Below, piece by piece: positions 1-64,000 of a stretch of DNA of 64,000 nucleotides. The notes under the pieces are model-generated. The model made no database searches. It worked only from the letters and a program-made list of their open reading frames with translations, and was not told the DNA's origin. The translations under genes and the position numbers were made by a program. Position 1 is the stretch's first letter, and every line of letters begins with the position of its first letter. Origin of the DNA: Paramicrobacterium agarici (lineage in GTDB: Bacteria > Actinomycetota > Actinomycetes > Actinomycetales > Microbacteriaceae); the NCBI RefSeq assembly GCF_002563955.1, contig NZ_PDJE01000001.1, positions 930,001 through 994,000 of the forward strand, written 5' to 3'.

Positions 1-57
1 GCTCAGCGCCCGAAGCAGCACACTCCGCGTGCATCCGTCACAGAGCAGTGAGGTACC

Positions 58-2025
58 GTGCCGAACCCGACAGAAGCCCGATCCGCCGCGAGCGGCGTCA
101 GGATGCGCCCCGCCGTCGCTTCGGCAGCATCCCGTTTCACCTCTCTGGGCTCCGCCGAGGTGGTGCTCACCGACGGGCTCCTCGGTCAGTGGCAGCGCCG
201 CAACCGCGAGCAGACGCTCGTGCACAGCGTTGAACAGCTGCGGCTCGCCGGCAACCTCGACAACTTTCGCGCCGTCATCGGCGGCGCGACGGAGCCGTAC
301 CGCGGCCGCTACCCGTTTCTCGACACCGACGTGTACAAGACCCTCGAGGGCATCGCGTATGAGCTTGCGCGCGCCGACGTAGACGTCTACGCGTCGGTGC
401 GCGACTTCTACGAAGAAGCCATCGACCTGATGCAGCAGGCGCAGCTGGCCGACGGCTACCTCAACACGTACTTTCAGGCGGACTCGATCGACAAGAAGCC
501 CTGGAGCGACCTCGCGTGGGGACACGAGCTCTACTCGCTCGGCCACCTCATTCAGGCGGCCGTCGCCGCGAATCGCCAGCTCGGCGACGCGAGACTGCTC
601 GACATCGCCGTTCGTTTCAGCGACCTGGTCTGGCAGAAGTTCGGCCCAGACACGGAGGAAAAGCTCGCGTTCTGCGGCCACCCCGAGGTCGAGATGGCGC
701 TCGTTGAGCTCTTCCGCGAGACCGACGACCGCCGGTACCTCGAGCTCGCCGACCTCATGGTGCGTCGTCGCGGTCACCAGACGATCGACTCGACGATCTT
801 CACGAGCGAGTACTTTCAAGACCTCGTTCCGTTCGTCAACCTCGACTCCGTCACGGGGCACGCGGTGCGCATGATGTACCTCGCCTCGGGCGCGACAGAC
901 GTCGCCACCGAGACCGGAGCCGATGACCTGAACGCCGCCGTTCTGCACCTCTGGAACGACATGGTGGCCAGCAAGCTGTACATCACGGGAGGCCTCGGTA
1001 GCCGGCACTCAGACGAGGCGATCGGCGACCGCTTCGAACTGCCCAGCGAGCGCGCCTACAACGAGACGTGCGCGGCCATCGCCCTCATGCAGTGGGCATG
1101 GCGGATGCTGCTGAACACGGGCGAAGCCCGGTTTGCCGACATCTTCGAGATTGTGCAGTACAACGCGTTCGCAGTCGGACTCTCTGACGACGGCTGCGCC
1201 TTCTTCTACGACAATCCGCTGCAGCGCCGGGCCGACCACATGCAGCGCTCGGGCTACGAGTCCGACGGACCGCTGCTGCGCCGTGCGTGGTTCGGCTGCC
1301 CGTGCTGCCCGCCGAACATCGTGCGGTGGGTCGCCGAACTGCAAGACCACGTCGCCTTCGTCGGTGACGGTGCCCTGCACATCGCCAACCTCACCGCCGC
1401 CGAGATCAGCCACGACGGGCTCGAGCTGAGCATTGCGACCGCGTACCCGTGGGACGGCGACATCCGACTCGACGTCACGGCAGCGCCGGACGCCGGTCGC
1501 GACATCGCCGTGCGCATCCCGGCGTGGGCGCGCGGTGCGACCGTCGTGCACCGCGACGCGACGAGCGAGGCGGCGGCGGGAAGCTGGGTGCGCCTGGCAG
1601 ACGTCGCCGCGGGCGACAGCATCCGTCTCACCCTGCCGATGCCGGCACGCGCCCACGGGGCAGATCCGAGAGTGGATGCTGCTCGCGGCAGCCTCGCCGT
1701 GGCTCGCGGCCCCCTCGTCTACTGCGCCGAGCAGCAGGACAACGCTGCCGACATCGACACGATCGTCGCCACGCCCGCCGACGTGCGCGCGCTCGAACCA
1801 GAGCGGCGAGACATCGTCGCCTCCGGTCCGAGCGTCGTGCTGCACGGCGCCGTGGAAACGGCGGCGATCGACCCCGCAGAGCTCTACCCAGAGCTCCGCG
1901 ATGACACAGCCCACCCCGACCCGGCTGCACGGGAGGCAGCCCGAACCCACCTCACCCTCGTTCCCTACTTTCAGTGGGGAAATCGTGAGGCCCAGGCCAT
2001 GCGCGTATGGCTGCGCACGGTCTAA
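58..2025 (+). CDS. GH127 beta-L-arabinofuranosidase (DUF1680)
   Basis: Glycoside hydrolase family 127. The characterised HypBA1 of Bifidobacterium longum removes L-arabinofuranose from hydroxyproline-linked beta-arabinooligosaccharides of extensin. The four zinc/catalytic residues known in HypBA1 are all visible at nearly the same numbering: Glu336 and Cys338 in NETCAA, and Cys416-Cys417 in CPCCPPN, which includes the nucleophile. At 655 aa it is full length. No signal peptide is seen, so it should act in the cytoplasm on imported substrate. The GTG at 58 has GTGAGG close upstream; the ATG at 103 (Met16) is an alternative start. The peptide-importer operon begins 58 bp downstream on the same strand, so co-transcription is likely. 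Related DUF1680 families (GH137/GH146-like) are possible, so the exact linkage is inferred. Confidence 0.9.
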   Translation: MPNPTEARSAASGVRMRPAVASAASRFTSLGSAEVVLTDGLLGQWQRRNREQTLVHSVEQLRLAGNLDNFRAVIGGATEPYRGRYPFLDTDVYKTLEGIAYELARADVDVYASVRDFYEEAIDLMQQAQLADGYLNTYFQADSIDKKPWSDLAWGHELYSLGHLIQAAVAANRQLGDARLLDIAVRFSDLVWQKFGPDTEEKLAFCGHPEVEMALVELFRETDDRRYLELADLMVRRRGHQTIDSTIFTSEYFQDLVPFVNLDSVTGHAVRMMYLASGATDVATETGADDLNAAVLHLWNDMVASKLYITGGLGSRHSDEAIGDRFELPSERAYNETCAAIALMQWAWRMLLNTGEARFADIFEIVQYNAFAVGLSDDGCAFFYDNPLQRRADHMQRSGYESDGPLLRRAWFGCPCCPPNIVRWVAELQDHVAFVGDGALHIANLTAAEISHDGLELSIATAYPWDGDIRLDVTAAPDAGRDIAVRIPAWARGATVVHRDATSEAAAGSWVRLADVAAGDSIRLTLPMPARAHGADPRVDAARGSLAVARGPLVYCAEQQDNAADIDTIVATPADVRALEPERRDIVASGPSVVLHGAVETAAIDPAELYPELRDDTAHPDPAAREAARTHLTLVPYFQWGNREAQAMRVWLRTV

Positions 2026-2083
2026 CCCCCTGAAACACCCACCGTGCGGGCAGAGACGCTCGCATCAAAGGAGAGTGAATTCC

Positions 2084-3775
2084 ATGAAAAAACGCAATGT
2101 CGTGCTGGGCCTTGGCCTGGCGGCGGCCCTCGCCCTGACGGGCTGCAGCAGCGGAGGTGACTCCGCCAGTGACGGAGGAAGTTCTGGCGAAGCCGTGAAG
2201 GGCGGAACCCTCCACGTTCTCGCCACGACCGACTTCTCGCACCTCGACCCCGCTCAAGGCTGGGACGGCGGAGTCAACAACTTCTACCGGCTGATCTACC
2301 GTCAGCTGACCATGTTTGCCGGCGGAGATTCGGAGAACCCGACAGAGATCGTTCCCGACCTCGCCACCGATCTCGGTACCCCCAACGAAGACAACACGGT
2401 GTGGACCTTCACGCTGAAGGACGACATCTTCTTCCAGGACGGCACGCCGATCACGAGCGAAGACGTGCGCTTCGGCGTCGAGCGTTCACTTGACCCGGAC
2501 ATCGCCGTCGGCTCGCCGTACGCGAAGATCCTGCTCGACGGCGCAGACGAGTACGAGGGCGTCTACAAGGACGGACACCTCGACTCGATCGAGACGCCGG
2601 ACGACAAGACGATCGTCTTCCACCTGAACCAGTCGTACGCAGACTTCGGCAGCGCCGTCGCACAGCCGGTGTACACGCCGTTCCCCGCCGAGGGAGACGT
2701 GACGACCACCAGCATCGACAAGCAGCCGATCTCGTCTGGACCGTACGTCGTCAGCGAGTACAAGCCGGGCAGCTCAATCGTGCTCGAGCGCAACGAGTAC
2801 TGGGAGCCCGACAGCGACGAGGTGCGCAAGGCGTACCCCGACAAGTTCGTGTGGACGCTCGGCCTCGACAACTCGACGATCGACGAGCGCATGATTGCAA
2901 ACCAGGGTGACGACAAGAACGCCATCTCGGGCATCATTCTCGCGTCGTCGCTGTCGCGCATCCAAGAGCCGTCGATCCAGGAGCGCACCCTCGAGGGTCT
3001 CAAGGGCTGCACGACCTACCTCGCGCTCAACACCACGAAGGAGCCGCTGAACGACCTCAAGGTGCGCCAGGCAATCTCGTACGCCATCGACAAGAAGTCG
3101 GTTCAGACGGCGACAGGCGGACCAGCGCTCACGGACATTGCGAACACGATGCTCCCGCCCACCGTCAAGGGTCACCAGGACTTCGACCTTTACCCGAGCG
3201 AGGGCGGCGAAGGCGATCCCGAGAAGGCCAAGGAACTCCTCGAGGAGGCGGGATACGCGGACGGCTTCGAGCTGAGCCTCGATATGCGCGCAGTTCCCGT
3301 CACGCAAGCTCAGGCCGAGTCGATCCAGGAGTCGCTCGCGAAGGCGAACATCGATGTGAAGCTCAACGTCGTCGACACGGCGAAGTACTGGCAGATCATC
3401 GGTACGCCGAGCCAGCAGACGGATGCTGCCATCGCGGGCTGGTGCCCCGACTGGCCCACCGGTGCGACGTTCCTGCCCCCGCTGTTCGAGGGAAGCCAGA
3501 TCTTCGATCAGGGCAACTCCAACATCGCGCAGTTCGACAACGAAGAGGTCAACAAGCGCATGGATGAAATTCGTGCGATGACCGATGTCGAGGAGGCGAA
3601 CAAGGCCTGGGGCGAACTCGACAAGCAGATCCTCGAGTCGGCGCCCGCCGTGCCCCTGACCTGGGAGAAGGCGGTCACCGTGACGGGCAGCAACATCGCC
3701 AACGCGCACCTTCACGAAGGCTACTCCGGCGGTATCGACTACGCCGTGGTCGGGCTGAAGAGCGTGGACGAGTAG
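2084..3775 (+). CDS. ABC transporter substrate-binding lipoprotein, peptide type (SBP family 5)
   Basis: Family 5 extracellular solute-binding protein (DppA/OppA/NikA), 563 aa. A short signal peptide ends in a lipobox, LALTGC, with Cys21 as the lipidated residue, so it should be anchored outside the membrane. The body shows the usual features: LDPAQGWD near the start, an FTLKDDIFFQDGTPITSEDV stretch, and a lobe with KVRQAISYAIDKKSV. The start at 2084 has AAAGGAG 8 nt upstream. It heads five importer genes in close succession and is followed by proline-specific peptidases and hydroxyproline catabolism. The likely ligand is therefore a proline/hydroxyproline peptide, perhaps arabinosylated. That specificity is inferred from context, not read from the binding site. 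Confidence 0.92.
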   Translation: MKKRNVVLGLGLAAALALTGCSSGGDSASDGGSSGEAVKGGTLHVLATTDFSHLDPAQGWDGGVNNFYRLIYRQLTMFAGGDSENPTEIVPDLATDLGTPNEDNTVWTFTLKDDIFFQDGTPITSEDVRFGVERSLDPDIAVGSPYAKILLDGADEYEGVYKDGHLDSIETPDDKTIVFHLNQSYADFGSAVAQPVYTPFPAEGDVTTTSIDKQPISSGPYVVSEYKPGSSIVLERNEYWEPDSDEVRKAYPDKFVWTLGLDNSTIDERMIANQGDDKNAISGIILASSLSRIQEPSIQERTLEGLKGCTTYLALNTTKEPLNDLKVRQAISYAIDKKSVQTATGGPALTDIANTMLPPTVKGHQDFDLYPSEGGEGDPEKAKELLEEAGYADGFELSLDMRAVPVTQAQAESIQESLAKANIDVKLNVVDTAKYWQIIGTPSQQTDAAIAGWCPDWPTGATFLPPLFEGSQIFDQGNSNIAQFDNEEVNKRMDEIRAMTDVEEANKAWGELDKQILESAPAVPLTWEKAVTVTGSNIANAHLHEGYSGGIDYAVVGLKSVDE

Positions 3776-3779
3776 CGGT

Positions 3780-4745
3780 ATGTCAGCACCTGCGAGTGAA
3801 CTCGCGGGCGGCACGCGCAAGGGGGTGCTGTCGTCGCTCGACGGCGGCAGCTCCCCCAGCCCCGTCAAGCGTGTCGTCGCCGCGCTGAGAAGCACGCCAT
3901 CCGTCGTCGTCAGCTTCGGATGGATCGTATTCATCGTTCTTCTGGCGCTGGCCGCGCCGCTGCTCGAGCAGATCACGGGAATGAGCCCGTACGCCTATCA
4001 CGAGAATGCGATCGACCCCGCGCTCGGCGGTCTTCCCATCGGTCCATGGGGAGGCGTCAGCGCCGAGCACTGGTTCGGCGTCGAGCCGGGAAGCGGTCGC
4101 GACATCTTCATGCGCATCGCGTATGGAGCGCAGGTGTCTCTGACGATCGCCGTGTCGGCGACAATCGTCACCACAACGCTGGGTGTGGTCTTCGGCATGC
4201 TCGGAGGATTCTTCGGCGGCGTGCTCGATCAGCTCATCTCGCGGCTCATGGACTTTCTCATGGCCTTCCCCGCGCTCATCTTCATGATCGCCCTTCTCTC
4301 GGCACTGCCCGCGGGCAACCGGCCGCTGCTGCTCGTGATCGTGCTGAGCATCTTCGCCTGGCCGTACACGGCGCGCGTCATCCGCGGCCAGACGATGTCG
4401 CTGCGCAACGGCGAGTTCGTCGAATCGGCCCGTGCCTCGGGAGCGAGTCCCGCGCGCATTGCGTTCAAAGAAATCTTGCCCAATCTTCGCGGCACGATCA
4501 TCGTGCTCTCGACACTGTCGGTTCCGCAGTACATCGGAACAGAAGCGGCGCTGTCATTCCTTGGTGTCGGCGTCACTCCGCCGACGCCGTCATGGGGTCA
4601 GATGATCGCTTCATCTGTTTCCTGGTACGCGGTCGATCCGATGTACTTTGTGATCCCCGGTCTCTTCCTCTTCTTCACGGTGCTCTCGTTCACCGTTGTG
4701 GGCGACCACCTGCAACGCCAGCTCGACGAGGGGGATGCTGCCTGA
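3780..4745 (+). CDS. ABC transporter permease, DppC type
   Basis: Inner-membrane subunit of the peptide importer, 321 aa, BPD_transp_1 family. A first transmembrane segment lies near residues 40-62, followed by an external loop and a bundle of membrane helices. The cytoplasmic ATPase-contacting EAA loop is visible as ESARASGASPARIAFKEILP (about residues 219-238), and the AALSFLGVGV signature of DppC-like proteins follows. The start ATG lies 4 nt after the binding-protein stop codon. Its stop overlaps the next permease (TGATG), which indicates translational coupling. The order C before B is inverted relative to the classical dppABCDF operon. Confidence 0.92.
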   Translation: MSAPASELAGGTRKGVLSSLDGGSSPSPVKRVVAALRSTPSVVVSFGWIVFIVLLALAAPLLEQITGMSPYAYHENAIDPALGGLPIGPWGGVSAEHWFGVEPGSGRDIFMRIAYGAQVSLTIAVSATIVTTTLGVVFGMLGGFFGGVLDQLISRLMDFLMAFPALIFMIALLSALPAGNRPLLLVIVLSIFAWPYTARVIRGQTMSLRNGEFVESARASGASPARIAFKEILPNLRGTIIVLSTLSVPQYIGTEAALSFLGVGVTPPTPSWGQMIASSVSWYAVDPMYFVIPGLFLFFTVLSFTVVGDHLQRQLDEGDAA

Positions 4746-5740
4746 TGCTGCTTTACATTCTCAAGCGCGTCCTCGCGGGCGTTGTCGTTCTCTTCCTCAT
4801 CACGGTCTTCACGTACACCGTCTTCTTCGTGCTGTCGCCCGATCCGGCCTACATGATCTGCGGCAAGACCTGCACGCCAGATCGCATTGCGGACATCCAC
4901 GAGAAGCTCGGGCTCGACAAACCGTTCTGGGAGCAGATCTGGGTCTTCCTCTCCGGTCTCTTTGTCGGGCGTGACTACGGCGAAGGCGTCAACGCGTTGC
5001 ACTGCGCGGCTCCCTGCCTTGGCTACAGCTTCCAGACAAGCCAGTCGGTGTTCGAGATGATCGTGCAGCGTCTGCCTGTCAGCGCAACGCTCGCCGTCGG
5101 TGCAGCCGTGCTGTGGCTCTTCGCCGGCATCGGCGGCGGTCTGATCGGTGCCGTCAAGAAGGGCACCTGGTGGGACCGCGGCATCATGGTCGTCGCGCTC
5201 TCCGGTATCAGTCTGCCCAACTACTTCGTCGCACTCGCCCTGCAGTATCTTCTCGTGGTCAAGCTGAAGTGGCTGCCGTTCCCGACTGCGGTTCCGTTCG
5301 CAGACGACCCGCTCTTGTGGTTCCAGTCGTACATCATGCCGTGGTTCGTTCTGGCCTTCATGTATGCCGCCATGTACACGCGTCTTGTGCGATCGAACGT
5401 TATCGACACGCTCGGCCAGGGCTTCATTCGCACAGCCAGGGCGAAAGGGCTCGACACCAACGTCGTGATGGGAAAGCATGCTCTCCGTCCGGCCCTGACG
5501 CCGGCGCTGACGCTGTTCGGAATGGACTTCGCCGCGCTGCTCGGCGGCGCGCTCATCACCGAGACGGTCTTCGGGCTGAACGGTGTCGGAAAGCTGACCG
5601 CCGACTCAATCACACAGAACGACCAGCCGGTCATCATGGCGGTGACACTGCTCGCCGCAGCCCTCGTCGTCGTGGCGAACATCGTGGTGGACCTGCTCTA
5701 CTCCGTTCTCGACCCGAGAGTGAGGGTGAAGGCCCAATGA
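4745..5740 (+). CDS. ABC transporter permease, DppB type
   Basis: Second membrane subunit of the peptide importer, 331 aa. It opens with the N-terminal helix typical of DppB/OppB (LLYILKRVLAGVVVLFLITV), then an extracytoplasmic region of roughly 80 residues with several cysteines (MICGKTC, CAAPC). The membrane bundle follows, with the EAA loop FIRTARAKGLDTNVVMGKHA. The external part is longer than in E. coli DppB, a feature I recall from actinobacterial peptide permeases. The start codon overlaps the preceding stop (TGATG) and its own stop overlaps the ATPase start (ATGA), so five genes are tightly coupled. Confidence 0.92.
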   Translation: MLLYILKRVLAGVVVLFLITVFTYTVFFVLSPDPAYMICGKTCTPDRIADIHEKLGLDKPFWEQIWVFLSGLFVGRDYGEGVNALHCAAPCLGYSFQTSQSVFEMIVQRLPVSATLAVGAAVLWLFAGIGGGLIGAVKKGTWWDRGIMVVALSGISLPNYFVALALQYLLVVKLKWLPFPTAVPFADDPLLWFQSYIMPWFVLAFMYAAMYTRLVRSNVIDTLGQGFIRTARAKGLDTNVVMGKHALRPALTPALTLFGMDFAALLGGALITETVFGLNGVGKLTADSITQNDQPVIMAVTLLAAALVVVANIVVDLLYSVLDPRVRVKAQ

Positions 5741-6630
5741 GACGCGCCAAGCAGAAGAGCACAGCGCCCAAGACGGGCTCGCTCAAGACCGTGTCGATTC
5801 CCGTTGAGGGGTCAACGCTGCTCGAGGTGGAGAACCTCGCCGTCACCTTCCCGACCGTGCGCGGACCCGTCGACGTCGTCAAGGACTCGTCATTCCGAAT
5901 TGAGCCGGGCAAGACGCTCGGCATCGTCGGGGAGTCGGGGTCGGGAAAGTCCATGACGTCCCTCGCCATCATGGGGCTGCTGCCCGAGGGCGGAACGGCG
6001 AGCGGCCGCATCCGGTTCTTTGGCCACGACCTGCTCGACCGCAGCGATAACGAGATGCGCCGTGTGCGGGGAGAAAAGATCGCCATGATCTTTCAAGACC
6101 CGCTGTCGTCGCTCAACCCGTACTTCACAGTCGGCATGCAGATCAGCGAGGCCTATCGCGCGCATCGCGGCGGATCGAAGAAGCAGGGCAGACAGATCGC
6201 GATTGACGCGATGCGCCGGGTCAAGATCACCGACCCCGAGACGCGCGTCGACCACTATCCGCATCAATTCTCGGGCGGAATGCGCCAGCGCATCATGATC
6301 GCCATGGCGTTGTGCCTCGAGCCCGACCTCGTGATCGCCGACGAGCCGACGACAGCGCTCGACGTCACGGTGCAGGCGCAGATTCTCGACCTCATGAAAG
6401 AGCTGCAGCAAGAGACGGGGACGGGGATGCTGTTCATTACGCACGATCTCGCCGTCGTCAGCGAGGTGGCCGACGATGTTCTCGTCATGCAGAACGGCGA
6501 GACGCGTGAGCACGCTCCCGTGGCCGAGATCTTCTCGAACCCGCAGTCGTCGTACACGAAGGCGCTGCTCGACGCCGTGCCGCGCATCACCGACGTCGTC
6601 GGAGACATCAAGGGAGTGAGTCATGACTGA
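5737..6630 (+). CDS. ABC transporter ATP-binding protein, DppD type
   Basis: Cytoplasmic ATPase subunit, 297 aa. It shows Walker [10 protein letters not shown]-loop [10 protein letters not shown], signature FSGGMRQR, Walker B DLVIADEP with [11 protein letters not shown], and switch histidine THDLAVV. The C-terminal tail carries the oligopeptide-transporter extension ([10 protein letters not shown]). The first 27 or so residues are a basic N-terminal extension ([14 protein letters not shown]). The start ATG overlaps the upstream stop as ATGA, and the downstream ATPase starts 8 nt before this stop. Confidence 0.93.
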
Positions 6631-7474
6631 CGCTCACACACCGCTGCTGCAGGTTAAGAACTTGACGAAGACGTTCATCACGCAAGGCAGCGGCGTCGTG
6701 TTCTCGGGAAAGAACGAGTTCACCGCCGTCGACGACGTGAGCTTCGACGTGAACCCGCGCGAGACGCTCGCGATCGTGGGGGAGTCGGGCAGCGGCAAGT
6801 CGACGATGGCGCGCATCGCGGCGAAGCTGCTCGAGCCGACGTCAGGCAACGTGCTGCTCGAGGGCAACGACGTCACGCAGGCAAAGGGCAAAGAGCTCGC
6901 GCACTTCCGCTCGAAGGTGCAAGTGGTCTTTCAAGACCCGTTCTCGTCGCTCAACCCGAAGCACACAGTCGAGCGGATCATCATGGCCCCACTCGACTAC
7001 CAGGGCGTGAAACCGCCGAGGAAGCGCCGCGACTTCGTGCGCGACCTCATGGACCGCGTCGGGCTCAACCCCGACCACAGTCAGCGCTATCCTGGGCAGT
7101 TCTCTGGCGGTCAGGCGCAGCGCATCGGCATCGCCCGCGCGCTCGCCGTCGGGCCGAGCCTCGTCGTGTGCGACGAAGCGGTGTCTGCGCTCGACGTCTC
7201 GGTGCAGGCCGTCGTGATCCGGCTGCTGAAAGACCTGCAGCGCGAGCGCGACCTGAGCTACATCTTCATTGCCCACGACCTTGCCGTCGTGCGGCACATC
7301 GCCGACCAGGTCGCCGTCGTGCACAAGGGAAAGATCGTGGAGCAGGGTGATCGCGACAGCATCTTCGATGCTCCGCAGCACGAGTACACGCGCGAGCTGC
7401 TGAGTGCCGTGCCGCAGATCAATCCCGAGTGGGAGGCCGCTCGCGTGGCCAACGCAGAAAAGGAGCGCCAGTGA
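6623..7474 (+). CDS. ABC transporter ATP-binding protein, DppF type
   Basis: Second ATPase of the peptide importer, 283 aa. Walker [10 protein letters not shown]-loop [10 protein letters not shown], signature FSGGQAQR, Walker [18 protein letters not shown] and the H-loop AHDLAVVRH are all intact. The C-terminal [14 protein letters not shown] tail is typical of DppF/OppF. It overlaps the DppD gene by 8 nt and its stop overlaps the GTG start of the prolyl aminopeptidase (GTGA), tying import and peptide cleavage into one transcript. Confidence 0.93.
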
Positions 7475-8790
7475 TCACCGCGCAGTACACGATGCCGGGC
7501 ATCCACGTCGTCGATCACGAGTGCGAGGTTCCGCTGAACTGGTTTGACGACGGCGACTCGAGGCGCATCACCGTGTTCGCCCGCGAGCTCGTCGCGCCAG
7601 ACAAGAAGAACGACGACCTGCCGCTCATCGTCTACCTGCAGGGCGGACCTGGCGGCAAGTCGCCGCGGCCGACGGATCGTTCGGGGTGGATCGGCGAGCT
7701 GCTGACGACGCATCGCGTGATTCTCCCCGACCAGCGGGGAACGGGGCGCAGCAGCCGCCTCGACGCTCGCGGCATCCAGACCATCGAGGGCACGCAGAAC
7801 CAGGCGGACTACCTCGCGTGCTTCCGTGCCGACTCGATCGTGCGCGACCTTGAGCACCTGCGCGTCGCCGAGTTCGGTGGAAAGCGCTGGGAGACCCTCG
7901 GGCAGAGCTACGGCGGGTTTCTCACACTCACCTACCTCTCGCAGGCACCGCAGGGGCTTGCCGGGTGCTACGTGACCGGCGGGCTCGCGAGCATCGATCC
8001 GAGTGCCGCAGAGGTGTACCGCCGCACGTACCCGCGTACCGCAGTGAAGAACCGCATTTTCCGCGAGCGGTACCCGGACGACGTCAGCATCGTGGCTCGC
8101 ATTGCAGACCGGCTCGACGCGGGGGACGTGAGACTGCCCGACGGCGACGTGCTCACCGTGCGGCGGTTGCAGAGCCTCGGCATCGACTTCGGCATGAAGC
8201 CGGGATTCGAGCGCATGCACTGGCTCTTCGACGAGGCGTTCGCGACGGGTGCGGGCGACGACGAGTTGAGCGACACGTTCCTCGCGCAGGTGCTCGCACG
8301 CACGTCGTTTGCCGACAACCCACTGTTCGCCGTGATGCAGGAGAGTATCTACGGCAACGCAGGCGGCGGAGCGACGGCGTGGGCCGCGCAGCGTGAGCGC
8401 GAGCAGCATCCGGAATTCTCTGAATCAGCCCGGCCCCTGCTGTTCACGGGCGAGATGATGTACCCGTGGATGTTTGACGAGATCCGGCTGCTGAAGCCAT
8501 TTAAGGATGCTGTTGAGAAGCTCGCCCGCCGGGAGGACTGGAGCCCGCTTTACGACCGCGACCGGCTGCGCGACAACGCCGTGCCGGTCGCCGCTGCCGT
8601 GTACTACGACGACATGTACGTCGACGCGCACCTGCAGCTGGACACCGTGAGCCGCGTCGGCAATGCGCGCGGCTGGGTGACCAACGAGTTCGAGCACGAC
8701 GGCATCGGGTCGGAGCGCGTGGTGCCGCGGCTTCGCGAGATGGTTGCCGAGTTCGGCGGCCCGATCAACGATGAGAAGGGGGCACGATGA
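7471..8790 (+). CDS. Prolyl aminopeptidase (alpha/beta hydrolase, S33)
   Basis: Releases N-terminal proline, and in several family members hydroxyproline, from peptides in the cytoplasm. It is the long (439 aa) form of the S33 proline iminopeptidase family. The oxyanion-region motif LQGGPGGKSPRP (about 57-67), DQRGTGRSS (about 88-95) and nucleophile elbow GQSYGGF with Ser146 are visible. Asp and His of the triad should lie in the C-terminal third; VTNEFEHDG is a candidate for the His. The GTG start at 7471 overlaps the upstream stop. An ATG-overlapping Xaa-Pro aminopeptidase follows, so the two enzymes are co-translated and match the importer's supposed proline-rich peptide cargo. Confidence 0.9.
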   Translation: MITAQYTMPGIHVVDHECEVPLNWFDDGDSRRITVFARELVAPDKKNDDLPLIVYLQGGPGGKSPRPTDRSGWIGELLTTHRVILPDQRGTGRSSRLDARGIQTIEGTQNQADYLACFRADSIVRDLEHLRVAEFGGKRWETLGQSYGGFLTLTYLSQAPQGLAGCYVTGGLASIDPSAAEVYRRTYPRTAVKNRIFRERYPDDVSIVARIADRLDAGDVRLPDGDVLTVRRLQSLGIDFGMKPGFERMHWLFDEAFATGAGDDELSDTFLAQVLARTSFADNPLFAVMQESIYGNAGGGATAWAAQREREQHPEFSESARPLLFTGEMMYPWMFDEIRLLKPFKDAVEKLARREDWSPLYDRDRLRDNAVPVAAAVYYDDMYVDAHLQLDTVSRVGNARGWVTNEFEHDGIGSERVVPRLREMVAEFGGPINDEKGAR

Positions 8791-10232
8791 CCGCACGGTC
8801 CATGCCAACGGGAAAGGATGCCCGCATGCCGCGGCTTTCGCAGATCGATGCGTTCACGCGGTTCATGGGCACGGGGTGGGCGACTCCCGATCGCTCGCCG
8901 CAGGTGGAACCGGGAGTTGCCGGCGCCTCAGCACAGCATCGGGAGCGGCTGAGTGCGCAGTTCGCGGGCGAGACCGTTGTGGTGTTCTCGGGAACAGCGC
9001 CGATCCGGGTGAACGACTGCGCATTCGACTTTCGCCCCGACAGCGGCTTCTTCTGGCTGACAGGGTGCACGGCAGAGGATGCCGTCATCGCGCTGTACCC
9101 GCGAGACGGCGGCCACGATGCAGTGCTCTACGTTCCGGAGCCCGCGTATCCCGGCGACACCGACTTCTTCGGCAGCGCACTGCACGGTGAGCTGTGGGTG
9201 GGCCCGGCTCCGTCGCTGGGGGAATGGTCGACCGCTCTGCAGATCGAGGTGCGCGGGCGCCGTCAGCTCGACGCCGATCTGCGCGGCGCTTCCGATGCGC
9301 ACGTCGCGGGACGCCTCGACACCGCGACGCTGCCTGACACGCTCGTGGGCGCGGCAGCATCCGATCGCCTTGAACGCGAGTTGTCAGAACTGCGCATGAT
9401 CAAAGACGCGTGGGAGATCACGCAGCTGCGGCGCGCCGTCGATGACACGATGGCCGGCTTCGCCGCCGTGGCGCGCGAGATTCCGCGCGCTGTTGCCGGG
9501 GGAGGCGAGCGGTGGCTGCAGGGAACGTTCGAGCGGCACTCGCGCACGCACGGCAACGGGCCGGGGTACTCGACGATCGTCGGCAGCGGCGACCACGCCC
9601 CGATTCTGCACTGGGTGCGGTGCGACGGCGACGTGAACTCCGACGATGCGCTGCTGCTCGACATGGGCGTTGAGGCGCGCACGTTCTACACCGCCGACGT
9701 CACACGCACGCTTCCCGTGTCGGGCACGTTCTCACCAGCGCAGCGGCACGTGCACGATCTCGTCGAGAAGGCGCACCGTGCAGGGCTCGACGCCGTGCGG
9801 CCGGGTGCGCTGTTCAGCGACTTCCATTCGGTGATGATGGAGGTCATCGCGCAGGGGCTGCACGACTGGGACCTGCTGCCGGTATCCGTCGACGAGGCTC
9901 TGAGCGAGCGTGGTCAGCACCACCGCCGGTACATCGTGTGCGGCGTCGGGCACCACCTCGGGCTCGACGTTCACGACTGCGCGCGCGCCGACTACTCGGC
10001 GTACCAAGGTGCGCCGCTCGCCGACGGAATGGTGCTTACGGTTGAGCCCGGGTTGTACTTCCACGCCTTCGACGAGACGGTTCCCCCCGAGTTGCGGGGC
10101 ATCGGAGTTCGGCTCGAAGACGATATCTTGGTGACGGAACGCGCCACTGAGGTTCTCTCTGAGTCGCTCCCGATCAGCGCGGACGGGATCGAGGCCTGGA
10201 CGGCCGCACACCTCACAGCCGCGGATTCCTGA
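8787..10232 (+). CDS. Xaa-Pro aminopeptidase (M24B, PepP-like)
   Basis: Metallopeptidase that removes any residue preceding proline. The 481-aa protein has the N-terminal creatinase-like domain (FRPDSGFFWLTGC) and a C-terminal pita-bread domain. The dimetal ligands are visible: Asp in LLDMGVE, Asp in TADVTRTLP, His in GVGHHLGLDVHD, Glu in TVEPGLYF and Glu in GVRLEDDILVTE. It overlaps the prolyl aminopeptidase gene by 4 nt; GAAGGGGGC precedes the ATG. Together the two enzymes can degrade Xaa-Pro and Pro-Xaa peptides to free imino acids for the pathway downstream. Confidence 0.93.
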   Translation: MTARSMPTGKDARMPRLSQIDAFTRFMGTGWATPDRSPQVEPGVAGASAQHRERLSAQFAGETVVVFSGTAPIRVNDCAFDFRPDSGFFWLTGCTAEDAVIALYPRDGGHDAVLYVPEPAYPGDTDFFGSALHGELWVGPAPSLGEWSTALQIEVRGRRQLDADLRGASDAHVAGRLDTATLPDTLVGAAASDRLERELSELRMIKDAWEITQLRRAVDDTMAGFAAVAREIPRAVAGGGERWLQGTFERHSRTHGNGPGYSTIVGSGDHAPILHWVRCDGDVNSDDALLLDMGVEARTFYTADVTRTLPVSGTFSPAQRHVHDLVEKAHRAGLDAVRPGALFSDFHSVMMEVIAQGLHDWDLLPVSVDEALSERGQHHRRYIVCGVGHHLGLDVHDCARADYSAYQGAPLADGMVLTVEPGLYFHAFDETVPPELRGIGVRLEDDILVTERATEVLSESLPISADGIEAWTAAHLTAADS

Positions 10233-10247
10233 GGGGATGAGAACGAG

Positions 10248-10925
10248 ATGACGACGAGCGCAATTCAGCCCATACCGCAGCAGTCGAGCCTGAGTGATTA
10301 CGTGCAGCAGATGCTGTCGACCGGAATCATCTCGGGTGAGCTGGCGCCGGGGGAGCTGCTGACGGTACCGACCCTCGCGGGCAAGTTCGGTGTGTCGGCG
10401 ACGCCCGTGCGCGAGGCGATGCTGGGACTTGCACGGCGCGGCTTCGTGGAGTCGGTGCGCAACAAGGGCTTTCGCGTCACGAGCGTGAGTGACGAAGAGC
10501 TGTCGCACATCGTGCAGGTGCGGCTGTGGCTCGAGCCGCCCGCCATGTACGAGCTCGCCGCCGATTTTCCTGAGGCACGCGCTGCCGAGCTGCGCACGCT
10601 GGCCGACGAGATCGTGGCCGGTGCCGCGGGCGGAGACCTTGTCGCGTACCTGCAGTCGGATCACGCGTTTCACATGGCGCTTACGCGGCTGCTCGGCAAT
10701 CACACGCTCGCCGAGATGGTGGCAGACCTGCGCTCGCGCACGCGACTCGTGGGACTCGCGTCGATGATCAAGACCCAGCGGCTGCAAGACTCGGCCGCTG
10801 AGCACGTCGAGTTGCTCGACTTCTTGGCGGCGGGCGACCAGGAGGGTGCGCGTGACCTCATGGCCAAGCACATCCACCACACGCTCGGTTGGTGGTCGGG
10901 TAAGCCCGAGGATGCTGTCGAGTGA
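10248..10925 (+). CDS. GntR family regulator (FadR/FCD type)
   Basis: Transcription factor of 225 aa. The N-terminal winged helix-turn-helix is visible as ISGELAPGELLTVPTLAGKF followed by GVSATPVREAMLGLARRGFV. The C-terminal FCD ligand domain has the Asp/His pattern for a metal-bound carboxylate ligand (for example DHAFHMALTRLLGNHTL and the terminal ARDLMAKHIHHTL). It lies 15 nt after the Xaa-Pro aminopeptidase gene, at the end of the import/peptidase operon and upstream of the hydroxyproline oxidation genes. It probably controls one or both using hydroxyproline or an intermediate; a candidate operator is at 11170-11186. Confidence 0.9.
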   Translation: MTTSAIQPIPQQSSLSDYVQQMLSTGIISGELAPGELLTVPTLAGKFGVSATPVREAMLGLARRGFVESVRNKGFRVTSVSDEELSHIVQVRLWLEPPAMYELAADFPEARAAELRTLADEIVAGAAGGDLVAYLQSDHAFHMALTRLLGNHTLAEMVADLRSRTRLVGLASMIKTQRLQDSAAEHVELLDFLAAGDQEGARDLMAKHIHHTLGWWSGKPEDAVE

Positions 10926-10968
10926 CGTGCGACGCGAGCATGGTTCGTTGTGACGTGGTCGCCCCGCC

Positions 10969-11027
10969 GGCCGTTGCCACTCGATGCCGCTTTGACGCCG
11001 CGAAAGCAGCGCCCAGTGGCAACGGCC
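10969..11027. repeat. Long inverted repeat (13-bp arms), possible terminator
   Basis: GGCCGTTGCCACT (10969-10981) pairs perfectly with AGTGGCAACGGCC (11015-11027). Inside, GCTTT and AAAGC can extend the hairpin after an internal loop. It lies in the 285-bp gap behind the GntR gene and probably ends the first operon, although no T-tract follows. The layout resembles the palindrome at 17705-17768, whose arms also contain TGCCA. The rest of the gap (11028-11169) shows no ORF I would support. Confidence 0.6.
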
Positions 11028-11169
11028 CCGTCGCAGCTGGGTGCGGAGCGGCTCACCCTCCGCGGTGAAGCGGGTTTCGCGGCGCGTCCCACAGAACCCG
11101 GGCCGCGGCACGTCGTACAGGACCCGGGCAATGCGCGCGGAAGTGCGCTTCACTTTTCCCGCAATGTGT

Positions 11170-11186
11170 GACATATTACATATGAC
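11170..11186. promoter_or_regulatory. Candidate operator/promoter of the hydroxyproline oxidation operon
   Basis: GACATAT-TAC-ATATGAC is an imperfect inverted repeat (6 of 7 pairs) 24 nt upstream of the start at 11211. It is AT-rich in a GC-rich neighbourhood and overlaps likely -10 sequences (CATATT/TACATA). It is a plausible site for the adjacent GntR regulator. This is inferred from symmetry and position only. Confidence 0.45.
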
Positions 11187-11210
11187 AGAGCTCACGATGA
11201 GGAGGGCGAC

Positions 11211-12419
11211 ATGGGCAACCGCGGAGCGACGTACGACGTTGCTGTGATCGGTGCCGGCATTGTCGGCGCGGCGATCGCGCGCACCCTTAGCCGCGACGGC
11301 GTGCGCGTCGTCGTTCTCGAGCGCAGTGCGGCTGCATCGGGCACGAGCGGTCAGGGCGAGGGGAACCTCCTCGTCTCAGACAAAGCTCCCGGCCGAGAGC
11401 TCGAGTTGGCTCTGCACGCCAATCGTCGCTGGGCGGAGCTCGCCGACGAGCTGGCAGACGAGCTCGGTCCTGACTTTCCAGACATCGAATTCGAGCGCAA
11501 GGGCGGCCTGGTCGTCGCGACGACCGAAGCGGGCGCCGAGCCGCTGAAGAACTTCGCCCGCTCGCAAGCCACGGCCGGTGTCGATGCGCAGATCATCGCG
11601 CCGAGTGAGGCGCTGCAGCTCGAACCAGACCTCAATCCCGCCATCACCGCAGCTGTCGCATACCCGCAGGACGCCCAGGTGCAGCCGGTCATCGCGACAG
11701 AAGCGCTGCTGGCGTCTGCGCGTCGTGCCGGCGCAGAGGTGCGCTGCGGCGTCGACGTGCTCGGCAGCATCCGCTCTGCCTCGGGCGAGCTCACGGGCGT
11801 GCAGACGACGGCGGGCGCCGTGACAGCATCCACCATCATCAACGCCGCGGGCCCGTGGGCCGGCGATGTCGCATCGCGGCTCGGCGTCACGCTGCCCGTG
11901 CGCCCGCGCCGCGGCGTCGTGCTCGTGACCACGCGCATGCCGCACCGCATTTTTCGCAAGGTGTACGACGGCGACTACTTCGGCGCGACGCAGTCGAACG
12001 ATGCTGCCCTGCAGACCTCGAGCGTCATTGAATCGACGGCAGCCGGCACCGTGCTCATCGGGTCGAGCCGCGAGCAGATCGGCTTCGATTCGCGGCTGCG
12101 CGCCGAGGTGATCCGCGAGATCGCCGCCAAGTCGACGTGCGTGTTCCCCTTCTTGCGCGACGCGAGTGTCATGCGCGCGTACGGCGGTTTTCGCCCGTTC
12201 ATGCCCGACCACTTGCCCGTGATCGGACCAGACCACCGCGTCGCGGGACTCTGGCATGCGACAGGCCACGAGGGCGCCGGAATCGGGCTCTCGGTCTCGA
12301 CCGCAGATCTCGTGAGCGACCTCTTCGCGGGGCGTGCGCCCGAGCTGAATGCTGCCGCGTTCAGCGTCGCGCGCCCGACGCTCGCCGCAGCACTCGCCGC
12401 AGAGGAGGGCGCCGCATGA
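11211..12419 (+). CDS. FAD-dependent D-hydroxyproline dehydrogenase, DadA-like subunit
   Basis: D-amino-acid oxidase fold (DAO family), 402 aa. The N-terminal dinucleotide fold is VIGAGIVGAAIARTLSRDG, with ERS at the end of the second strand. Substrate-domain motifs include YPQDAQVQP and a C-terminal HATGHEGAGIGLSVSTA. Next come a small [2Fe-2S] protein and a second FAD oxidoreductase with ATGA overlaps. This three-subunit layout is that of cis-4-hydroxy-D-proline dehydrogenases and opine/amino acid oxidases. It should oxidise cis-4-hydroxy-D-proline to pyrroline-4-hydroxy-2-carboxylate. AGGAGGGCGAC precedes the ATG. Confidence 0.85.
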   Translation: MGNRGATYDVAVIGAGIVGAAIARTLSRDGVRVVVLERSAAASGTSGQGEGNLLVSDKAPGRELELALHANRRWAELADELADELGPDFPDIEFERKGGLVVATTEAGAEPLKNFARSQATAGVDAQIIAPSEALQLEPDLNPAITAAVAYPQDAQVQPVIATEALLASARRAGAEVRCGVDVLGSIRSASGELTGVQTTAGAVTASTIINAAGPWAGDVASRLGVTLPVRPRRGVVLVTTRMPHRIFRKVYDGDYFGATQSNDAALQTSSVIESTAAGTVLIGSSREQIGFDSRLRAEVIREIAAKSTCVFPFLRDASVMRAYGGFRPFMPDHLPVIGPDHRVAGLWHATGHEGAGIGLSVSTADLVSDLFAGRAPELNAAAFSVARPTLAAALAAEEGAA

Positions 12420-12802
12420 CCGCGTACCGCCTGCCTCCGCAGAACGATCCAGCCGAGCGCGTCGAGAACGAGCGCGTGCACATCACTGTCGACGGCGAGC
12501 AACTCAGCGGCCCTGCCGGCAGCACGATCGCCGGCGTGCTGCTCGAGAACGGCCGCGACTCGTGGCGCACGACGAGCCGTGACCGTCGCCCGCGCGGCAT
12601 CTTCTGCGGCATCGGCGTCTGCTACGACTGCATTCTGCAGGTGGGCGACGAGCGCGACGTGCGCGCGTGCCAGCGGCGTGCGTGCGAGGGTGACGTCGTG
12701 TCGCTGCAGAACGAAGGGCGGCCGGATGCTGCGGGCAGCCCGCGCCCCGGCAGCGACAGTTCGGCCCCAGCATCCGAGTCGATCGCGGGGGAGGCATCAT
12801 GA
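12416..12802 (+). CDS. [2Fe-2S] small subunit of the hydroxyproline dehydrogenase
   Basis: A 128-aa ferredoxin-like protein (Fer2_4 family). The cluster ligands are visible as CGIGVCYDC near residues 65-73 and a later Cys in RACQR. The N-terminal half has the beta-grasp pattern HITVDGEQLSGPAGSTIAGV. The last 30 residues (SPRPGSDSSAPASES) are low-complexity and probably unstructured. It overlaps both flanking flavoprotein genes by 4 nt. It should carry electrons between the FAD subunits, or from them to a downstream acceptor. Confidence 0.85.
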   Translation: MTAYRLPPQNDPAERVENERVHITVDGEQLSGPAGSTIAGVLLENGRDSWRTTSRDRRPRGIFCGIGVCYDCILQVGDERDVRACQRRACEGDVVSLQNEGRPDAAGSPRPGSDSSAPASESIAGEAS

Positions 12803-14259
12803 CCGTCGTCGTCATCGGAGCCGGTCCCGCCGGACTCGCCGCGGCCAGCGCAGCGCTGCGCGCCGGAGCCGATGTGACACTGCTCGACTCGTCCGACCAG
12901 CTTGGCGGGCAGTTCTGGCGGCACCTCCCCGACTCCGCGCACGCTGCGAAGCAGCACGTGCTGCACCACAAGTGGGGAACGTTCGAGGCGCTTGCGCGCG
13001 AGGTCACGCAGCATCCGTCGTGCTCTGTCGTGGCGAACGCGCAGGTGTGGCTCCTCGAGCAACGAGCTGCCGGGGCGCCCCGCGTGCACGCGCACGTCGG
13101 CCCCGTGGACTCGGGCGGACGCGAAACGCTCACGCTCGACCCCCACGCTCTCGTTCTCGCGACCGGTGCGCACGACCGTACGCTGCCGTTCCCTGGCTGG
13201 ACGCTGCCCGGCGTGTACACGGCCGGAGCGGCGCAGGCCCTCGCGAAGTCAGAGCGAATCGCGCTCGGCTCGCGGGCCGTGGTCGCCGGAGCAGGGCCGT
13301 TTCTGCTGCCCGTCGCCCAGTCGCTTGCGCTCACGGGCGCCCGCGTTCTCGGCGTCTACGAGGCGACGACCACGGCCGCTCTCCTGCGCGGCTGGGGCGC
13401 GAAGCCCTGGCAGCTCACGGCCGCCGTCGGAAAGATGCCCGAGCTCGCCGGATACGTGGCGGGTCACGTGCGTCACAGCATCCCGTACCGCACCGGGCGC
13501 GCCGTCGTCGAGGCGCACGGCACCGATCGCGTCGAGGCCGTGACGATCGCCCGCGTCGACGAGACCTGGGCGCCGATCGCGGGAACCGAGACGACGATCG
13601 AGACGGATGCTGTCTGCGTCAGCCACGGCTTCACACCGCGCCTCGAGCTCGCGATCGCCGCGGGTTGCACGATCAGCGCCGACCGCTTCGTCGAAGTCGA
13701 CGCGCGTCAGCAGACCAGCATCCGCGGTATCTACGCAGCGGGGGAACTCACGGGCATCGCCGGCGCGGACGCCGCGCTCGCAGAGGGTGCTCTCGCCGGA
13801 CACTTCGCGGCGAACGGCCCGCGCTCGGCGCACATCGGACGCGCCGCTCGCGCCCGCGACCGCTTCATCGACTTCGGCACCAGACTCGACGCCGTGCACT
13901 CGCCGCGCCGCGGGTGGACGCAGTGGCTGCGCAACGACACGACGATCTGCCGGTGCGAAGAAGTGACGAACGGCGAGCTCACCAGCATCCAGTCGCAAAC
14001 CGCGTCGTGCGGACTGCGCTCCCTCAAACTCTCGACGCGCGCGGGCCTCGGCATCTGCCAGGGCCGCATCTGCGGGCGCAACGTCGAGGAGCTGCTCGGC
14101 GAGGACTTCGCCGACGGCGTCACAACCGACCGCAGACCCATCGTCTCCCCGGTGCGCATCGGCGATCTCGCCGATGCTGCCGCCGCGGAACCTCCAACCG
14201 AAGACCCGCACACAGCAGGCGATCTTCACCCACGAGAAACACTGAAAGGTACGTCATGA
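12799..14259 (+). CDS. FAD/NAD(P)-binding oxidoreductase subunit with BFD-like [2Fe-2S] domain
   Basis: Large subunit (486 aa) of the probable hydroxyproline dehydrogenase. A GxGxxG fold opens the protein (VIGAGPAGLAAASAALRAG), followed by LATGAHDRTLPFPGW and a second dinucleotide fold around AVVAGAGPFLLPVAQSLA. The C-terminal third has the cysteine pattern of a BFD-like iron-sulfur domain: CRCEEVTNGEL, then GLGICQGRICGRNVEELL. The same layout occurs in HcnB/OoxA-type and D-hydroxyproline dehydrogenase alpha subunits. Both ends overlap neighbours by 4 nt. Confidence 0.85.
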   Translation: MTVVVIGAGPAGLAAASAALRAGADVTLLDSSDQLGGQFWRHLPDSAHAAKQHVLHHKWGTFEALAREVTQHPSCSVVANAQVWLLEQRAAGAPRVHAHVGPVDSGGRETLTLDPHALVLATGAHDRTLPFPGWTLPGVYTAGAAQALAKSERIALGSRAVVAGAGPFLLPVAQSLALTGARVLGVYEATTTAALLRGWGAKPWQLTAAVGKMPELAGYVAGHVRHSIPYRTGRAVVEAHGTDRVEAVTIARVDETWAPIAGTETTIETDAVCVSHGFTPRLELAIAAGCTISADRFVEVDARQQTSIRGIYAAGELTGIAGADAALAEGALAGHFAANGPRSAHIGRAARARDRFIDFGTRLDAVHSPRRGWTQWLRNDTTICRCEEVTNGELTSIQSQTASCGLRSLKLSTRAGLGICQGRICGRNVEELLGEDFADGVTTDRRPIVSPVRIGDLADAAAAEPPTEDPHTAGDLHPRETLKGTS

Positions 14260-15170
14260 GCAAGAAGTTCGACCTCGGAGGCGTCGTCGTCGCGACAACG
14301 CTTCCCTTCACAGAAGACGCGAGCGCCCCGGCCGGCCTCGCCGTTGACTACGACAAGTTCGCCGAGCACTGCAATTTTCTGATCGAGAACGGATGCCGCG
14401 GCGTCGGCCCCAACGGCTCGCTCGGAGAGTACTCGTCTCTGACGGACGAGGAGCGCCGCAAGGTCATTCAGGTTGCCGTTGAGGCCGTCGGAGGCCGCGG
14501 CATCGTCGTCGCGGGCGTTCACGGTGTCGGCTGGCACCAGGCTGTGCAGTGGGCCGAGTACGCGAAGGAAGACGGGGCCGACGGCGTTCTGTGCCTGCCG
14601 CCCACCATTTACCGCGCCAACCGCGACGAGGTTATTGAGCACTACACCAAGGTCAACGAGGTGGGCCTGCCGATGATGCTCTACAACAACCCCCTCGACA
14701 CCAAAGTCGACCTGACGCCCGACATCATCGCCGAGCTGTCGAAGCTCGAGAACGTCGTGGCCGTCAAGGAGTTCTCGACAGACATTCGCCGCGTCATGGA
14801 CATTCAGGACGCGTGCGACATCGACGTTGTCGCGGGAGCCGACGATCTGCTCTTCGAGTCGCTCGTCGCGGGCGCCGTGGGCTGGTTCGCCGGATACCCG
14901 AACGTGTTCCCCAAGGAATCGGCCGAGATCTGCGAGCTGGTGTACGCGGGAAAGATCGACGAGGCGCGCGACCTCTACCGCGAGCTGCGCCCGGTGTTCT
15001 ACTGGGACTCCGAGACCGAGTTCGTGCAGGCGATCAAGCTGTCGCAGGATGTTGCGGGCAACACGTTCGGCGGCAAGACCCGCCCGCCGCGCGGCCCGCT
15101 GTCGGCCGCGCAGGTCGAGGCCGTCACGCGTGACACCAAGCGCGCCCTCGACTACATCGCGAGCCGCTAG
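14256..15170 (+). CDS. DapA-family pyrroline-4-hydroxy-2-carboxylate deaminase
   Basis: Class I aldolase-like protein of the dihydrodipicolinate synthase family, 304 aa. The Schiff-base Lys is in VVAVKEFSTD and the partner Tyr in MMLYNNP. The substrate loop GPNGSLGEYSSLTDEER differs from the DapA GTTGES motif, as expected for a non-lysine pathway member. In this position the predicted reaction is deamination and dehydration of pyrroline-4-hydroxy-2-carboxylate to 2-oxoglutarate semialdehyde. The start overlaps the preceding stop by 4 nt and the racemase gene follows after 10 nt. A role in lysine synthesis is unlikely given the operon. Confidence 0.85.
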   Translation: MSKKFDLGGVVVATTLPFTEDASAPAGLAVDYDKFAEHCNFLIENGCRGVGPNGSLGEYSSLTDEERRKVIQVAVEAVGGRGIVVAGVHGVGWHQAVQWAEYAKEDGADGVLCLPPTIYRANRDEVIEHYTKVNEVGLPMMLYNNPLDTKVDLTPDIIAELSKLENVVAVKEFSTDIRRVMDIQDACDIDVVAGADDLLFESLVAGAVGWFAGYPNVFPKESAEICELVYAGKIDEARDLYRELRPVFYWDSETEFVQAIKLSQDVAGNTFGGKTRPPRGPLSAAQVEAVTRDTKRALDYIASR

Positions 15171-15180
15171 GGTTTCACAC

Positions 15181-16182
15181 ATGAGATCAAGCCGTGTGAT
15201 CACCGCGGTCGATTCACACACCGAGGGGATGCCGACGCGCGTCGTGACCGGCGGCGTCGGTGTCATCCCTGGCGCGACCATGAACGAGAAGCGCCTGCAC
15301 GTCATCGAGCACATGGATGACGTGCGGCAGTTTCTCATGAACGAACCGCGCGGTCACGGCGCCATGAGCGGGGCGCTGCTGCAGCCGCCCACGCGGGACG
15401 ACTGCGACTGGGGCATCGTCTACATCGAAGCATCCGGCTGCCTGCCCATGTGCGGTCACGGCACGATCGGCACCGCGACGGTGCTCGTCGAGACCGGCAT
15501 GGTCGAGGTCGTCGAGCCGGTCACGACGATCAGGCTCGACACCCCGGCCGGACTCGTCATCGCCCGCGTTGACGTGACCGATGGGCATGCAGACTCCGTC
15601 ACGATCGAGAACGTGCCGAGCTTCGTCGACAGAATGGATGCTGTCGTCACGGTGCCCGGCCTCGGCGACGTTCCGTATTCCCTCGCGTTCGGCGGCAACT
15701 ACTACGCCATGGTGAACCTCGACGACGTCGGGCTGCCCTTCGACCGCTCACGTCAGCAGGAGATCCTCGACGCGGGGCTTGCAATCATGAGCGCGATCAA
15801 CGAGACCGCTGCCCCGCAGCATCCGTCGATCTCTGGCGTCGACCACTGCCACCACGTCGAGTTCATCGCCCCCGGTTCGACGGCGCAGCACTCGCGCCAC
15901 GCCATGGCGATTCACCCCGGGTGGTTCGACCGGTCGCCGTGCGGAACGGGAACGTCCGCACGCATGGCCGAACTCTGGGCGCGCGGCGAACTCACGCTCA
16001 ACACCGACTTCGTCAACGAGTCGTTCATCGGCAGCCGCTTCGTCGGGCGGCTGATCGCCGAGACCGACGTCGCGGGCACGCCGGCCGTCATTCCGACGAT
16101 CACCGGCCGCGCCTGGGTCACCGGCATGGGGCAGTACATGCTCGACCCGACCGACCCCTTTCCGACCGGATTCGTCTTCTAG
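15181..16182 (+). CDS. 4-hydroxyproline 2-epimerase (proline racemase family)
   Basis: Converts trans-4-hydroxy-L-proline to cis-4-hydroxy-D-proline, the first step of the pathway. The 333-aa protein has both acid/base cysteines: Cys91 in MCGHGTIG and Cys254 in SPCGTGTSA. This separates it from trans-3-hydroxyproline dehydratases, which have Thr at the second site. The racemase opening DSHTEGMPTRVV is intact. A proline racemase function cannot be excluded by sequence, but the neighbouring oxidase, deaminase and semialdehyde dehydrogenase argue for hydroxyproline. Confidence 0.88.
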   Translation: MRSSRVITAVDSHTEGMPTRVVTGGVGVIPGATMNEKRLHVIEHMDDVRQFLMNEPRGHGAMSGALLQPPTRDDCDWGIVYIEASGCLPMCGHGTIGTATVLVETGMVEVVEPVTTIRLDTPAGLVIARVDVTDGHADSVTIENVPSFVDRMDAVVTVPGLGDVPYSLAFGGNYYAMVNLDDVGLPFDRSRQQEILDAGLAIMSAINETAAPQHPSISGVDHCHHVEFIAPGSTAQHSRHAMAIHPGWFDRSPCGTGTSARMAELWARGELTLNTDFVNESFIGSRFVGRLIAETDVAGTPAVIPTITGRAWVTGMGQYMLDPTDPFPTGFVF

Positions 16183-16192
16183 GAGGAACCAC

Positions 16193-17689
16193 ATGAGCAC
16201 CGAAAACACCGACGTCGACCAGATCGCGCAGAACGCCGACCGCGCGTTCCGCGAGCTCTCGCACATCGAACCGGCCGTGCGCGCCCGCGCGATCGTCGCG
16301 GCGGCAGACGCCCTCGAGGCGAACGCCGACGCGCTCGTGCCGATCGGCATGCGCGAGACAGGGCTCGCCGAGGCGCGTCTGCGGGGCGAACTCAAGCGCA
16401 CGGCCGTGCAGCTGCGCATCTTCGCCGACACGGTCGTCGACGGCTCGTATCTCGACGTGCGCATCGACGCGGCCGACCCGGACTTCGCTCTCGGGCCGCG
16501 GCCTGACGTGCGCAGGTATCTGCAGCCGGTGGGCCCCGTGCTCAACTTCGCGGCGAGCAACTTTCCGTTCGCGTTCTCTGTTGCCGGCGGCGACACGGCA
16601 GCCGCGCTCGCCTCGGGCTGCTCGCTCGTTGTCAAGACGCACTCAGGGCACCCCGAACTCTCGGCCGAGACCGCGCGCGTGATCTCAGAGGCGCTCGTCG
16701 GCGCAGGCCTGCCCGAGCACGTGTTCCAGACGATCTCGGGCCAGCAGCAAGGCGTCGACCTTCTCAAGCATCCGCTCATCGCCGCAGGCTCATTCACGGG
16801 GTCGACAAAGATCGGGCGGATGCTGGCGGACATCGCCGCCGCGCGCCCGAAGCCGATCCCGTTCTATGGCGAACTCGGCAGCGTCAACCCGGTGTTCGTC
16901 ACCGAGCAGGCGCTCGCCGAGCGCGCCGACGATATCGCGGCGGGCCTCGTGACGAGCGTCGGAGGTTCTGCCGGGCAGCTGTGCACGAAGCCCGGATTCG
17001 TGTTCGTTCCCGACGCGGCGCCGCTCGAGCAGGGTATCGCGACGGCAGCATCCGGAGCCGAACCACATCGCATGCTCAACCCGCGAATCGCCGACGGCTA
17101 CGCGGACCGCCGCGATGAGATCCTCGCTACCGACGGGGTGCGGGCGATCGTCGAGGGCACGGTTTCACGGGATGCTGACGGGCAGGGCTGGGTGACGCCG
17201 ACGATCGTCGTGACCGATGCAGCGACGCTTGCCGCGCAGCGCGACCGTCTGCTCGACGAGAGCTTCGGACCGCTCACGGCGCTGGTGCAGTACTCGGCGC
17301 GCGATGACCTGGGGGCGATTGCCGAGGAGCTGTTCCCGGGCAACCTGACCGCCACCGTTCATCATGGCGACGGTGAGGCGTCCGACGCGCTGCGCGACCT
17401 CGTCGCGGTGCTCTCGGAGACCGCAGGACGTGTGCTGTTCAACGGATGGCCGACGGGCGTCGCCGTGACACCGGCGATGCAGCACGGTGGTCCGTGGCCC
17501 GCGACGACGAATGACTCAAACACCTCGGTGGGCACGGCAGCGATCACGCGCTTCGTGCGCCCCGTGGCGTACCAGAACGCGCCGCAGGCTCTGCTGCCCG
17601 AGCCGTTGCAAGACGCCAACCCGTGGAACGTGCCGCAGCGGCACGCTGCGGCCGGCGAGTCGGCTCACTGGGGTGACGCCGCCCGCTGA
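16193..17689 (+). CDS. 2-oxoglutarate semialdehyde dehydrogenase (ALDH family)
   Basis: Oxidises alpha-ketoglutarate semialdehyde to 2-oxoglutarate, the last step of hydroxyproline breakdown. The 498-aa aldehyde dehydrogenase has Glu227 in ELGSVNP and nucleophile Cys264 in GQLCTKPGF. The QLCTKPG context and GSFTGSTKIGR match the KGSADH subgroup. A strong AGGAGG site lies 5 nt before the ATG, and the gene follows the epimerase after 10 nt. It ends the plus-strand block; the long palindrome at 17705 follows. Confidence 0.9.
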   Translation: MSTENTDVDQIAQNADRAFRELSHIEPAVRARAIVAAADALEANADALVPIGMRETGLAEARLRGELKRTAVQLRIFADTVVDGSYLDVRIDAADPDFALGPRPDVRRYLQPVGPVLNFAASNFPFAFSVAGGDTAAALASGCSLVVKTHSGHPELSAETARVISEALVGAGLPEHVFQTISGQQQGVDLLKHPLIAAGSFTGSTKIGRMLADIAAARPKPIPFYGELGSVNPVFVTEQALAERADDIAAGLVTSVGGSAGQLCTKPGFVFVPDAAPLEQGIATAASGAEPHRMLNPRIADGYADRRDEILATDGVRAIVEGTVSRDADGQGWVTPTIVVTDAATLAAQRDRLLDESFGPLTALVQYSARDDLGAIAEELFPGNLTATVHHGDGEASDALRDLVAVLSETAGRVLFNGWPTGVAVTPAMQHGGPWPATTNDSNTSVGTAAITRFVRPVAYQNAPQALLPEPLQDANPWNVPQRHAAAGESAHWGDAAR

Positions 17690-17704
17690 TCTGCTTGCCG
17701 CTCA

Positions 17705-17768
17705 CAATCGGGTGCCAACTTTTCCCACGAAACGTAGCGTTCTTATGGGCAAAGTTGGCACCCGATTG
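17705..17768. repeat. 64-nt palindrome with perfect 18-bp arms
   Basis: CAATCGGGTGCCAACTTT (17705-17722) pairs perfectly with 17751-17768, and CCCA/TGGG (17724-17727 with 17746-17749) extends the stem after one mismatch. It lies 15 nt after the dehydrogenase stop codon in a convergent gene gap, so it could end transcription from both sides. There is no T-tract, and the stem is longer than a terminator needs. A REP-like dispersed palindrome is an alternative. Confidence 0.65.
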
Positions 17769-17831
17769 CTGTGACACACGCCAGATGTCGAGAGTTCCTC
17801 GCGAGCAGCATGTGCCGCGGCACTCTGGGCG

Positions 17832-18050
17832 TCAGACGCGGCGGCCCGCCAAGAAGTACGTCAGGGGGCCGACGATGTCGATCATGGTGATGAGGCGCCA
17901 CGCGGTTTTGGATGCTGTGAGCTCGCGTTCATCGCGCTTCGAGATGTCGCGGTAGGCAGCGACAGCCAGCGTGACCTGCACCGCGGTGAGGGCGACGACG
18001 CCGACGCGCTGTCCTGTGCTGAGTTCGTTCCACTGCTTCTTCTTCGCCAT
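17832..18050 (-). CDS. Small membrane protein (PLDc_N-like)
   Basis: A 72-aa protein with a basic N-terminus (MAKKKQWNEL) and two probable transmembrane segments, around VGVVALTAVQVTLAVAAY and ITMIDIVGPLTYFLAGRR. The D-IVGP-Y-L-GRR ending is that of the phospholipase D N-terminal (PLDc_N) family of small membrane proteins, whose function is unknown. Transcription is probably leaderless: TAGGTT lies 6 nt before the ATG and there is no Shine-Dalgarno sequence. Confidence 0.75.
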   Translation of the reverse strand: MAKKKQWNELSTGQRVGVVALTAVQVTLAVAAYRDISKRDERELTASKTAWRLITMIDIVGPLTYFLAGRRV

Positions 18051-18056
18051 ACGTCA

Positions 18057-18062
18057 AACCTA
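18057..18062 (-). promoter_or_regulatory. -10 box of leaderless gene 17832-18050
   Basis: TAGGTT on the minus strand, 6 nt before the ATG at 18050; no Shine-Dalgarno sequence in between. Confidence 0.55.
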
Positions 18063-18178
18063 CGCGTTCGATCGCCGACCGGCGAGCCTCTCGCGCCGTT
18101 GCGTCGGCTCGATCTCGGTGCCCGCGGCAGGTTCGCGTGCCATCAGGCGGGCGAAAGCGCGACGGATGCTGTCGCGAA

Positions 18179-18922
18179 TTACGCGCCGTCGATGCTGCGG
18201 TCGAGCCAATCGACGAGAAGCTGCCGCTCGGCGTCGCTCAGCGCGGGCAGATTCGGCGCAATGGCCCGAAACGCGATGGTCGTCGCCGTGCTGCTGTCGC
18301 CGCCGCGCGGGGGTGCGTCGGTGAGGATCTCCCGCATCACCGTGTCGATCATCGATGATGCGAGATCGGGGTCGCGATCTTCGGGCGACGTGGTCAGCAG
18401 TGTGAAGACAACGCCAGCTCCAGCGGAGCGGATGAGGCCGACGGCGCGTTGCTCGCTGACCCGCAGCCGACCGGCCGTCGCCACGCGATGCACTCGTTCG
18501 CGCAGAATGTCGAGTCCTGCGAGCGCCGCGGGCGATGGCGCTCCGCGGCCCGGGGCGTTGACGAGCGAGAAGAGCACGGGGTTGCTGAGCCCGAACTCGA
18601 TCTGCATCTCCCACCCGGCGCGCAGGTCGTCGACGGGGTCGACGTCATTCGCCGTTGCGGCACTGGCCTCAGCTGCTTTGGTCGCGACGAACGTCTCCAT
18701 GACGTGTTCTGCGACGGCGTCGAGAAGGCCATCTTTGTCACCGAAGAGGCGGTAGAGGGTTGGAGGCTGCACGCCGGCCTCGGCCGAGACGCGTCGCGTC
18801 GTGACGGCATCCACGCCCCTGTCTGTGAGAAGGCGCGCGGCAGCGTCGATGATCGTCGATCGGGCTGCGGGCTGCTCTGCGCTCTGCATGGCGTCGTCCA
18901 TATTCCAATGATATCGATGCAT
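18179..18922 (-). CDS. TetR family regulator
   Basis: One-component repressor, 247 aa. The N-terminal DNA-binding domain is clear: STIIDAAARLLTDRGVDAVT, then TRRVSAEAGVQPPTLYRLFG with DKDGLLDAV. The ligand domain has no recognisable specificity signature. The start at 18922 lacks a Shine-Dalgarno sequence; the ATG at 18901 (Met8) is an equally good choice and would leave the AT-rich operator region free. It is divergent from the NmrA-like oxidoreductase gene at 18988 and probably represses it. Confidence 0.85.
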   Translation of the reverse strand: MHRYHWNMDDAMQSAEQPAARSTIIDAAARLLTDRGVDAVTTRRVSAEAGVQPPTLYRLFGDKDGLLDAVAEHVMETFVATKAAEASAATANDVDPVDDLRAGWEMQIEFGLSNPVLFSLVNAPGRGAPSPAALAGLDILRERVHRVATAGRLRVSEQRAVGLIRSAGAGVVFTLLTTSPEDRDPDLASSMIDTVMREILTDAPPRGGDSSTATTIAFRAIAPNLPALSDAERQLLVDWLDRSIDGA

Positions 18923-18933
18923 TGCTATCGGCG

Positions 18934-18971
18934 ATATTCCAGTGGTAACGTCTAACGGTTATCACTGATAT
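18934..18971. promoter_or_regulatory. Candidate TetR operator between divergent genes
   Basis: CAGTGGTAAC (18940-18949) and GTTATCACTG (18958-18967) form an inverted repeat with 9 of 10 pairs, flanked by ATAT on both sides. A related half site, GATATCGATG, lies at 18910-18919. The region is AT-rich compared with its surroundings and sits between the TetR gene and its divergent target. Confidence 0.5.
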
Positions 18972-18987
18972 AGAAGGAGCACTATCG

Positions 18988-19842
18988 ATGATTGTCATCA
19001 CGGGAGCAACGGGCGCGCTGGGCGGAGCGGTTGTCGACCATCTACTCAAGACGCACGCACCCGAGCGGATCGCTGTCGCCGTCCGCGATCCGCAGAAGGC
19101 GCAGCGCTTCGCCGACCGCGGCATCGAGGTGCGTCACGCCGACTACGCGGAGCCGACATCACTGCCCACGGCGTTTGCGGGGGCAGACCAGCTGCTGCTC
19201 GTGTCGTCGAGTGACCCGGCCGCCGACGCCGTCGCGCTGCACCGAAACGCTGTCGATGCCGCCGCCGAGGCACGGGTCGGTCGCGTTCTCTATACCAGCC
19301 ATCAGGGCGCACACCCGCTGAATCCGTTCGCTCCCGGGCGCGATCATGCCGCCACCGAGTGGATGCTGCAGGAATCGGGTCTCGCGTGGACGTCTCTGCG
19401 CAATGGGTTCTATGCGCACAGCCTCGCGTGGCTGCTTGGCCCGTGGCAGCAGACCGGTGTCATGACTGTTCCTGGCGAAGGGCCGGTCTCGTGGACGGCT
19501 CGAGAGGATGCCGCGGAGGCCGCTGCGGCGATCATCGCCAGCGAGGCCCCGCATGACGGTCCGATCACGCTCACTGCAGGGCACGCGCCAACGTTTGCCG
19601 AGATATCGTCGACGGCGTCAGAACTCGTCGGGCGCAGCATCCGTGTCTCTGTCGTCGATCCTGAGGAGTGGGTGGCTTCTCAGATTGCGGCGGGCTCACC
19701 TGAGGGAGCGGCGCGCTTCACATTGGGCATCTATCTGGCGGCGGCGGAAGGGTATTTCGCTGGCGTCGACCCGTCGCTGCGCACGATTCTCGGCCGTGAA
19801 CCGCGGACGGTGCGCGACGTGCTCGGGGACGTCGTCGCCTGA
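18988..19842 (+). CDS. NAD(P)-binding oxidoreductase, NmrA/QOR2-like
   Basis: Atypical short-chain dehydrogenase of 284 aa. The N-terminal nucleotide fold is VITGATGALGGAVVDHLL and the second strand carries VRDPQKA. Other NmrA/quinone oxidoreductase type 2 features are LLLVSSSD, YTSHQGAHPLNP and LRNGFYAHSLAWLLGPW. QOR2 of E. coli reduces quinones with NADPH; the substrate here is unknown. AGAAGGAG precedes the ATG. Divergence from a TetR gene suggests induction by an electrophile or quinone. Confidence 0.85.
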   Translation: MIVITGATGALGGAVVDHLLKTHAPERIAVAVRDPQKAQRFADRGIEVRHADYAEPTSLPTAFAGADQLLLVSSSDPAADAVALHRNAVDAAAEARVGRVLYTSHQGAHPLNPFAPGRDHAATEWMLQESGLAWTSLRNGFYAHSLAWLLGPWQQTGVMTVPGEGPVSWTAREDAAEAAAAIIASEAPHDGPITLTAGHAPTFAEISSTASELVGRSIRVSVVDPEEWVASQIAAGSPEGAARFTLGIYLAAAEGYFAGVDPSLRTILGREPRTVRDVLGDVVA

Positions 19843-19913
19843 CAGTCGGGCGGCGAAGCCATTCCGCCGGGTCCTATCGCCTCCGGCACGTTGACGCTGA
19901 TGCCTTGAAAGCG

Positions 19914-19951
19914 GCGATGAGAGGCACTGAATGGACAGTGCCTCTCATCGC
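19914..19951. terminator. Bidirectional hairpin terminator
   Basis: A perfect 16-bp stem (GCGATGAGAGGCACTG with its complement at 19936-19951) and a 6-nt loop, between convergent genes ending at 19842 and 20008. No long T-tract follows. Confidence 0.7.
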
Positions 19952-20007
19952 TTGCTCTACCGAGATGTTGGCGTTGGTGCGTTCTGGCTCAACGGATGCG
20001 TGGGAGC

Positions 20008-20607
20008 TCACACGTCGACGAGGCCCGCCCTGATATCGAGCTGCTGCTGAGCTTCTTTTTCGCGCTTCTTCTCGGCGTCGGCGAGAACCGTCTCGAGGTC
20101 TGCGCTCGGAATCACCGCAATGCCATCGCTATCGCCCACGAGCCAATCCCCCGGCGACACGACAACGCCACCGATGGCAACCGGCACGCCGATCTTTCCT
20201 GGGCCATTGCGGTACGGGCCGGCCGGAGTCACGGCGCGCGCGTATACGGGGAACTCCAGCGCGCCGATCTCGTCGACGTCGCGAATGGCGCCGTCGATCA
20301 CGTAAGCAACGCACCCCCTGCGCTGACCGCGCTCGGCCACGAGCTCGCCGACGAGTGCCCGCGAGGTGGCGCTCTGCCCGTTGATCACGAGAACGTCACC
20401 CGGCTGCAGAGTCGGAATGACATCATGAATGACCTTGTTGTCGCCTGCTGCCGTCAGCACCGTGACCGCGCGACCGGCGAACCGCGCCCCTTTCCAAGTG
20501 GGAGCGATCGAACTGTCGACAAGACCGAGCCGATCCATGACGTCGCCGATCTGGCTCACCGCCACCTCGCTCAGGCGGCGACGGATCTCCGATTCCGCAC
20601 CGCTCAT
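20008..20607 (-). CDS. RraA-family aldolase (4-carboxy-4-hydroxy-2-oxoadipate aldolase-like)
   Basis: A 199-aa RraA fold protein. Members with lyase activity split 4-hydroxy-4-methyl-2-oxoglutarate or 4-carboxy-4-hydroxy-2-oxoadipate to pyruvate and a 2-oxoacid. The substrate loop is seen as GD--VINGQ and the metal/active-site segment as YVIDGAIRDVDEI, and GDSDGIAVIP is typical of the aldolase subgroup. It is the last gene of the minus-strand operon, 2 nt after the binding-protein gene, with GAAGGAG upstream of its ATG. The PIG-L hydratase-like gene in the divergent arm supports an aldolase role over RNase E regulation. Confidence 0.82.
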   Translation of the reverse strand: MSGAESEIRRRLSEVAVSQIGDVMDRLGLVDSSIAPTWKGARFAGRAVTVLTAAGDNKVIHDVIPTLQPGDVLVINGQSATSRALVGELVAERGQRRGCVAYVIDGAIRDVDEIGALEFPVYARAVTPAGPYRNGPGKIGVPVAIGGVVVSPGDWLVGDSDGIAVIPSADLETVLADAEKKREKEAQQQLDIRAGLVDV

Positions 20608-20609
20608 TG

Positions 20610-21656
20610 CTACTCCTTCACCTCATCCCAAACAATGTCGGAATACGCAGGACCTTCCGGAATCAAGCCTGAGTTCACGTGGAAATCCACGGCCTTCTCG
20701 TAACCGTCCTCAGGCACGGTCGTCGAGGTCGCCATCTCCTCGGGGAGCAGCTTGATGAGAGCATCCACTGTCTCTTGGTCGGTCGCCTTGAGGTATGTCT
20801 TCAGCAGTTTGGCCGCGTCGTCTGGGTTGTCGGCAATGAACCCGAGGGCAGAGTCGATCGCCTTGTTGAATCCCTGAATCTGCTCCGGCTTGGCGTCGAT
20901 AGCGGTCGTGGTGCTGAAGAGCGCACCGTGAAGCTGCCCCGCCATCTCTGGAATGTCCCCACGCTGTGGCGAGATGTAGATCTCACCGACGCCCTGTGTC
21001 TCGGCCATCTGACCGACGGGCTGGAAGAAGGCAAGAGCGTCGACCTGCCCCTCCGAGAGCGCGCCGATCGCACCTGTTGTCGAACCGCCGAGGTTGACGA
21101 GGGTGGAATCTTTCGACGGGTCTTTGTCGATGGTTCCGAACAGGTACTTCACGAGGGCTTCGGTTCCTGAGCCAGGGCCCGTAATCCCGATGTTCTTGCC
21201 GACGAGTGACTGCACGCGCTCTTCGAGTGGTGCGTCGACGCCGGGGCCGTCGTAGTTCTCACCGACGATGATGTCGACGTAGTACTCCGTGACAAGAGAG
21301 CCCGTAATCCGGGTCTTGTCATTGTTTTCGTGCAGGTTGAACGCGTCGGTGATGACTCCCGCCGCGATATCGATGCTGCCCGACGTCAGCGCGGCCGCGA
21401 GCTTGGCACCTGTTCCGAGGCGGGGACGCTCGCCGAGGTTGACTCCTTCGTCGTCGAAGTATCCGTTCTCTTCTGCGACGTAGAGAGGGAAGAAGGCGAC
21501 CGAGTCGCTGATCTGTCCCACGTTGAGAACATCGGCGTCTTCGCCTCCGCCGCCTCCGCCGCCGGATGAGCACGCTGTGGCCGATATGCCGAGGCTGAGC
21601 ACCGCCGCGGCCGCCGCAAGCGACCTCCAGATCGTTCTTGAGCTGTGTTTCGTCAT
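20610..21656 (-). CDS. ABC transporter substrate-binding lipoprotein (NMT1/SsuA type)
   Basis: Lipoprotein of 348 aa with signal peptide and lipobox ISATAC followed by SSGGGGGGGED, a flexible glycine linker. The mature part fits the NMT1/SsuA-TauA-ThiY fold (FFPLYVAEENGYFDDEGV, then LTSGSIDIAAG and IGITGPGSGTEALVKYLF). It is co-transcribed with a matching permease and ATPase. The ligand is unknown; the aldolase and hydrolase neighbours suggest an organic acid rather than a sulfonate. Confidence 0.88.
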   Translation of the reverse strand: MTKHSSRTIWRSLAAAAAVLSLGISATACSSGGGGGGGEDADVLNVGQISDSVAFFPLYVAEENGYFDDEGVNLGERPRLGTGAKLAAALTSGSIDIAAGVITDAFNLHENNDKTRITGSLVTEYYVDIIVGENYDGPGVDAPLEERVQSLVGKNIGITGPGSGTEALVKYLFGTIDKDPSKDSTLVNLGGSTTGAIGALSEGQVDALAFFQPVGQMAETQGVGEIYISPQRGDIPEMAGQLHGALFSTTTAIDAKPEQIQGFNKAIDSALGFIADNPDDAAKLLKTYLKATDQETVDALIKLLPEEMATSTTVPEDGYEKAVDFHVNSGLIPEGPAYSDIVWDEVKE

Positions 21657-21701
21657 GATTGTGAACTCCTCACTGAGTTTGCGGGATAGGGGACGTTGAG
21701 G

Positions 21702-22565
21702 TCAGGCGTCGCCCAGCGGCTTCCACCGGCTGGTGCGCGACGAGATCAAAGCCACGACTCCATTGAGGAGCATGGCGAGAACCGTCAGCACGGCAACGGC
21801 CGCGAAGACGCCCGCCGTGTTGAACTGGGCGGCCGAATCATTGATGAGGTACCCAAGACCACGGTTCGAGGCAACGAGTTCACCGATCACGGCTCCGATG
21901 AGCGCGTAGGGAATCGATACCTTGAGTCCCGTCAGCAGACCGGCCATGGATGCTGGAAGGACAACCTTGAATGCAACATCGCGTTTGCTGCCGCCCATGA
22001 GCCGGACGGCATCAATGAGGCCGCGGTCTACCTCTCGGACACCGGATGCTGTGTTGAGAAACACGAGGAAGAACACACTGACTGCGGCGAGGATGATCTT
22101 CATGTCGATGCCGATGCCGAACCACACGATGAAGAGAGGGGCAAGCGCCACTTTCGGAATCGAGTACAGCGCCATCATGAAGGGTTCGAAAACGTCGTAA
22201 ATGAGGTGAATTGACGCGAGAATGAATCCTGTAACTGCTCCCGTGAGTACGCCGATGACGTAGCCGAGCGCGACTTCCTGAATGGTGATCCATGAGTGGA
22301 ACGCGATCGTACCGTCGACGACCCATTCGACAAGCTGCTCCCAGACCGCGAGGGGCGTCGAGATGAACATCGGGTTTGGCACAACGAGGCTCGCGATGTA
22401 CCAGACGACGATAAACGCGACGAACAATGCGACCCGCAGCATCCAGACTGTCGCTTGTCTTCCGTTCTTACCCCACCATGAGCGCTTGCGCGCTTCTTTG
22501 ACGGGGCCGCTGGCGGCGGGAGCATTTGTGGTTTCAATCATAGACATGGTCTGCACGGCAGTCAT
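21702..22565 (-). CDS. ABC transporter permease (SsuC type)
   Basis: Membrane subunit of 287 aa with about six predicted transmembrane segments. The first is around VALFVAFIVVWYIASLVV (about residues 46-63). The EAA loop is visible in AVRLMGGSKRDVAFKVVLPA. The start ATG overlaps the ATPase stop by 4 nt. The first 40 residues are a charged cytoplasmic tail (KEARKRSWWGKNGRQ). Confidence 0.9.
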   Translation of the reverse strand: MTAVQTMSMIETTNAPAASGPVKEARKRSWWGKNGRQATVWMLRVALFVAFIVVWYIASLVVPNPMFISTPLAVWEQLVEWVVDGTIAFHSWITIQEVALGYVIGVLTGAVTGFILASIHLIYDVFEPFMMALYSIPKVALAPLFIVWFGIGIDMKIILAAVSVFFLVFLNTASGVREVDRGLIDAVRLMGGSKRDVAFKVVLPASMAGLLTGLKVSIPYALIGAVIGELVASNRGLGYLINDSAAQFNTAGVFAAVAVLTVLAMLLNGVVALISSRTSRWKPLGDA

Positions 22566-23329
22566 TGCCGAGCCCCTTCTTTGAGAGCGGTTGCCAGTTC
22601 AAGGTGAAGTTCGATGAATCGCGGGTCGACAGTTGTACTGTCGGGATCCCGAGGCCTGGCGATGTCGATCTCGCGATCGAGTAGGACAGTGCCGAGAGCG
22701 CCGAGCACAACCACGCGGTCGCCCAGCAGCAGTGCTTCGTCGATGTCGTGTGTGACGAAAATGATCGTCTGCCCGGTCTGCGCCCAGAGCCGGAGTAACT
22801 CGCCCTGGAGCTCTGTGCGCAGCTGCGCATCAAGTGCTCCGAACGGTTCGTCCATGAGGATCGTCTCGGCGCCGTACGCGAGCATGCGCGCGAGACTGGC
22901 CCGTCGCCGCATTCCGCCGGAGAGCTCCCTGGGGTAGCTGTCGGCAAACCCGTCGAGCCCAACTCGCGAAATGAGGTCGCGCGCGATCTCGGAACGCTCT
23001 GACTTGTCGCGGCCCGCGATTTCGAGGGGCATCTCGACATTGCGAAGCACCGTGCGCCACGGCATGAGCGTGTCGCTCTGTGTCAGGTACCCGATTTCGG
23101 GTGTGGGACCCGTGTGCGCGTCCCCGTTGTGGAGCACGCGCCCCGATGTCGGCTTGGAAAGGCCGGAGAGCAGGTTGAGCATGGTCGACTTGCCGCATCC
23201 CGACCTGCCGAGCACCGTGACGAACGTACCGCGTTCGATGGTGAGGCTGAAGTCGCGCAGGGCGACTGTCGCGACATCGTCGCGCTGAAACTCCTTTGTC
23301 AGATGCTCGATCTCGAGGACGGTGCTCAT
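22562..23329 (-). CDS. ABC transporter ATP-binding protein (SsuB type)
   Basis: ATPase of 255 aa: Walker A GRSGCGKST, Q-loop YLTQSDTLMPW, signature LSGGMRRRASLARM, Walker B TILMDEPFGALDAQLR and switch THDIDEALLLGD. It overlaps the permease and the DUF6282 gene by 4 nt each, so the operon is translationally coupled throughout. Confidence 0.92.
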   Translation of the reverse strand: MSTVLEIEHLTKEFQRDDVATVALRDFSLTIERGTFVTVLGRSGCGKSTMLNLLSGLSKPTSGRVLHNGDAHTGPTPEIGYLTQSDTLMPWRTVLRNVEMPLEIAGRDKSERSEIARDLISRVGLDGFADSYPRELSGGMRRRASLARMLAYGAETILMDEPFGALDAQLRTELQGELLRLWAQTGQTIIFVTHDIDEALLLGDRVVVLGALGTVLLDREIDIARPRDPDSTTVDPRFIELHLELATALKEGARQ

Positions 23330-24297
23330 CGCTGGGCCTCCTGTGCACGCGCCGGTTCGGCTGGCGCGTCATCGAGCGGCTCCGCGCCCGCCAACCAGCG
23401 TGAGTTGTGCACCGTCATGAGGCGAACCTCGTCACTCGAGAAGCCGTTCTCAAGCAGAATGTCCGCCGCGATGGCCAGTCCATCTTCAACCGGCGGGTTG
23501 AAAGGCTGTCCAAGGTCTGAACTAATGACCGAGTTCTCCGGTCCTGCAGCTCTGATGTTGCCGAGCCAGTCTTCCCAGCTGACCTTGCCCGTGAGGGGAG
23601 TCGTCAGGCAACGCTCGAGAAGAGCACCGAACGGCACGAGGCTGCGCTGATTCTCGACGGGAATGCGCTGCGACGTGAACTCGGGGTGTGTGATCACGAT
23701 GCGGCGAACGCCGCGGTCGCGCGCGGCTTCAACGACGCGGGCCGACTCGTCGCCGTGCAAGTGGCCCGTGGCCAGAGTCATGTCATGCTTCGCGATGACG
23801 TCGAGCACTTGGAGCGTCTGCGTCGTGACAGAACCGTCAGCCTCGAGAACGTCGACAACCGGGCTGGCCATACCCGCATCGCGCAGGTCCTGCTGGAGCT
23901 GCGCCCACATGGGTGGCGTCGCGCCATCTGGCTCTTCGGCGAGACAACTGCGCTGGTTATCGCTGTCGACGGTGGGGAGCCACACGAACTGTGCCCCGCT
24001 GCGACCCGCGATCTCCACGGCTACCGGATTCATGCCTCCCACGGAGGCATTGAGTGTGATGGCGCCGAGAGCGTCGACCTCGGGATGCACGGCCCTCACG
24101 ACGCTGGCGCGCTCCGCGGTGGGGACGTAGTGAGATTTCAAAACGAAGCCGGCCATCTTGAGCTCGGCGTAGCGCTCAGCCAACTCGAGGTCTGTAATGC
24201 GACGCTTCATGACGTCGGGCGCGATATGCACGTGAACGTCATACGCGCCCATCACGAGTTCGCGTGCTTTCTCACTGGGCTGCGGGTGTGCAGACAT
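23326..24297 (-). CDS. DUF6282 / amidohydrolase-like metal-dependent hydrolase
   Basis: A 323-aa TIM-barrel protein of the amidohydrolase superfamily. Candidate metal ligands are the YDVHVHIAPD opening, Lys in VLKSHYVP, His in LATGHLHGDE, His in IVITHPEF and Asp in ISSDLGQ. The substrate is not known for this family. First in the minus-strand operon and next to an RraA aldolase, it may hydrolyse a lactone such as 2-pyrone-4,6-dicarboxylate; this is inference. AAAGGAGCGCC precedes the ATG. Confidence 0.75.
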   Translation of the reverse strand: MSAHPQPSEKARELVMGAYDVHVHIAPDVMKRRITDLELAERYAELKMAGFVLKSHYVPTAERASVVRAVHPEVDALGAITLNASVGGMNPVAVEIAGRSGAQFVWLPTVDSDNQRSCLAEEPDGATPPMWAQLQQDLRDAGMASPVVDVLEADGSVTTQTLQVLDVIAKHDMTLATGHLHGDESARVVEAARDRGVRRIVITHPEFTSQRIPVENQRSLVPFGALLERCLTTPLTGKVSWEDWLGNIRAAGPENSVISSDLGQPFNPPVEDGLAIAADILLENGFSSDEVRLMTVHNSRWLAGAEPLDDAPAEPARAQEAQR

Positions 24298-24321
24298 GGC
24301 GCTCCTTTGCGATCAATTTCG

Positions 24322-24361
24322 TTGTCTACATTGTCAACATTTTTGTAGACAGTGTCAACGG
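24322..24361. promoter_or_regulatory. Operator region of the RraA/importer operon
   Basis: TACATTGTCAACATTTT (24327-24343) matches the opposite strand of 25152-25168 in 16 of 17 bases. A second, weaker copy (ACAGTGTCAACG) starts at 24349. The inverted pair TGTCTACA/TGTAGACA (24323-24330 and 24344-24351) overlaps them. Probably bound by the GntR protein encoded at 24397-25050. Confidence 0.6.
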
Positions 24362-24396
24362 TCAGTTTCTGACCGGTCGAAAATGATCGCGAAGCG

Positions 24397-25050
24397 TCAG
24401 GAGAAGTACGTGCGCGTGGCCTCGAGGACGCTCTTCAGGTGTGTCTCCATTGCGGCTGCTGCGCGAGGGGCATCGTGGTTGCTGATCGCCTCGATGATCT
24501 CGAGATGCTCGGGCAGTGAGACCGTTGGCCGGTTGTGGTGGCGCGCAAGCCGAATGCGGTATCGCACGTTCTGGGCTCGGAGTCGGCTTACGACTCCTGG
24601 CGCGACCTTCATCGCGCTCAGGCGCAAGATGAGCTCGTGCAATTCCTTGTTGCCGGCCGAGTATGTCTCGGTATCGCCCTCCTCGACAGCGTTGCGCATG
24701 CGCTCGCCGATCGCTTTGAGCCGGGCTATTCCAGCATCGTCCGCGCGTTCGGCTGCCTTGGCCGCGCAAATCGACTCGAGTGCGGCGCGCAGCTCCACGA
24801 TCTCCAGTGCCTCGTCGAGATCGATAGCGCGCACGCGAGAGCCGCGATTCTGAATTCGCTCGATGAGACCTTCGGCTGCGAGATTGGCAAGAGCGAGTCG
24901 CACGGCACCGCGACTCGCTTCGTACTGTTCTGTCAGATCTGCCTCGATCAGGCGCTGGTTGGGGGCTAGTTCCCCAGCTGTGATTGCACGGCGTAGCTCG
25001 TCGGTGACGTAGGTGCCGTCGTGTCGCTGCGCCGTCTCGGTATTCGGCAT
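24397..25050 (-). CDS. GntR family regulator (FCD type)
   Basis: Regulator of 217 aa when started at the ATG at 25050, which has AGGGGG upstream; a longer reading to 25104 has no ribosome site. The winged helix-turn-helix is visible in ITAGELAPNQRLIEADLTEQ and EASRGAVRLALANLAAEGLI, followed by IQNRGSRVRAI. The FCD domain includes ELRAALESICAAKAAE. It stands between two gene arms that share an operator-like sequence, so it most likely controls both. Confidence 0.87.
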   Translation of the reverse strand: MPNTETAQRHDGTYVTDELRRAITAGELAPNQRLIEADLTEQYEASRGAVRLALANLAAEGLIERIQNRGSRVRAIDLDEALEIVELRAALESICAAKAAERADDAGIARLKAIGERMRNAVEEGDTETYSAGNKELHELILRLSAMKVAPGVVSRLRAQNVRYRIRLARHHNRPTVSLPEHLEIIEAISNHDAPRAAAAMETHLKSVLEATRTYFS

Positions 25051-25073
25051 TACCAACCCCCTGTGGTCGAAAG

Positions 25074-25083
25074 TGTTGCAACA
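25074..25083. promoter_or_regulatory. Palindrome TGTTGCAACA in the GntR promoter
   Basis: A perfect 10-bp palindrome 23 nt upstream of the GntR start at 25050, in an AT-rich intergenic stretch. Possible autoregulatory site. Confidence 0.4.
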
Positions 25084-25151
25084 ACTGTAAACAAAACTGC
25101 TCACAGTCGACGTATTCTCATGGGTCCATTATGTGCCCATTTTTGATTGCA

Positions 25152-25168
25152 AAATTGTTGACAATGTA
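25152..25168. promoter_or_regulatory. Candidate GntR operator of the DUF1932/PIG-L operon
   Basis: AAATTGTTGACAATGTA contains the palindrome TTGT-TG-ACAA and matches the complement of 24327-24343 in 16 of 17 positions. It lies 43 nt before the start at 25211, which has AAAGGAGG upstream. Confidence 0.6.
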
Positions 25169-25210
25169 CTACGTTCGTTCCGACACCGCCGCGCCAAAGG
25201 AGGAACGCTG

Positions 25211-26038
25211 ATGACAGCAGCCGTGATCATCGGGCTGGGTGAGGCCGGTGAGCTCTACGCTCGCGGGTTGAGGGACTGCGGCTACACGACGGTCGGCTTT
25301 GACCCATTTGTGACTCTTAACGCTGACGGCATTGCGCAGGCGGCGACCATCGAAGAAGCTGTGGCATCGGCAGATCTCGTTCTGAGTCTCGTCGGCGCTC
25401 GTGCCGCTTCGGCTGTCGGTGAGCAGGCAATTCCCGTCATGCAACACGGAGCCGTCTTCGCCGATCTCAATACAAGCTCCCCAGAGCTGAAGGCGCGATT
25501 GGCGCACATCGCGTCGGCACACAAGGTCCTCTTCGCTGATGTCGCTGTGCTCGCACCTGTCCCCCGCGAGGGTGCTCGCACTCCACTGATGGCAAGCGGT
25601 GACGGCGCGGATGAATTCGCCGACCTGATGAGTCAAGTGGGAGCGCCCGTCGAATCGATAGGTGGGGAGCCGGGCGATGCCGCCGGGCGCAAGCTTCTGC
25701 GGAGCGTGTTCATGAAGGGACTGGCTGCGGTTCTGCTCGAAAGTATGACGGCCGCAAGCGAGGTCGGGCAGGCGGCGTGGCTTCGAGACCAGATCGCGTC
25801 AGAGTTCTCCGGCGACGCTCGGCAGCTCATCGAGCGCCTGATCGCTGGCTCTCGCGAGCATGCGGAACGGCGCGTGCACGAGACAGAGGACGCGAACGCC
25901 TATCTTGACTCTCTTGGCGCGCCGAACTGGTCGACCAAGGCCGCCCACGCGTGGCTGTCCCGGCTGCGCGATGAGCCACGAACAAGCGACGGATTGTCGT
26001 CCGTCGTATCACAAGGAAAGGATGCCGCGTCAGAATGA
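25211..26038 (+). CDS. NAD(P)-dependent dehydrogenase with DUF1932 domain
   Basis: A 275-aa protein of the 6-phosphogluconate/3-hydroxyisobutyrate dehydrogenase superfamily. The Rossmann motif is IIGLGEAGELYARGLRDCGY; after it comes LVLSLVGARAA, and FADLNTSSPELK replaces the usual substrate motif. The C-terminal half is the DUF1932 all-helical domain, with the conserved Lys in RSVFMKGLAAVLLE. The substrate is unknown. The start overlaps nothing upstream but the stop overlaps the PIG-L start (ATGA). Confidence 0.85.
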   Translation: MTAAVIIGLGEAGELYARGLRDCGYTTVGFDPFVTLNADGIAQAATIEEAVASADLVLSLVGARAASAVGEQAIPVMQHGAVFADLNTSSPELKARLAHIASAHKVLFADVAVLAPVPREGARTPLMASGDGADEFADLMSQVGAPVESIGGEPGDAAGRKLLRSVFMKGLAAVLLESMTAASEVGQAAWLRDQIASEFSGDARQLIERLIAGSREHAERRVHETEDANAYLDSLGAPNWSTKAAHAWLSRLRDEPRTSDGLSSVVSQGKDAASE

Positions 26039-26751
26039 GCACACGAAGGATGCTGGTTGTCGGAGCCCACAGTGCGGACTTTGTCTGGCGCGCAGCCGGC
26101 GCCATCGCCAAGCACACTGAAGCGGGTGGAGAGGCGCGCGTTGTCTCGCTGTCGTACGGAGAGCGCGGCGAGTCGGGCGAGCTTTGGAAGATTCCGGGGC
26201 AGACGGAGCAGAACGTCAAGAAGCATCGGCACGCCGAAGCCACGGAGGCAGCCGCAGCCGTCGGAGCGAGCTTCGAGTCCCTAGATCTCGGCGACTACCC
26301 ACTCAACGTTGATCAAGCCGGAGTCGATCGACTCGCAGAGTTTATGCGCGACTACGCGCCGGACGTCGTGCTCACGCACGCAGACAAAGATCCGTTCAAC
26401 CCCGATCACCCGGTCGCGTATGCCGTCGTTGCCAAGGCGCGTCTTCTGACGGCCGGCGCCGTTGTCGAGGCGGGCTTCCGAACAGCGCCGCCGAGCGAGT
26501 TTCTCGTCTTCGAGCCACATCAGCCCGACCTCTGTGGTTTCGTCCCGTCGGTATTCGTCGATATCACGAGCGTGTTCGAGAAGAAGAAGCAGGCGATGTC
26601 TGCGATGAAGGCGCAGTCCTATCTGCAGCAGTACTATGCAGAGCGCGCTGAGCACCGCGGAAATCACGCTCGCAAGGTCACCGGCAACAAAGAGATTCGC
26701 CAGGCAGAGGCGTTCCAGCGCATCGTGCCCAACGTCGTCACTGGGCTCTGA
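26035..26751 (+). CDS. PIG-L family protein, 4-oxalomesaconate hydratase-like
   Basis: A 238-aa PIG-L/LmbE fold protein. The metal motif, AHPDD in deacetylases, is AHSADFVWRAAG here. This matches the form I recall for GalB-type 4-oxalomesaconate hydratases rather than mycothiol deacetylases. The second motif, THADKDPFNPDHPVAY, supplies the His. With an RraA aldolase in the same regulon, the two would convert 4-oxalomesaconate to pyruvate and oxaloacetate. The assignment depends on remembered family features and context. Confidence 0.72.
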   Translation: MSTRRMLVVGAHSADFVWRAAGAIAKHTEAGGEARVVSLSYGERGESGELWKIPGQTEQNVKKHRHAEATEAAAAVGASFESLDLGDYPLNVDQAGVDRLAEFMRDYAPDVVLTHADKDPFNPDHPVAYAVVAKARLLTAGAVVEAGFRTAPPSEFLVFEPHQPDLCGFVPSVFVDITSVFEKKKQAMSAMKAQSYLQQYYAERAEHRGNHARKVTGNKEIRQAEAFQRIVPNVVTGL

Positions 26752-26773
26752 TCGCGCTTAGTCCAACGGCCGA

Positions 26774-26811
26774 AACAGCTCCGCCACGTGTCAGGACGTG
26801 ACGGAGCTGTT
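26774..26811. terminator. Bidirectional hairpin terminator
   Basis: AACAGCTCCG pairs with CGGAGCTGTT (26802-26811), then one mismatch and five more pairs (CACGT/ACGTG) around a 6-nt loop. It lies between convergent genes ending at 26751 and 26824. Confidence 0.7.
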
Positions 26812-26823
26812 GCGCAGTGAGCG

Positions 26824-27885
26824 TTACGCCGCCGACCACCCTCCGTCAGACGGAAGCACGACACCGTTGAGGTTCACGCCGTCGTCACTGAGGAGGAAGG
26901 TGATGGATGCTGCAAGGGCGCTAGCCTCGACAGCATCCGTCATCACCGCCATGCCCTTTCGCATGCGTGCCTCACCGAGAGGCGACGCGAACCGCGCTTC
27001 GATGTTGGTGATGACGCCTCCCGGCGCGACCGCGTTGATGCGCAGGCCGAGCGGGCCGTACATGTAGGCGCTGCTCTTGGTGAGGCCGATCACCGCGTGC
27101 TTCGATGCCGTGTATGCCGCTCCCGCCGCCGAACCGCGCAGCCCGGCCTCCGACGCGATGTTGACGATCGTCCCGGTCGCGCGCGGCAGCATGTGGGGAA
27201 CGACCGCTCGCATGAGCTTCATGGTGCCGTCGACGTTGACGCGGAAGACGCGCTGCCACACGGCATCCGTCAGCTCGCCGACGGGCGTCATGTCGTCCAT
27301 GATCCCTGCGATGTTCGCGAGACCGTCGATCGTGTCACCCGCGGCCGCGACGATCGACTGCACGTCGGCGTCATCGGCGATGTCGGCTCCCACTGCCACG
27401 ATGTCGGCATCGGGCAGCTCGGCGACCAGTCCGTCAAGGCGGTCGGCCGCGATGTCGACGGCGATGACGCGGCCTCCTTCGCGCGCAATTCGCGACGCTG
27501 TCGCCTTGCCGATTCCGGAGCCCGCGCCTGTGACGATGATCGTCTTGCCGGCGAAACGGCCTTCGGTGATGCGCTCCGACCATGCCGGGATGGGCACGGC
27601 GGGCTCGTCGACGGCAGGCTCAGAGCTGGATGCTGTTGCAGCATCCTCTTCGGGAATCTCACCCGCTTCGATGCGGCGAACGAGCTCGGTGACGAGCTCT
27701 GCGGGGAATGCGCCCTTGCTGAGCTCGACCATGCGCTCGAGAGGCATGCTGCGCACGGGGCGGAGTGCGTCTGCGGTCTGGCCGGACTCGGCGAGAACGG
27801 CGCGGAGCACGGGGCCGCCTGCTGGGTGGGCCAGCCACTCGCCAATTGTCGATTGCGAACTGAGGGGGGTGGAGTTCTGGGGCAT
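26824..27885 (-). CDS. SDR family oxidoreductase with an extra N-terminal domain
   Basis: A 353-aa protein. Residues about 105-353 form a classical short-chain dehydrogenase: TGAGSGIG, NIAG, then YTASKHAVIGLT with catalytic Tyr and Lys, and NAVAPGGVITNI. The first 85 residues (STIGEWLAHPAGGPVLRAVL, then MPLERMVELSKGAFPAELV) are not SDR. They resemble the short helical module at the C-terminus of actinobacterial GH3 beta-glucosidases, joined by an Ala/Ser/Glu-rich linker. The ATG at 27885 was chosen over the longer reading, which would begin 57 nt further upstream. Function unknown beyond alcohol/ketone redox chemistry. Confidence 0.85.
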   Translation of the reverse strand: MPQNSTPLSSQSTIGEWLAHPAGGPVLRAVLAESGQTADALRPVRSMPLERMVELSKGAFPAELVTELVRRIEAGEIPEEDAATASSSEPAVDEPAVPIPAWSERITEGRFAGKTIIVTGAGSGIGKATASRIAREGGRVIAVDIAADRLDGLVAELPDADIVAVGADIADDADVQSIVAAAGDTIDGLANIAGIMDDMTPVGELTDAVWQRVFRVNVDGTMKLMRAVVPHMLPRATGTIVNIASEAGLRGSAAGAAYTASKHAVIGLTKSSAYMYGPLGLRINAVAPGGVITNIEARFASPLGEARMRKGMAVMTDAVEASALAASITFLLSDDGVNLNGVVLPSDGGWSAA

Positions 27886-28110
27886 GGGTGCCTGGCTTTC
27901 CGTCGGATGGTGAGCGGCGCGCTGGTCGCCACCGGATAACACTGTCCGGTATCAGCGTAACTCTGTTCTGGCGGATTGCGGCTGAGAGTTTGCGGAGTCG
28001 CCGGGTGCGGAGCGGTTGCTGCAGGCTCGGATCTATGGGTGGACAACGAGGGATCAAGATCGTTGACTGAAGACGCAAGTGACACCGACGACCCGAGCAA
28101 GGAGTGCAGC

Positions 28111-28437
28111 ATGGCAGCATCCGTTCCCGAACCCGTTCAGTCGTTCATCGACACTGTCAACGCGCATGACGAGGATGGTTTTCTCGACGCCTTCACGCGC
28201 GATGGTTTCGTCGACGACTGGGGCAGAATCTTCACGGGTCGCGATGAGATCAAAGCATGGAGCGACAAGGAGTTCATTGGCGCCACCGGTGTGCTCACTC
28301 CCGACGAGGTCGCGGAGCAGGGAAGCGCGATCACCGTCATCGGAGACTGGGCAAGCACCTGGGCGAATGGGCGAAGCAGCTTCACCTTTCAGGTTGATGG
28401 CGACAAGATCACGTCGATGACGATTCGCGAGGGCTGA
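28111..28437 (+). CDS. SnoaL-like / NTF2-fold protein
   Basis: A 108-aa cone-fold (NTF2-like) protein: VQSFIDTVNAHDEDGFLDAF and a terminal IREG typical of SnoaL-like domains. Members are small isomerases, hydrolases or stress-related binding proteins; no catalytic assignment can be made here. CAAGGAG lies 8 nt before the ATG. It stands alone between the divergent SDR gene and a toxin-antitoxin pair. Confidence 0.7.
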   Translation: MAASVPEPVQSFIDTVNAHDEDGFLDAFTRDGFVDDWGRIFTGRDEIKAWSDKEFIGATGVLTPDEVAEQGSAITVIGDWASTWANGRSSFTFQVDGDKITSMTIREG

Positions 28438-28497
28438 GCGCAATAGATGAAGTGCGCGAATCCTGGCGAGGGGGAGCGCGTACCGCAATTGAGGTAA

Positions 28498-28516
28498 ACT
28501 TAGCCTGATGACTTAG
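28498..28516. promoter_or_regulatory. Candidate operator of the Phd/VapC pair
   Basis: ACTTAG occurs twice at a 13-bp spacing (28498 and 28511) in a short AT-rich patch 27 nt before the antitoxin start; GACT-T-AGTC at 28510-28518 is palindromic. Likely autoregulatory site. Confidence 0.4.
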
Positions 28517-28542
28517 TCCACGGGGACGTCTGGGAGGCGGAA

Positions 28543-28773
28543 ATGGAAGCTGTCGTGAATGTCCATGTTGCCAAGACGCAGCTGTCACGGCTGCTCGAGC
28601 GGGCACATGCCGGCGAGGAGATCGTCTTGGCGAAATCCGGTAAGCCGTATGCGCGGCTTGTGCCGCTTGCGCCGATCGAGGGGAAACGCGTACCCGGCGG
28701 ATTGGAAGGCCAGGTCGACGATAGCTTCTTTGAGGACCTGCCTGAATCTGAGCTCGCCGCGTGGAACAACTGA
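28543..28773 (+). CDS. Antitoxin, Phd/YefM type
   Basis: A 76-aa antitoxin. The N-terminal DNA-binding fold is typical: VNVHVAKTQLSRLLERAHAG, then EEIVLAKSGKPYARLVPL. The C-terminal part (DDSFFEDLPESELAAW) is the toxin-binding tail. The stop codon overlaps the toxin start in TGATG. GGGAGG precedes the ATG. Confidence 0.88.
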   Translation: MEAVVNVHVAKTQLSRLLERAHAGEEIVLAKSGKPYARLVPLAPIEGKRVPGGLEGQVDDSFFEDLPESELAAWNN

Positions 28774-29162
28774 TGCAGGGCTTCCTCATCGACACGCACG
28801 TTCTGCTGTGGTGGTTCACGAACGATGACCGGCTCTCAGCGACAGCGCACAGCATTATTGAGGATCAGTCGAACGTTGTCTATGCCAGCGCCGCAAGTGC
28901 GTGGGAGGTTGCGACGAAGTCTCGTCTCGGCAAGCTGTCCGGCGTACCGAAGGTGACCGAGATGTTCGGCGAGCTGGCCGCGAAGCATGGATTCAGTCAT
29001 CTACCCATCACCCATCGCCATGCGCTGCTCGCCGGAGGGCTTGAGGCTCCGCATCGAGATCCGTTCGACAGAATGCTCGCCGCTCAGAGTCTGATCGAGG
29101 GCCTTCCTCTCGTCAGTCGGGACCGGACCTTCGCAGGGTTCGACATCGAGGCTGTCTGGTAA
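28773..29162 (+). CDS. PIN-domain toxin, VapC type
   Basis: A 129-aa PIN ribonuclease. The acidic residues expected for Mg binding are present: Asp in LIDTHVLLWW, Glu in SAWEVATKSRLGK, Asp in HRDPFDRMLAAQ and Asp in LVSRDRTF. The ATG at 28773 overlaps the antitoxin stop; a GTG 12 nt upstream is possible. VapC toxins usually cut tRNA or rRNA; the target here is unknown. Confidence 0.88.
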   Translation: MQGFLIDTHVLLWWFTNDDRLSATAHSIIEDQSNVVYASAASAWEVATKSRLGKLSGVPKVTEMFGELAAKHGFSHLPITHRHALLAGGLEAPHRDPFDRMLAAQSLIEGLPLVSRDRTFAGFDIEAVW

Positions 29163-29186
29163 GGGCCGCAACAATAACGCCGCGTG

Positions 29187-29438
29187 TCATGCGTCTTCCG
29201 GTGCGAGGTCGCCCTCCCCCTCGTCTCCGAGGTCGGCGATCACGGGATCGACACCCTGTGTCTCTGGTCGCACCATCGTTCGGGGCGGATCTTCTGCGGG
29301 GATCTCGCCGTCGGTGCGCTCCCACTCCTGCTGTGCAGCGTCGTCCTGCGCGCCCGTTGACGTCGCATCGTCGTCGCGCAGCGGCTGAACAGCGTCGGCA
29401 TCACCCGAGGGGGAAACAGCATCCGGTGTAGAGTTCAT
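29187..29438 (-). CDS. Small acidic hypothetical protein
   Basis: An 83-aa protein rich in Asp, Glu, Ala and Pro, with no hydrophobic segment and probably disordered. It is supported by a strong GAAGGAGGAG site before the ATG. The TMVRPETQGVDPVIADLGDE stretch looks conserved in character. I do not recognise a function. Confidence 0.6.
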   Translation of the reverse strand: MNSTPDAVSPSGDADAVQPLRDDDATSTGAQDDAAQQEWERTDGEIPAEDPPRTMVRPETQGVDPVIADLGDEGEGDLAPEDA

Positions 29439-29697
29439 GGCTCCTCCTTCGTCTTCGTGACGGCCGCAAAATCCGTTCCGTCACCGCCCACTCTGAACGC
29501 CGGGCGGCGTACCGTTCAGGGGGTTGAATATGCGCATCGTGCGGGCTAGAGTGCCTCGGATTCGAGCGAGCTACGCTTGTCGCCGCTCCTGGATTTCAAC
29601 GCGCGACGGTAGCGGAACTCCGTAGGCGACGCCCGCGAGGGTGAGAGCGATCGCGATTCGGTATCTCTGAGGCACGACGAGAGAGTGTCGAACTCGC

Positions 29698-29714
29698 GTG
29701 AACGAACGGTGAAC
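29698..29714. promoter_or_regulatory. Candidate PHO box 1
   Basis: Read on the minus strand, GTTCAC occurs twice at an 11-nt spacing (29714-29709 and 29703-29698). This is the direct-repeat form of PhoP boxes in actinobacteria. It lies about 170 bp upstream of a secreted phosphatase gene. Confidence 0.5.
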
Positions 29715-29778
29715 CCGTCAGCTGCCCGCGAGAGAGACGAGGGTCGAGCAGCTCGCGTTTGGCCGATGGGCCCCTTTC

Positions 29779-29800
29779 GTTCACGTTCATGTCATTCAGC
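29779..29800 (+). promoter_or_regulatory. Candidate PHO box 2
   Basis: GTTCACGTTCA followed by TGTCATTCAGC gives two 11-nt PhoP-like repeat units, 76 nt before the phosphatase start at 29876. Otherwise the 437-bp gap 29439-29875 holds no ORF I can support. Confidence 0.5.
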
Positions 29801-29875
29801 CTCCATACGGTTTCTCGGTGGGTCCCAGACGGGATCCAAGGCCGCGGCCGCCCCGGCCGACAACGTGGAGGAAGA

Positions 29876-32278
29876 ATGACCGCACCGCACACAGCGGTTC
29901 CGCGCACGAGAGCATCGCACCGCTCTCGACGCACCATCGCGACAGCCAGCGCAACAGCCCTGCTGGCGACACTGTTTGGCACGTCGGCAGCCACAGCATT
30001 CGCCGCCGAGCCGCCCGAGAGTTACATCGATACAGCATCCACCGTGTGGAGCTACTCCGACAACGACACCGACCCGGCAGCAGGATCTGACGATCGGCTC
30101 TCGTGGACCACAGCCGCCTTCGACGATGCAGAGTGGAAGACCGCGACGGGCCCGTTCGGCGCAAAGAACGGCGAGGCCGACGGCATCGGCACAGACTTTC
30201 CGATCACAACGCTGCTGAACCAATATGTCGACGGTGAGGCCGCGCCGAACGTGCGCACCTTCCACTTCCGCACCGCCATCGACATCAGCGCAGACGAGCT
30301 CACCGAGCTGACGAGCCTCACCGGCACGGTGACCTACGACGATGCGATTCAGATCTTCGTCAACGGCACACAGGTGGCTGGCTTCGTCGACGACAAGGTG
30401 GATGCTGCGCCCGAGGCCGAGCGCAACCTGATGTATGCGGGCGACAGCAACGGGTCGCCGCTCACCTCCAACTTCACGGTCCCGGTTGACGTGCTCCATG
30501 ACGGCGCGAACACGGTGGCCGTGGCCCTCTACCAAGACCGCGACACCAGCTCGGACATCTACTTCGACATGAGCGCGCTCGCCCCCACCGTCGTTCCCGA
30601 GCACGCGAGCTTCGACAACCTCGTCATGACGATCGGCAGCGACGAAAGCTCACGCAACCTGACCTGGTACACCGATGTCAACGAGGCGCAGTTCGTGCAG
30701 TACGCCGTGGCACCGGCATCCGGCTCTGAATTCCCCACCGACAGCGCGATGACCGTCGAAGCCTCGGGAGGCGAGACGACGAGCGGCGAGCAGAACCGTC
30801 GCGCCGCCCTCGAGGGGCTGAGCGAGAACACGACCTACGTGTACCGCGTCGGCAGCGATGCACTCGGCTGGTCCGATGTCGAGACGTTCAGCACAGCCGA
30901 CTTCTCGGGCGACTACAACTTCTTGTTCTTCGGTGACCCGCAGATCGGAGCCTCGGGCAACGTCGAGTCCGACCGTATCGGCTGGCAAGACACCCTCGAC
31001 GTGGCGCTCGAGCAGTTCCCCCAGAGCGAGATGCTCTTCTCGGCCGGCGACCAGGTCAACACGGCGTCAAGCGAGAACGAGTACGACGCGTTCCTGTCGC
31101 CGCAGCAGATGCAGCAGATTCCCGTCGTGCCCGTCAACGGCAACCACGACGTGGGATCGAAGGCCTACGAGCAGCACTACACGACGCCGAACCTCGACAC
31201 CGAAGCCGGCGCCGCGCTGAGCGACTCATCGTCGGGCGGCGACTACTGGTTCATGTTCAAGGGCGTGCTCTACATGGTCATCAACTCGAACAACCCCGAC
31301 ATCGACGCGCACGAGCAGTTTCTGCGCGACGTCGTCGCCGAACAGGGTGACAAGGCGCGCTGGTCAGTCGTCGCGTTCCACCACTCGATCTACTCAGTTG
31401 CCGCGCACGTGAACGACTCCAACATCATCTCGATGCGCAACGAACTGCCCACGCTCATCAGCGACCTCGATGTCGACCTCGTGCTGCAGGGTCACGACCA
31501 CAGCTACACGCGCAGTTACCTCATCAACGACGGCGAGCTCGCGAACCCCGACGAGACAGCGGCCTCGAACGAGGTCGTCGCGGGTGAGGGCGACGTGCTC
31601 TACGTCACGGCGAACTCTGCAAGCGGCTCGAAGTACTACGACGTTCAGGCTCCTGACGCCTGGTACGCCTCCGTCATCAACCAAGAGAAGGTGCGCAACT
31701 ACACAAATATCGAGGTCACAGACGACGCCATCACCATCACCACCTACCGCAGCGAGCAGACGAACGCGCGTGCGGCCGTGAATAGTGTGGTCGACGAGGT
31801 GACGCTCATGCGTGAAGACACCGAAGCTCCGCAGCTGACGGTGCCCGAATCTGGCGAGGTGCAGCGGGGTGCCGACTTCGATCCGATGGCCGGCGTGAGC
31901 GCCGTTGATGCACGCGATGGCGACGTGACGAATGCTGTCACGGTGACAGGCAGCGTCGACACGGCGACCCTCGGCACGTACTCGCTTGAGTACAGCGTCA
32001 CGGATGCTGCGGGCAACACGCAGACCGCCACGCGCGAGGTGACTGTTGTCGCCGCGGGCGCCGCAACCGGGCCTGGATCAGAGCCCGGCGACGGACCGGG
32101 AGCCGGTTCAGGTGACGACGCAGCTCCCGGCGGATCAACCGACGACGCAAGCGGCGAGCTGCCGTTCACGGGGGCCGACGCCCTGCCCGGTCTGATCGCC
32201 GCGGCGCTTCTTGTGATGCTCGGCACCGGGCTCGCGGTCACTGCGGCCGTGCGTCGCCGTCGCGAGCAGAACGCGTAA
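29876..32278 (+). CDS. Secreted, LPXTG-anchored metallophosphoesterase (purple acid phosphatase-like)
   Basis: An 800-aa surface protein. A signal peptide (hydrophobic stretch about residues 20-43, ending TAFAAEPPE) is followed by a beta-sandwich domain, then a fibronectin-like N-terminal purple acid phosphatase domain (SSRNLTWYTDVNEAQFVQY). The phosphoesterase core has all metal motifs: GDPQIG, AGDQVN, NGNHD, FHHSIYS and GHDHSY. An Ig-like DUF5011 domain follows (DTEAPQLTV to TREVTV), then a Gly/Ser/Pro linker. The end is a sortase signal, LPFTG, a hydrophobic helix and RRRREQNA. PHO-box-like repeats upstream suggest induction by phosphate starvation. GAGGAAGA precedes the ATG. Confidence 0.92.
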   Translation: MTAPHTAVPRTRASHRSRRTIATASATALLATLFGTSAATAFAAEPPESYIDTASTVWSYSDNDTDPAAGSDDRLSWTTAAFDDAEWKTATGPFGAKNGEADGIGTDFPITTLLNQYVDGEAAPNVRTFHFRTAIDISADELTELTSLTGTVTYDDAIQIFVNGTQVAGFVDDKVDAAPEAERNLMYAGDSNGSPLTSNFTVPVDVLHDGANTVAVALYQDRDTSSDIYFDMSALAPTVVPEHASFDNLVMTIGSDESSRNLTWYTDVNEAQFVQYAVAPASGSEFPTDSAMTVEASGGETTSGEQNRRAALEGLSENTTYVYRVGSDALGWSDVETFSTADFSGDYNFLFFGDPQIGASGNVESDRIGWQDTLDVALEQFPQSEMLFSAGDQVNTASSENEYDAFLSPQQMQQIPVVPVNGNHDVGSKAYEQHYTTPNLDTEAGAALSDSSSGGDYWFMFKGVLYMVINSNNPDIDAHEQFLRDVVAEQGDKARWSVVAFHHSIYSVAAHVNDSNIISMRNELPTLISDLDVDLVLQGHDHSYTRSYLINDGELANPDETAASNEVVAGEGDVLYVTANSASGSKYYDVQAPDAWYASVINQEKVRNYTNIEVTDDAITITTYRSEQTNARAAVNSVVDEVTLMREDTEAPQLTVPESGEVQRGADFDPMAGVSAVDARDGDVTNAVTVTGSVDTATLGTYSLEYSVTDAAGNTQTATREVTVVAAGAATGPGSEPGDGPGAGSGDDAAPGGSTDDASGELPFTGADALPGLIAAALLVMLGTGLAVTAAVRRRREQNA

Positions 32279-32280
32279 AA

Positions 32281-32328
32281 CACGGGGGCGGCTGGTGTCG
32301 GCTCACCGTCGGCGCCGGCCGCCCCGTG
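32281..32328 (+). terminator. GC-rich hairpin terminator
   Basis: CACGGGGGCGGC pairs with GCCGCCCCGTG (32318-32328) with one bulged G, 2 nt after the phosphatase stop codon. Confidence 0.55.
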
Positions 32329-32353
32329 CATTCCAGCGATGATCGGAGAACCT

Positions 32354-32983
32354 GTGTCCCCTCTCACACGCATCGGCGCGGCGGCGCTCGTGCTCGCCGC
32401 CGCGTTGACGGCGACCGCGTGCACGACCACCGGCCAGGCGAGTGACCACGCTGCGACATCACAGGTGCCCGGTGCTAGCGGCTCTTCCGAGCCGAGTGCG
32501 GAGCCGTCGCCGGGGAGCACGATGCCCGTCCCCGAGAACCTGCCGGCAGTCGCGCCAGGACTCGACATTGCACTTGTCGTCTCTGCTAGCCCGGGCACTG
32601 AGATTCCGGATGCTGTCACGGCGGCCGCCACCGAGATCGACGCCACGGTGGACGTCATCAGCTCTGAGCCGTCGAACGTCATCGACGGGCTCGTCGCCGC
32701 GGCAGAGGGCGCCGACGTTGTGTTGATGACCGGAGCCGACCTTCTCGTGAGTGTTGACGCGGTGTCGTCGCAAATGCTCGACACGCAGTTCCTCATCATC
32801 GGCGCGCAGCTGCCCGAACCGACGGGCAACGTCACGGCGGTCGTGTGGCGCGGGGCTAACGCGCGAACGGCCGGCGCGGCAGCATCCGCTGATCTTGTCG
32901 ATCGGCTGCCCGCAGCACTGCGAGCAGGGCTGGCGATGATCGGCGACGGCAGTGCCGGAATGGTCTACGAACTTCCCGAGTGA
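32354..32983 (+). CDS. Lipoprotein, possibly periplasmic-binding fold (BMP-like)
   Basis: A 209-aa lipoprotein when started at the GTG at 32354 (GGAGA upstream). The signal peptide ends in LTATAC with the lipidated Cys at residue 24. A Ser/Pro/Glu-rich linker leads to about 145 residues with alternating strands and helices (LDIALVVSASPG, then GLVAAAEGADVVLMTG). This looks like one lobe of a basic-membrane-protein/PBP type I fold. It is shorter than transport binding proteins and has no ABC partner nearby. Function unknown. Confidence 0.7.
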   Translation: MSPLTRIGAAALVLAAALTATACTTTGQASDHAATSQVPGASGSSEPSAEPSPGSTMPVPENLPAVAPGLDIALVVSASPGTEIPDAVTAAATEIDATVDVISSEPSNVIDGLVAAAEGADVVLMTGADLLVSVDAVSSQMLDTQFLIIGAQLPEPTGNVTAVVWRGANARTAGAAASADLVDRLPAALRAGLAMIGDGSAGMVYELPE

Positions 32984-33114
32984 TCCCGCCGCTGTCGCCC
33001 TGCTGCGCGGATCCCACGTCGCGTGCGGCGCGTGAGTCCGCAGTGCGGTGACGATTCGCCCCGTACACCGCTGTGCGCTAATGTTTAGGGCACGAAGCAT
33101 TTACGAGGAGTGAC

Positions 33115-33327
33115 ATGGGCGAGCGTTTTTGGCGTTTCTATGAGCTGATGAACCGCGGCATCCGCACGTTCACGGGCCCCGCGCAGATCGGCGCCGGCTA
33201 CGCCGAGGGTCCCGATGTGAGACCGGCGGACCCCGCGTGCCCCATGTGCTCCAAACTCATGTCTCTGCACACCATCAGGCGCAGCAACGACCAGTACCAC
33301 GCGACACGAGTGCTGTGCCCGCGATGA
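33115..33327 (+). CDS. Small CxxC protein
   Basis: A 70-aa protein with CPMC at about residues 42-45 and a last Cys at 69, a possible partial zinc site. The opening MGERFWRFYELMNRGIRTFT is aromatic and basic. ACGAGGAG precedes the ATG and the stop overlaps the MarR start (ATGA), so it is a real coupled gene. Function unknown. Confidence 0.7.
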   Translation: MGERFWRFYELMNRGIRTFTGPAQIGAGYAEGPDVRPADPACPMCSKLMSLHTIRRSNDQYHATRVLCPR

Positions 33328-33821
33328 ACGACGCCGGTACGACCCAGGATGCTGCCGCGGACGCTGTACCGACAGCATCCACTGGTGCTGACCCGCTCGC
33401 CCTCGAGAGCCAACTGTGCTTCGCGCTCGCCGTGGCGTCGCGCACGGTCATCGACGCGTATCGCTCCGAGCTGGAGCCGCTCAATCTCACACACCCGCAG
33501 TACCTCGTCATGCTCGCCCTGTGGGAGCACCGTTCGCTCTCGCTGACCCGGCTCGGCGAACTGCTGATGCTCGAGCGGGCGACGCTGTCACCCATGGTCA
33601 AGCGCCTTGAACGGCTCGGCTACGTCCATCGTGCGCGAAACCCGCACGATGAGCGGCAGCTCGCGATTGAACTGACGGAGGAGGGGCGGGCTCTGCGCGA
33701 GCGGGCGCAACAGGTTCCCGTCGCCATGATGCAGAAGTTTCAGATGACGCCGTCAGACGTCGAGGCCCTGCGCGACGCCGTGAGCGGTGTGATCGCGGCA
33801 GCGAGCCCGGCTTCGCGGTGA
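33324..33821 (+). CDS. MarR family regulator, OhrR-like
   Basis: A 165-aa winged-helix regulator. After a 25-residue Ala/Thr-rich lead it shows LESQLCFALAVASRTVIDAY; the Cys in this position is the peroxide-sensing residue of OhrR proteins. The DNA-binding part is LTRLGELLMLERATLSPMVK followed by RLERLGYVHRARNPHDERQ. An OsmC/Ohr-like gene exists at 49804-50364 but is not adjacent. The target is unknown. Confidence 0.87.
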   Translation: MNDAGTTQDAAADAVPTASTGADPLALESQLCFALAVASRTVIDAYRSELEPLNLTHPQYLVMLALWEHRSLSLTRLGELLMLERATLSPMVKRLERLGYVHRARNPHDERQLAIELTEEGRALRERAQQVPVAMMQKFQMTPSDVEALRDAVSGVIAAASPASR

Positions 33822-33825
33822 CCGC

Positions 33826-34434
33826 TCAGCGGGGCCACACACCTGAGCTGCCGCGACGGTGACTATCGACGAGGTGCGTGTCGACAATGCCGACGGCCTC
33901 CATCAGCGCGAACATCGTCGTCGGACCGACAAACCTGAAACCGCGTTTGCGCAGCGCCTTCGACAGCGCAATCGACTCAGAACTCGTCGTGGGGACCTCA
34001 GCGGGAGTGCGCGGTTCCGGCGTCTCGACCGGCTGAAACGACCACACGAAATCGACGAGGCTGCCCTCGTCGCGAAGCTCGATCGTCGCTCGGGCGTTGC
34101 CGATGGTCGCGAGAATCTTCGCCCGATTGCGCACGATGCCGGCGTCGGCGAGCAGACGATCGATGTCGCGGTCGTCGAAGGCGGCAACAGCATCCGGATC
34201 GAAACCGGCGAATGCCGCGCGAAACGCCGGACGCTTGCGCAGGATCGTCGCCCACGAGAGACCTGACTGGAACGCCTCAAGACTGATGCGCTCGAACAGT
34301 CCCCGTTCGTCGCGCACCGGCATGCCCCACTCGGTGTCGTAGTACTCGCGCATGAGGTCGTCTGCGGCAGCCCACATCGGACGTACCAGCCCATCGTCGC
34401 CACGCACGGTGCCGTGTGTCATCTCGGTTGCCAT
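33826..34434 (-). CDS. tag: DNA-3-methyladenine glycosylase I
   Basis: Removes 3-methyladenine from alkylated DNA. The 202-aa protein has the Tag fold: YYDTEWGMPVRDERGLFERI, then LEAFQSGLSWATILRKRPAF and AGIVRNRAKI, and the C-terminal HLVDSHRRG. The N-terminal Cys of the zinc site in E. coli Tag (RCxW) is replaced by RPMW, so the zinc snap is probably absent. Expression looks leaderless (TAGCAT 7 nt before the ATG). The Ogt gene lies just upstream. Confidence 0.9.
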   Translation of the reverse strand: MATEMTHGTVRGDDGLVRPMWAAADDLMREYYDTEWGMPVRDERGLFERISLEAFQSGLSWATILRKRPAFRAAFAGFDPDAVAAFDDRDIDRLLADAGIVRNRAKILATIGNARATIELRDEGSLVDFVWSFQPVETPEPRTPAEVPTTSSESIALSKALRKRGFRFVGPTTMFALMEAVGIVDTHLVDSHRRGSSGVWPR

Positions 34435-34441
34435 GCGTGAG

Positions 34442-34447
34442 ATGCTA
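34442..34447 (-). promoter_or_regulatory. -10 box of leaderless tag
   Basis: TAGCAT on the minus strand, 7 nt before the ATG at 34434, with no Shine-Dalgarno sequence. Confidence 0.5.
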
Positions 34448-35077
34448 TCGCCGGTCGGTGACAGCGTGAGCGCGCTCGAGCTGAAGCAGACGAGACTTCG
34501 CCTCGGGGCCTCCCGCGTAGCCTCCGGTGCTGCCGTCGCTGCGCAGCACGCGGTGACACGGCACGACGATCGGCAGAGGGTTCACGGCGCACGCGGTGCC
34601 GACCGCCCTCACCGCGCGGGGGCTGCCGACCTCGCGAGCGACGTCGGCGTACGTCTGCGTCGCGCCGTACGCGATGTGCGGCAGGTGCTCGTGCACCTGC
34701 CGACGAAAGCCACGCGAGAGTGCGCGATCGAGGGGCAGGTCGAAGTCGGTTCGTCTGCCCGCGAAGTACTCATCGAGCTCTCGGCGGGTGTCGTCGAGTC
34801 GTGCGGGCGCCTCGAGAATGCGCGGGCTGATGCGCTCGCTCAGCGTCGTGAGAACGTCGTCGAAACCCTGCACCTCGAACGCGATGCGAACGAGCCCGGC
34901 GGGCGTCGCAGCAACGAGCAGTGTTCCGAGCGGCGAGTCCGCCGTCGCGTAGGCGACGTCGAGCACGTCGTCGGCCTCGGCGCGTGAGGCGAGCTGGTCG
35001 TGCAAGTGCGAAAGGTGGTCGGGCGTCGGCTGTGTCAGCTCGCGCAGCCGATCGGCTTCATAGGGAGTCTCGGTCAC
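34445..35077 (-). CDS. ogt: Methylated-DNA--protein-cysteine methyltransferase
   Basis: Repairs O6-methylguanine by suicidal methyl transfer. The acceptor Cys lies in VVPCHRVLRSDGSTGGYAGG, and the helix-turn-helix region AYGATQTYADVAREVGSPRA is intact. At 210 aa it has an N-terminal extension of about 40 residues (DRLRELTQPTPDHLSHLHDQ) before the methyltransferase domains. The GTG start at 35077 lies inside the sigma-factor gene and has a strong GAAGGAGG site, so the two genes are coupled. Confidence 0.92.
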   Translation of the reverse strand: MTETPYEADRLRELTQPTPDHLSHLHDQLASRAEADDVLDVAYATADSPLGTLLVAATPAGLVRIAFEVQGFDDVLTTLSERISPRILEAPARLDDTRRELDEYFAGRRTDFDLPLDRALSRGFRRQVHEHLPHIAYGATQTYADVAREVGSPRAVRAVGTACAVNPLPIVVPCHRVLRSDGSTGGYAGGPEAKSRLLQLERAHAVTDRR

Positions 35078-35576
35078 GAGTGCCTCCTTCGGTCTGGTCG
35101 GGAAGTGGATGCTGTCGCCGCAGCGACGCGATGCCGTCGGCTGCCGCGCGGCGAGACGCTGCGGCCGTGCCGCCGACGATGAGCGCGATCTCGCTGTAGG
35201 GCAGCCCGGCGAGGTAGTGGTACGCGATCACCGAGCGCTGCTTTGTCGGCAGCGCTGCAACGTGCTTCCACAGGTCGAGATCGCGAGAAGCCGGGTTGCC
35301 GTACGAGCTCTCGGTCTCGGGAAGCTCCTCGACGGTCACGGGGAGCCGTGCTCGAGAACGCGTCACGTCGATCGCCTTGCGGTGCGCGATCGTCACGAGC
35401 CACGCTTCGACGTTGGCGCCGTCGGGCAGCTGCGGGTACGCGCGCATCGCCGAGACGAAGGTCTCCTGCCACGCGTCGTCGGCGTCGGTGTGCGGTCCGA
35501 GAACGGCACGACATACGCGCAGCACTGTCGCGCCGTGGCGGGCGACGACGGATTCGAACGGCGGTTTAGCGGTCAT
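35058..35576 (-). CDS. ECF-type RNA polymerase sigma factor
   Basis: A 172-aa sigma factor. Region 2 is visible as DADDAWQETFVSAMRAYPQL with the NVEAWLVTIAHRKAIDVTRS helix. Region 4 is LPTKQRSVIAYHYLAGLPYS followed by EIALIVGGTAAASRRAAADG. The start chosen is the ATG at 35576; upstream in-frame sequence is GC-rich and lacks a ribosome site. The 3' end overlaps ogt by 20 nt. No anti-sigma gene is adjacent. It may serve alkylation-stress expression of ogt, by inference. Confidence 0.85.
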   Translation of the reverse strand: MTAKPPFESVVARHGATVLRVCRAVLGPHTDADDAWQETFVSAMRAYPQLPDGANVEAWLVTIAHRKAIDVTRSRARLPVTVEELPETESSYGNPASRDLDLWKHVAALPTKQRSVIAYHYLAGLPYSEIALIVGGTAAASRRAAADGIASLRRQHPLPDQTEGGTRDRDSL

Positions 35577-35625
35577 CACTGGGCAGACGCGCGGTGACGC
35601 CGAAATGTGAGATCTCTCGCCCGCA

Positions 35626-36018
35626 TCACTCGATCGTGTAGAACTCGAGCGCGATGTTGTCGGGGTCGCGGAACGACAGAACCCGGCCCGAGAGGCCGTC
35701 GACGATGGGTGACCAGGTGACGCCGTGCGACTCGAGGTGCTCGGCCCAGGCCTCGATGGCGTCGGCATCCACACCGAAGCTGAGGTGATCGAGCCCGACG
35801 CGTCGTTCTGAGAACTCTCCCGGCTCCGCCGCGTCTCCGTGGCCGACAAACGTCACCAGAACGTCGCCGATATGCAGAAGTGCCTTCTCGAGGCCGTTGT
35901 GCCGCAGCTGCTTGATAACGTCGAAGCCCAGAACATCGCGGTACCAGGCGACGCTCGCGTCAATGTCAGAGACCGAAAGCGTCACATGATGGATGCTGCG
36001 GATTCCCGGAGTGCTCAT
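35626..36018 (-). CDS. VOC (glyoxalase/bleomycin-resistance fold) protein
   Basis: A 130-aa vicinal-oxygen-chelate protein: IRSIHHVTLSVSDIDASVAW opens the first beta-alpha module with the metal His, and FRDPDNIALEFYTIE closes the second with the metal Glu. Related sequences include glyoxalases, fosfomycin-resistance proteins and dioxygenases; the substrate is unknown. Leaderless: TAGGCT lies 6 nt before the ATG. Confidence 0.85.
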   Translation of the reverse strand: MSTPGIRSIHHVTLSVSDIDASVAWYRDVLGFDVIKQLRHNGLEKALLHIGDVLVTFVGHGDAAEPGEFSERRVGLDHLSFGVDADAIEAWAEHLESHGVTWSPIVDGLSGRVLSFRDPDNIALEFYTIE

Positions 36019-36024
36019 GCGCCG

Positions 36025-36030
36025 AGCCTA
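36025..36030 (-). promoter_or_regulatory. -10 box of leaderless VOC gene
   Basis: TAGGCT on the minus strand, 6 nt before the ATG at 36018; no ribosome site in between. Confidence 0.55.
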
Positions 36031-36161
36031 CGCCGCCGCAGGGCATTGTGCGTTCCCTCGGTGGTTCTTTACCGCGCGGCCACCGTGTTCCGACTCTCTC
36101 TTCAGCTTTGACCGTCGATACTTGTAGTCGGCAAATCGCGTCGACATCGAAGGGAGTGACC

Positions 36162-36974
36162 GTGGCGAGCAGAACCCGAAGCATCCTGACCGCCGTCGTG
36201 GCTGCCCTCGGCTTTGGCGTCGCGTTCTACATGGGCGTGCAGACGCACCTCGGGCAGCGCGTGGAGGAGCGCGTTCTCGACTCGTCGATCTACAGCGAAC
36301 GGTCCCCGTTGCTCGCACTCGTGACCGTGCCGAACCTCGCCATCGCGCTCGGCGTCGTCCTGGTGCTCGGAGTTGCGAGACGGGCATGGGCAGATACCGC
36401 GGTTGCCGCAGTGGCCATGGGACTCAGCAACGTGTTCGGCCAGCTGCTCAAGCACCAGATTCTGCAGCGGCCCGACTTCTCCATCGACACCGTCAATACG
36501 TTCCCGAGCGGACACACGATCGCGTTCACGTCGACGGCGTTCGCCCTCGTCATTGTGCTGCCCCACGTGGTGCGACCTCTTGCCTTGCCACTCGCTGCGG
36601 CGGTTGCCGGGATCGTCTGCGCCCAGCTTGTCGTGTTCGGGTGGCATCGCCCGAGCGACGTTGTCGGGGGAGTGCTGCTCGTCGTCGCGGTGACGGCGGC
36701 GGCCAACGCACTGCGCCCGGCGCGAGGGCGGTTCGCGCAGCGTGCCGCAAAAGCACCGGCCCGACGCGCGCTGAACCTCGTGGCGCTCATCATCGCGATT
36801 GCAGCCGCGGTGGCGATCGCGCTCGCGGGAACGCTCGCCGCACTGCACCTGCTCGGTCCGCTCGAAGACAGTGCGTGGACGCTCACGGTGGCTGCAGCAT
36901 CCGGAGTCATCGGCGGTGCACTGGCCTCATCAGCCGCCATCGGGTGGATGCTGGCGGCACGACGCTCCCGTTAG
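36162..36974 (+). CDS. PAP2 family phosphatase, integral membrane
   Basis: A 270-aa membrane protein with six or seven hydrophobic segments. The PAP2 motifs are intact: KHQILQRPD, FPSGHT with the proton-donor His, and GWHRPSDVVGG. Members dephosphorylate undecaprenyl pyrophosphate, phosphatidate or similar lipids. The N-terminal region, with an external loop YMGVQTHLGQRVEERVLDSS, precedes the phosphatase core. The GTG start has GAAGGGAG upstream. Confidence 0.87.
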   Translation: MASRTRSILTAVVAALGFGVAFYMGVQTHLGQRVEERVLDSSIYSERSPLLALVTVPNLAIALGVVLVLGVARRAWADTAVAAVAMGLSNVFGQLLKHQILQRPDFSIDTVNTFPSGHTIAFTSTAFALVIVLPHVVRPLALPLAAAVAGIVCAQLVVFGWHRPSDVVGGVLLVVAVTAAANALRPARGRFAQRAAKAPARRALNLVALIIAIAAAVAIALAGTLAALHLLGPLEDSAWTLTVAAASGVIGGALASSAAIGWMLAARRSR

Positions 36975-36992
36975 CATGCTCCGAGCAACGCG

Positions 36993-37568
36993 CTACTGCG
37001 GGTAGATGGTCTCTTCGCGTTCGAGCATCTCGACCATCGCGGCCGCCCGACGCGCCCGCGTCTCGGTACTCTTGGCCGAGCTGACGCGAAAGAGCACGGC
37101 ATAGCGATTGCGCCCCGAGAGCGTGTGGAAGAAGTCCGCTGCTCGAGGGTTCTCTGCCAGCGCGGCTTCGAATTCGGGAGGGGTCTGCATGGTCGACGGC
37201 GGGGCGTACGCCGACTCCCAGCTGCCGTTCGCCTTGGCGCGGTCGATCTCGCGCTGCCCCGCGGGACGCATGCGTCCGGCAGCGATGAGTGCGTCTGCAC
37301 GCTCGCGATTGAGGCGCGACCAGCGGCTTCCCTCGCGGCGCGGCATGAATGACTGGGCGATCCAGCTCTGGTCGATGCGGGTGCGCACGCCGTCGATCCA
37401 GCCGTAGCAGAGCGCCACCTCAAGAGCATCCTCATGTGTCACGCTCGTCTTGCCGCTGCTGGCTTTCGCGATGGCGAGGTCGACACCCGAGGAGGTGGCG
37501 TAGCGCTCCACGAGCCATGCTTCCCACGCCGCCGCGTCCTCGAACAGAAGGGGCTCACCATCGACCAT
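36993..37568 (-). CDS. YdeI/OmpD-associated family protein, copy 1
   Basis: A 191-aa cytoplasmic protein of the YdeI family. Family landmarks are ALEVALCYGWIDG, QSFMPRREGSRWSRLNRERA, IAAGRMRPAGQREIDRAKA and LSGRNRYAVLFRVSSAKSTE. The biochemical role is not established. AAGGAGCCG precedes the ATG. A paralogue sharing these blocks is encoded at 40261-40833. It is convergent with the PAP2 gene, 18 bp apart. Confidence 0.85.
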   Translation of the reverse strand: MVDGEPLLFEDAAAWEAWLVERYATSSGVDLAIAKASSGKTSVTHEDALEVALCYGWIDGVRTRIDQSWIAQSFMPRREGSRWSRLNRERADALIAAGRMRPAGQREIDRAKANGSWESAYAPPSTMQTPPEFEAALAENPRAADFFHTLSGRNRYAVLFRVSSAKSTETRARRAAAMVEMLEREETIYPQ

Positions 37569-37642
37569 CTCGGCTCCTTGCACTGGTGTTGCTGACGGGG
37601 ATTCCCCGAGTCTACGTGCGCCACCTGAGTCCCGTAGCTGAC

Positions 37643-37648
37643 TAGGCT
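37643..37648 (+). promoter_or_regulatory. -10 box of leaderless TetR gene
   Basis: TAGGCT, 7 nt before the GTG at 37656; no Shine-Dalgarno sequence. Confidence 0.55.
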
Positions 37649-37655
37649 GACGGTC

Positions 37656-38213
37656 GTGACGAAACAGCCGAAGGCCAATCGAGGGCCGAGCGCCGGGCCC
37701 GAGAACAGGCGGGCGCTCGTGGCTGCCGCGCGCGAGATCTTTGGCGCGCGGGGTGCCGACGCGCCGCTCAGCGCTGTTGCCAAGCGGGCCGGGGTCGGGC
37801 AGGGGAGCCTGTATCGCCACTTTCCCGACCGCGTCGCTCTCGCAGCCGCCGTCTTCGATGAGAACATCGGTGAGCTCGAACAGCTGCTCGCCGGCGACGA
37901 GAGCGGCGTCTTCGAGCTGCTCGACGGCGTCGCCGAGCAGGCCGCTGCGTCAGCGTCGCTCTTCGAGATGGTCGTGGCGCACAGACACGACTCGTCGCTC
38001 GCGCACCTGGACGCGCGCATTCGAGATCTGGCCGAGAGGATGCTGCGCAACGATCGGTCGCGCGGCACGCTGTCGGCGTCCGTCGACGTCGACGACGTGC
38101 TGCTCGCCGTGTTCATGATGGCGTCGGTGCTCGCGCGCACGAGCGAGAGCGAACGCGGGAGCGTGCAGGAACGGGCGCGGGCGATGTTCCGCGCGGCGTT
38201 CGTGGCAAGCTGA
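37656..38213 (+). CDS. TetR family regulator
   Basis: A 185-aa repressor: RRALVAAAREIFGARGADAP, then LSAVAKRAGVGQGSLYRHFP and DRVALAAAVF form the DNA-binding domain. The C-terminal part (LFEMVVAHRHDSSLAHLDAR) resembles the TetR_C_33/SbtR-like group. It is divergent from the YdeI gene by 87 bp. No clear target operon is attached. Confidence 0.85.
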   Translation: MTKQPKANRGPSAGPENRRALVAAAREIFGARGADAPLSAVAKRAGVGQGSLYRHFPDRVALAAAVFDENIGELEQLLAGDESGVFELLDGVAEQAAASASLFEMVVAHRHDSSLAHLDARIRDLAERMLRNDRSRGTLSASVDVDDVLLAVFMMASVLARTSESERGSVQERARAMFRAAFVAS

Positions 38214-38240
38214 CGCTCGGCTTCGGAAGCGCGAACCTCT

Positions 38241-38246
38241 TATGCT
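38241..38246 (+). promoter_or_regulatory. -10 box of leaderless ankyrin gene
   Basis: TATGCT, 6 nt before the ATG at 38253. Confidence 0.55.
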
Positions 38247-38252
38247 GGACGC

Positions 38253-38639
38253 ATGCCCGAGATCAGCCGAGACGACGTCGAGAAGCTCACGACAATGGCC
38301 ATCGACCTCGCCCGCAACGGCGAGACGACAGAGCTGCTGGAGTTCTTCGACCACGGCCTGCCGCTCAACGTGCAAGACGCCAGCGGCAACACGGCGCTCA
38401 TGATGGCGGCGTACCACGGCTACGCCGATGCCGTGCGCGGGCTCATCGACCGGGGCGCTGACGTCGACCTGCGCAACGGTCGCGACCAGTCGCCCATCGC
38501 CGGCGCCATCTTCAAGGGCGAAGACGAGATCGTCAGGATGCTGCTGGGCGCCGGAGCTGACCTCGACGCAGGCACGCCGCCCGCCCGTCTTGCCGCCGAG
38601 ATGTTCGGCAAGAAGCACCTTCTGGAGCAGCAGAACTAA
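38253..38639 (+). CDS. Ankyrin-repeat protein
   Basis: A 128-aa protein with about three ankyrin repeats: GLPLNVQDASGNTALMMAAY, GADVDLRNGRDQSPIAGAIF and GADLDAGTPPARLAAEMFGK. It is cytoplasmic and probably a protein-binding module; short bacterial ankyrin proteins of this length are common in Microbacteriaceae. Its stop codon overlaps that of the convergent PIN gene. Confidence 0.85.
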   Translation: MPEISRDDVEKLTTMAIDLARNGETTELLEFFDHGLPLNVQDASGNTALMMAAYHGYADAVRGLIDRGADVDLRNGRDQSPIAGAIFKGEDEIVRMLLGAGADLDAGTPPARLAAEMFGKKHLLEQQN

Positions 38640-39073
38640 ACGAACTCAGTCGCGACGGCGAGAGCCGCGTATGTGGGCTGAGCGCGACGGTCACACGAAA
38701 GAAGAACAGTTCCGGCGTCCTTCGCGGCGAGTCCAACGAGCCCATCGTAGACGGAGCCACCCGCGATATTGGCAGCCGCGATTGTCTTGAGCGCCGATGC
38801 GGCAGCGCGTGCTCCGAGCTGGTGTGTCGCCGGGAAATTCTCATCGATGACTCTGGCAGCAGTTCTCGCGCTCAACCGCTGTGCGCCGGGCAAACGCGTG
38901 AGCACGGAGTACGTCTCGAACGCGGCATGCCCCGACAAACCGAGGATGAGGCCGTGCGTTCGTTTCGAAATGCTGCCATGGAGCTCCGAACTCGCCAAAA
39001 CAAGAGCGATCGCGGCGCTCGTGTCGAGCAGGATGTCAGCGTTGGTCGGCAACTCGAAGCTTTCGGATGTCAT
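38636..39073 (-). CDS. PIN-domain toxin
   Basis: A 145-aa PIN ribonuclease: Asp in ILLDTSAAIALVL, Glu in AAFETYSVLTRLPG, Asp in GSVYDGLVGLAAK and Asp in LLSCDRRAQPTY make up the acidic site. It overlaps the AbrB-like antitoxin gene by 38 nt in another frame, so the two are coupled. It is the second PIN toxin in the window and is only distantly related to the one at 28773. Confidence 0.85.
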   Translation of the reverse strand: MTSESFELPTNADILLDTSAAIALVLASSELHGSISKRTHGLILGLSGHAAFETYSVLTRLPGAQRLSARTAARVIDENFPATHQLGARAAASALKTIAAANIAGGSVYDGLVGLAAKDAGTVLLSCDRRAQPTYAALAVATEFV

Positions 39074-39269
39074 CTGCCGTCAGCGATGGTCCTTCAGCGG
39101 TGATGACGAGTCGGCCATCCTGCTCTTCGACGTTGTCTGCCGTGGGCATCTCGAGTCTGACTCCGGTGCCATCGACAACGATATCAATCGGACCAGGGCG
39201 AAATCCGAGAGAGTCTCGGATCGCGGCCGGAAGTACGACGCGTCCTGCCTTATCCATGGTTGACCGCAT
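39036..39269 (-). CDS. AbrB/SpoVT-type antitoxin
   Basis: A 77-aa protein with the swapped-hairpin DNA-binding domain, STMDKAGRVVLPAAIRDSLG followed by FRPGPIDIVVDGTGVRLEM. The C-terminal tail (LTADDIRKLRVADQR) should bind the toxin. The start at 39269 fits a leaderless mRNA (TATGTT 6 nt upstream). Confidence 0.85.
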   Translation of the reverse strand: MRSTMDKAGRVVLPAAIRDSLGFRPGPIDIVVDGTGVRLEMPTADNVEEQDGRLVITAEGPSLTADDIRKLRVADQR

Positions 39270-39275
39270 ACCATT

Positions 39276-39281
39276 AACATA
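39276..39281 (-). promoter_or_regulatory. -10 box of the AbrB/PIN pair
   Basis: TATGTT on the minus strand, 6 nt before the ATG at 39269. Confidence 0.5.
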
Positions 39282-39364
39282 CCACCTCAATGGTTGAGAG
39301 CTCGTTTGCGAGAGTGCTCCGTCGTCGTTGTGCTTTCAACGATGGAGCCCGTAGGATGCTCCTC

Positions 39365-39406
39365 ATGTGTTCGTGCACGATCTACATTCGTATCCGCAGC
39401 CTCTAA
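39365..39406 (+). CDS. erm leader peptide (13 aa, macrolide-sensing)
   Basis: Short ORF reading MCSCTIYIRIRSL, 97 nt upstream of the methylase start, with GTAGGAT about 9 nt before its ATG. The Arg9-Ile10-Arg11 triplet fits the Arg/Lys-X-Arg/Lys motif at which macrolide-bound ribosomes are known to stall (as in ErmDL). Length and position match known erm leaders. It is too short for gene finders. The assignment is from motif and context only. Confidence 0.68.
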   Translation: MCSCTIYIRIRSL

Positions 39407-39407
39407 G

Positions 39408-39497
39408 CGGCGGTTCGAAGACGTTCGCCGTCGCTCTTACGGTTCATTGCCGGAGCGGCCTCTTTGTGCTGCCCGGCTCCACCTCGAGCAGCGGAGC
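39408..39497 (+). promoter_or_regulatory. Translational attenuator of the erm gene
   Basis: GCTCC (39476-39480) can pair with GGAGC (39493-39497), which contains the methylase ribosome site GGAG. The same GCTCC can instead pair with an upstream GGAGC (39452-39456). A first hairpin (CGGCG 39408-39412 with CGCCG 39426-39430) follows the leader stop. Switching between the two pairings would expose the start when the leader ribosome stalls. Confidence 0.55.
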
Positions 39498-39503
39498 ACG
39501 CGC

Positions 39504-40346
39504 ATGCCACGAGCAGCATCCTTCGGCCGACACGAGAACGGCCAGAACTTTCTCGTCAACTCAGCAATCATTGACCGCATCGTCGCCCAGGTCGCATCCA
39601 TCACCGGACCGATTCTCGAGATCGGGCCGGGCGGCGGCGCTCTCACGGTGCCCCTCGCCCGATTGAACCGTCCGCTCACGGCAATCGAGATCGACGCCCG
39701 TCGCGCCCGCGATCTCCAACGGCGACTCGAGGGCCGCGCGCGCGTCGTGCGGCAGGACTACCTGCATTACGCGCACCCGGCGACCCCGCACACGGTCGTC
39801 TCGAGCGTTCCCTTCCACCTCACAACCGCCATTCTGCGCAAGCTGCTGCGTGAGCCGGGCTGGACCCGCGCGACGCTGCTCGTGCAGTGGGAGGTTGCGC
39901 GTCGCCGGGCGGGCGTCGGCGGTGCCTCGCTTCTCACGGCGCAGTGGTGGCCCTGGTTCGACTTCGCGCTGCTGGAGCGCGTGCCCGCCCGGGCGTTTCG
40001 CCCCGTTCCGAGTGTGGACGGCGGCATCATAGTGATCAGCAGACGGGTGCTGGTGCCCGCGCGTGAGCGTGAGGCGTACCAGCGCTTTGTGCAGCGCGTC
40101 TTCTCGGGGCGCGGTCGAACTCTCGCCCAGGTCATTGCCGGAGCGACCTCGCTGAGTCCCCGCGAGGCCGAGAGCTGGATCGCTCGAACGGCTCCGAAGG
40201 CACGCCTGCCGAAGCAGCTGAGCGCGGCGAATTGGGTGGAACTGTGGACAGAGCACTCCGTCAGGAGTGGATCGTCTCGCCCCGCTCGAGCATCTCGACG
40301 AACGTCGCGGCGCGACGCTCACGCGTCTCGGCGCGCTTCGCCGTGA
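39504..40346 (+). CDS. erm: 23S rRNA adenine N6-methyltransferase (Erm family)
   Basis: Methylates A2058 of 23S rRNA, giving macrolide-lincosamide-streptogramin B resistance. The 280-aa protein has GQNFLVNSAIIDRIV, SAM motif ILEIGPGGGALTVPL, acidic motif TAIEIDARR, and SSVPFHLTTAILRKLL as motif IV. In actinobacterial Erm proteins the last is usually N-(V/L)-PF; here Asn is replaced by Ser, a residue seen at this position in other N6-adenine methylases. The C-terminal 25 residues are Arg/Ser-rich and overlap the convergent YdeI gene by 86 bp. A leader peptide and hairpins upstream suggest drug-inducible translation. Confidence 0.9.
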   Translation: MPRAASFGRHENGQNFLVNSAIIDRIVAQVASITGPILEIGPGGGALTVPLARLNRPLTAIEIDARRARDLQRRLEGRARVVRQDYLHYAHPATPHTVVSSVPFHLTTAILRKLLREPGWTRATLLVQWEVARRRAGVGGASLLTAQWWPWFDFALLERVPARAFRPVPSVDGGIIVISRRVLVPAREREAYQRFVQRVFSGRGRTLAQVIAGATSLSPREAESWIARTAPKARLPKQLSAANWVELWTEHSVRSGSSRPARASRRTSRRDAHASRRASP

Positions 40347-40833
40347 CGATGCGAAACAGGATCGCGTATCGGTTCTGCCCTGAGAGCGTCGCGAAGAACT
40401 CCGCGGCCTTCGGGTTTGCCGCGAGCGCCGCCTCAAGCTCGGGCGGAACCTCGATCGAGGATGCCGGTGCGTAGGCAGCATCCCATCGCCCGTCTGCCTT
40501 GGCACGGTCGATCTCACGCTGTCCGGCGGGGCGCATTCGGCCCTCGGCGATCAGCCGCTCGACGCGATCACGGTTCACCTGCGACCAGGTGCTGCGCGGC
40601 CGCCTCGGCATGAACGATTGCAGAAAATGCGTGTCGTCGAGGCGGTTGCGCACGCCGTCGATCCACCCGTAGCAGAGTGCGCTCTCGAGTGCCTCGAGAT
40701 TCGTCGGCCCCGGCTCGCCGCTGTTCTTTTTGGGAACGGCGAGCCTGACGCCGTCCGACGAGTCGTGGTTCTCGGCGAGCCACTGCTCCCAGGCCTCGGC
40801 CGATTGCATGTATACGATCGCTCGGTCGACCAT
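40261..40833 (-). CDS. YdeI/OmpD-associated family protein, copy 2
   Basis: A 190-aa paralogue of the protein at 36993-37568. Shared blocks include ALESALCYGWIDGVRNRLDD, SFMPRRPRSTWSQVNRDR, RMRPAGQREIDRAKADGRW and LSGQNRYAILFRIVTAKRAE. GAGGAGCACC precedes the ATG at 40833. Its 3' end overlaps the convergent erm gene. Function not established. Confidence 0.85.
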   Translation of the reverse strand: MVDRAIVYMQSAEAWEQWLAENHDSSDGVRLAVPKKNSGEPGPTNLEALESALCYGWIDGVRNRLDDTHFLQSFMPRRPRSTWSQVNRDRVERLIAEGRMRPAGQREIDRAKADGRWDAAYAPASSIEVPPELEAALAANPKAAEFFATLSGQNRYAILFRIVTAKRAETRERRAATFVEMLERGETIHS

Positions 40834-41018
40834 GGTGCTCCTCACGTTCGGCGTCGTGGTGAGAGCATACGGGGCACCGCCGACGCGTGCACTATTTCGG
40901 AGATCTCGGCGCCGACTGAGGTCTGCGCTGCCGTGACCAGGAGTTTTGCGCGGCGGTGTACTGCGGCGTGTTCAGAATTCCGAAATACGTGCACGCGGGA
41001 GAACTCGCGCGTCGTCTT

Positions 41019-43601
41019 CTACTGCACCTCGCGCACGCGCAGATCGCGCGCGAGGTGATCACGCTGCTCGGTGACGAGACGCACGAGTGCGGCTGGAGCA
41101 TCCACGTTGTCGGTCAGCCAGGCATCAACGGGCTCGAGCGACTCGCTCGCCGGAAACAGTCCGAGCACGAGGCGCCGCGCGATCTCGATGCTGCGCGTCT
41201 GCCAGGCAAGACGGATGCGGTCGAAGTACTCAGCGTCGTACTCGGCAATCATGTCGCGCCGCCCACCCGCGCGGAATCCGTCGATCGTGGCGTCGAGATG
41301 GTCGTTGGTGAGGCGCGTGTCTGTCCACGCCGAGCGCCACGCAGCATCCTTCACCTCTGCCTCCGGCCTGGAGGCGAGCGCCTTAACGTGCGCGGTCACG
41401 CCGCTGGCTGTGTTGTCGCGCTGAAGCTCGGCGTCGGCCTCGGCCGCGGTCGCATGGCCGGTCGCGGTCAGGGCTGTCAGCAGCATCCAGCGCAGGTCGG
41501 CGTCGAGCGCTAGACCGTCGGGGATGCGCCCTGAGCCGTCGAGCATTGCCGCGATATCAGCAGCGTGAGCGTCGTCGACGGTGGCGGCGGATGCTGTGGC
41601 ACGCGCCCACGCGAGCTGCTCACCCGATCCGGGGCGCGACATGAAGACGGTGTTCCAGCAGATGTCGAGCCACATGCGGCGCTGCGCCGTCCGTTCGTCG
41701 TCGGCGACGTAGTGCTCGATGGCGAACGCCGCGTTTGCGAGCACGGAGCCGAGCAGGCCGACGTTGGTCTCGAGCGGAGCAAAGCTGCGCGCAATCGTGA
41801 GGTATCGCGCCGCGGGCAGCACCCCGTCGCGCGTGGCATTCCACAGGGCAGACCAGACGATGCCGCGCGCGAGCGGGTCGGTGAGGCGGTCGAGAAAGCC
41901 TTCGACGGTGGTGAGCGAGCGGTCGTCGAGGCGCACCTTCGCGTACGTCAGATCACCGTCGTTGAGAAGGGTGAGCGGGGCAGCGGCGAGTGACAGCGCG
42001 GTGCGGTCGCTCGAGATGTCGAGCTCGACGCTGTCGGTGCGCTCAAGCTGCATCGAATCGGTGAAGTCGTAGGCGGTGACGGCGAGGCGATGGGGGCGCG
42101 GCTGCTCGCCCGGAGCGACGGACTGGGTGACGACGCGGCGGCCGTCAGCATCCGTCTCGATGTCGAGTGTCGACACACCCGTTGTCTCGAGCCACGCGCG
42201 CGACCATGCTCGCACATCGCGTCCGGAGGTCTCTTCGAGCTGCACGAGCAGATCGTCGAGAGTCGTGTTGCCGAACGCGTGCGCGCGGAAGTACCGGCGT
42301 GCGCCCTCGAAGAAGGCGTCGCGCCCCACGAACGCGACGAGCTGTTTGAGCACCGCAGCGCCCTTGGCGTAGGTGATGCCGTCGAAGTTGAGCTTTGCCG
42401 CCTCGAGGTCGACGATGTCGGCGACGATCGGGTGCGTCGTTGGCAGCTGGTCCTGGGTGTACGCCCACGCCTTGCGCCGATTGGCGAACGTCACCCAGGC
42501 ATCGGAGAACCGCGTTGCCTCGGCAGTGGCGAGCGAGCCCATGTAGTCGGCGAACGACTCCTTGAGCCAGAGGTCGTCCCACCAGCGCATGGTGACGAGA
42601 TCGCCGAACCACATGTGGGCCATCTCGTGCAAGATGGTGCTGGCCCGGCCCTCGTGCTGCGCCTCCGTTGAGGCCCCGCGGAACACGTACTTCTCGGTGA
42701 ACGTGACGAGTCCCGGATTCTCCATGGCGCCGAGGTTGTACTCGGGCACGAAGACCTGGTCGTACTTTCCCCACGGATACGCGTAGTCGAAAGCGTCGGT
42801 GAAGAAGCCGAGCCCCTGCTGCGTGACCTCGATGATCTCGTCGGCGTCGAGGTGCTCGGCGAGTGATGCGCGGCACAGCACGCCGAGCGGAATCGTCTGG
42901 CCTCCGCGTGTCCACTCGGCGTCGACGCGGTGGTACGGTCCGGCAACGATCGCCGTGATGTAGCTCGAGAGCGGCAGCGTCGGCGCGAACTCGACGGTCT
43001 GCGTCGCGGCCGAAGCCGTGCGCGGCTCTGTCGTGCCGACCGTCGCGTGCCCTGATTCGCCGGACTCCGTCGATGAGGTGCTCGACACGCTGGACTGGTT
43101 CGAGAGCACTTGCCAGCCGGCCGGAGCGTGCACCGTGAACGTGAAGCGCGCCTTCATATCGGGCTGCTCGAAGCACGCCATGACGCGTCGCGAATCGGCG
43201 GGCTCGTACTGCGTGTAGAGGTACGTCTCGCCGTCGACGGGGTCGACAAAGCGGTGCATGCCCTCGCCCGAGCGCGAGTACACGCCGCGCGCGACGATGG
43301 TGAGTGAATTGGATGCTGCCAGGCCAGCGACCTGGATGCGCGCGCCGTCGTACTGCACGGGAACGTCGACGCCGTTCAACGTGACGCTCTCGATGCTCTC
43401 GCCGATGAAGTCGACCCAGGTCGCGCCGCCGCGCTCGAGGTCGGCGTCGAACTCGAGCGTCGTCGTGGTGCCGAACGTCGTTGCGGCAGCATCCGGAGCC
43501 CGACGCAGGTCAAGCTCGACGTGCGCCCGGCGCAGTGTCAGCGCGGCCGAGCGTGCGGTGGTTTCAGAACGGGAGAGATTCGCAGAGGCGTTGGAACTCA
43601 T
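41019..43601 (-). CDS. pepN: Aminopeptidase N (M1 family)
   Basis: Cytoplasmic zinc aminopeptidase of 860 aa. The substrate-binding GAMENPGLVTF and zinc motif HEMAHMWFGDLV, with the distal Glu in LWLKESFADYMG, are intact. Downstream catalytic Tyr and the long helical ERAP1-like C-terminal domain are present, so length matches the actinobacterial PepN family. An insertion rich in Ser/Glu/Thr (SVSSTSSTESGESG) occurs near residue 180. GGAGG lies only 1 nt before the ATG, so the true start may differ slightly. Confidence 0.95.
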   Translation of the reverse strand: MSSNASANLSRSETTARSAALTLRRAHVELDLRRAPDAAATTFGTTTTLEFDADLERGGATWVDFIGESIESVTLNGVDVPVQYDGARIQVAGLAASNSLTIVARGVYSRSGEGMHRFVDPVDGETYLYTQYEPADSRRVMACFEQPDMKARFTFTVHAPAGWQVLSNQSSVSSTSSTESGESGHATVGTTEPRTASAATQTVEFAPTLPLSSYITAIVAGPYHRVDAEWTRGGQTIPLGVLCRASLAEHLDADEIIEVTQQGLGFFTDAFDYAYPWGKYDQVFVPEYNLGAMENPGLVTFTEKYVFRGASTEAQHEGRASTILHEMAHMWFGDLVTMRWWDDLWLKESFADYMGSLATAEATRFSDAWVTFANRRKAWAYTQDQLPTTHPIVADIVDLEAAKLNFDGITYAKGAAVLKQLVAFVGRDAFFEGARRYFRAHAFGNTTLDDLLVQLEETSGRDVRAWSRAWLETTGVSTLDIETDADGRRVVTQSVAPGEQPRPHRLAVTAYDFTDSMQLERTDSVELDISSDRTALSLAAAPLTLLNDGDLTYAKVRLDDRSLTTVEGFLDRLTDPLARGIVWSALWNATRDGVLPAARYLTIARSFAPLETNVGLLGSVLANAAFAIEHYVADDERTAQRRMWLDICWNTVFMSRPGSGEQLAWARATASAATVDDAHAADIAAMLDGSGRIPDGLALDADLRWMLLTALTATGHATAAEADAELQRDNTASGVTAHVKALASRPEAEVKDAAWRSAWTDTRLTNDHLDATIDGFRAGGRRDMIAEYDAEYFDRIRLAWQTRSIEIARRLVLGLFPASESLEPVDAWLTDNVDAPAALVRLVTEQRDHLARDLRVREVQ

Positions 43602-43769
43602 GCCTCCATGTTTTCACGCGGGCCGCACACATCGGGGCGAGCGCTCGTGGGGCCGCCCACTGGGCCGTTGCCGCTGCGTGCTGCTCTCGCACCCGCAATA
43701 ACACCGCTTTTCGGCAACAGCCCGCTGGCACGCGTCGAGACGTGGCGAGTTCGTGTGCGCACACCTGGA

Positions 43770-43775
43770 TAGGCT
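43770..43775 (+). promoter_or_regulatory. -10 box of leaderless YigZ gene
   Basis: TAGGCT, 7 nt before the ATG at 43783. Confidence 0.55.
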
Positions 43776-43782
43776 GGGCGCG

Positions 43783-44433
43783 ATGAACACCGCACGTTGT
43801 TATCCGTCGACGATCGCCGCACCGGTCGTGAACGAGATCGTCATCAAGAAGTCGCGGTTCATTGCCCACGTCGCTCCCGCTGCGTCGCCCGATGCTGCGG
43901 ATGAGGTCATCGCGGGCATCAAGAAGCAGCACTGGGATGCTCGGCACAACTGCGTTGCGATGGTCACGGGACTGCTCGGCGACCAGGCGCGTTCGTCCGA
44001 CGACGGGGAGCCGTCGGGCACCGCGGGCGTGCCGATGCTCGAGGTTCTTCGTCGCCGCGAGCTGACCGACCTGGTCGCCGTTGTCGCGAGATACTTCGGC
44101 GGCGTCAAACTCGGCGCGGGAGGGCTGATCCGCGCGTACTCGAGCGCGGTATCCGAAGCGCTCGATCGGGCCGTGCTGCTGCGCAGAGAGTCGCTGACCC
44201 GGGTGACGCTCGAGGTGGCGCACGCCGACGCGGGACGCATTGACAACGTGATGCGCGAGTGGGCCGCGCAGCACGGAGCACGATTCGGCGACCCGACGTA
44301 CGGTGGCACGGTCGCATTTGAACTCTGGGTTCCGCCTGAGCAGCTTGAGCTGCTGCGGGCAGACGTCGCGGCGACTTCGGCTGGCGCGATCGTCCCTGTC
44401 GAGGGCGAACAGCGCATCATCGACGTTCGGTAG
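43783..44433 (+). CDS. YigZ/IMPACT family protein
   Basis: A 216-aa protein with the UPF0029 N-terminal domain: IKKSRFIAHVAPAASPDAAD, HNCVAMVTG, SSDDGEPSGTAGVPMLEVL and VARYFGGVKLGAGGLIRAYS are the family blocks. A C-terminal DUF1949-like ferredoxin fold follows. Family members are conserved and linked to translation or proteolysis regulation, but the activity is not settled. Confidence 0.9.
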   Translation: MNTARCYPSTIAAPVVNEIVIKKSRFIAHVAPAASPDAADEVIAGIKKQHWDARHNCVAMVTGLLGDQARSSDDGEPSGTAGVPMLEVLRRRELTDLVAVVARYFGGVKLGAGGLIRAYSSAVSEALDRAVLLRRESLTRVTLEVAHADAGRIDNVMREWAAQHGARFGDPTYGGTVAFELWVPPEQLELLRADVAATSAGAIVPVEGEQRIIDVR

Positions 44434-44520
44434 CGTCGCCCGGCCGGTGGCAGAATGTGCGAGGAAGCCCGATCGTGTGACGTCTGCGCGTCACGCATCG
44501 GCCGCGGCGGAGGAGGGTTC

Positions 44521-45114
44521 ATGACAGAGACGTTCGCGAACACGGCGCTTCCCGTGCGCACCGAGCGGTTGACGCTTCGCAAGGCGACGGAGGCCGACAC
44601 AGAAGCGGTGCGCAGCTATCGACAGCATTCGGACGTCAGCATGTGGATGCCGTCAGACGGTCTCGATGCCGATGCATTCCGAAGCCGATTCTGTGAGCCG
44701 GCCAAGCTTGACGGCAAGCTCGTGATCGAACGCGACGGTGCGATCATCGGCGACATCATGGTCGCGATCGCGGACGGCTGGGCGCAAGACGAGGTGCGGG
44801 AGCGCGCGCAGAACGTGCAGGCTGAACTGGGCTGGTGCCTTGCGCCGAGCGCGCAGGGGCGGGGTTTCGCACTCGAGGCGATGACCGAGGTGCTGCGCAT
44901 CTGCTTTACCGATCTCGGGCTGCGCCGGGTGACAGCAGGATGCTTCGCCGACAATGAGCCGTCGTGGCGGCTGATGGAGCGGCTGCACATGCGTCGAGAG
45001 AACCACACGGTGCGCGAAAGCCTTCACCGCACGCTCGGCTGGCTCGACGGCTTCGAATACGCGCTGCTCGCCGACGAGTGGGCCGAGCGCACCGCCACGA
45101 CTGACCCTCAGTAG
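44521..45114 (+). CDS. GNAT family N-acetyltransferase
   Basis: A 197-aa acetyltransferase of the RimJ/RimL-like group (Acetyltransf_3). It shows TERLTLRKATEADTEAVRSY at the start, the acetyl-CoA loop APSAQGRGFALEAMTEVLR, and CFADNEPSWRLMERLHMRRE. The acceptor is unknown. GCGGAGGAGGG precedes the ATG. The 3' end overlaps the convergent DUF4190 gene by 7 nt. Confidence 0.88.
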   Translation: MTETFANTALPVRTERLTLRKATEADTEAVRSYRQHSDVSMWMPSDGLDADAFRSRFCEPAKLDGKLVIERDGAIIGDIMVAIADGWAQDEVRERAQNVQAELGWCLAPSAQGRGFALEAMTEVLRICFTDLGLRRVTAGCFADNEPSWRLMERLHMRRENHTVRESLHRTLGWLDGFEYALLADEWAERTATTDPQ

Positions 45115-45485
45115 TAGTACGGATCCGCAATCGCCGACGTCATCATGGCGATGAGCCAGAAGAGCGTGACCAGCACGATCAACGCGACGGTCACATATCC
45201 GGTGGCGAGCCCCGCAATCGCCTGACCTCGCCCGATGCCGTTCAGCTGCTTCGCTCGCGAGAGACCGATGTGCCCGAAGACGACGCCGAGTCCGGCTGGC
45301 ACAAAGCCGAAGATCGCGGCGAAGAGTCCCAGAAACGGAATCGGAGTCCAGATGCCGATCACGATACCGACAATGCCGAGAATCATCGACGTCACGGCCA
45401 TGCCGTTCGATGGCTGCGGCGTGTACTGCGGGTAGGGCGAGTACGGCTGCTGCTGGTACGGCTGGCCCTGCGGTGCGAAGCTCAT
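45108..45485 (-). CDS. DUF4190 membrane protein
   Basis: A 125-aa protein with a Gln/Pro/Tyr-rich cytoplasmic head (QPYQQQPYSPYPQYTPQP) and two transmembrane segments. The LGIVGIVIGIWTPIPFLGLF, GFVPAGLGVVFGHIGLSRAK and GRGQAIAGLATGYV stretches are DUF4190 hallmarks. No enzymatic role is known. Leaderless: TAATCT lies 6 nt before the ATG. Confidence 0.85.
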   Translation of the reverse strand: MSFAPQGQPYQQQPYSPYPQYTPQPSNGMAVTSMILGIVGIVIGIWTPIPFLGLFAAIFGFVPAGLGVVFGHIGLSRAKQLNGIGRGQAIAGLATGYVTVALIVLVTLFWLIAMMTSAIADPYYY

Positions 45486-45491
45486 ACGTCA

Positions 45492-45497
45492 AGATTA
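45492..45497 (-). promoter_or_regulatory. -10 box of leaderless DUF4190 gene
   Basis: TAATCT on the minus strand, 6 nt before the ATG at 45485. Confidence 0.55.
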
Positions 45498-45548
45498 GAG
45501 GAGCGCGCGGCGCGGCATCCGTTCTGATCCCCGTACTGGGGGCACAGA

Positions 45549-45584
45549 GATCGGGCGAAGGAACCTGAGTTCCTTCGCCCGATC
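45549..45584 (-). terminator. Hairpin terminator of the fasciclin gene
   Basis: A perfect 16-bp stem (GATCGGGCGAAGGAAC and its complement at 45569-45584) with a 4-nt loop, 48 nt beyond the fasciclin stop codon. Confidence 0.7.
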
Positions 45585-45632
45585 GGCGGCTGACGAAAGA
45601 CGATCATCCATTCGTAGCCGTGTGCGTGGTGA

Positions 45633-46316
45633 TTAGCCCATCGACGGCGGCATCAGCACCGAGTCGATGAGGTACACGGTTGCGTTCGCCGTGTGCACGC
45701 CACCGCAGATGACGCTCGCGTCACCGACCATGAGATCGTCGCCGCTTCCGGTGACCTCGACGGTCTCGCCCTGCACGGTCTCGTGCTCGCCAGCGATCGC
45801 GTCAGGCGCGATCTGGCCAGGAACCACGTGGTAGGTCAGGATGCTCGTGAGCGTCTCTGCTCCCTCGGGGGTCTTCAGCATCTCGAGGGTTTCGGCATCG
45901 ATCTTCGAGAACGCGTCATCGACAGGTGCGAACACGGTGAACTCGTCGCCGTTGAGCGTGTCGACGAGGTTCACGTCGGGGTTCAGCTCACCGGAGACAG
46001 CCGACACGAGCGTGGTCAGCATGGGGTTGTTGGATGCCGCAACCGCGACGGGATCCGACGACATGCCCTCGATCGACCCCGGGCCGTCGGGGACTTCTTC
46101 GGCGTACGCGGAGCAACCGGGGCCGACGAGATCTGCGGCAGGATCCGCCATCGACTCGTTCGATTCGCTCGACTCGCTCTCCTGCGGCGAAGACTGGCTC
46201 TGACTCGACTCGTCGTCACCCGACATGTCACTGCTGCTTGAGCAGCCCGCGAACGTCAGCGTTGCCGCAGCCGCGAGCGCGAGTGCAGCGAGTGCTTTTC
46301 GTGATGTGGTGCGCAT
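45633..46316 (-). CDS. Fasciclin-domain lipoprotein (MPT83/MPT70-like)
   Basis: A 227-aa surface lipoprotein. A signal peptide ends in LTFAGC, followed by a long Ser/Glu/Asp-rich linker ([20 protein letters not shown]). The single FAS1 domain shows [30 protein letters not shown] and [13 protein letters not shown]. Mycobacterial MPT83 and MPT70 have this layout and are SigK targets; the same promoter motif is found here upstream. AAAGGAG precedes the ATG at 46316. Role in adhesion is known for the family, not for this protein. Confidence 0.92.
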
Positions 46317-46367
46317 GATCACTCCTTTGTCTGCCGCTGCCGGTCTGGAGCGGCTGGTTACATACGG

Positions 46368-46396
46368 GGTTCGGAACCCCGCCGGGAGCGGATTGG
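46368..46396 (-). promoter_or_regulatory. SigK-type promoter of the fasciclin gene
   Basis: On the minus strand CCAATCC (46396-46390), 16 nt, then CGAACC (46373-46368), about 52 nt upstream of the start codon. The same pattern with identical spacing precedes dipZ and sigK. Confidence 0.75.
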
Positions 46397-46419
46397 AAGT
46401 TTTTCGCAACCGGTGCTGA

Positions 46420-46448
46420 CCAATCAGATGCGCCTTACGCTCCGAACT
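46420..46448 (+). promoter_or_regulatory. SigK-type promoter of dipZ
   Basis: CCAATCA (46420-46426), 16 nt, then CGAACT (46443-46448), 25 nt before the GTG start. Back to back with the fasciclin promoter. Confidence 0.75.
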
Positions 46449-46473
46449 CCTCCAAACGCGTCAGGAGGACACC

Positions 46474-48183
46474 GTGCTGTCGATCATTCTCATCGGGTTT
46501 CTCGGAGGTCTCGTCACGGGAATCTCACCGTGCATTCTCCCCGTGCTGCCCGTCGTCTTCTTCTCGGGTGGTATGCAGTCGGGGAGGGGAGAGGATGCTG
46601 CGAAGGCGCCGTCGCGCTGGCGGCCGTTCGTCGTGATTCTCGGTCTCGTCGTGAGCTTCAGTCTTGTGACGCTTGTCGGCTCGCTGCTGCTCTCGCTGCT
46701 CGGGCTTCCGCAAGACGTGCTGCGGTGGGCGGGCATCGTCGTGCTCGTGCTCATCGGGGTCGGGCTCATGGTTCCGGCGTTCCAGCACCTTCTCGAGAAG
46801 CCCTTCTCACGCATTCCGCAAAAGGCTGTCGGCACCGACCGCGGTGGCTTTGGGCTCGGTCTGGCTCTCGGAGCTGTCTATGTTCCGTGCGCGGGCCCGG
46901 TGCTCGCCGCGATTACGGTCGCGGGGGCGACGGGACGCGTCGGCTGGGACACCGTCGCGCTCACGCTGTCGTTCGGCATCGGCGCGGCAATCCCGCTTCT
47001 GATCTTCGCGCTCGCCGGACGTGGTGTCGCCGAGCGAATCAAGGCGTTCCGGTCGCGCCAGCGCGGCATCCGCATCACTGGCGGAGCCCTCATGATCGCG
47101 CTCGCCGTCGGTCTCGTCTTCGATGTTCCCGCTCAGCTCCAGCGTCTGGTTCCCGACTACACGGCCACGCTTCAAGACCAGTTCGCGCAGTCCGACGAGG
47201 TGAGCGAAGCGCTCAACCTCGGCGGCCTCGTCAACGACGAGAACAAGCACCTCGACGAGTGCACGAACGGCGCTGACGAGCTGGAGTCGTGCGGTACCGC
47301 GCCGAGCCTCACCGGAATCACCGAGTGGTTCAACACCGATGGGAATCAGCCGCTCTCGCTCGACGAGCTGCGCGGCCGCGTCGTGCTCATCGACTTCTGG
47401 GCGTACTCGTGCATCAACTGCCAGCGTTCCATTCCGCACGTGACCGCGTGGTACGACGCATACAAAGATGCCGGGCTCACGGTCATCGGCGTGCACTCAC
47501 CCGAGTACGCGTTCGAGAAAGACATCGGCAACGTGAAGGCCGGTGCCGAGAAGCTCGGCATCGGATACCCGGTTGCGATCGACAACTCGCTTTCGACGTG
47601 GACGAACTACCGTAACCGCTACTGGCCGGCGCACTACCTCATCGATGCTGAAGGCACTGTGCGGCACATCAAGTTCGGTGAGGGCGGCTACGACACAACC
47701 GAGAAGCTCATTCGACAGCTGCTCACAGACGCGACCCCCGATGTCGATCTGCCGGAGCCGACGGACGTCGCCGATACGACGCCCGACGGATCGCAGACGC
47801 CCGAGACTTTCCTCGGCACGACGAAGCAAGTGAACTTCGCGGGCGACGAAGCGTACTCCGCGAAGACCACGGACTTCTCCTTACCCGACGACCAGCCGAG
47901 CGACTCATTCGCGCTCGACGGCGCATGGGCCCTCGATACGAAGTCCATCTCTCCACGCGACGAGCAGGCGAGGATCCGGCTCGAATACACAGCATCCACC
48001 GTGAAGATGGTGCTCTCGGGAAGCGGAACGGTGACCGTGAAGCATTCCGATGGAACGACAGACAGCATCTCGGTCTCGGGTGTTCCGCGTGCATACGAGC
48101 TGGTGACCGACCATGAGGGCGCGGGCACCCTGACGGTGACGGTCAGCGCGGGTGTCGACGCCTATTCATTCACGTTCGGATAG
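46474..48183 (+). CDS. dipZ: DipZ-like CcdA-thioredoxin fusion protein
   Basis: A 569-aa membrane protein that moves reducing equivalents across the membrane. The N-terminal CcdA/DsbD domain has about six helices, with the redox cysteines in GISPCILPVLP and VYVPCAGPVLA. The extracytoplasmic thioredoxin/TlpA domain carries WAYSCINCQRS (CxxC) near residue 310. The C-terminal carbohydrate-binding-like domain (RIRLEYTASTVKMVLSGSG) is that of mycobacterial DipZ. The GTG start has CAGGAGG upstream. DipZ sits next to MPT83/MPT70 in M. tuberculosis, as it does next to the fasciclin gene here. Confidence 0.93.
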   Translation: MLSIILIGFLGGLVTGISPCILPVLPVVFFSGGMQSGRGEDAAKAPSRWRPFVVILGLVVSFSLVTLVGSLLLSLLGLPQDVLRWAGIVVLVLIGVGLMVPAFQHLLEKPFSRIPQKAVGTDRGGFGLGLALGAVYVPCAGPVLAAITVAGATGRVGWDTVALTLSFGIGAAIPLLIFALAGRGVAERIKAFRSRQRGIRITGGALMIALAVGLVFDVPAQLQRLVPDYTATLQDQFAQSDEVSEALNLGGLVNDENKHLDECTNGADELESCGTAPSLTGITEWFNTDGNQPLSLDELRGRVVLIDFWAYSCINCQRSIPHVTAWYDAYKDAGLTVIGVHSPEYAFEKDIGNVKAGAEKLGIGYPVAIDNSLSTWTNYRNRYWPAHYLIDAEGTVRHIKFGEGGYDTTEKLIRQLLTDATPDVDLPEPTDVADTTPDGSQTPETFLGTTKQVNFAGDEAYSAKTTDFSLPDDQPSDSFALDGAWALDTKSISPRDEQARIRLEYTASTVKMVLSGSGTVTVKHSDGTTDSISVSGVPRAYELVTDHEGAGTLTVTVSAGVDAYSFTFG

Positions 48184-48197
48184 CAGTGTCGGAACCG

Positions 48198-48233
48198 GCA
48201 CGAGCGCGGGAGCATCTGCTCCCGCGCTCGTGC
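48198..48233. terminator. Bidirectional hairpin terminator
   Basis: A near-perfect 17-bp GC-rich stem (GCACGAGCGCGGGAGCA and its complement at 48217-48233), between convergent dipZ and rskA. Confidence 0.75.
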
Positions 48234-48259
48234 GCGTCGCGGTCTCGGCTGCTTCTGGT

Positions 48260-49102
48260 TTACGCCGTCTCGAAGACCATGATCGGATCGCTCGTGGGCT
48301 GCTCTGAACCGCCCTCGGGCTCGATCGTGATGCCGATCACGGTTCCCGGAGCGAACTCCCCGTCGAGAACGTGCCACGTCGTGTCGTGTGCGTCGGCGGC
48401 GAAGGTTCCGGCAGGCACGGCTCCGGCGTCGTCGATGTACCACGCCTCGTAGACCTTGCCCTCGGGTGCGTCGGGCAGGCCGTCCATGACGACCGCAGAC
48501 AGCTCGAGGGCCGCCGACCACACGACAGTCGCCGTCGTGCCGTCTGCCTCGATGCTTGTGCGCTGCACATCGTCGGCGGCGTTGATCGCCGCGAGTTTGT
48601 CGGCAGCCTCGGATTGAGCAGTCACCGAGTTCCCGGTGACGAGGGATCCGACCGTGGCGCCTCCGGCGAAAATCAGGGCGGATGCTGCGACAGCAGCCAC
48701 CGCGATCGCAGCAGGCCTCGTGTACCAGCGCCTCTGGGCGCGCTGCTCTGCGCGCGTCGGAAGAGTCGTGCGCGCGACAGCGTCCGTGTGACTGTCGTGC
48801 TGTGGCGTGCGCTCCTGCGCGGGCTCATCGGTCTCGGCGTCCGCCGGAGTGTCAACGGAAGCTGCTGGCGTCTGCTGCGGCAGATCGGCAATGGACGCCA
48901 TGAGGCGCGACTTCATGTCGGAGGGCGGAGTGACCGGCGTCGTCGCCTGGCCAAGCTCGCGCGCCACGGCGTCGAAGCTTGCCTGCTCGGCCTGCAGCTC
49001 GGCGTCGTGCTCGAGGGCGCGCTCGTGCTGGGTACGCTCGTCGTTTGGCAGGGCGTCGAGGGCGTGCGCGGCTGCCGCGTCAGCATCCTTGTCGTGCGTC
49101 AT
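48260..49102 (-). CDS. rskA: Anti-sigma-K factor
   Basis: A 280-aa membrane-bound anti-sigma factor. The N-terminal cytoplasmic part binds SigK (AHALDALPNDERTQHERALE). One transmembrane helix lies near residues 132-153 (AIAVAAVAASALIFAGGATV). The extracytoplasmic RskA domain ends with KVYEAWYIDDAGAVPAGTF and GTVIGITIEPEGGSEQPTSD, the typical anti-sigma-K blocks. It overlaps sigK by 4 nt. Release of SigK is expected to involve regulated proteolysis. Confidence 0.92.
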   Translation of the reverse strand: MTHDKDADAAAAHALDALPNDERTQHERALEHDAELQAEQASFDAVARELGQATTPVTPPSDMKSRLMASIADLPQQTPAASVDTPADAETDEPAQERTPQHDSHTDAVARTTLPTRAEQRAQRRWYTRPAAIAVAAVAASALIFAGGATVGSLVTGNSVTAQSEAADKLAAINAADDVQRTSIEADGTTATVVWSAALELSAVVMDGLPDAPEGKVYEAWYIDDAGAVPAGTFAADAHDTTWHVLDGEFAPGTVIGITIEPEGGSEQPTSDPIMVFETA

Positions 49103-49767
49103 GATGTCACCCCCAGCAGATCTCGAAGTCTGATCATTCCGTCTCGGAGGCGAGTCTTCACGGTTCCGATCGGAGCGTTGAGGCGCTCTGCGATCTCGCT
49201 TTGCGAGAACCCGCCGTAGTAGGCCAACGTTATCGCCTCGCGCTGGGAGTCTGACAGCTGCATAATCGCGCGATGCACGCGCTGGCTCTCGACGCGCGCA
49301 TCGCCCTCTTCGGCGACGGGGTCGTACGCGATGTCGACGTCGCGCTTGGCGATTCGCTCATCGCGCTCTCGGCTCGACTGGGCCGAGCGAACACGGTCGA
49401 CGGCGCGTCGATGCGCGAGAGTGAAGATCCAGCCAAGCGCGCTGCCGCGTGACGAATCGAAACGCGGTGCGGACTGCCAGAGTTCGAGAAATACCTCTTG
49501 CGTCACTTCTTCGGACTGCGCGTCGTCGACGAGAACTCGGCGCACAAGGCCGTGCACGCGCGCAGCGACAGCGTCGTAGAGATCGCCGAACGCCTGTTGA
49601 TCACCAGTTGCGACCGCCGACAAGAGCACGGTGACGTCGTGAGGAGGCTCATCTCTCGATACTCGAGGTGCTCCGGTCTCCGCTGTCACAGGTGCCAGTA
49701 TTGCACGCGCGGCGCGCAGTGCATGTGTGGTGACGCTATGCGTCACGGGCTCGGCAAGTGTGATCAC
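49099..49767 (-). CDS. sigK: RNA polymerase sigma factor SigK
   Basis: ECF sigma factor of up to 222 aa. Region 2 is seen in DDAQSEEVTQEVFLELWQSA and GSALGWIFTLAHRRAVDRVR, region 4 in QREAITLAYYGGFSQSEIAE followed by RLNAPIGTVKTRLRDGMIRL. The GTG at 49767 would begin only 6 nt after the CGAATC -10 element, so a leaderless start is possible. The GTG at 49689, giving 196 aa, matches the length of mycobacterial SigK better. Coupling to rskA and the upstream SigK-type promoter imply positive autoregulation. Confidence 0.92.
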   Translation of the reverse strand: MITLAEPVTHSVTTHALRAARAILAPVTAETGAPRVSRDEPPHDVTVLLSAVATGDQQAFGDLYDAVAARVHGLVRRVLVDDAQSEEVTQEVFLELWQSAPRFDSSRGSALGWIFTLAHRRAVDRVRSAQSSRERDERIAKRDVDIAYDPVAEEGDARVESQRVHRAIMQLSDSQREAITLAYYGGFSQSEIAERLNAPIGTVKTRLRDGMIRLRDLLGVTS

Positions 49768-49773
49768 GTCAGG

Positions 49774-49802
49774 GATTCGTTGCCGAACCCCTGACGGATT
49801 GG
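49774..49802 (-). promoter_or_regulatory. SigK-type autoregulatory promoter of sigK-rskA
   Basis: On the minus strand CCAATCC (49802-49796), 16 nt, then CGAATC (49779-49774). Same elements and spacing as at 46368-46396 and 46420-46448. Confidence 0.75.
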
Positions 49803-49803
49803 C

Positions 49804-50364
49804 TCAGCCTTTGACGACGTCGACGGTCACGGGGGTGGCGTTGGCGAACAGATCGAGCACGGGGCAGTGCGCGTCGACGGCCGCGTGCAGTTCGTCGTAG
49901 CGCTCCTGCGTCTCAGGGCCCGTCACGGTGATGGTCAGCCGAACGTCGTTGAAACCGGGGCGCACGGCGGCATCGACGCCGAAGAGTCCCTTGACGTTGA
50001 GGTTGCCTTCGGCTGTCGCTCGGATGTCGTCGACCTGAATGCCGAGGTTCTGTGCGTAGAGGCGGTAGACGACGATCTGACAGGAGATGAGGGCGCCGAG
50101 TGCGAACTCGACGGGGCTCGCGGCGATGTCGTCTCCCGCGAGTGCGGCTGGTTCGTCGACCGTGAATGTGTGCTTGCCTGCGGTGATCGTCGATGCCACC
50201 GACCCGGTGCCCTCTCCCGTGACGGTGTAGGTGAGGTTGGCGCTCGACGGTGCGTTCTGAATGCGCTCGCTCCATGCGGTGCCCGCGGATGTGAGGCGCT
50301 CGGCACGCTCCTCGGCGGAGACGGCGGGAATGGATGCTGGTGCAGCAGTGTCGGTGAGGGTCAT
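49804..50364 (-). CDS. OsmC-family peroxiredoxin-like protein
   Basis: A 186-aa OsmC/Ohr fold protein. The two redox cysteines are in LISCQIVVYR and AHCPVLDLF. Members reduce organic hydroperoxides with lipoyl or thiol donors. An N-terminal extension of about 45 residues (SAEERAERLTSAGTAWSERI) precedes the core. AAAGGAC lies before the ATG at 50364. The sigK promoter begins right after its stop codon, so read-through into sigK is possible. Confidence 0.87.
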   Translation of the reverse strand: MTLTDTAAPASIPAVSAEERAERLTSAGTAWSERIQNAPSSANLTYTVTGEGTGSVASTITAGKHTFTVDEPAALAGDDIAASPVEFALGALISCQIVVYRLYAQNLGIQVDDIRATAEGNLNVKGLFGVDAAVRPGFNDVRLTITVTGPETQERYDELHAAVDAHCPVLDLFANATPVTVDVVKG

Positions 50365-50496
50365 GGCGTGTCCTTTCGTTGCGCTCAGGCTACGAATGCC
50401 GCGACGAGCCGCCAATACTCCGCCGTCATGCACCGTAATACGGCTGGCGAAACCGAACAGAAAAGGTGGTTCACGGACGATTCACGGGTTCTTTCT

Positions 50497-50519
50497 GCCG
50501 AAGTCTTGACGGAAAAATG
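50497..50519 (+). promoter_or_regulatory. Shared promoter/operator motif upstream of the GH43 gene
   Basis: TTTCTGCCGAA is followed by TTGACGGAAAAATG (50506-50519). The same two blocks at the same spacing lie upstream of the ROK gene (54358-54380). TTGACG can serve as -35 element. The rest of the 332-bp gap 50365-50696 shows only a ribosome site (GAAGGAGAA) before 50697. Confidence 0.6.
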
Positions 50520-50696
50520 ACACTTCGCTTCGATGATGACAACCACCGAATGGGGACACCGGGCGGCCGATTGACGCAAGCGATCGGTATCGCCGAATGA
50601 CACGCCCCGATCTCTCAGTCGTGCCGCGAAGTCGCGCGTGCCGACGATGCTGCGCATGCCCGCGCAGCGACTTCAACGAAGAAGGAGAACGCCACG

Positions 50697-53600
50697 ATGC
50701 GTTGGAAATCATTGGCGGTGCGAGTCGCGGCGGTTGTCGCGACCGCCGCATTCATCGGCGGAGCGGTTCCGCCTGGGGCAGCGTCAGCCGACCAGCATCC
50801 GGCCCCCGCTGCGAAGAAGGTCGCAACCACGTACACCAACCCAGTCAGCGAGGGGGTCGTCGATTCTTTTCCCGACCCCACGATGATTCGTGGCAAGGAC
50901 GGCGCGTGGTACGCATACGGCACGACGAACCCGATCTTCAACAGCTCGGGTGAAGACGGCGAGCGCATTCTCCCGATCCTGCGATCGACCGACATGGTCA
51001 CGTGGGAGCACGTGGGAGATGTCTACGCGGTGGATGCTGCCAGGCCCGACTACTGGTCAAACGGTACTCGCCCGTGGGCTCCGGACATTCGCTACCTCGA
51101 CGGCGAATATCACCTGACCTACTCACTGTCGAACGGCGGTGTCGCGCTGCTGACGGCTGAGTCACCGACCGGGCCGTGGACAGACCACGGGCTGCTCATC
51201 GACGGCGACGTCGAGGGCTGCCCCACCGGCAACATTGATCAGTCGCTGTTCACCGACACAGACGGTACGCACTACATCTACTGGGGCAGCTACGACGTGC
51301 TGTGCGTCTCGGCTCTCAACGAAGACGCGACGGCGCTCACTGGCGAGGTGACGCAGGTCGCGCAAGGGCGGCGCATGGAGGGCGGCATCGTCGTCAAGCA
51401 CGACGACATGTATTACCTCATGTATTCAGACGGCGGATGCTGCGACGGGTCGTTCAGCGGATACACGGTGAAGGTCGGCCGCTCCGACAGCCCGCGCGGG
51501 CCCTTCGTCGATGACGCGGGGGTCGATCTCATGGCGACAAGCAGTAATGCCGGCTTCGTTCTCACTTCGAACGGCAACGGATTTGCCGGCCCGGGGCACA
51601 ACACGATCCAGACCGACCTTGCCGGGCAGGACTGGCTCGTGTACCACGCCATCCCCGAAGCGGATCCCGACTTTCCTCCTGTCGGCAATCTTCACCTGTC
51701 CAAGAGGCCTCTCATGATCGACAGGCTCGACTGGATCGACGGCTGGCCGGTCGTGCGTGCTGGCCAGGGACCGTCCTCGGGCGAAGAGGCCGCTCCGGTG
51801 ACGACGCCCGCGATCGGCAGCGACTTCGCCGACGGCTCATTGCGATCCTGGAAGAAGCGCGGCCGAAGCAGCGTTGACATCGCGACGGACAGCGATGCGG
51901 GAAAGCACGTCCGCATGACAGCGGAGGGAAGAGGATCGAGCGCGATGACGGGAGCCGCGACGCTCACGAGCCACTCGAAAGTCTCCGGTGACGTGCGGGT
52001 GCAAGCTGATGTTCGCTTCACGCCGACGGATGCTGGTGCGTCTGCGGGCGCCGGCGGAATCGTGCTGGGCGCTCGCGGCCAGAACGGAACGACGGCCTGG
52101 ATCGACGCGGAGGAGGGCGAACTGCGCCTTGAGATCGTTCACGGCAGCCACGTGGCAACCGAAGCGGCGGCGCTGCCCGACGACTTCGACGCCGCCACGT
52201 GGCACGTGGTGTCTGTCGAATGGCGAGGCTCTACGGTCGTGGCGGAGGTCGCGTCCGATGGACTCGGCGAACCGCTCGCCGTCGTCGAGGTGACGGCGCC
52301 GAAGCAGGCGAGTTCCCACGGGTCAGTCGGCTTCGCCGCCGCCGGCGCGACCGTCGACGGCGACAACATCAGCGCGGCTGAGCTGTTCACGCCGGTCACC
52401 GAGCGCGTGGCCGACCCGCAACCGGGTGACCTGCTGCCGGAGTACTCCGACGACTTCGACGCTGCCGGAGATCCTGCCGTCGCAGACGATGAGTGGAGCT
52501 GGGTCAGAGGGCGTCCCGAGGGTGCTTCGAGTTCTGACGGTTCGCTCACGTGGCCGACGGACGGGACCGAACTGTTCCGCGGCACGAACTCGGCGCCCGT
52601 TCTCGTGCGCGATGCTCCGTCGACCGACTACATGGTCGAAACCAAGGTCACATTCAATGGAACACGCGCCGCTCAGCAGGCCGGGCTCGTGCTGTACGAG
52701 CACGACGACAGCTATCTCAAGCTCACGCACACGGTGATCGGGCTCAACCGCGTGGGCAAAGTGGCGCACCAGACCGAGTTCGGCAAAGAGGGTCAGCGGC
52801 CAACCACGACGCCGCCTACTGATGTTGCGAACGGGCCGATGTTCGGTGCTGCGCCCGCAGAGACGACGTGGTTGAAGCTGTACGTGCAGCGCGACGATGC
52901 GGGCGAGGAATACGACGTACGTATGGCGTCGAGTACTGACGGGGAAACGTGGCAGTGGGGTGGCGTGTGGTCGCTCGAGACGCTCGGCAATCTTCGCATC
53001 GGCCTCATCTCAATGAACGCGAAGGGAGCAACAGCGAGCATGGACTACGTGCACACATATGACATGGGCGGCGAGGCATCCGAGTATCCGGAGAGCTGGC
53101 CGCAACCCATGCCGTACGGCGCGGCCGATGACCGGTCAGAGCTCATGCCGCGTGACGACAACTCGATGGTGCTCGACCTCGAGCTGCGCCCGCAGGACGA
53201 AGAGCTCGGGCGCGTGTGGATGCGCGACACCTACGTCAACCGATTCGAGGTCGACGGCGAGACCATGTATGTCGCGACCGGAACGACGAAGCCGGCCGAG
53301 CTCGACAAGGCCGCACCGTGGAACGACGGAATCTATATGTGGACAGCGCCGGCGCTCGATGGCCCGTGGACGCTCGTCGATACCACCGGCATCCGCCCAG
53401 ACGAGCAGAAGGGAAAGGTCTGGTCGCCCGAGTTCGTCGACGAGAACTCTGCGGGCCGCGTCGTCGTCGCCGACTGGCAGGCATACCAGCATCCTGACGA
53501 CCCCGAAAAGCGTGCGGGCAACGCGTGGGCTCCCGAGGTGCAGTACATCGACGGAAAGTGGTACATCGTCGCGACGATGGGAGACCAGTCAACACTCACC

Positions 53601-54254
53601 GGGTCGTTCATGCTCGTGAGCGAGGGCGGGCCTGAGGGACCGTATCGCAACATCGAGGCGAGCATCGAGCATCCGCTCGGCGACCCCGTTCGCGCCTCGA
53701 ATCCGCAGTATTACCACATTGACGGCGGGCTGTTCCATGAAGGTGACGACACATATCTCGTTCTGCACAACGATCTGTACTCGAAACTGACTCCCGACAT
53801 GGAGAACCTCGAGCACCCGACGAATCTGCCCGAGTTTCAGCAGCGGGCATACGAACCAGAGCCCTACCTCGAGGGTGCGTCGGTGACGAAGGTCGGCGAT
53901 AAGTATTACCTCATGCACGCGGCGTGGTCGTTCCGATCGGGTACGGGGGAGGATGCTGTCTGCTCGTACCTTCCGGGCAGCGGCCAGAAGTATCAGTACG
54001 ACGCGATTGTTGCCGTCGCGGACTCATTCGAGGGGCCGTACTCGCTGCGGTACACCGCGGGCGTCGGAGCAGGGCACAACAATATGTTCGTCGACGAGGA
54101 GGGCACTGTCTGGATGACGTTCTTCCGCAACCCGGCGCACGGGTACTGGGCGCAGCCGGATCGCATCGGCGATGCCGCCGTCGCGGGCGTCGTGCGGCTG
54201 GAGCAGTCCGGTCCGTTCGGCGGCCTCCTCACCGTGGAGCGACCTCAGAGCTAG
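50697..54254 (+). CDS. Secreted two-domain GH43 glycosidase
   Basis: A 1185-aa exported enzyme. The signal peptide ends near GAASADQ. The first GH43 five-bladed propeller (about 50-350) starts with SFPDPTMIRGKDGAWYAYGT, containing the Asp base, and includes GGIVVKHDDMYYLMYSDGGC. Two jelly-roll domains follow: one near 380-560 (DFADGSLRSWKKRGR) and one near 580-790 of the GH43 C2 type (YLKLTHTVIGLNRVGKVAHQ). A second GH43 propeller (about 830-1185) starts with VWMRDTYVNRFEVDGETMYV and contains NAWAPEVQYIDGKWYIVATM. No LPXTG or membrane anchor is seen. Likely substrates are arabinan, arabinoxylan or related glycans; which cannot be read from sequence. Confidence 0.88.
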   Translation: MRWKSLAVRVAAVVATAAFIGGAVPPGAASADQHPAPAAKKVATTYTNPVSEGVVDSFPDPTMIRGKDGAWYAYGTTNPIFNSSGEDGERILPILRSTDMVTWEHVGDVYAVDAARPDYWSNGTRPWAPDIRYLDGEYHLTYSLSNGGVALLTAESPTGPWTDHGLLIDGDVEGCPTGNIDQSLFTDTDGTHYIYWGSYDVLCVSALNEDATALTGEVTQVAQGRRMEGGIVVKHDDMYYLMYSDGGCCDGSFSGYTVKVGRSDSPRGPFVDDAGVDLMATSSNAGFVLTSNGNGFAGPGHNTIQTDLAGQDWLVYHAIPEADPDFPPVGNLHLSKRPLMIDRLDWIDGWPVVRAGQGPSSGEEAAPVTTPAIGSDFADGSLRSWKKRGRSSVDIATDSDAGKHVRMTAEGRGSSAMTGAATLTSHSKVSGDVRVQADVRFTPTDAGASAGAGGIVLGARGQNGTTAWIDAEEGELRLEIVHGSHVATEAAALPDDFDAATWHVVSVEWRGSTVVAEVASDGLGEPLAVVEVTAPKQASSHGSVGFAAAGATVDGDNISAAELFTPVTERVADPQPGDLLPEYSDDFDAAGDPAVADDEWSWVRGRPEGASSSDGSLTWPTDGTELFRGTNSAPVLVRDAPSTDYMVETKVTFNGTRAAQQAGLVLYEHDDSYLKLTHTVIGLNRVGKVAHQTEFGKEGQRPTTTPPTDVANGPMFGAAPAETTWLKLYVQRDDAGEEYDVRMASSTDGETWQWGGVWSLETLGNLRIGLISMNAKGATASMDYVHTYDMGGEASEYPESWPQPMPYGAADDRSELMPRDDNSMVLDLELRPQDEELGRVWMRDTYVNRFEVDGETMYVATGTTKPAELDKAAPWNDGIYMWTAPALDGPWTLVDTTGIRPDEQKGKVWSPEFVDENSAGRVVVADWQAYQHPDDPEKRAGNAWAPEVQYIDGKWYIVATMGDQSTLTGSFMLVSEGGPEGPYRNIEASIEHPLGDPVRASNPQYYHIDGGLFHEGDDTYLVLHNDLYSKLTPDMENLEHPTNLPEFQQRAYEPEPYLEGASVTKVGDKYYLMHAAWSFRSGTGEDAVCSYLPGSGQKYQYDAIVAVADSFEGPYSLRYTAGVGAGHNNMFVDEEGTVWMTFFRNPAHGYWAQPDRIGDAAVAGVVRLEQSGPFGGLLTVERPQS

Positions 54255-54357
54255 GTCGTGCCTCAGAGAAGCGGGTGTTCGCAGACGGTGGACACCCGCT
54301 TCTCGTCGCCCGAAACTTTACTTCTGACGGCGGCAGAATTAATTCGAAAAGTTTTTT

Positions 54358-54395
54358 GCCGGATAGTTGACGGAAAAATGCGATGCTGGGAATCT
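54358..54395 (+). promoter_or_regulatory. Promoter/operator of the ROK-sulfatase operon
   Basis: TTTTTTGCCGGA, then TTGACGGAAAAATG (54367-54380). TTGACG as -35, 17 nt, then GAATCT (54390-54395) as -10, 7 nt before the ATG at 54403. The first two blocks repeat those upstream of the GH43 gene. Confidence 0.65.
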
Positions 54396-54402
54396 AGCTC
54401 GT

Positions 54403-55635
54403 ATGTCAATGACGAATGGCGTTCGCGCCCTGGTGCGACGGACGCACGAGGAGCGGGTTCTCTCAGCCCTGCGCGCCCATGGTGCCCTCAGCCGCGGTGA
54501 GCTCGCTGCGAAAGTCGGTCTGTCACGCACGACTCTCTCGGAGATCACCGCGAGCCTGTTGCAGCGAGGCGCCATCGTCGTTGCCGACACGGATGCAGCC
54601 GTGCGTGAGGGCAGCGGACGCCCTGCCGAGCGTCTGGCGCTCGACCCCGGGGCTGGCCAGGTGATCGGCGTCGACTTCGGCCACCGCCGCGTGCACATCG
54701 CCGTCGCTGACGCCTCTCACAACGTCATCGCCTCTGGCCTCGAGGAATACGCGAACGGAACCCCGTGGGACGAGCGGCTCGCAATCGCCTTTAAGCTGGT
54801 TGAACGGCTCAGCCAGGAGACCGGTGTGCACTACGGCGCTCTGCAGGCCGTGGGAATCGGCGTTCCCGGGCCATACACCGGCACCAGCAGCGTCTCACCG
54901 GCCGTCAGCTGGAAGAACCAGCTCATGCCGCACGGCGTCGACGCGGCGTTCGAGGAGCGGTTCGACGCACCCGTGTTCGTCGACAACAACACGCGACTCG
55001 CCGCGCTCGCCGAAGCAAGCAACCGTCCGGACGTCGTCGATAACCTCGTCTACCTTCGGCTTTCTGACGGTGTCGGAGGAGGGCTCGTCGTGTCGGGCCG
55101 ACTTGTCACGGGAACCAAAGGCTTCGCGGGCGAGCTCGGGCACATCATGGTCGACCCCAACGGATCGATGTGCCGCTGCGGCAAGCGAGGCTGCCTCGAG
55201 ACGGTGGCATCGGCCCCCGCCATCCTCGCGGCGTGCCGCGATCGAGGCGTCTCTGTCGAGACGATCGCCGATCTCGGCCTCGAAGTCGCCAAGAGCAATC
55301 CAGCCGTCGACGTCGTACTACGCGACGTCGGCACGGCGATCGGGCGTGTTCTCGGCGCGGCTGCCATGACCCTCAACCCTCGCGAGATCGTACTCGGCGG
55401 CGAGATCGTGCGTATCGCGCCCGTGCTCGTCGAGCAAGCCGCTTCCACAATCCGCTACGAGCTCTACCCGATCCCCACCGACGAGCCGCTCGTTGTCAGA
55501 GCCGCTCAGTTAGACGACAGCGACGGCGCGCTCGGTGCCATCGCCGCGATCTTCCACCAATCTCCGCTTCTCGCCGGATACCCCGAGCCCTCGGCTTCCG
55601 GTGACCACGACCAGCCGCAAAGGAGCGCGCAATGA
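54403..55635 (+). CDS. ROK family transcriptional regulator
   Basis: A 410-aa NagC/XylR-type regulator. The N-terminal winged helix-turn-helix is [20 protein letters not shown] followed by [19 protein letters not shown]. The sugar-kinase-like domain has an ATP-site remnant [15 protein letters not shown], the sugar motif [12 protein letters not shown], and the ROK zinc motif [13 protein letters not shown]. An ExGH motif is seen as [12 protein letters not shown] regulators generally sense sugars or sugar phosphates. The gene heads the transporter/sulfatase operon and lies 148 bp behind the GH43 gene, sharing its promoter motif. The mRNA looks leaderless. Confidence 0.9.
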
Positions 55636-55679
55636 CCTCCCGCACCCGAACAAAGATCTCAGCACCATGGAACGAGTAG
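55632..55679 (+). CDS. Possible 15-aa coupling ORF
   Basis: The ROK stop codon overlaps an ATG that has a strong AAAGGAGCGC ribosome site and encodes [15 protein letters not shown] before a TAG at 55677. The permease frame starts inside it (ATG 55667 or 55685) without a good ribosome site of its own. It may pass ribosomes on by termination-reinitiation, or reflect a short frameshift at the permease start. Low confidence as a functional peptide. Confidence 0.35.
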
Positions 55680-56548
55680 CCGACATGACGAATCCCGCAG
55701 AGAAGCGGCGCCTGGGGCCAACGGCCGCTGGCGGTTCCGCGACAGTCGCCATGGCGGTGCCGGGTGGCGCTCCCGGTGAGCCGCCGCGCAAGAAGAAGAT
55801 GACAAAACGCGCCAAGCTGCTCACGTTGAACGTGATCTCGGTCGTCGGAGGCATCGGGATCTGGTGGACGCTCTCGCTGGCCGGATTCCAGTTCCCGACT
55901 CCGCCAGAGGTCATCGAGAAGGCCGTGCAGCTGTGGAAGTCCGGCCTTCTGCAGCAGGACCTGCTGGCCAGCCTCGGTCGAGTCCTCACCGGCTTCCTGG
56001 TCGGTTCCGCCCTCGCGATCCCCGTTGGCTTCGTTATGGGCTGGTACACCGTTGCGCGTGGACTCTTCGAACCGTGGATCCAGTTCTTTCGCACGATTCC
56101 GCCGCTCGCGCTGCTGCCCCTTGTGCTTGTTCTGCTGGGCATCGGTGAGGTGCCGAAGATCTTCGTGATCTTTCTCGCGGCGTTCCTCGTCTGCGTGATC
56201 TCCACGTACCAGGGTGTGGTGAGCGTGGATCGCACCCTCATCAATGCGGCGAGAGTGCTGGGAGCGAAGGACGGCACGATCTTCGTGCGCGTCGTCGTGC
56301 CAGCATCCACGCCCTTCATTCTCGTCGGCATGCGCACCGGCCTCGGCTCGTCATGGGCGACGCTCGTCGCAGCTGAGCTGCTCGCCGCGCAGGCCGGGCT
56401 CGGCCACCGGATGCAGCAGGCTCAGCTCTATTACGATCTCGCCACGATCTTCGTCGGCATCGTGGCGATCGGCATTCTCGGGCTCGTGATGGACAGGCTG
56501 CTGCTCTTCGCAGAATCGAAGCTCACCGGATGGCAGGAACGGATCTGA
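55667..56548 (+). CDS. ABC transporter permease (TauC/SsuC type)
   Basis: A 293-aa membrane subunit. A long cytoplasmic head rich in Gly, Pro and Lys ([20 protein letters not shown]) precedes six helices. The EAA loop is [20 protein letters not shown] and the C-terminal part [20 protein letters not shown] is typical. The start is uncertain: 55667 has no ribosome site and 55685 is an alternative. It is followed by matching ATPase and binding-protein genes. Confidence 0.88.
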
Positions 56549-56553
56549 ACACC

Positions 56554-57327
56554 ATGAACGCAGCCACGACAACGACCAAGATCTCGGTCCAAGACGTCCG
56601 CAAGACCTTCCAGTTGAAGAATGAGGAGTTCGTCGCTCTCGAGAAGGTGAACCTCGACATCGGCGACAACGAGTTCGTCACCGTGGTCGGCCCCTCCGGA
56701 TGCGGTAAGTCGACGCTCATGAACATTCTCGCGGGCCTCGAGACCGCCACCTCGGGTCGCGCGATCGTCGACGGAAAAGATGTCTCGGGCCCAGGGCCGG
56801 AGCGCGGTGTGATCTTTCAGCAGTACGCCCTCTTTCCCTGGCTGACCGTGCGCAAGAACGTGGAGTTCGGGCTCAAGGTCGCCGGCATCGCGGCAGGCGA
56901 ACGCCGAGAGCGCGCCGAGCATTTCATTGAGATGGTCGGGCTCGGGCAATTCGCGGATGCGCTGCCGAAGATGCTCTCGGGCGGTATGAAGCAGCGCTGC
57001 GCCATCGCTCGAGCGTATGCCGTCAACCCGTCGATCCTTCTGATGGACGAGCCATTCGGAGCCCTCGACGCTCTGACCCGAGTGAAGCTGCAGGAGCAGC
57101 TGCTCGACACGTGGAATCGAGAGAAGCGCACCGTGATGTTCATTACGCACGACGTAGACGAGGCTGTGTTTCTCGCGAATCGCGTCGTCGTCATGGCGGC
57201 GCGACCCGGTCGGATCCACGAGGTCATCGACGTGGGCCTGCCCTACCCCCGCACTGAAGACGTCCGGCTGAGTCCGGAGTTCGCCGAGCTGCGCAATCGC
57301 GTGTGGCACGCGGTGTACCACCAATAG
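56554..57327 (+). CDS. ABC transporter ATP-binding protein (TauB/SsuB type)
   Basis: A 257-aa ATPase with Walker A GPSGCGKST, Q-loop FQQYALFPWL, signature LSGGMKQR, Walker B ILLMDEPFGALDALTR and the switch THDVDEAVFLAN. An earlier ATG at 56530 would overlap the permease gene by 19 nt; neither start has a strong ribosome site. It powers import of the ligand bound by the protein at 57399. Confidence 0.92.
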   Translation: MNAATTTTKISVQDVRKTFQLKNEEFVALEKVNLDIGDNEFVTVVGPSGCGKSTLMNILAGLETATSGRAIVDGKDVSGPGPERGVIFQQYALFPWLTVRKNVEFGLKVAGIAAGERRERAEHFIEMVGLGQFADALPKMLSGGMKQRCAIARAYAVNPSILLMDEPFGALDALTRVKLQEQLLDTWNREKRTVMFITHDVDEAVFLANRVVVMAARPGRIHEVIDVGLPYPRTEDVRLSPEFAELRNRVWHAVYHQ

Positions 57328-57398
57328 TCCGGTAACAGCACCGGCACTCCCATCGCCCGAAGCCGGGCGATCACAACCCCATGAAAGGGAACTGCACC

Positions 57399-58409
57399 AT
57401 GTCAATCACCAAAAAGATGCTCGGCACTGTCGCCGCAGGCGTCGCGGTGGCCCTCACCCTCGCCGGATGCTCGGGCGAGGCGGCCACAGACGAGAACGGC
57501 AACGAGCTGAAACCGGTCGATGTGAACTTCGGGTACATCGCCGACTACAACGGAACGAGCCTTCTCGCGATCGCCGAAGACCAGGGTCTCTGGGAGAAGC
57601 ACGGCGTGAACATCACCACGACGTCGTTCACGAACGGTCCGCTTCAGATTCAGGCCCTCGGCACCGGCGACCTCGACTTCGGGTACATCGGACCAGGAGC
57701 GTTCTGGCTGCCAGCATCCGGCCAGGCGAAACTCGTGTCAATGAATACCCTCGGGCAGGCCGACCGTGTCGTCGCGCAGCCAGGCATCGAATCGATGGAG
57801 GACCTTCGCGGCAAGACGGTTGCCGTGCCGGAAGGGACCTCCGGAGACATGATCCTCACACTTGCGCTTGAAGAAGCCGGCATGACGAAGGACGACATCA
57901 AGGTCGTCAACATGGAGCCGGCGGCGATCGTGTCGGCGCTGGCATCGAAGAAGGTCGACGGGGCGGGGTTCTGGTACCCGGCGCTCGCGACCGTCAAGGA
58001 GCAGGTGCCGGGTCTTATCGAGCTCGCCGAGAACAAGGACTTCGAAGACACCGTGGCCTTCCCCACAGCATTCGTCGCGGGAAACGACCTCGTTGAGAAC
58101 GAGCCCGAGAAGCTCGAACGCGTGCTCGGAGTGCTGCGCGAGGCGATCGATTACCGCGCCAAGAACGTCGATGAGTCGATTCAGCTGACCGCTGAGTTCT
58201 CGGCTCTGGACCCAGAGCAGGTGAAGGCGGATGCCGGAAACGTTCAGATCCTCGGCCTCGACGAGATCGACAAGCTCACGAAGGACGGCACGGTGAACGA
58301 GTGGCTCGAGAGTATGAACAACTACTTCGTCGAGGCCGGAAAACTCCCGGAGCCGGTTGAGCCCTCGGAGTACTACACAGGTGATCTCTTTCTGAAAGCA
58401 GGCAAATAA
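57399..58409 (+). CDS. ABC transporter substrate-binding lipoprotein (TauA/NMT1 type)
   Basis: A 336-aa lipoprotein: signal peptide with lipobox LTLAGC, then an NMT1/TauA-like domain (IADYNGTSLLAIAEDQGLWE, then ALGTGDLDFGYIGPGAFWLP). The start at 57399 follows AAAGGGA; a shorter upstream ATG at 57381 is less likely. The two sulfatase genes start 2 nt downstream, so the ligand may be a sulfate ester or sulfonate. The ROK regulator points instead to a sugar sulfate. Confidence 0.9.
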   Translation: MSITKKMLGTVAAGVAVALTLAGCSGEAATDENGNELKPVDVNFGYIADYNGTSLLAIAEDQGLWEKHGVNITTTSFTNGPLQIQALGTGDLDFGYIGPGAFWLPASGQAKLVSMNTLGQADRVVAQPGIESMEDLRGKTVAVPEGTSGDMILTLALEEAGMTKDDIKVVNMEPAAIVSALASKKVDGAGFWYPALATVKEQVPGLIELAENKDFEDTVAFPTAFVAGNDLVENEPEKLERVLGVLREAIDYRAKNVDESIQLTAEFSALDPEQVKADAGNVQILGLDEIDKLTKDGTVNEWLESMNNYFVEAGKLPEPVEPSEYYTGDLFLKAGK

Positions 58410-58410
58410 G

Positions 58411-59904
58411 TTGTCCCAGGCCAGGAACATCCTCTTCGTGATGACCGATCAGCACCGAGCGGACACGCTCGGGGCGTATGGGAATCAGCTCGCGGAGACT
58501 CCGGTGCTCGATGAGCTCGCCCGGACGGGAACGCGGTTCGACCGGTGGTACACGCCAACGGCGATCTGCACTCCCGCCCGCGCGAGTCTGCTCACCGGGC
58601 AGGCGCCGTTCCGTCACAAGCTGCTCGCGAACCATGAGCGCAACGTCGGCTATATCGAAGACCTGCCCGAGGACCAGTACGCGTTCTCGACGGACCTTCG
58701 TGCGGCGGGCTACAACTGCGGTCTCATCGGAAAGTGGCACGCGGGCACGGAGCGCACGGCCGCCGACTTCGGGTTCGACGGACCCGACTTGGCGGGCTGG
58801 CACAACCCGGTCGAGCACGAGGACTACCTGGCCTACCTGGAGGAGAACGACCTGCCTCCCTATGAAATCAGCGATCAGATTCGCGGAGTGCTGCCGAACG
58901 GCGGGCCGGGCAACCTGCTCGCCGCTCGGCTGCACCAGCCGGTCGAGGCGACGTTCGAGCATTACCTGGCGACGCGCACGATCGAGCACCTTGAGCGGTA
59001 CGCCGACGACTATCGCTCGAGCGGAAAGCCGTTCTACCTCGCACTCAACTTCTTCGGTCCGCATCTGCCCTACGTCGTGCCGAACGAGTACTTCGACAAG
59101 TTCTCAGCAGACGACATCGAACTGCCGAAATCGGTGGCCGAGACGTTCTCGGGCAAGCCGCAGGTGCAGCAGAATTACAGCGACCACTGGGCGTTCGACA
59201 CCATGCCCATCGAGACGAGCCGCAAGCTCATCGCGATCTACTGGGGCTATGTCGCGCTCATCGACGCCGAAATCGGTCGCGTGGTCGACGCGATGAACCG
59301 ACTCGGCCTCAGCGACGAGACAGCAGTGTTCTTCAGCTGCGATCATGGCGAGTTCACGGGCTCGCATCGTCTTCACGACAAAGGCCCGGCGATGTACGAG
59401 GACATCTACCGCACGCCCGGAATCGTGCGCATTCCCGGTGCTCCCGCTGGTCAGGTGCGCGACGAGTTCGTCAGCCTGCTCGACTGCACGGCGACGTTCC
59501 TCGATATCGCGGGTCTCGACCCGAGCCCGGCCGTGGACTCGCGCAGCCTCGTGCCTCTCGTCAACGGCGAGCACACCGAGTGGCAGGACGATATCGTGTG
59601 CGAGTTCCACGGGCACCACTTCCCGTACCCGCAGAGGATGCTGCGCACGGATCGCCACAAGCTCATCGTCAACCCAGACTCGGTCAACGAGCTCTACGAC
59701 CTTGAGCGCGATCCCGACGAGTTGCTCAACGTCTACGAGCTTCCCGATATGGCAGAGATCCGCGACCGGATGATGCAGCGCCTGTACGCTCTGCTCGTCG
59801 AGCGCGGCGACAAGTTCTTCCACTGGATGACGTCGATGTACCCGGTCGGCGGCGTGGCTTACGACCCTTCTCTCAGCGGGTTCGACGACGAGGCATATCA
59901 GTAG
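58411..59904 (+). CDS. Sulfatase (Cys type), copy 1
   Basis: A 497-aa arylsulfatase-superfamily (S1) enzyme. The active-site Cys53 lies in ICTPARASLLTG, the CxPxR sequence that is converted to formylglycine. Metal and sulfate-binding residues are seen in LFVMTDQHRADTLGAYG, GLIGKWHAG, FGPHLPY and SCDHGEFTGSHRLHDKGPAM. No signal peptide, so it is cytoplasmic and acts on imported substrate. The start is TTG, 2 nt after the binding-protein stop codon. The position 2 nt after an importer gene suggests a tightly linked uptake and desulfation step. Confidence 0.9.
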   Translation: MSQARNILFVMTDQHRADTLGAYGNQLAETPVLDELARTGTRFDRWYTPTAICTPARASLLTGQAPFRHKLLANHERNVGYIEDLPEDQYAFSTDLRAAGYNCGLIGKWHAGTERTAADFGFDGPDLAGWHNPVEHEDYLAYLEENDLPPYEISDQIRGVLPNGGPGNLLAARLHQPVEATFEHYLATRTIEHLERYADDYRSSGKPFYLALNFFGPHLPYVVPNEYFDKFSADDIELPKSVAETFSGKPQVQQNYSDHWAFDTMPIETSRKLIAIYWGYVALIDAEIGRVVDAMNRLGLSDETAVFFSCDHGEFTGSHRLHDKGPAMYEDIYRTPGIVRIPGAPAGQVRDEFVSLLDCTATFLDIAGLDPSPAVDSRSLVPLVNGEHTEWQDDIVCEFHGHHFPYPQRMLRTDRHKLIVNPDSVNELYDLERDPDELLNVYELPDMAEIRDRMMQRLYALLVERGDKFFHWMTSMYPVGGVAYDPSLSGFDDEAYQ

Positions 59905-59946
59905 CGGAGCGCCGTGCACGCGGCATCCGCTCGTCAGGGAGCGATC

Positions 59947-61389
59947 ATGAGCACGCGGGATAAACGACCCAACATTGTCTTCATCCTCACCGACGATCAC
60001 GCGTCACACGCGATCGGCGCCTACGGCTCCGTTGTCAACGACACCCCGCGAATCGACGAGATCGGTGAGAACGGGGTCAGGCTTGACAACTGCTTCTGCA
60101 CGAATTCGCTGTGCACGCCGAGCCGGGCGTCGATTCTGACCGGGACCTACAGTCACGTCAACGGGGTCACGACGTTGGAGACTCCCATCGACGCGAGCCA
60201 GCCGACGTTCATCTCGCAACTGCGCGACGCCGGGTACCGCACGGCGATCGTCGGCAAGTGGCACATGGGCGAAGGTGACGGTCACAACCCCCAGGGCTTC
60301 GACTACTGGGCGGTGCTGCGGGATCAAGGGGAGTACGTCGACCCGCAGATTCTCACGAGGGACGGCGTCGAGATCGTCGAGGGGTACGCGACGGATGTGA
60401 TCACGGACCTCGCGCTGAACTGGCTCGACTCGCTCGACGGTGACGAGCCCTGGTGCGTGCTCATTCACCACAAGGCACCGCATCGGCCCTGGATTCCCGA
60501 TGAGAAGCACAAGGGAATGTACGCTGGCCCGATTCGCGTGCCCGAGACGTTCGACGACGACTATTCGACGCGTACCTCTGCGGCGCACAGAGCAGCGATG
60601 CGCATCGCCGACCACCTCACGCTCGAAGACCTCAAGCAGACACCGCCGGCCGACCTCACGTATGAGCAGGCGGCTCTGTGGAAGTACCAGCGCTACATGG
60701 AGGATTATCTGGCGTGCGTGGCCTCGGTCGACGACAACGTGGGGCGCGTCATCGACGATCTGCGCGAGCGCGGCGAGTTCGACGACACACTGCTCATGTA
60801 CAGCTCGGACCAGGGGTTCTTTCTGGGCGACCATGGCTGGTTCGATAAGCGATTCATGTACGACGAGTCTCTCAGAATGCCAATGCTGATCAGCTGCCCG
60901 TCCCGCATTCCGCAGCGCGACGAGCCTCTTGAGCACATCGTCACGAATGTCGATTTCGCGCAGACCATCCTCGAGGCTGCCGGGGTCAACGCCCTCGACC
61001 GCATGCAGGGGATCAGTATCTGGCCGCAACTCACGTCGGACCCGGCACGAACCACCCGCGACGCGATGTACTACCGCTATTACGAGAACGACGACGTCAA
61101 CCACCACGCGTTTGCGCATTACGGCATTCGCACCGACCGCTACAAGCTCATCTACTTCTACAACGACGGCCTCGGCCTGCCGGGCAGTTCCGGTCGCAGC
61201 TACCCGCCGGAATGGGAGCTCTACGACCTGCACGACGCTCCAGAGGAACTGCGCAACCTCTACAACGATCCGGCGTTCGCCGACATTCGCGAAGACCTCA
61301 AGGCCAGACTGTGGGTTCTGCAGGCAGAACTCGGCGATGAGCCGCATCCGTCGCAGCCAGTGCCTTCCAGGCTCGCCGAGTCTGCGTGA
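59947..61389 (+). CDS. Sulfatase (Cys type), copy 2
   Basis: A 480-aa sulfatase with active-site Cys56 in LCTPSRASILTG. Metal residues lie in VFILTDDHASHAIGAYG and SSDQGFFLGDHGWFDKRFMY, the latter typical of sugar O/N-sulfatases of the S1 family. No signal peptide. The ATG at 59947 was chosen because CAGGGAG precedes it; a GTG 33 nt upstream has none. It differs strongly from the first sulfatase, so the two probably remove sulfates at different positions. Confidence 0.9.
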   Translation: MSTRDKRPNIVFILTDDHASHAIGAYGSVVNDTPRIDEIGENGVRLDNCFCTNSLCTPSRASILTGTYSHVNGVTTLETPIDASQPTFISQLRDAGYRTAIVGKWHMGEGDGHNPQGFDYWAVLRDQGEYVDPQILTRDGVEIVEGYATDVITDLALNWLDSLDGDEPWCVLIHHKAPHRPWIPDEKHKGMYAGPIRVPETFDDDYSTRTSAAHRAAMRIADHLTLEDLKQTPPADLTYEQAALWKYQRYMEDYLACVASVDDNVGRVIDDLRERGEFDDTLLMYSSDQGFFLGDHGWFDKRFMYDESLRMPMLISCPSRIPQRDEPLEHIVTNVDFAQTILEAAGVNALDRMQGISIWPQLTSDPARTTRDAMYYRYYENDDVNHHAFAHYGIRTDRYKLIYFYNDGLGLPGSSGRSYPPEWELYDLHDAPEELRNLYNDPAFADIREDLKARLWVLQAELGDEPHPSQPVPSRLAESA

Positions 61390-61448
61390 TCGCGTCACGG
61401 CTCCGGATGCTGCAGAGGCGAACACGCTGGGCCGCACGCCCGCTCTGC

Positions 61449-62426
61449 TCAGGGCTTGAGAAGAACCTTGCCGACCCGGCCCGGGGCGAGACTCGCTGCA
61501 ACGGCCTCGCGAACGTCGTCGAAGCTGTACACCGCTGCGACAGGAAGAGTGAGCTTACCCGACGACACGCGAGCCAAGAGCTCTGCGAAAAGGTCGGCGC
61601 GTGTCGCAGCATCCATCTCGCGATTGACGACGCTGCCCCAGAAACCCGTCACCGTGATCTGCCTGAAAATGAGGTCGCCCGACGAGATTTCGAGCGCGGG
61701 CGAGTCCATCGCGCCGAATGCGATGAGGGTGCCCTTCTCGGCAAGCAGCGAGATCATGTCGCTCGCAGCGGCCCCGCCGACCGAGTCGACCCCTGCGACG
61801 ATAGGCGCTCCGCCCGTGACCGTCGTCACGCGATCCTGCCATCCATCGTCCGCCGTCGAGATGACGTTGGTGATCCCTTGATCGTGCAGCTGGTCAACGG
61901 CCTCCTGTCGTCGGACGAGTCCGACGACGCCGATGCCGCGCGCAGCAGCGAGCTGCGCGACCAGGCGTCCCACCGCGCCGTTCGCCGCGTTCTGTGCCAT
62001 CCACTGCCCCTCGTCAAGACCAAGCGAGTGCAGAAGACTGAGCGCGCTGAGCGGCATCGCCACGAGCTGGGCCGCGGCTTCGTCTGGCAGCCCCGCGGGC
62101 ACGGGGATGAGTCCGCTCGCCTTCGCCGTGAAGTACTCTGCCCACACGCCGAACGTTCCGCCGCTGACGACGCGCTGCCCGACCTCGAGACCTTCGACAC
62201 CGTGACCAAGGGCCTCAACGGTCCCAACCGCCTCGGTTCCCGCTTGCGCGGGAAGGTCTGGCACAAAGCCGTACGTGCCGCGAACCGTCCACAGATCGTG
62301 GTTGTGGATCGGCGAGAGGATGGTCTTCACGCGAACCTGTCCCGCGCCCGGTTCAGGGAGCGTGCGTTCTTCGACGGTCAGGACCGATTCGGGTTCGGCG
62401 AAGCTGTGGTGAACGATAGCGCGCAT
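61449..62426 (-). CDS. Zinc-free MDR oxidoreductase (quinone/enoyl reductase-like)
   Basis: A 325-aa medium-chain dehydrogenase. The catalytic domain shows IHNHDLWTVRGTYGFVPDLP and AGTEAVGTVEALGHGVEGLE. The NADP-binding region has NAANGAVGRLVAQLAAARGI, and the C-terminus ends in GRVGKVLLKP. No structural-zinc cysteine cluster is visible. NHDLW and the Ala/Asn-rich loop resemble MECR-like 2-enoyl thioester reductases. It is convergent with the sulfatase operon and divergent from the FGE gene. Confidence 0.87.
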   Translation of the reverse strand: MRAIVHHSFAEPESVLTVEERTLPEPGAGQVRVKTILSPIHNHDLWTVRGTYGFVPDLPAQAGTEAVGTVEALGHGVEGLEVGQRVVSGGTFGVWAEYFTAKASGLIPVPAGLPDEAAAQLVAMPLSALSLLHSLGLDEGQWMAQNAANGAVGRLVAQLAAARGIGVVGLVRRQEAVDQLHDQGITNVISTADDGWQDRVTTVTGGAPIVAGVDSVGGAAASDMISLLAEKGTLIAFGAMDSPALEISSGDLIFRQITVTGFWGSVVNREMDAATRADLFAELLARVSSGKLTLPVAAVYSFDDVREAVAASLAPGRVGKVLLKP

Positions 62427-62549
62427 GAGATTCCCTTCGGGTCAATCGTCTGGGACGTCGAAACGGACGTCGCTCTTGCCACAGTGCACACACCTGGAGC
62501 CAGGGCACAACCTCGATACGACAGAGTAGGCGCGAATGATGCGTACGCT

Positions 62550-62555
62550 TAGGCT
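62550..62555 (+). promoter_or_regulatory. Likely -10 box of the FGE gene
   Basis: TAGGCT, about 46 nt before the FGE start at 62602; a ribosome site (GGGAGG) lies between, so this mRNA has a short leader. Confidence 0.4.
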
Positions 62556-62601
62556 AGAGGTGGCGCGAGCCCACGGCTGTGTGCCGCAACGGGAGGTCTT
62601 T

Positions 62602-63597
62602 ATGCACGACGACATGGTGCTGATTCCCGCGGGCGAGTTCCGCATGGGATCCGAAGGCTACTACCCTGAAGAAGCTCCCGTCTTCACCGCGCACGTCGAC
62701 GACTTCTCCATCGACAGGCACCCGGTGACGAATCGGCAGTTTCGTGAGTTCGTCGAGGCGACCGGCTACGTCACGGTAGCTGAGAAAGGCCTCGACGCGG
62801 CCGAGTTCCCGCAGCTGAGCGAGGCGGATCGTGCGCCCGGAAGCCTCGTCTTTCACGAGACGGAAGGTCCTGTCGACCTGCGCAACTGGCGCGCGTGGTG
62901 GTCGTGGGGGACCGGTGCCGATTGGCAGCATCCATTTGGCCCTGACTCGTCGATCGAGGGCAAAGACGACCACCCTGTCGTTCAGGTCTGCTATACGGAT
63001 GCTGTCGCCTACGCCACCTGGGCGGGCAAACGGCTGCCGACTGAAGAGGAGTGGGAGCGCGCCGCGCGCGGCACCCTCGACGGCGCGGACTTCGCGTGGG
63101 GCGACGACCTCACGCCAAACGGCGAACTGCGGGCGAATACCTGGCAGGGTAGCTTTCCGTACGACAACACGGGCGCGCTCGGGTGGAAGGGAACGTCGCC
63201 GGTCGGCACGTTCCCCGCGAACGACTTCGGCCTTGTCGACATGATCGGAAATGTGTGGGAGTGGACGTCGAGCCGATTCACGCCCAACCATCGCGAGGCG
63301 GCGCTCGCCGCGAGCCTTGCTGCGCCGATCGGCCGATCGCTCGTGACGACGGCCGCGGGCGACGACAGCGGGCAGGGGTGCGGCTGCGGATGCGGCCCCG
63401 AGTCGTCGCGCTCAGCGGCGACGGGTGCCGTTCCGGCAACCTCCTCCCCGGATTCGAGCATCAGCCACGTGACGAAGGGTGGCTCGCACTTGTGTGCCCC
63501 CGAGTACTGCCAGCGGTACCGCCCAGCGGCACGTTCGCCGCAGACGGAGGACTCGGCGACGACGCACCTCGGGTTCCGCTGCGCGCGTTCGGCGTGA
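62602..63597 (+). CDS. Formylglycine-generating enzyme (sulfatase-modifying factor)
   Basis: Oxidises the active-site Cys of Cys-type sulfatases to formylglycine. The 331-aa protein has the FGE fold: VLIPAGEFRMGSEGYYPEEA, FSIDRHPVTNRQFREFVEAT, CYTDAVAYATWAGKRLPTEE and GNVWEWTSSRF. The copper/thiol cysteines Cys298 and Cys303 are in GGSHLCAPEYCQRYRPAARS. A 35-residue insertion before them is Ser/Ala-rich and carries CGCGCG (about 258-263), where many actinobacterial FGEs have a CC pair. Both sulfatases upstream need this modification, so the three genes form one functional unit. GGGAGG precedes the ATG. Confidence 0.92.
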   Translation: MHDDMVLIPAGEFRMGSEGYYPEEAPVFTAHVDDFSIDRHPVTNRQFREFVEATGYVTVAEKGLDAAEFPQLSEADRAPGSLVFHETEGPVDLRNWRAWWSWGTGADWQHPFGPDSSIEGKDDHPVVQVCYTDAVAYATWAGKRLPTEEEWERAARGTLDGADFAWGDDLTPNGELRANTWQGSFPYDNTGALGWKGTSPVGTFPANDFGLVDMIGNVWEWTSSRFTPNHREAALAASLAAPIGRSLVTTAAGDDSGQGCGCGCGPESSRSAATGAVPATSSPDSSISHVTKGGSHLCAPEYCQRYRPAARSPQTEDSATTHLGFRCARSA

Positions 63598-63667
63598 CCG
63601 GGTGAAAACGCAGGGTTGCCATGCGCTCCGAGCAGGAGGGACACTGGAGAACCAGTGATCGGAGTAG

Positions 63668-63817
63668 ATGATGTATCCCGCACCGATGGCGATGGCGCCC
63701 GAGGTTCAGGCAGTTGTCGAGCGTGAGAGGCTGAAGCCGCCCGGATGGGTGATCCAGGCCCACCGGCACTGGCGGCGAAGCCGACGCCGTATGCGCAAGG
63801 CCGCGCGCACGAGCTGA
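63668..63817 (+). CDS. Small basic protein (49 aa)
   Basis: Short ORF opening MMYPAPMAMAPEVQAVV and continuing with an Arg-rich tail (HRHWRRSRRRMRKAARTS). GATCGGAG precedes the ATG at 63668; a second ATG follows immediately. Codon third positions are GC-rich as in neighbouring genes. It looks real but I recognise no family. Confidence 0.5.
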   Translation: MMYPAPMAMAPEVQAVVERERLKPPGWVIQAHRHWRRSRRRMRKAARTS

Positions 63818-63871
63818 GTTCTTCCGTTGCTGAACGGGAACGCTTCGCGCCCAGCATGTCAGGCAGCGTCC

Positions 63872-63883
63872 GGAATATATTCC
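63872..63883. promoter_or_regulatory. Perfect palindrome in the promoter of the last gene
   Basis: GGAATATATTCC, a 12-bp palindrome with a TATATT core that could be the -10 box, 47 nt before the start at 63931. Candidate operator. Confidence 0.4.
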
Positions 63884-63930
63884 CGCCGCACGCGTTGATC
63901 TTCTCGCCGAACGCCGACGAGAGGACACCT

Positions 63931-64000
63931 ATGCCCGAATCAACGCAGCTCGACCACAGCATCGCCCAGCAGATCCGACGACTGAGCGAGAGGGGCATCG
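63931..64000 (+). CDS. Partial gene, cut by the window edge
   Basis: The first 23 codons (MPESTQLDHSIAQQIRRLSE and onward) of a gene that runs off the window. GAGAGGACAC precedes the ATG. Too little is present for a family assignment. Confidence 0.5.
   Translation, partial: MPESTQLDHSIAQQIRRLSERGI

Follow-up and report, generated by a model that had tools for sequence, protein, structure and literature searches.

Downstream of a gene for a GH127 glycoside hydrolase in Paramicrobacterium agarici stand genes for peptide uptake and hydroxyproline breakdown, and this raises the question of what they do together. The window, meaning the whole stretch of DNA analyzed, comprises 64,000 nt (assembly GCF_002563955.1, contig NZ_PDJE01000001.1, positions 930,001–994,000, forward strand). 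Besides GH127, the 15 genes at positions 58–17689, all on the plus strand, specify an ABC importer of the peptide type, a pair of enzymes resembling proline aminopeptidases, a regulator of the GntR family and a trans-4-hydroxyproline pathway. A sequence-only reading had claimed this combination, and gene calls and Pfam matches bore it out.

Genes and active sites of the block

The GH127 gene (58–2025) encodes a β-L-arabinofuranosidase-like protein with matches to PF07944, PF20736 and PF20737 (279.5, 41 and 78.8 bits), all three above cut-off. When the protein was aligned to solved HypBA1 chains, E336, C338, C416 and C417 lined up with the metal/nucleophile residues of HypBA1, which we take to be E338, C340, C417 and C418. 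E320 fell on the acid/base position (presumably E322), where chain 7exu has Q. All five residues were invariant among 18 aligned orthologues, and the claim that the enzyme keeps the metal-binding and catalytic residues of HypBA1 was upheld by the alignment. The protein is probably cytoplasmic, since no hydrophobic stretch was seen by eye at its N-terminus. Its sole NCBIfam match was to the aceric acid hydrolase model NF049879, at 376.9 bits against a cut-off of 950. Other substrates exist for GH127 enzymes; β-L-arabinofuranosidase action on hydroxyproline-linked arabinose is predicted here from sequence.

The importer consists of a family-5 solute-binding lipoprotein (2084–3775; SBP_bac_5, 272.6 bits), DppC-like (3780–4745; BPD_transp_1) and DppB-like (4745–5740; BPD_transp_1_N and BPD_transp_1) permeases, and DppD-like (5737–6630; ABC_tran) and DppF-like (6623–7474; ABC_tran and oligo_HPY) ATPases. 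It is of the SBP_bac_5 type, and a Pfam search found no sugar-type binding protein in the block. Some family-5 binding proteins also bind non-peptide ligands. An S33 α/β hydrolase follows (7471–8790; Abhydrolase_1), whose best solved relative is the plant protein AT3g61540 (8jgn, 351 bits). It had been called a prolyl aminopeptidase and is prolyl-aminopeptidase-like, but its weak NCBIfam proline iminopeptidase matches fell far under the prolyl aminopeptidase cut-offs. The second enzyme is an M24 Xaa-Pro aminopeptidase-like (aminopeptidase-P-like) protein (8787–10232; Peptidase_M24 and AMP_N), and a GntR/FCD protein, the probable local regulator, comes next (10248–10925; GntR and FCD).

The hydroxyproline genes lie together in one operon (11211–17689). 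A D-hydroxyproline dehydrogenase-like enzyme is encoded by three genes, for a DAO-fold subunit (11211–12419; DAO, 235 bits), a 2Fe-2S subunit (12416–12802; Fer2_4) and an FAD/NAD subunit (12799–14259; Pyr_redox_2, with Fer2_BFD slightly under cut-off). These are followed by a DapA-family deaminase (14262–15170, alternative start 14256; DHDPS, 171 bits), a 4-hydroxyproline epimerase of the proline racemase family (15181–16182; Pro_racemase, 417 bits) and a 2-oxoglutarate semialdehyde dehydrogenase-like protein (16193–17689; Aldedh). The Pfam matches agree with the claim of a complete gene set from trans-4-hydroxyproline to 2-oxoglutarate. The epimerase scored 338 bits against the NCBIfam 4-hydroxyproline epimerase model NF010578 (cut-off 376), and was also under the cut-offs of the NCBIfam proline racemase and dehydratase models. 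A Cys/Cys catalytic pair marks racemases and epimerases, and a Cys/Thr pair dehydratases. Because both catalytic cysteines were present in the alignment, trans-3-hydroxyproline dehydratase was set aside as its identity, even though all NCBIfam scores were below cut-off.

Transcription units, operator-like sites and the divergent metallopeptidase

The genes had been described as one block. They are contiguous and on the same strand, but probably do not form a single transcription unit: a 285-bp gap (10926–11210) contains a terminator-like hairpin (11133–11148; such hairpins number 13 in the stretch against 8.1 expected) and its own operator-like site, RTGTNACAYATYAC (11166–11179, plus strand). 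Exact copies of this 14-base sequence occur at four places in the 3.23 Mb genome (C1:926243, 929661, 929962 and 941166), all within 15 kb here, although the 14-base form was derived from those same four sites. They are located at GH127 and at the hydroxyproline operon, and also at a symporter gene and at the divergent gene immediately left of position 1. The 9-base core shows no enrichment here (5 observed, Markov mean 2.9). It recurs in other genera at the promoter of the hydroxyproline operon, and among the named loci was absent from 48 of 75 GH127 promoters and three of four peptidase genes. The GntR protein is the candidate regulator to pair with this site.

Extending leftward, we found a gene for a wall-anchored metallopeptidase (C1:927303–929600, minus strand), divergent from GH127. 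The only araA match in the genome is distant, at C1:695581. Membership of GH127 in a separate upstream carbohydrate operon was ruled out, because this left neighbor is divergent.

The peptidase has an HExxH motif with downstream Tyr and Glu (H304, E305, H308, Y344 and E351 in P0001 numbering), invariant in 58 aligned sequences. A PDB sequence search gave no match at E 10, and the Pfam ATLF domain scored 19.9 bits against a cut-off of 27.4, while the Bifidobacterium homologue P0007 exceeded it at 48.6 bits. A fold search with the full-length model was filled by matches to the C-terminal β-trefoil, none informative on the catalytic part, and a short homologue was therefore modelled. Pro-Pro endopeptidases (PPEP) were the best match of the catalytic domain model, which has the PPEP fold; Foldseek alone placed S-layer and TssM chains ahead of PPEP-2 (E 5.5e-4), and collagenase peptidase domains were also among the matches. 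The protein resembles PPEP-1, -2 and -3 (PMC12828418) in its predicted catalytic fold and its HExxH motif with downstream Tyr and Glu. It differs from those structures in being only 15–19% identical, and in being large, multidomain and wall-anchored, with an extra N-terminal domain and the β-trefoil. It may cleave Pro-Pro bonds. It was found in three of 396 genomes of the order, own genome included, and adjoins the block in at least four of 70 named loci, which shows that it is not essential to the system.

Conservation of the neighborhood

If GH127 had strayed into this neighborhood, it should be missing from the same position in close relatives, and we looked for its co-occurrence with the importer and hydroxyproline genes across the family. 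Among 249 family genomes, 19 carried this GH127 clade (own genome included), and the whole block, hydroxyproline gene set included, was present in 16 of them. GH127 occupied the same position in three of the four other sampled congeners (G199, G148 and G085). The fourth, G001, had nothing nearer than a remote GH127 (385 bits), and neither epimerase nor peptidase was matched there.

A wider set comprised 70 named actinobacterial loci with sufficient flank, from 21 named genera. All five importer genes lay beside GH127 in 69 of the 70, and one or more genes for a proline peptidase likewise in 69; the locus of Arthrobacter sp. MYb227 yielded no S33 or M24 match. The binding-protein gene was directly 3' of GH127 in all 72 testable loci. 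Any hydroxyproline gene was found in at least 34 of the 70 loci and a dehydrogenase subunit in at least 25, both counts being lower bounds because the available flank ends about where the operon would start. The 36 named loci lacking hydroxyproline genes in the flank all come from genomes that have a dehydrogenase homologue somewhere (36/36), many at less than 52% identity, which could be another amine oxidase. In two genomes araB-araD-araA adjoin the GH127-importer genes instead, an arrangement that ties the GH127s of this clade to the use of arabinose, the sugar moiety of the predicted substrate. The synteny across loci rejects a chance neighborhood. The conserved core is GH127, importer and peptidase, which in many loci the hydroxyproline operon does not adjoin.

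A candidate route for plant glycoprotein peptides

We consider it likely that the genes constitute a system for using peptides of plant hydroxyproline-rich glycoproteins of the extensin type. A point against this reading is that each hydroxyproline of extensin bears three or four arabinoses, which a GH43 or GH121 enzyme would trim. Outside the cell, the wall-anchored PPEP-like metallopeptidase would cut the proline/hydroxyproline-rich protein, and the family-5 importer would bring in hydroxyproline peptides with β-L-arabinofuranose still attached. In the cytoplasm, GH127 would strip off the arabinose, which if left on would hinder the peptidases, and the S33 and M24 enzymes would free hydroxyproline and proline. 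The second operon would convert trans-4-hydroxy-L-proline to 2-oxoglutarate, the freed arabinose would enter the araBDA route, and the GntR regulator would govern both operons and the peptidase gene through one operator. The reading rests on the genes, active-site residues, synteny and common promoter motif observed, and on the modelled peptidase fold; from these we infer the substrate of each protein, the regulator-operator pairing, induction, the order of steps, and that peptides enter with their sugar on instead of bare. The sequence-only reading had proposed that arabinosylated hydroxyproline peptides are imported and stripped inside and that both parts are used, a proposal supported by the synteny beyond the family and the araBDA neighbors.

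It is unlikely that the target is instead arabinosylated signalling peptides of the CLE type, arabinogalactan-protein or algal glycopeptides. O-arabinosylated hydroxyproline is known in peptide hormones as well as in extensins (PMC8012813), but the PPEP-like outer peptidase would best suit runs of consecutive (hydroxy)prolines. Sequence alone is indifferent between these targets, and the mechanism would be identical.

In Bifidobacterium longum, the HypAA/HypBA2/HypBA1 system removes the sugar outside, and the disaccharide is proposed to enter through an ABC importer of the sugar type (PMC7263609, PMC5928203). It likewise uses an intracellular GH127 on arabinofuranosides from plant hydroxyproline-rich glycoproteins, whereas our block has a peptide-type SBP_bac_5 importer, proline peptidases and hydroxyproline genes; the available portions of those papers do not mention hydroxyproline catabolism. 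A corresponding split, in which arabinose chains are cut outside, bare (hydroxy)proline peptides are imported and GH127 handles co-imported β-arabinobiose or residual sugar, would follow this described route (PMC7263609), and in G562 another GH127 (35%), accompanied by a gene judged symporter-like by eye, sits roughly 3 kb from a relative of the peptidase. We regard it as distinctly improbable; 69 of 70 loci have a peptide-type importer next to GH127, and no sugar-type binding protein was found in the block, although these points weigh only weakly against an extracellular GH121 arabinobiosidase such as that of B. longum.

Xanthomonas euvesicatoria also has a HypBA1 homologue for extensin-type arabinosides (XeHypBA1/BA2/AA), with a prolyl oligopeptidase pseudogene adjoining xehypAA, but its enzymes bear signal peptides, and the accessible part of that report mentions neither an importer nor a hydroxyproline pathway (PMC6085000). 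The proteobacterial HypR regulon shares with our block a GntR regulator and the same enzyme set (epimerase, dehydrogenase, deaminase and semialdehyde dehydrogenase), and in Shewanella includes secreted collagenases; it concerns collagen rather than glycosylated plant protein, and the excerpt available mentions no glycosidase or oligopeptide importer (PMC5343134). Among the matches listed from the open-licence literature, themselves partial texts, we recognized no account that couples GH127 to a peptide importer or to the breakdown of hydroxyproline, and extensin sugar use and hydroxyproline use are treated separately there. Scavenging of collagen or general proline peptides, with GH127 merely sharing the operon and acting on an unrelated arabinoside, is very improbable: the proline peptidases and hydroxyproline genes would equally serve collagen, and the Shewanella collagenases and the collagenase domains among the fold matches favor it, but the gene for the binding protein comes straight after GH127 in 72 of 72 testable loci, araBDA-type neighbors occur in two genomes, and the hydroxyproline of collagen is not known to carry arabinose.

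Returning to the extensin-type reading, we give about even weight to its broadest form, a widespread actinobacterial route. In it, a family-5 ABC importer dedicated to the task would bring in sugar-bearing hydroxyproline peptides for deglycosylation in the cytoplasm; in some lineages a PPEP-type surface peptidase would supply them by cutting Hyp-Hyp bonds of arabinosylated extensin, and in Microbacteriaceae a single GntR regulator that senses hydroxyproline would tie the parts together. In plant cell walls, extensins and related glycoproteins form a tough fraction, and Clavibacter and Plantibacter are plant-associated. The gene set, kept in 21 named genera that include these two, offers a full route that can be tested. 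It also brings forward a group of importers as candidates for glycopeptide uptake, a subfamily of GH127 for which a peptide-linked substrate is predicted, and a role that one group of PPEP-like surface peptidases may have in nature. In genomes, its presence would moreover mark glycoprotein use.

Gene content of the block and its left flank

The 3.23 Mb genome is a single contig, and among named sequences the window (C1:930001-994000) most closely matches Paramicrobacterium and Microbacterium sp. MPKO10. The 15 genes at 58-17689, all on the plus strand, were re-read for start sites and family scans. All belonged to the families expected from the functions assigned in the sequence-only reading, but several NCBIfam named-enzyme models scored below cut-off. 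The gene set and common strand of the proposed single block were upheld, but probably not its unity: a 285-bp gap sets the hydroxyproline genes apart as a second unit, while GH127, the importer, S33 (prolyl-aminopeptidase-like), M24 (Xaa-Pro aminopeptidase-like) and GntR look like a first. Only one GH127 match at E < 1e-20 was found in the genome. Directly after the last gene, at 17705-17768, is a long inverted repeat (≈18 paired bases, by eye), possibly a terminator.

We examined 18 kb to the left of the window, with family scans covering part of the small genes. The alternative that GH127 belongs to an upstream carbohydrate operon was not borne out, as the neighboring gene on that side (C1:927303-929600, minus strand) is divergent. 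Its product is a predicted PPEP-like metallopeptidase of 765 residues, which carries an LPXTG anchor (Gram_pos_anchor, 23.7 bits; cut-off 20), matches ATLF weakly and, by eye, is hydrophobic at the N-terminus. Further left are an SMP-30 gene and, at L002:10641-15252 (window -7360 to -2749), one gene of alanine/sodium symporter type, one of the ornithine-cyclodeaminase family and a second proline racemase family member, whose product has a Cys/Cys pair. The symporter gene has the same operator-like site as GH127 and the hydroxyproline operon, and these genes perhaps constitute another pathway, for imino acids or a hydroxyproline isomer, controlled by the same regulator. One other family genome (G182) has a similar pair near its hydroxyproline operon. 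Left of the racemase genes are a ROK regulator and a galactitol-type PTS permease (L002:7041-10590); the permease is also present in two congeners, one of which has the ROK regulator.

Conservation within and outside Microbacteriaceae

Some GH127 was present in 97 of the 249 family genomes, with sharply split scores: 19 genomes reached ≥685.6 bits (≥54% identity), and all others were ≤505.5. The regions of the 18 other carriers of this clade were compared with the window by gene calls and then tblastn, which recovered block genes absent from simple gene calling in G085, G187 and G217. The predicted co-occurrence of GH127, importer and epimerase in other Microbacteriaceae was confirmed, the full block being present in 16 of the 19, our genome included. 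G053 has its hydroxyproline genes in divergent orientation, and neither S33 nor ALDH was found in the region. In G079 and G003, the hydroxyproline genes are absent from the 40 kb around GH127, and the epimerases are elsewhere in the genome. A strong epimerase match occurred in 19/19 clade carriers vs. 35/230 other genomes (Fisher 1.3e-14, with related, non-independent genomes among the 249); this count took 54 of 57 matching genomes, with G104, G118 and G242 omitted because they matched only weakly (≤249 bits). Genes for an FGGY kinase, a class-II aldolase and L-arabinose isomerase come after the block in G003, the isomerase gene being that genome's only araA match; araA was found in all 21 genomes examined.

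In two genomes outside the clade, another GH127 (40% in G179, 38% in G101) lies beside a hydroxyproline operon and genes for an ABC importer. By gene content, these loci would be a second union of arabinosidase and hydroxyproline functions, possibly importing free hydroxyproline-arabinoside, not peptides; the importer has a binding protein of SBP_bac_8/1 type in G179 (G179:C11, L113) and two permeases in G101 (G101:C135, L115).

Named genomes were scanned with an 18-sequence profile (G115 of the 19 left out). Among the best 80 of 84 relatives, 74 belong to the clade. The remaining six are distant GH127s (34-41%) that lack the block; two of these lie on stretches <9 kb, and one shows a 28% match to an ATPase. 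Four of the 74 clade loci end early on the right, and counts use the other 70, which are not independent, because at least seven come from genomes also in the family sample and many are from Kribbella, Nonomuraea and Streptomyces. All five importer genes were found in 69/70, the exception being L158. S33 was present in 63, M24 in 55, both in 49 and one or the other in 69; neither was found in Arthrobacter sp. MYb227 (L138), where FGGY kinase, class-II aldolase, AraA, aldose-epimerase and LacI-type genes are divergent from GH127. A dehydrogenase subunit was present in at least 25/70, any hydroxyproline gene in at least 34 and the wall-anchored peptidase in at least four, which are lower bounds because the stretches stop ≈10 kb right of GH127, near the expected start of the hydroxyproline operon. 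This synteny defines a conserved core of GH127, peptide-type importer and proline peptidase, with which the hydroxyproline and arabinose pathways are associated in some lineages.

Some Nonomuraea and Streptomyces loci, including L144, L150 and L153, have a DapA-family gene after M24 (43-53% to that of the window), a candidate deaminase or 2-keto-3-deoxyarabonate-type dehydratase, sometimes with an epimerase-like gene. Three Streptosporangium and Streptomyces loci (L139, L172, L176) carry extra, distant GH127-family genes adjacent or close to the block.

An operator-like site

Comparison of four congeners revealed a recurrent intergenic palindrome. Its core, RTGTNACAY, occurs five times in 82 kb, not above expectation (Markov mean 2.9, largest 8). 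Four occurrences are intergenic, in a stretch ≈11% non-coding by gene calls, and precede the symporter gene, peptidase, GH127 and dehydrogenase. Genome-wide, the longer form, RTGTNACAYATYAC, matches exactly at four sites, which are at these same promoters; since it was derived from them, this shows exclusiveness, not discovery. With one mismatch, it has 10 matches, three of them elsewhere, vs. one for a reversed-pattern control.

The independent test of the core is its promoter placement in other genomes. In the family, it was found at the dehydrogenase promoter in all 16 other carriers whose stretch includes that gene; for the GH127 promoter the count was 11/18. Across the 80 named loci, it was found at GH127 in 27/75 rows (including one partial second copy), dehydrogenase in 18/25 and peptidase in 1/4, at none of 475 block-internal genes and at 20/783 other genes. 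Without the congener L130, the values for GH127 and dehydrogenase are 26/74 and 17/24 vs. 20/783 (Fisher 4e-18 and 7e-20, kinship ignored). The block's GntR product is the likely regulator. Most GH127 promoters, including those of Nonomuraea and Clavibacter, lack the core, and regulation therefore differs there.

Known systems and the probable substrate

The same hydroxyproline pathway is found in the HypR regulon of Proteobacteria, which in Shewanella includes secreted collagenases, according to the relevant sections of PMC5343134. As outlined in PMC7263609, GH43 and GH121 of B. longum cut the sugar outside the cell, and β-arabinobiose probably enters via a sugar importer for cytoplasmic GH127. 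Excerpts of PMC9266454 describe metallopeptidases of plant pathogens that act, or are proposed to act, on extensin, and those of PMC4454575 assign Latescibacteria GH127 to extensin and list arabinose uptake via an ABC transporter. The available text of a proline-racemase neighborhood study mentions peptidase families beside some members and contains neither "glycos" nor "DUF1680" (PMC4113996). Searches of open-licence papers turned up no system that we recognized as combining a cytoplasmic arabinosidase and a peptide importer with proline peptidases and the breakdown of hydroxyproline, in agreement with the original impression that the combination had not been described.

All functions here are read from sequence. 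The boldest step is glycopeptide import, which we infer from the presence of a peptide-type importer beside GH127, itself probably cytoplasmic, in 69/70 loci. The source may be extensin, arabinogalactan protein or a signaling peptide, among which the sequence does not discriminate. A peptide-linked arabinoside would be the simplest substrate to account for GH127, importer and peptidase at once.
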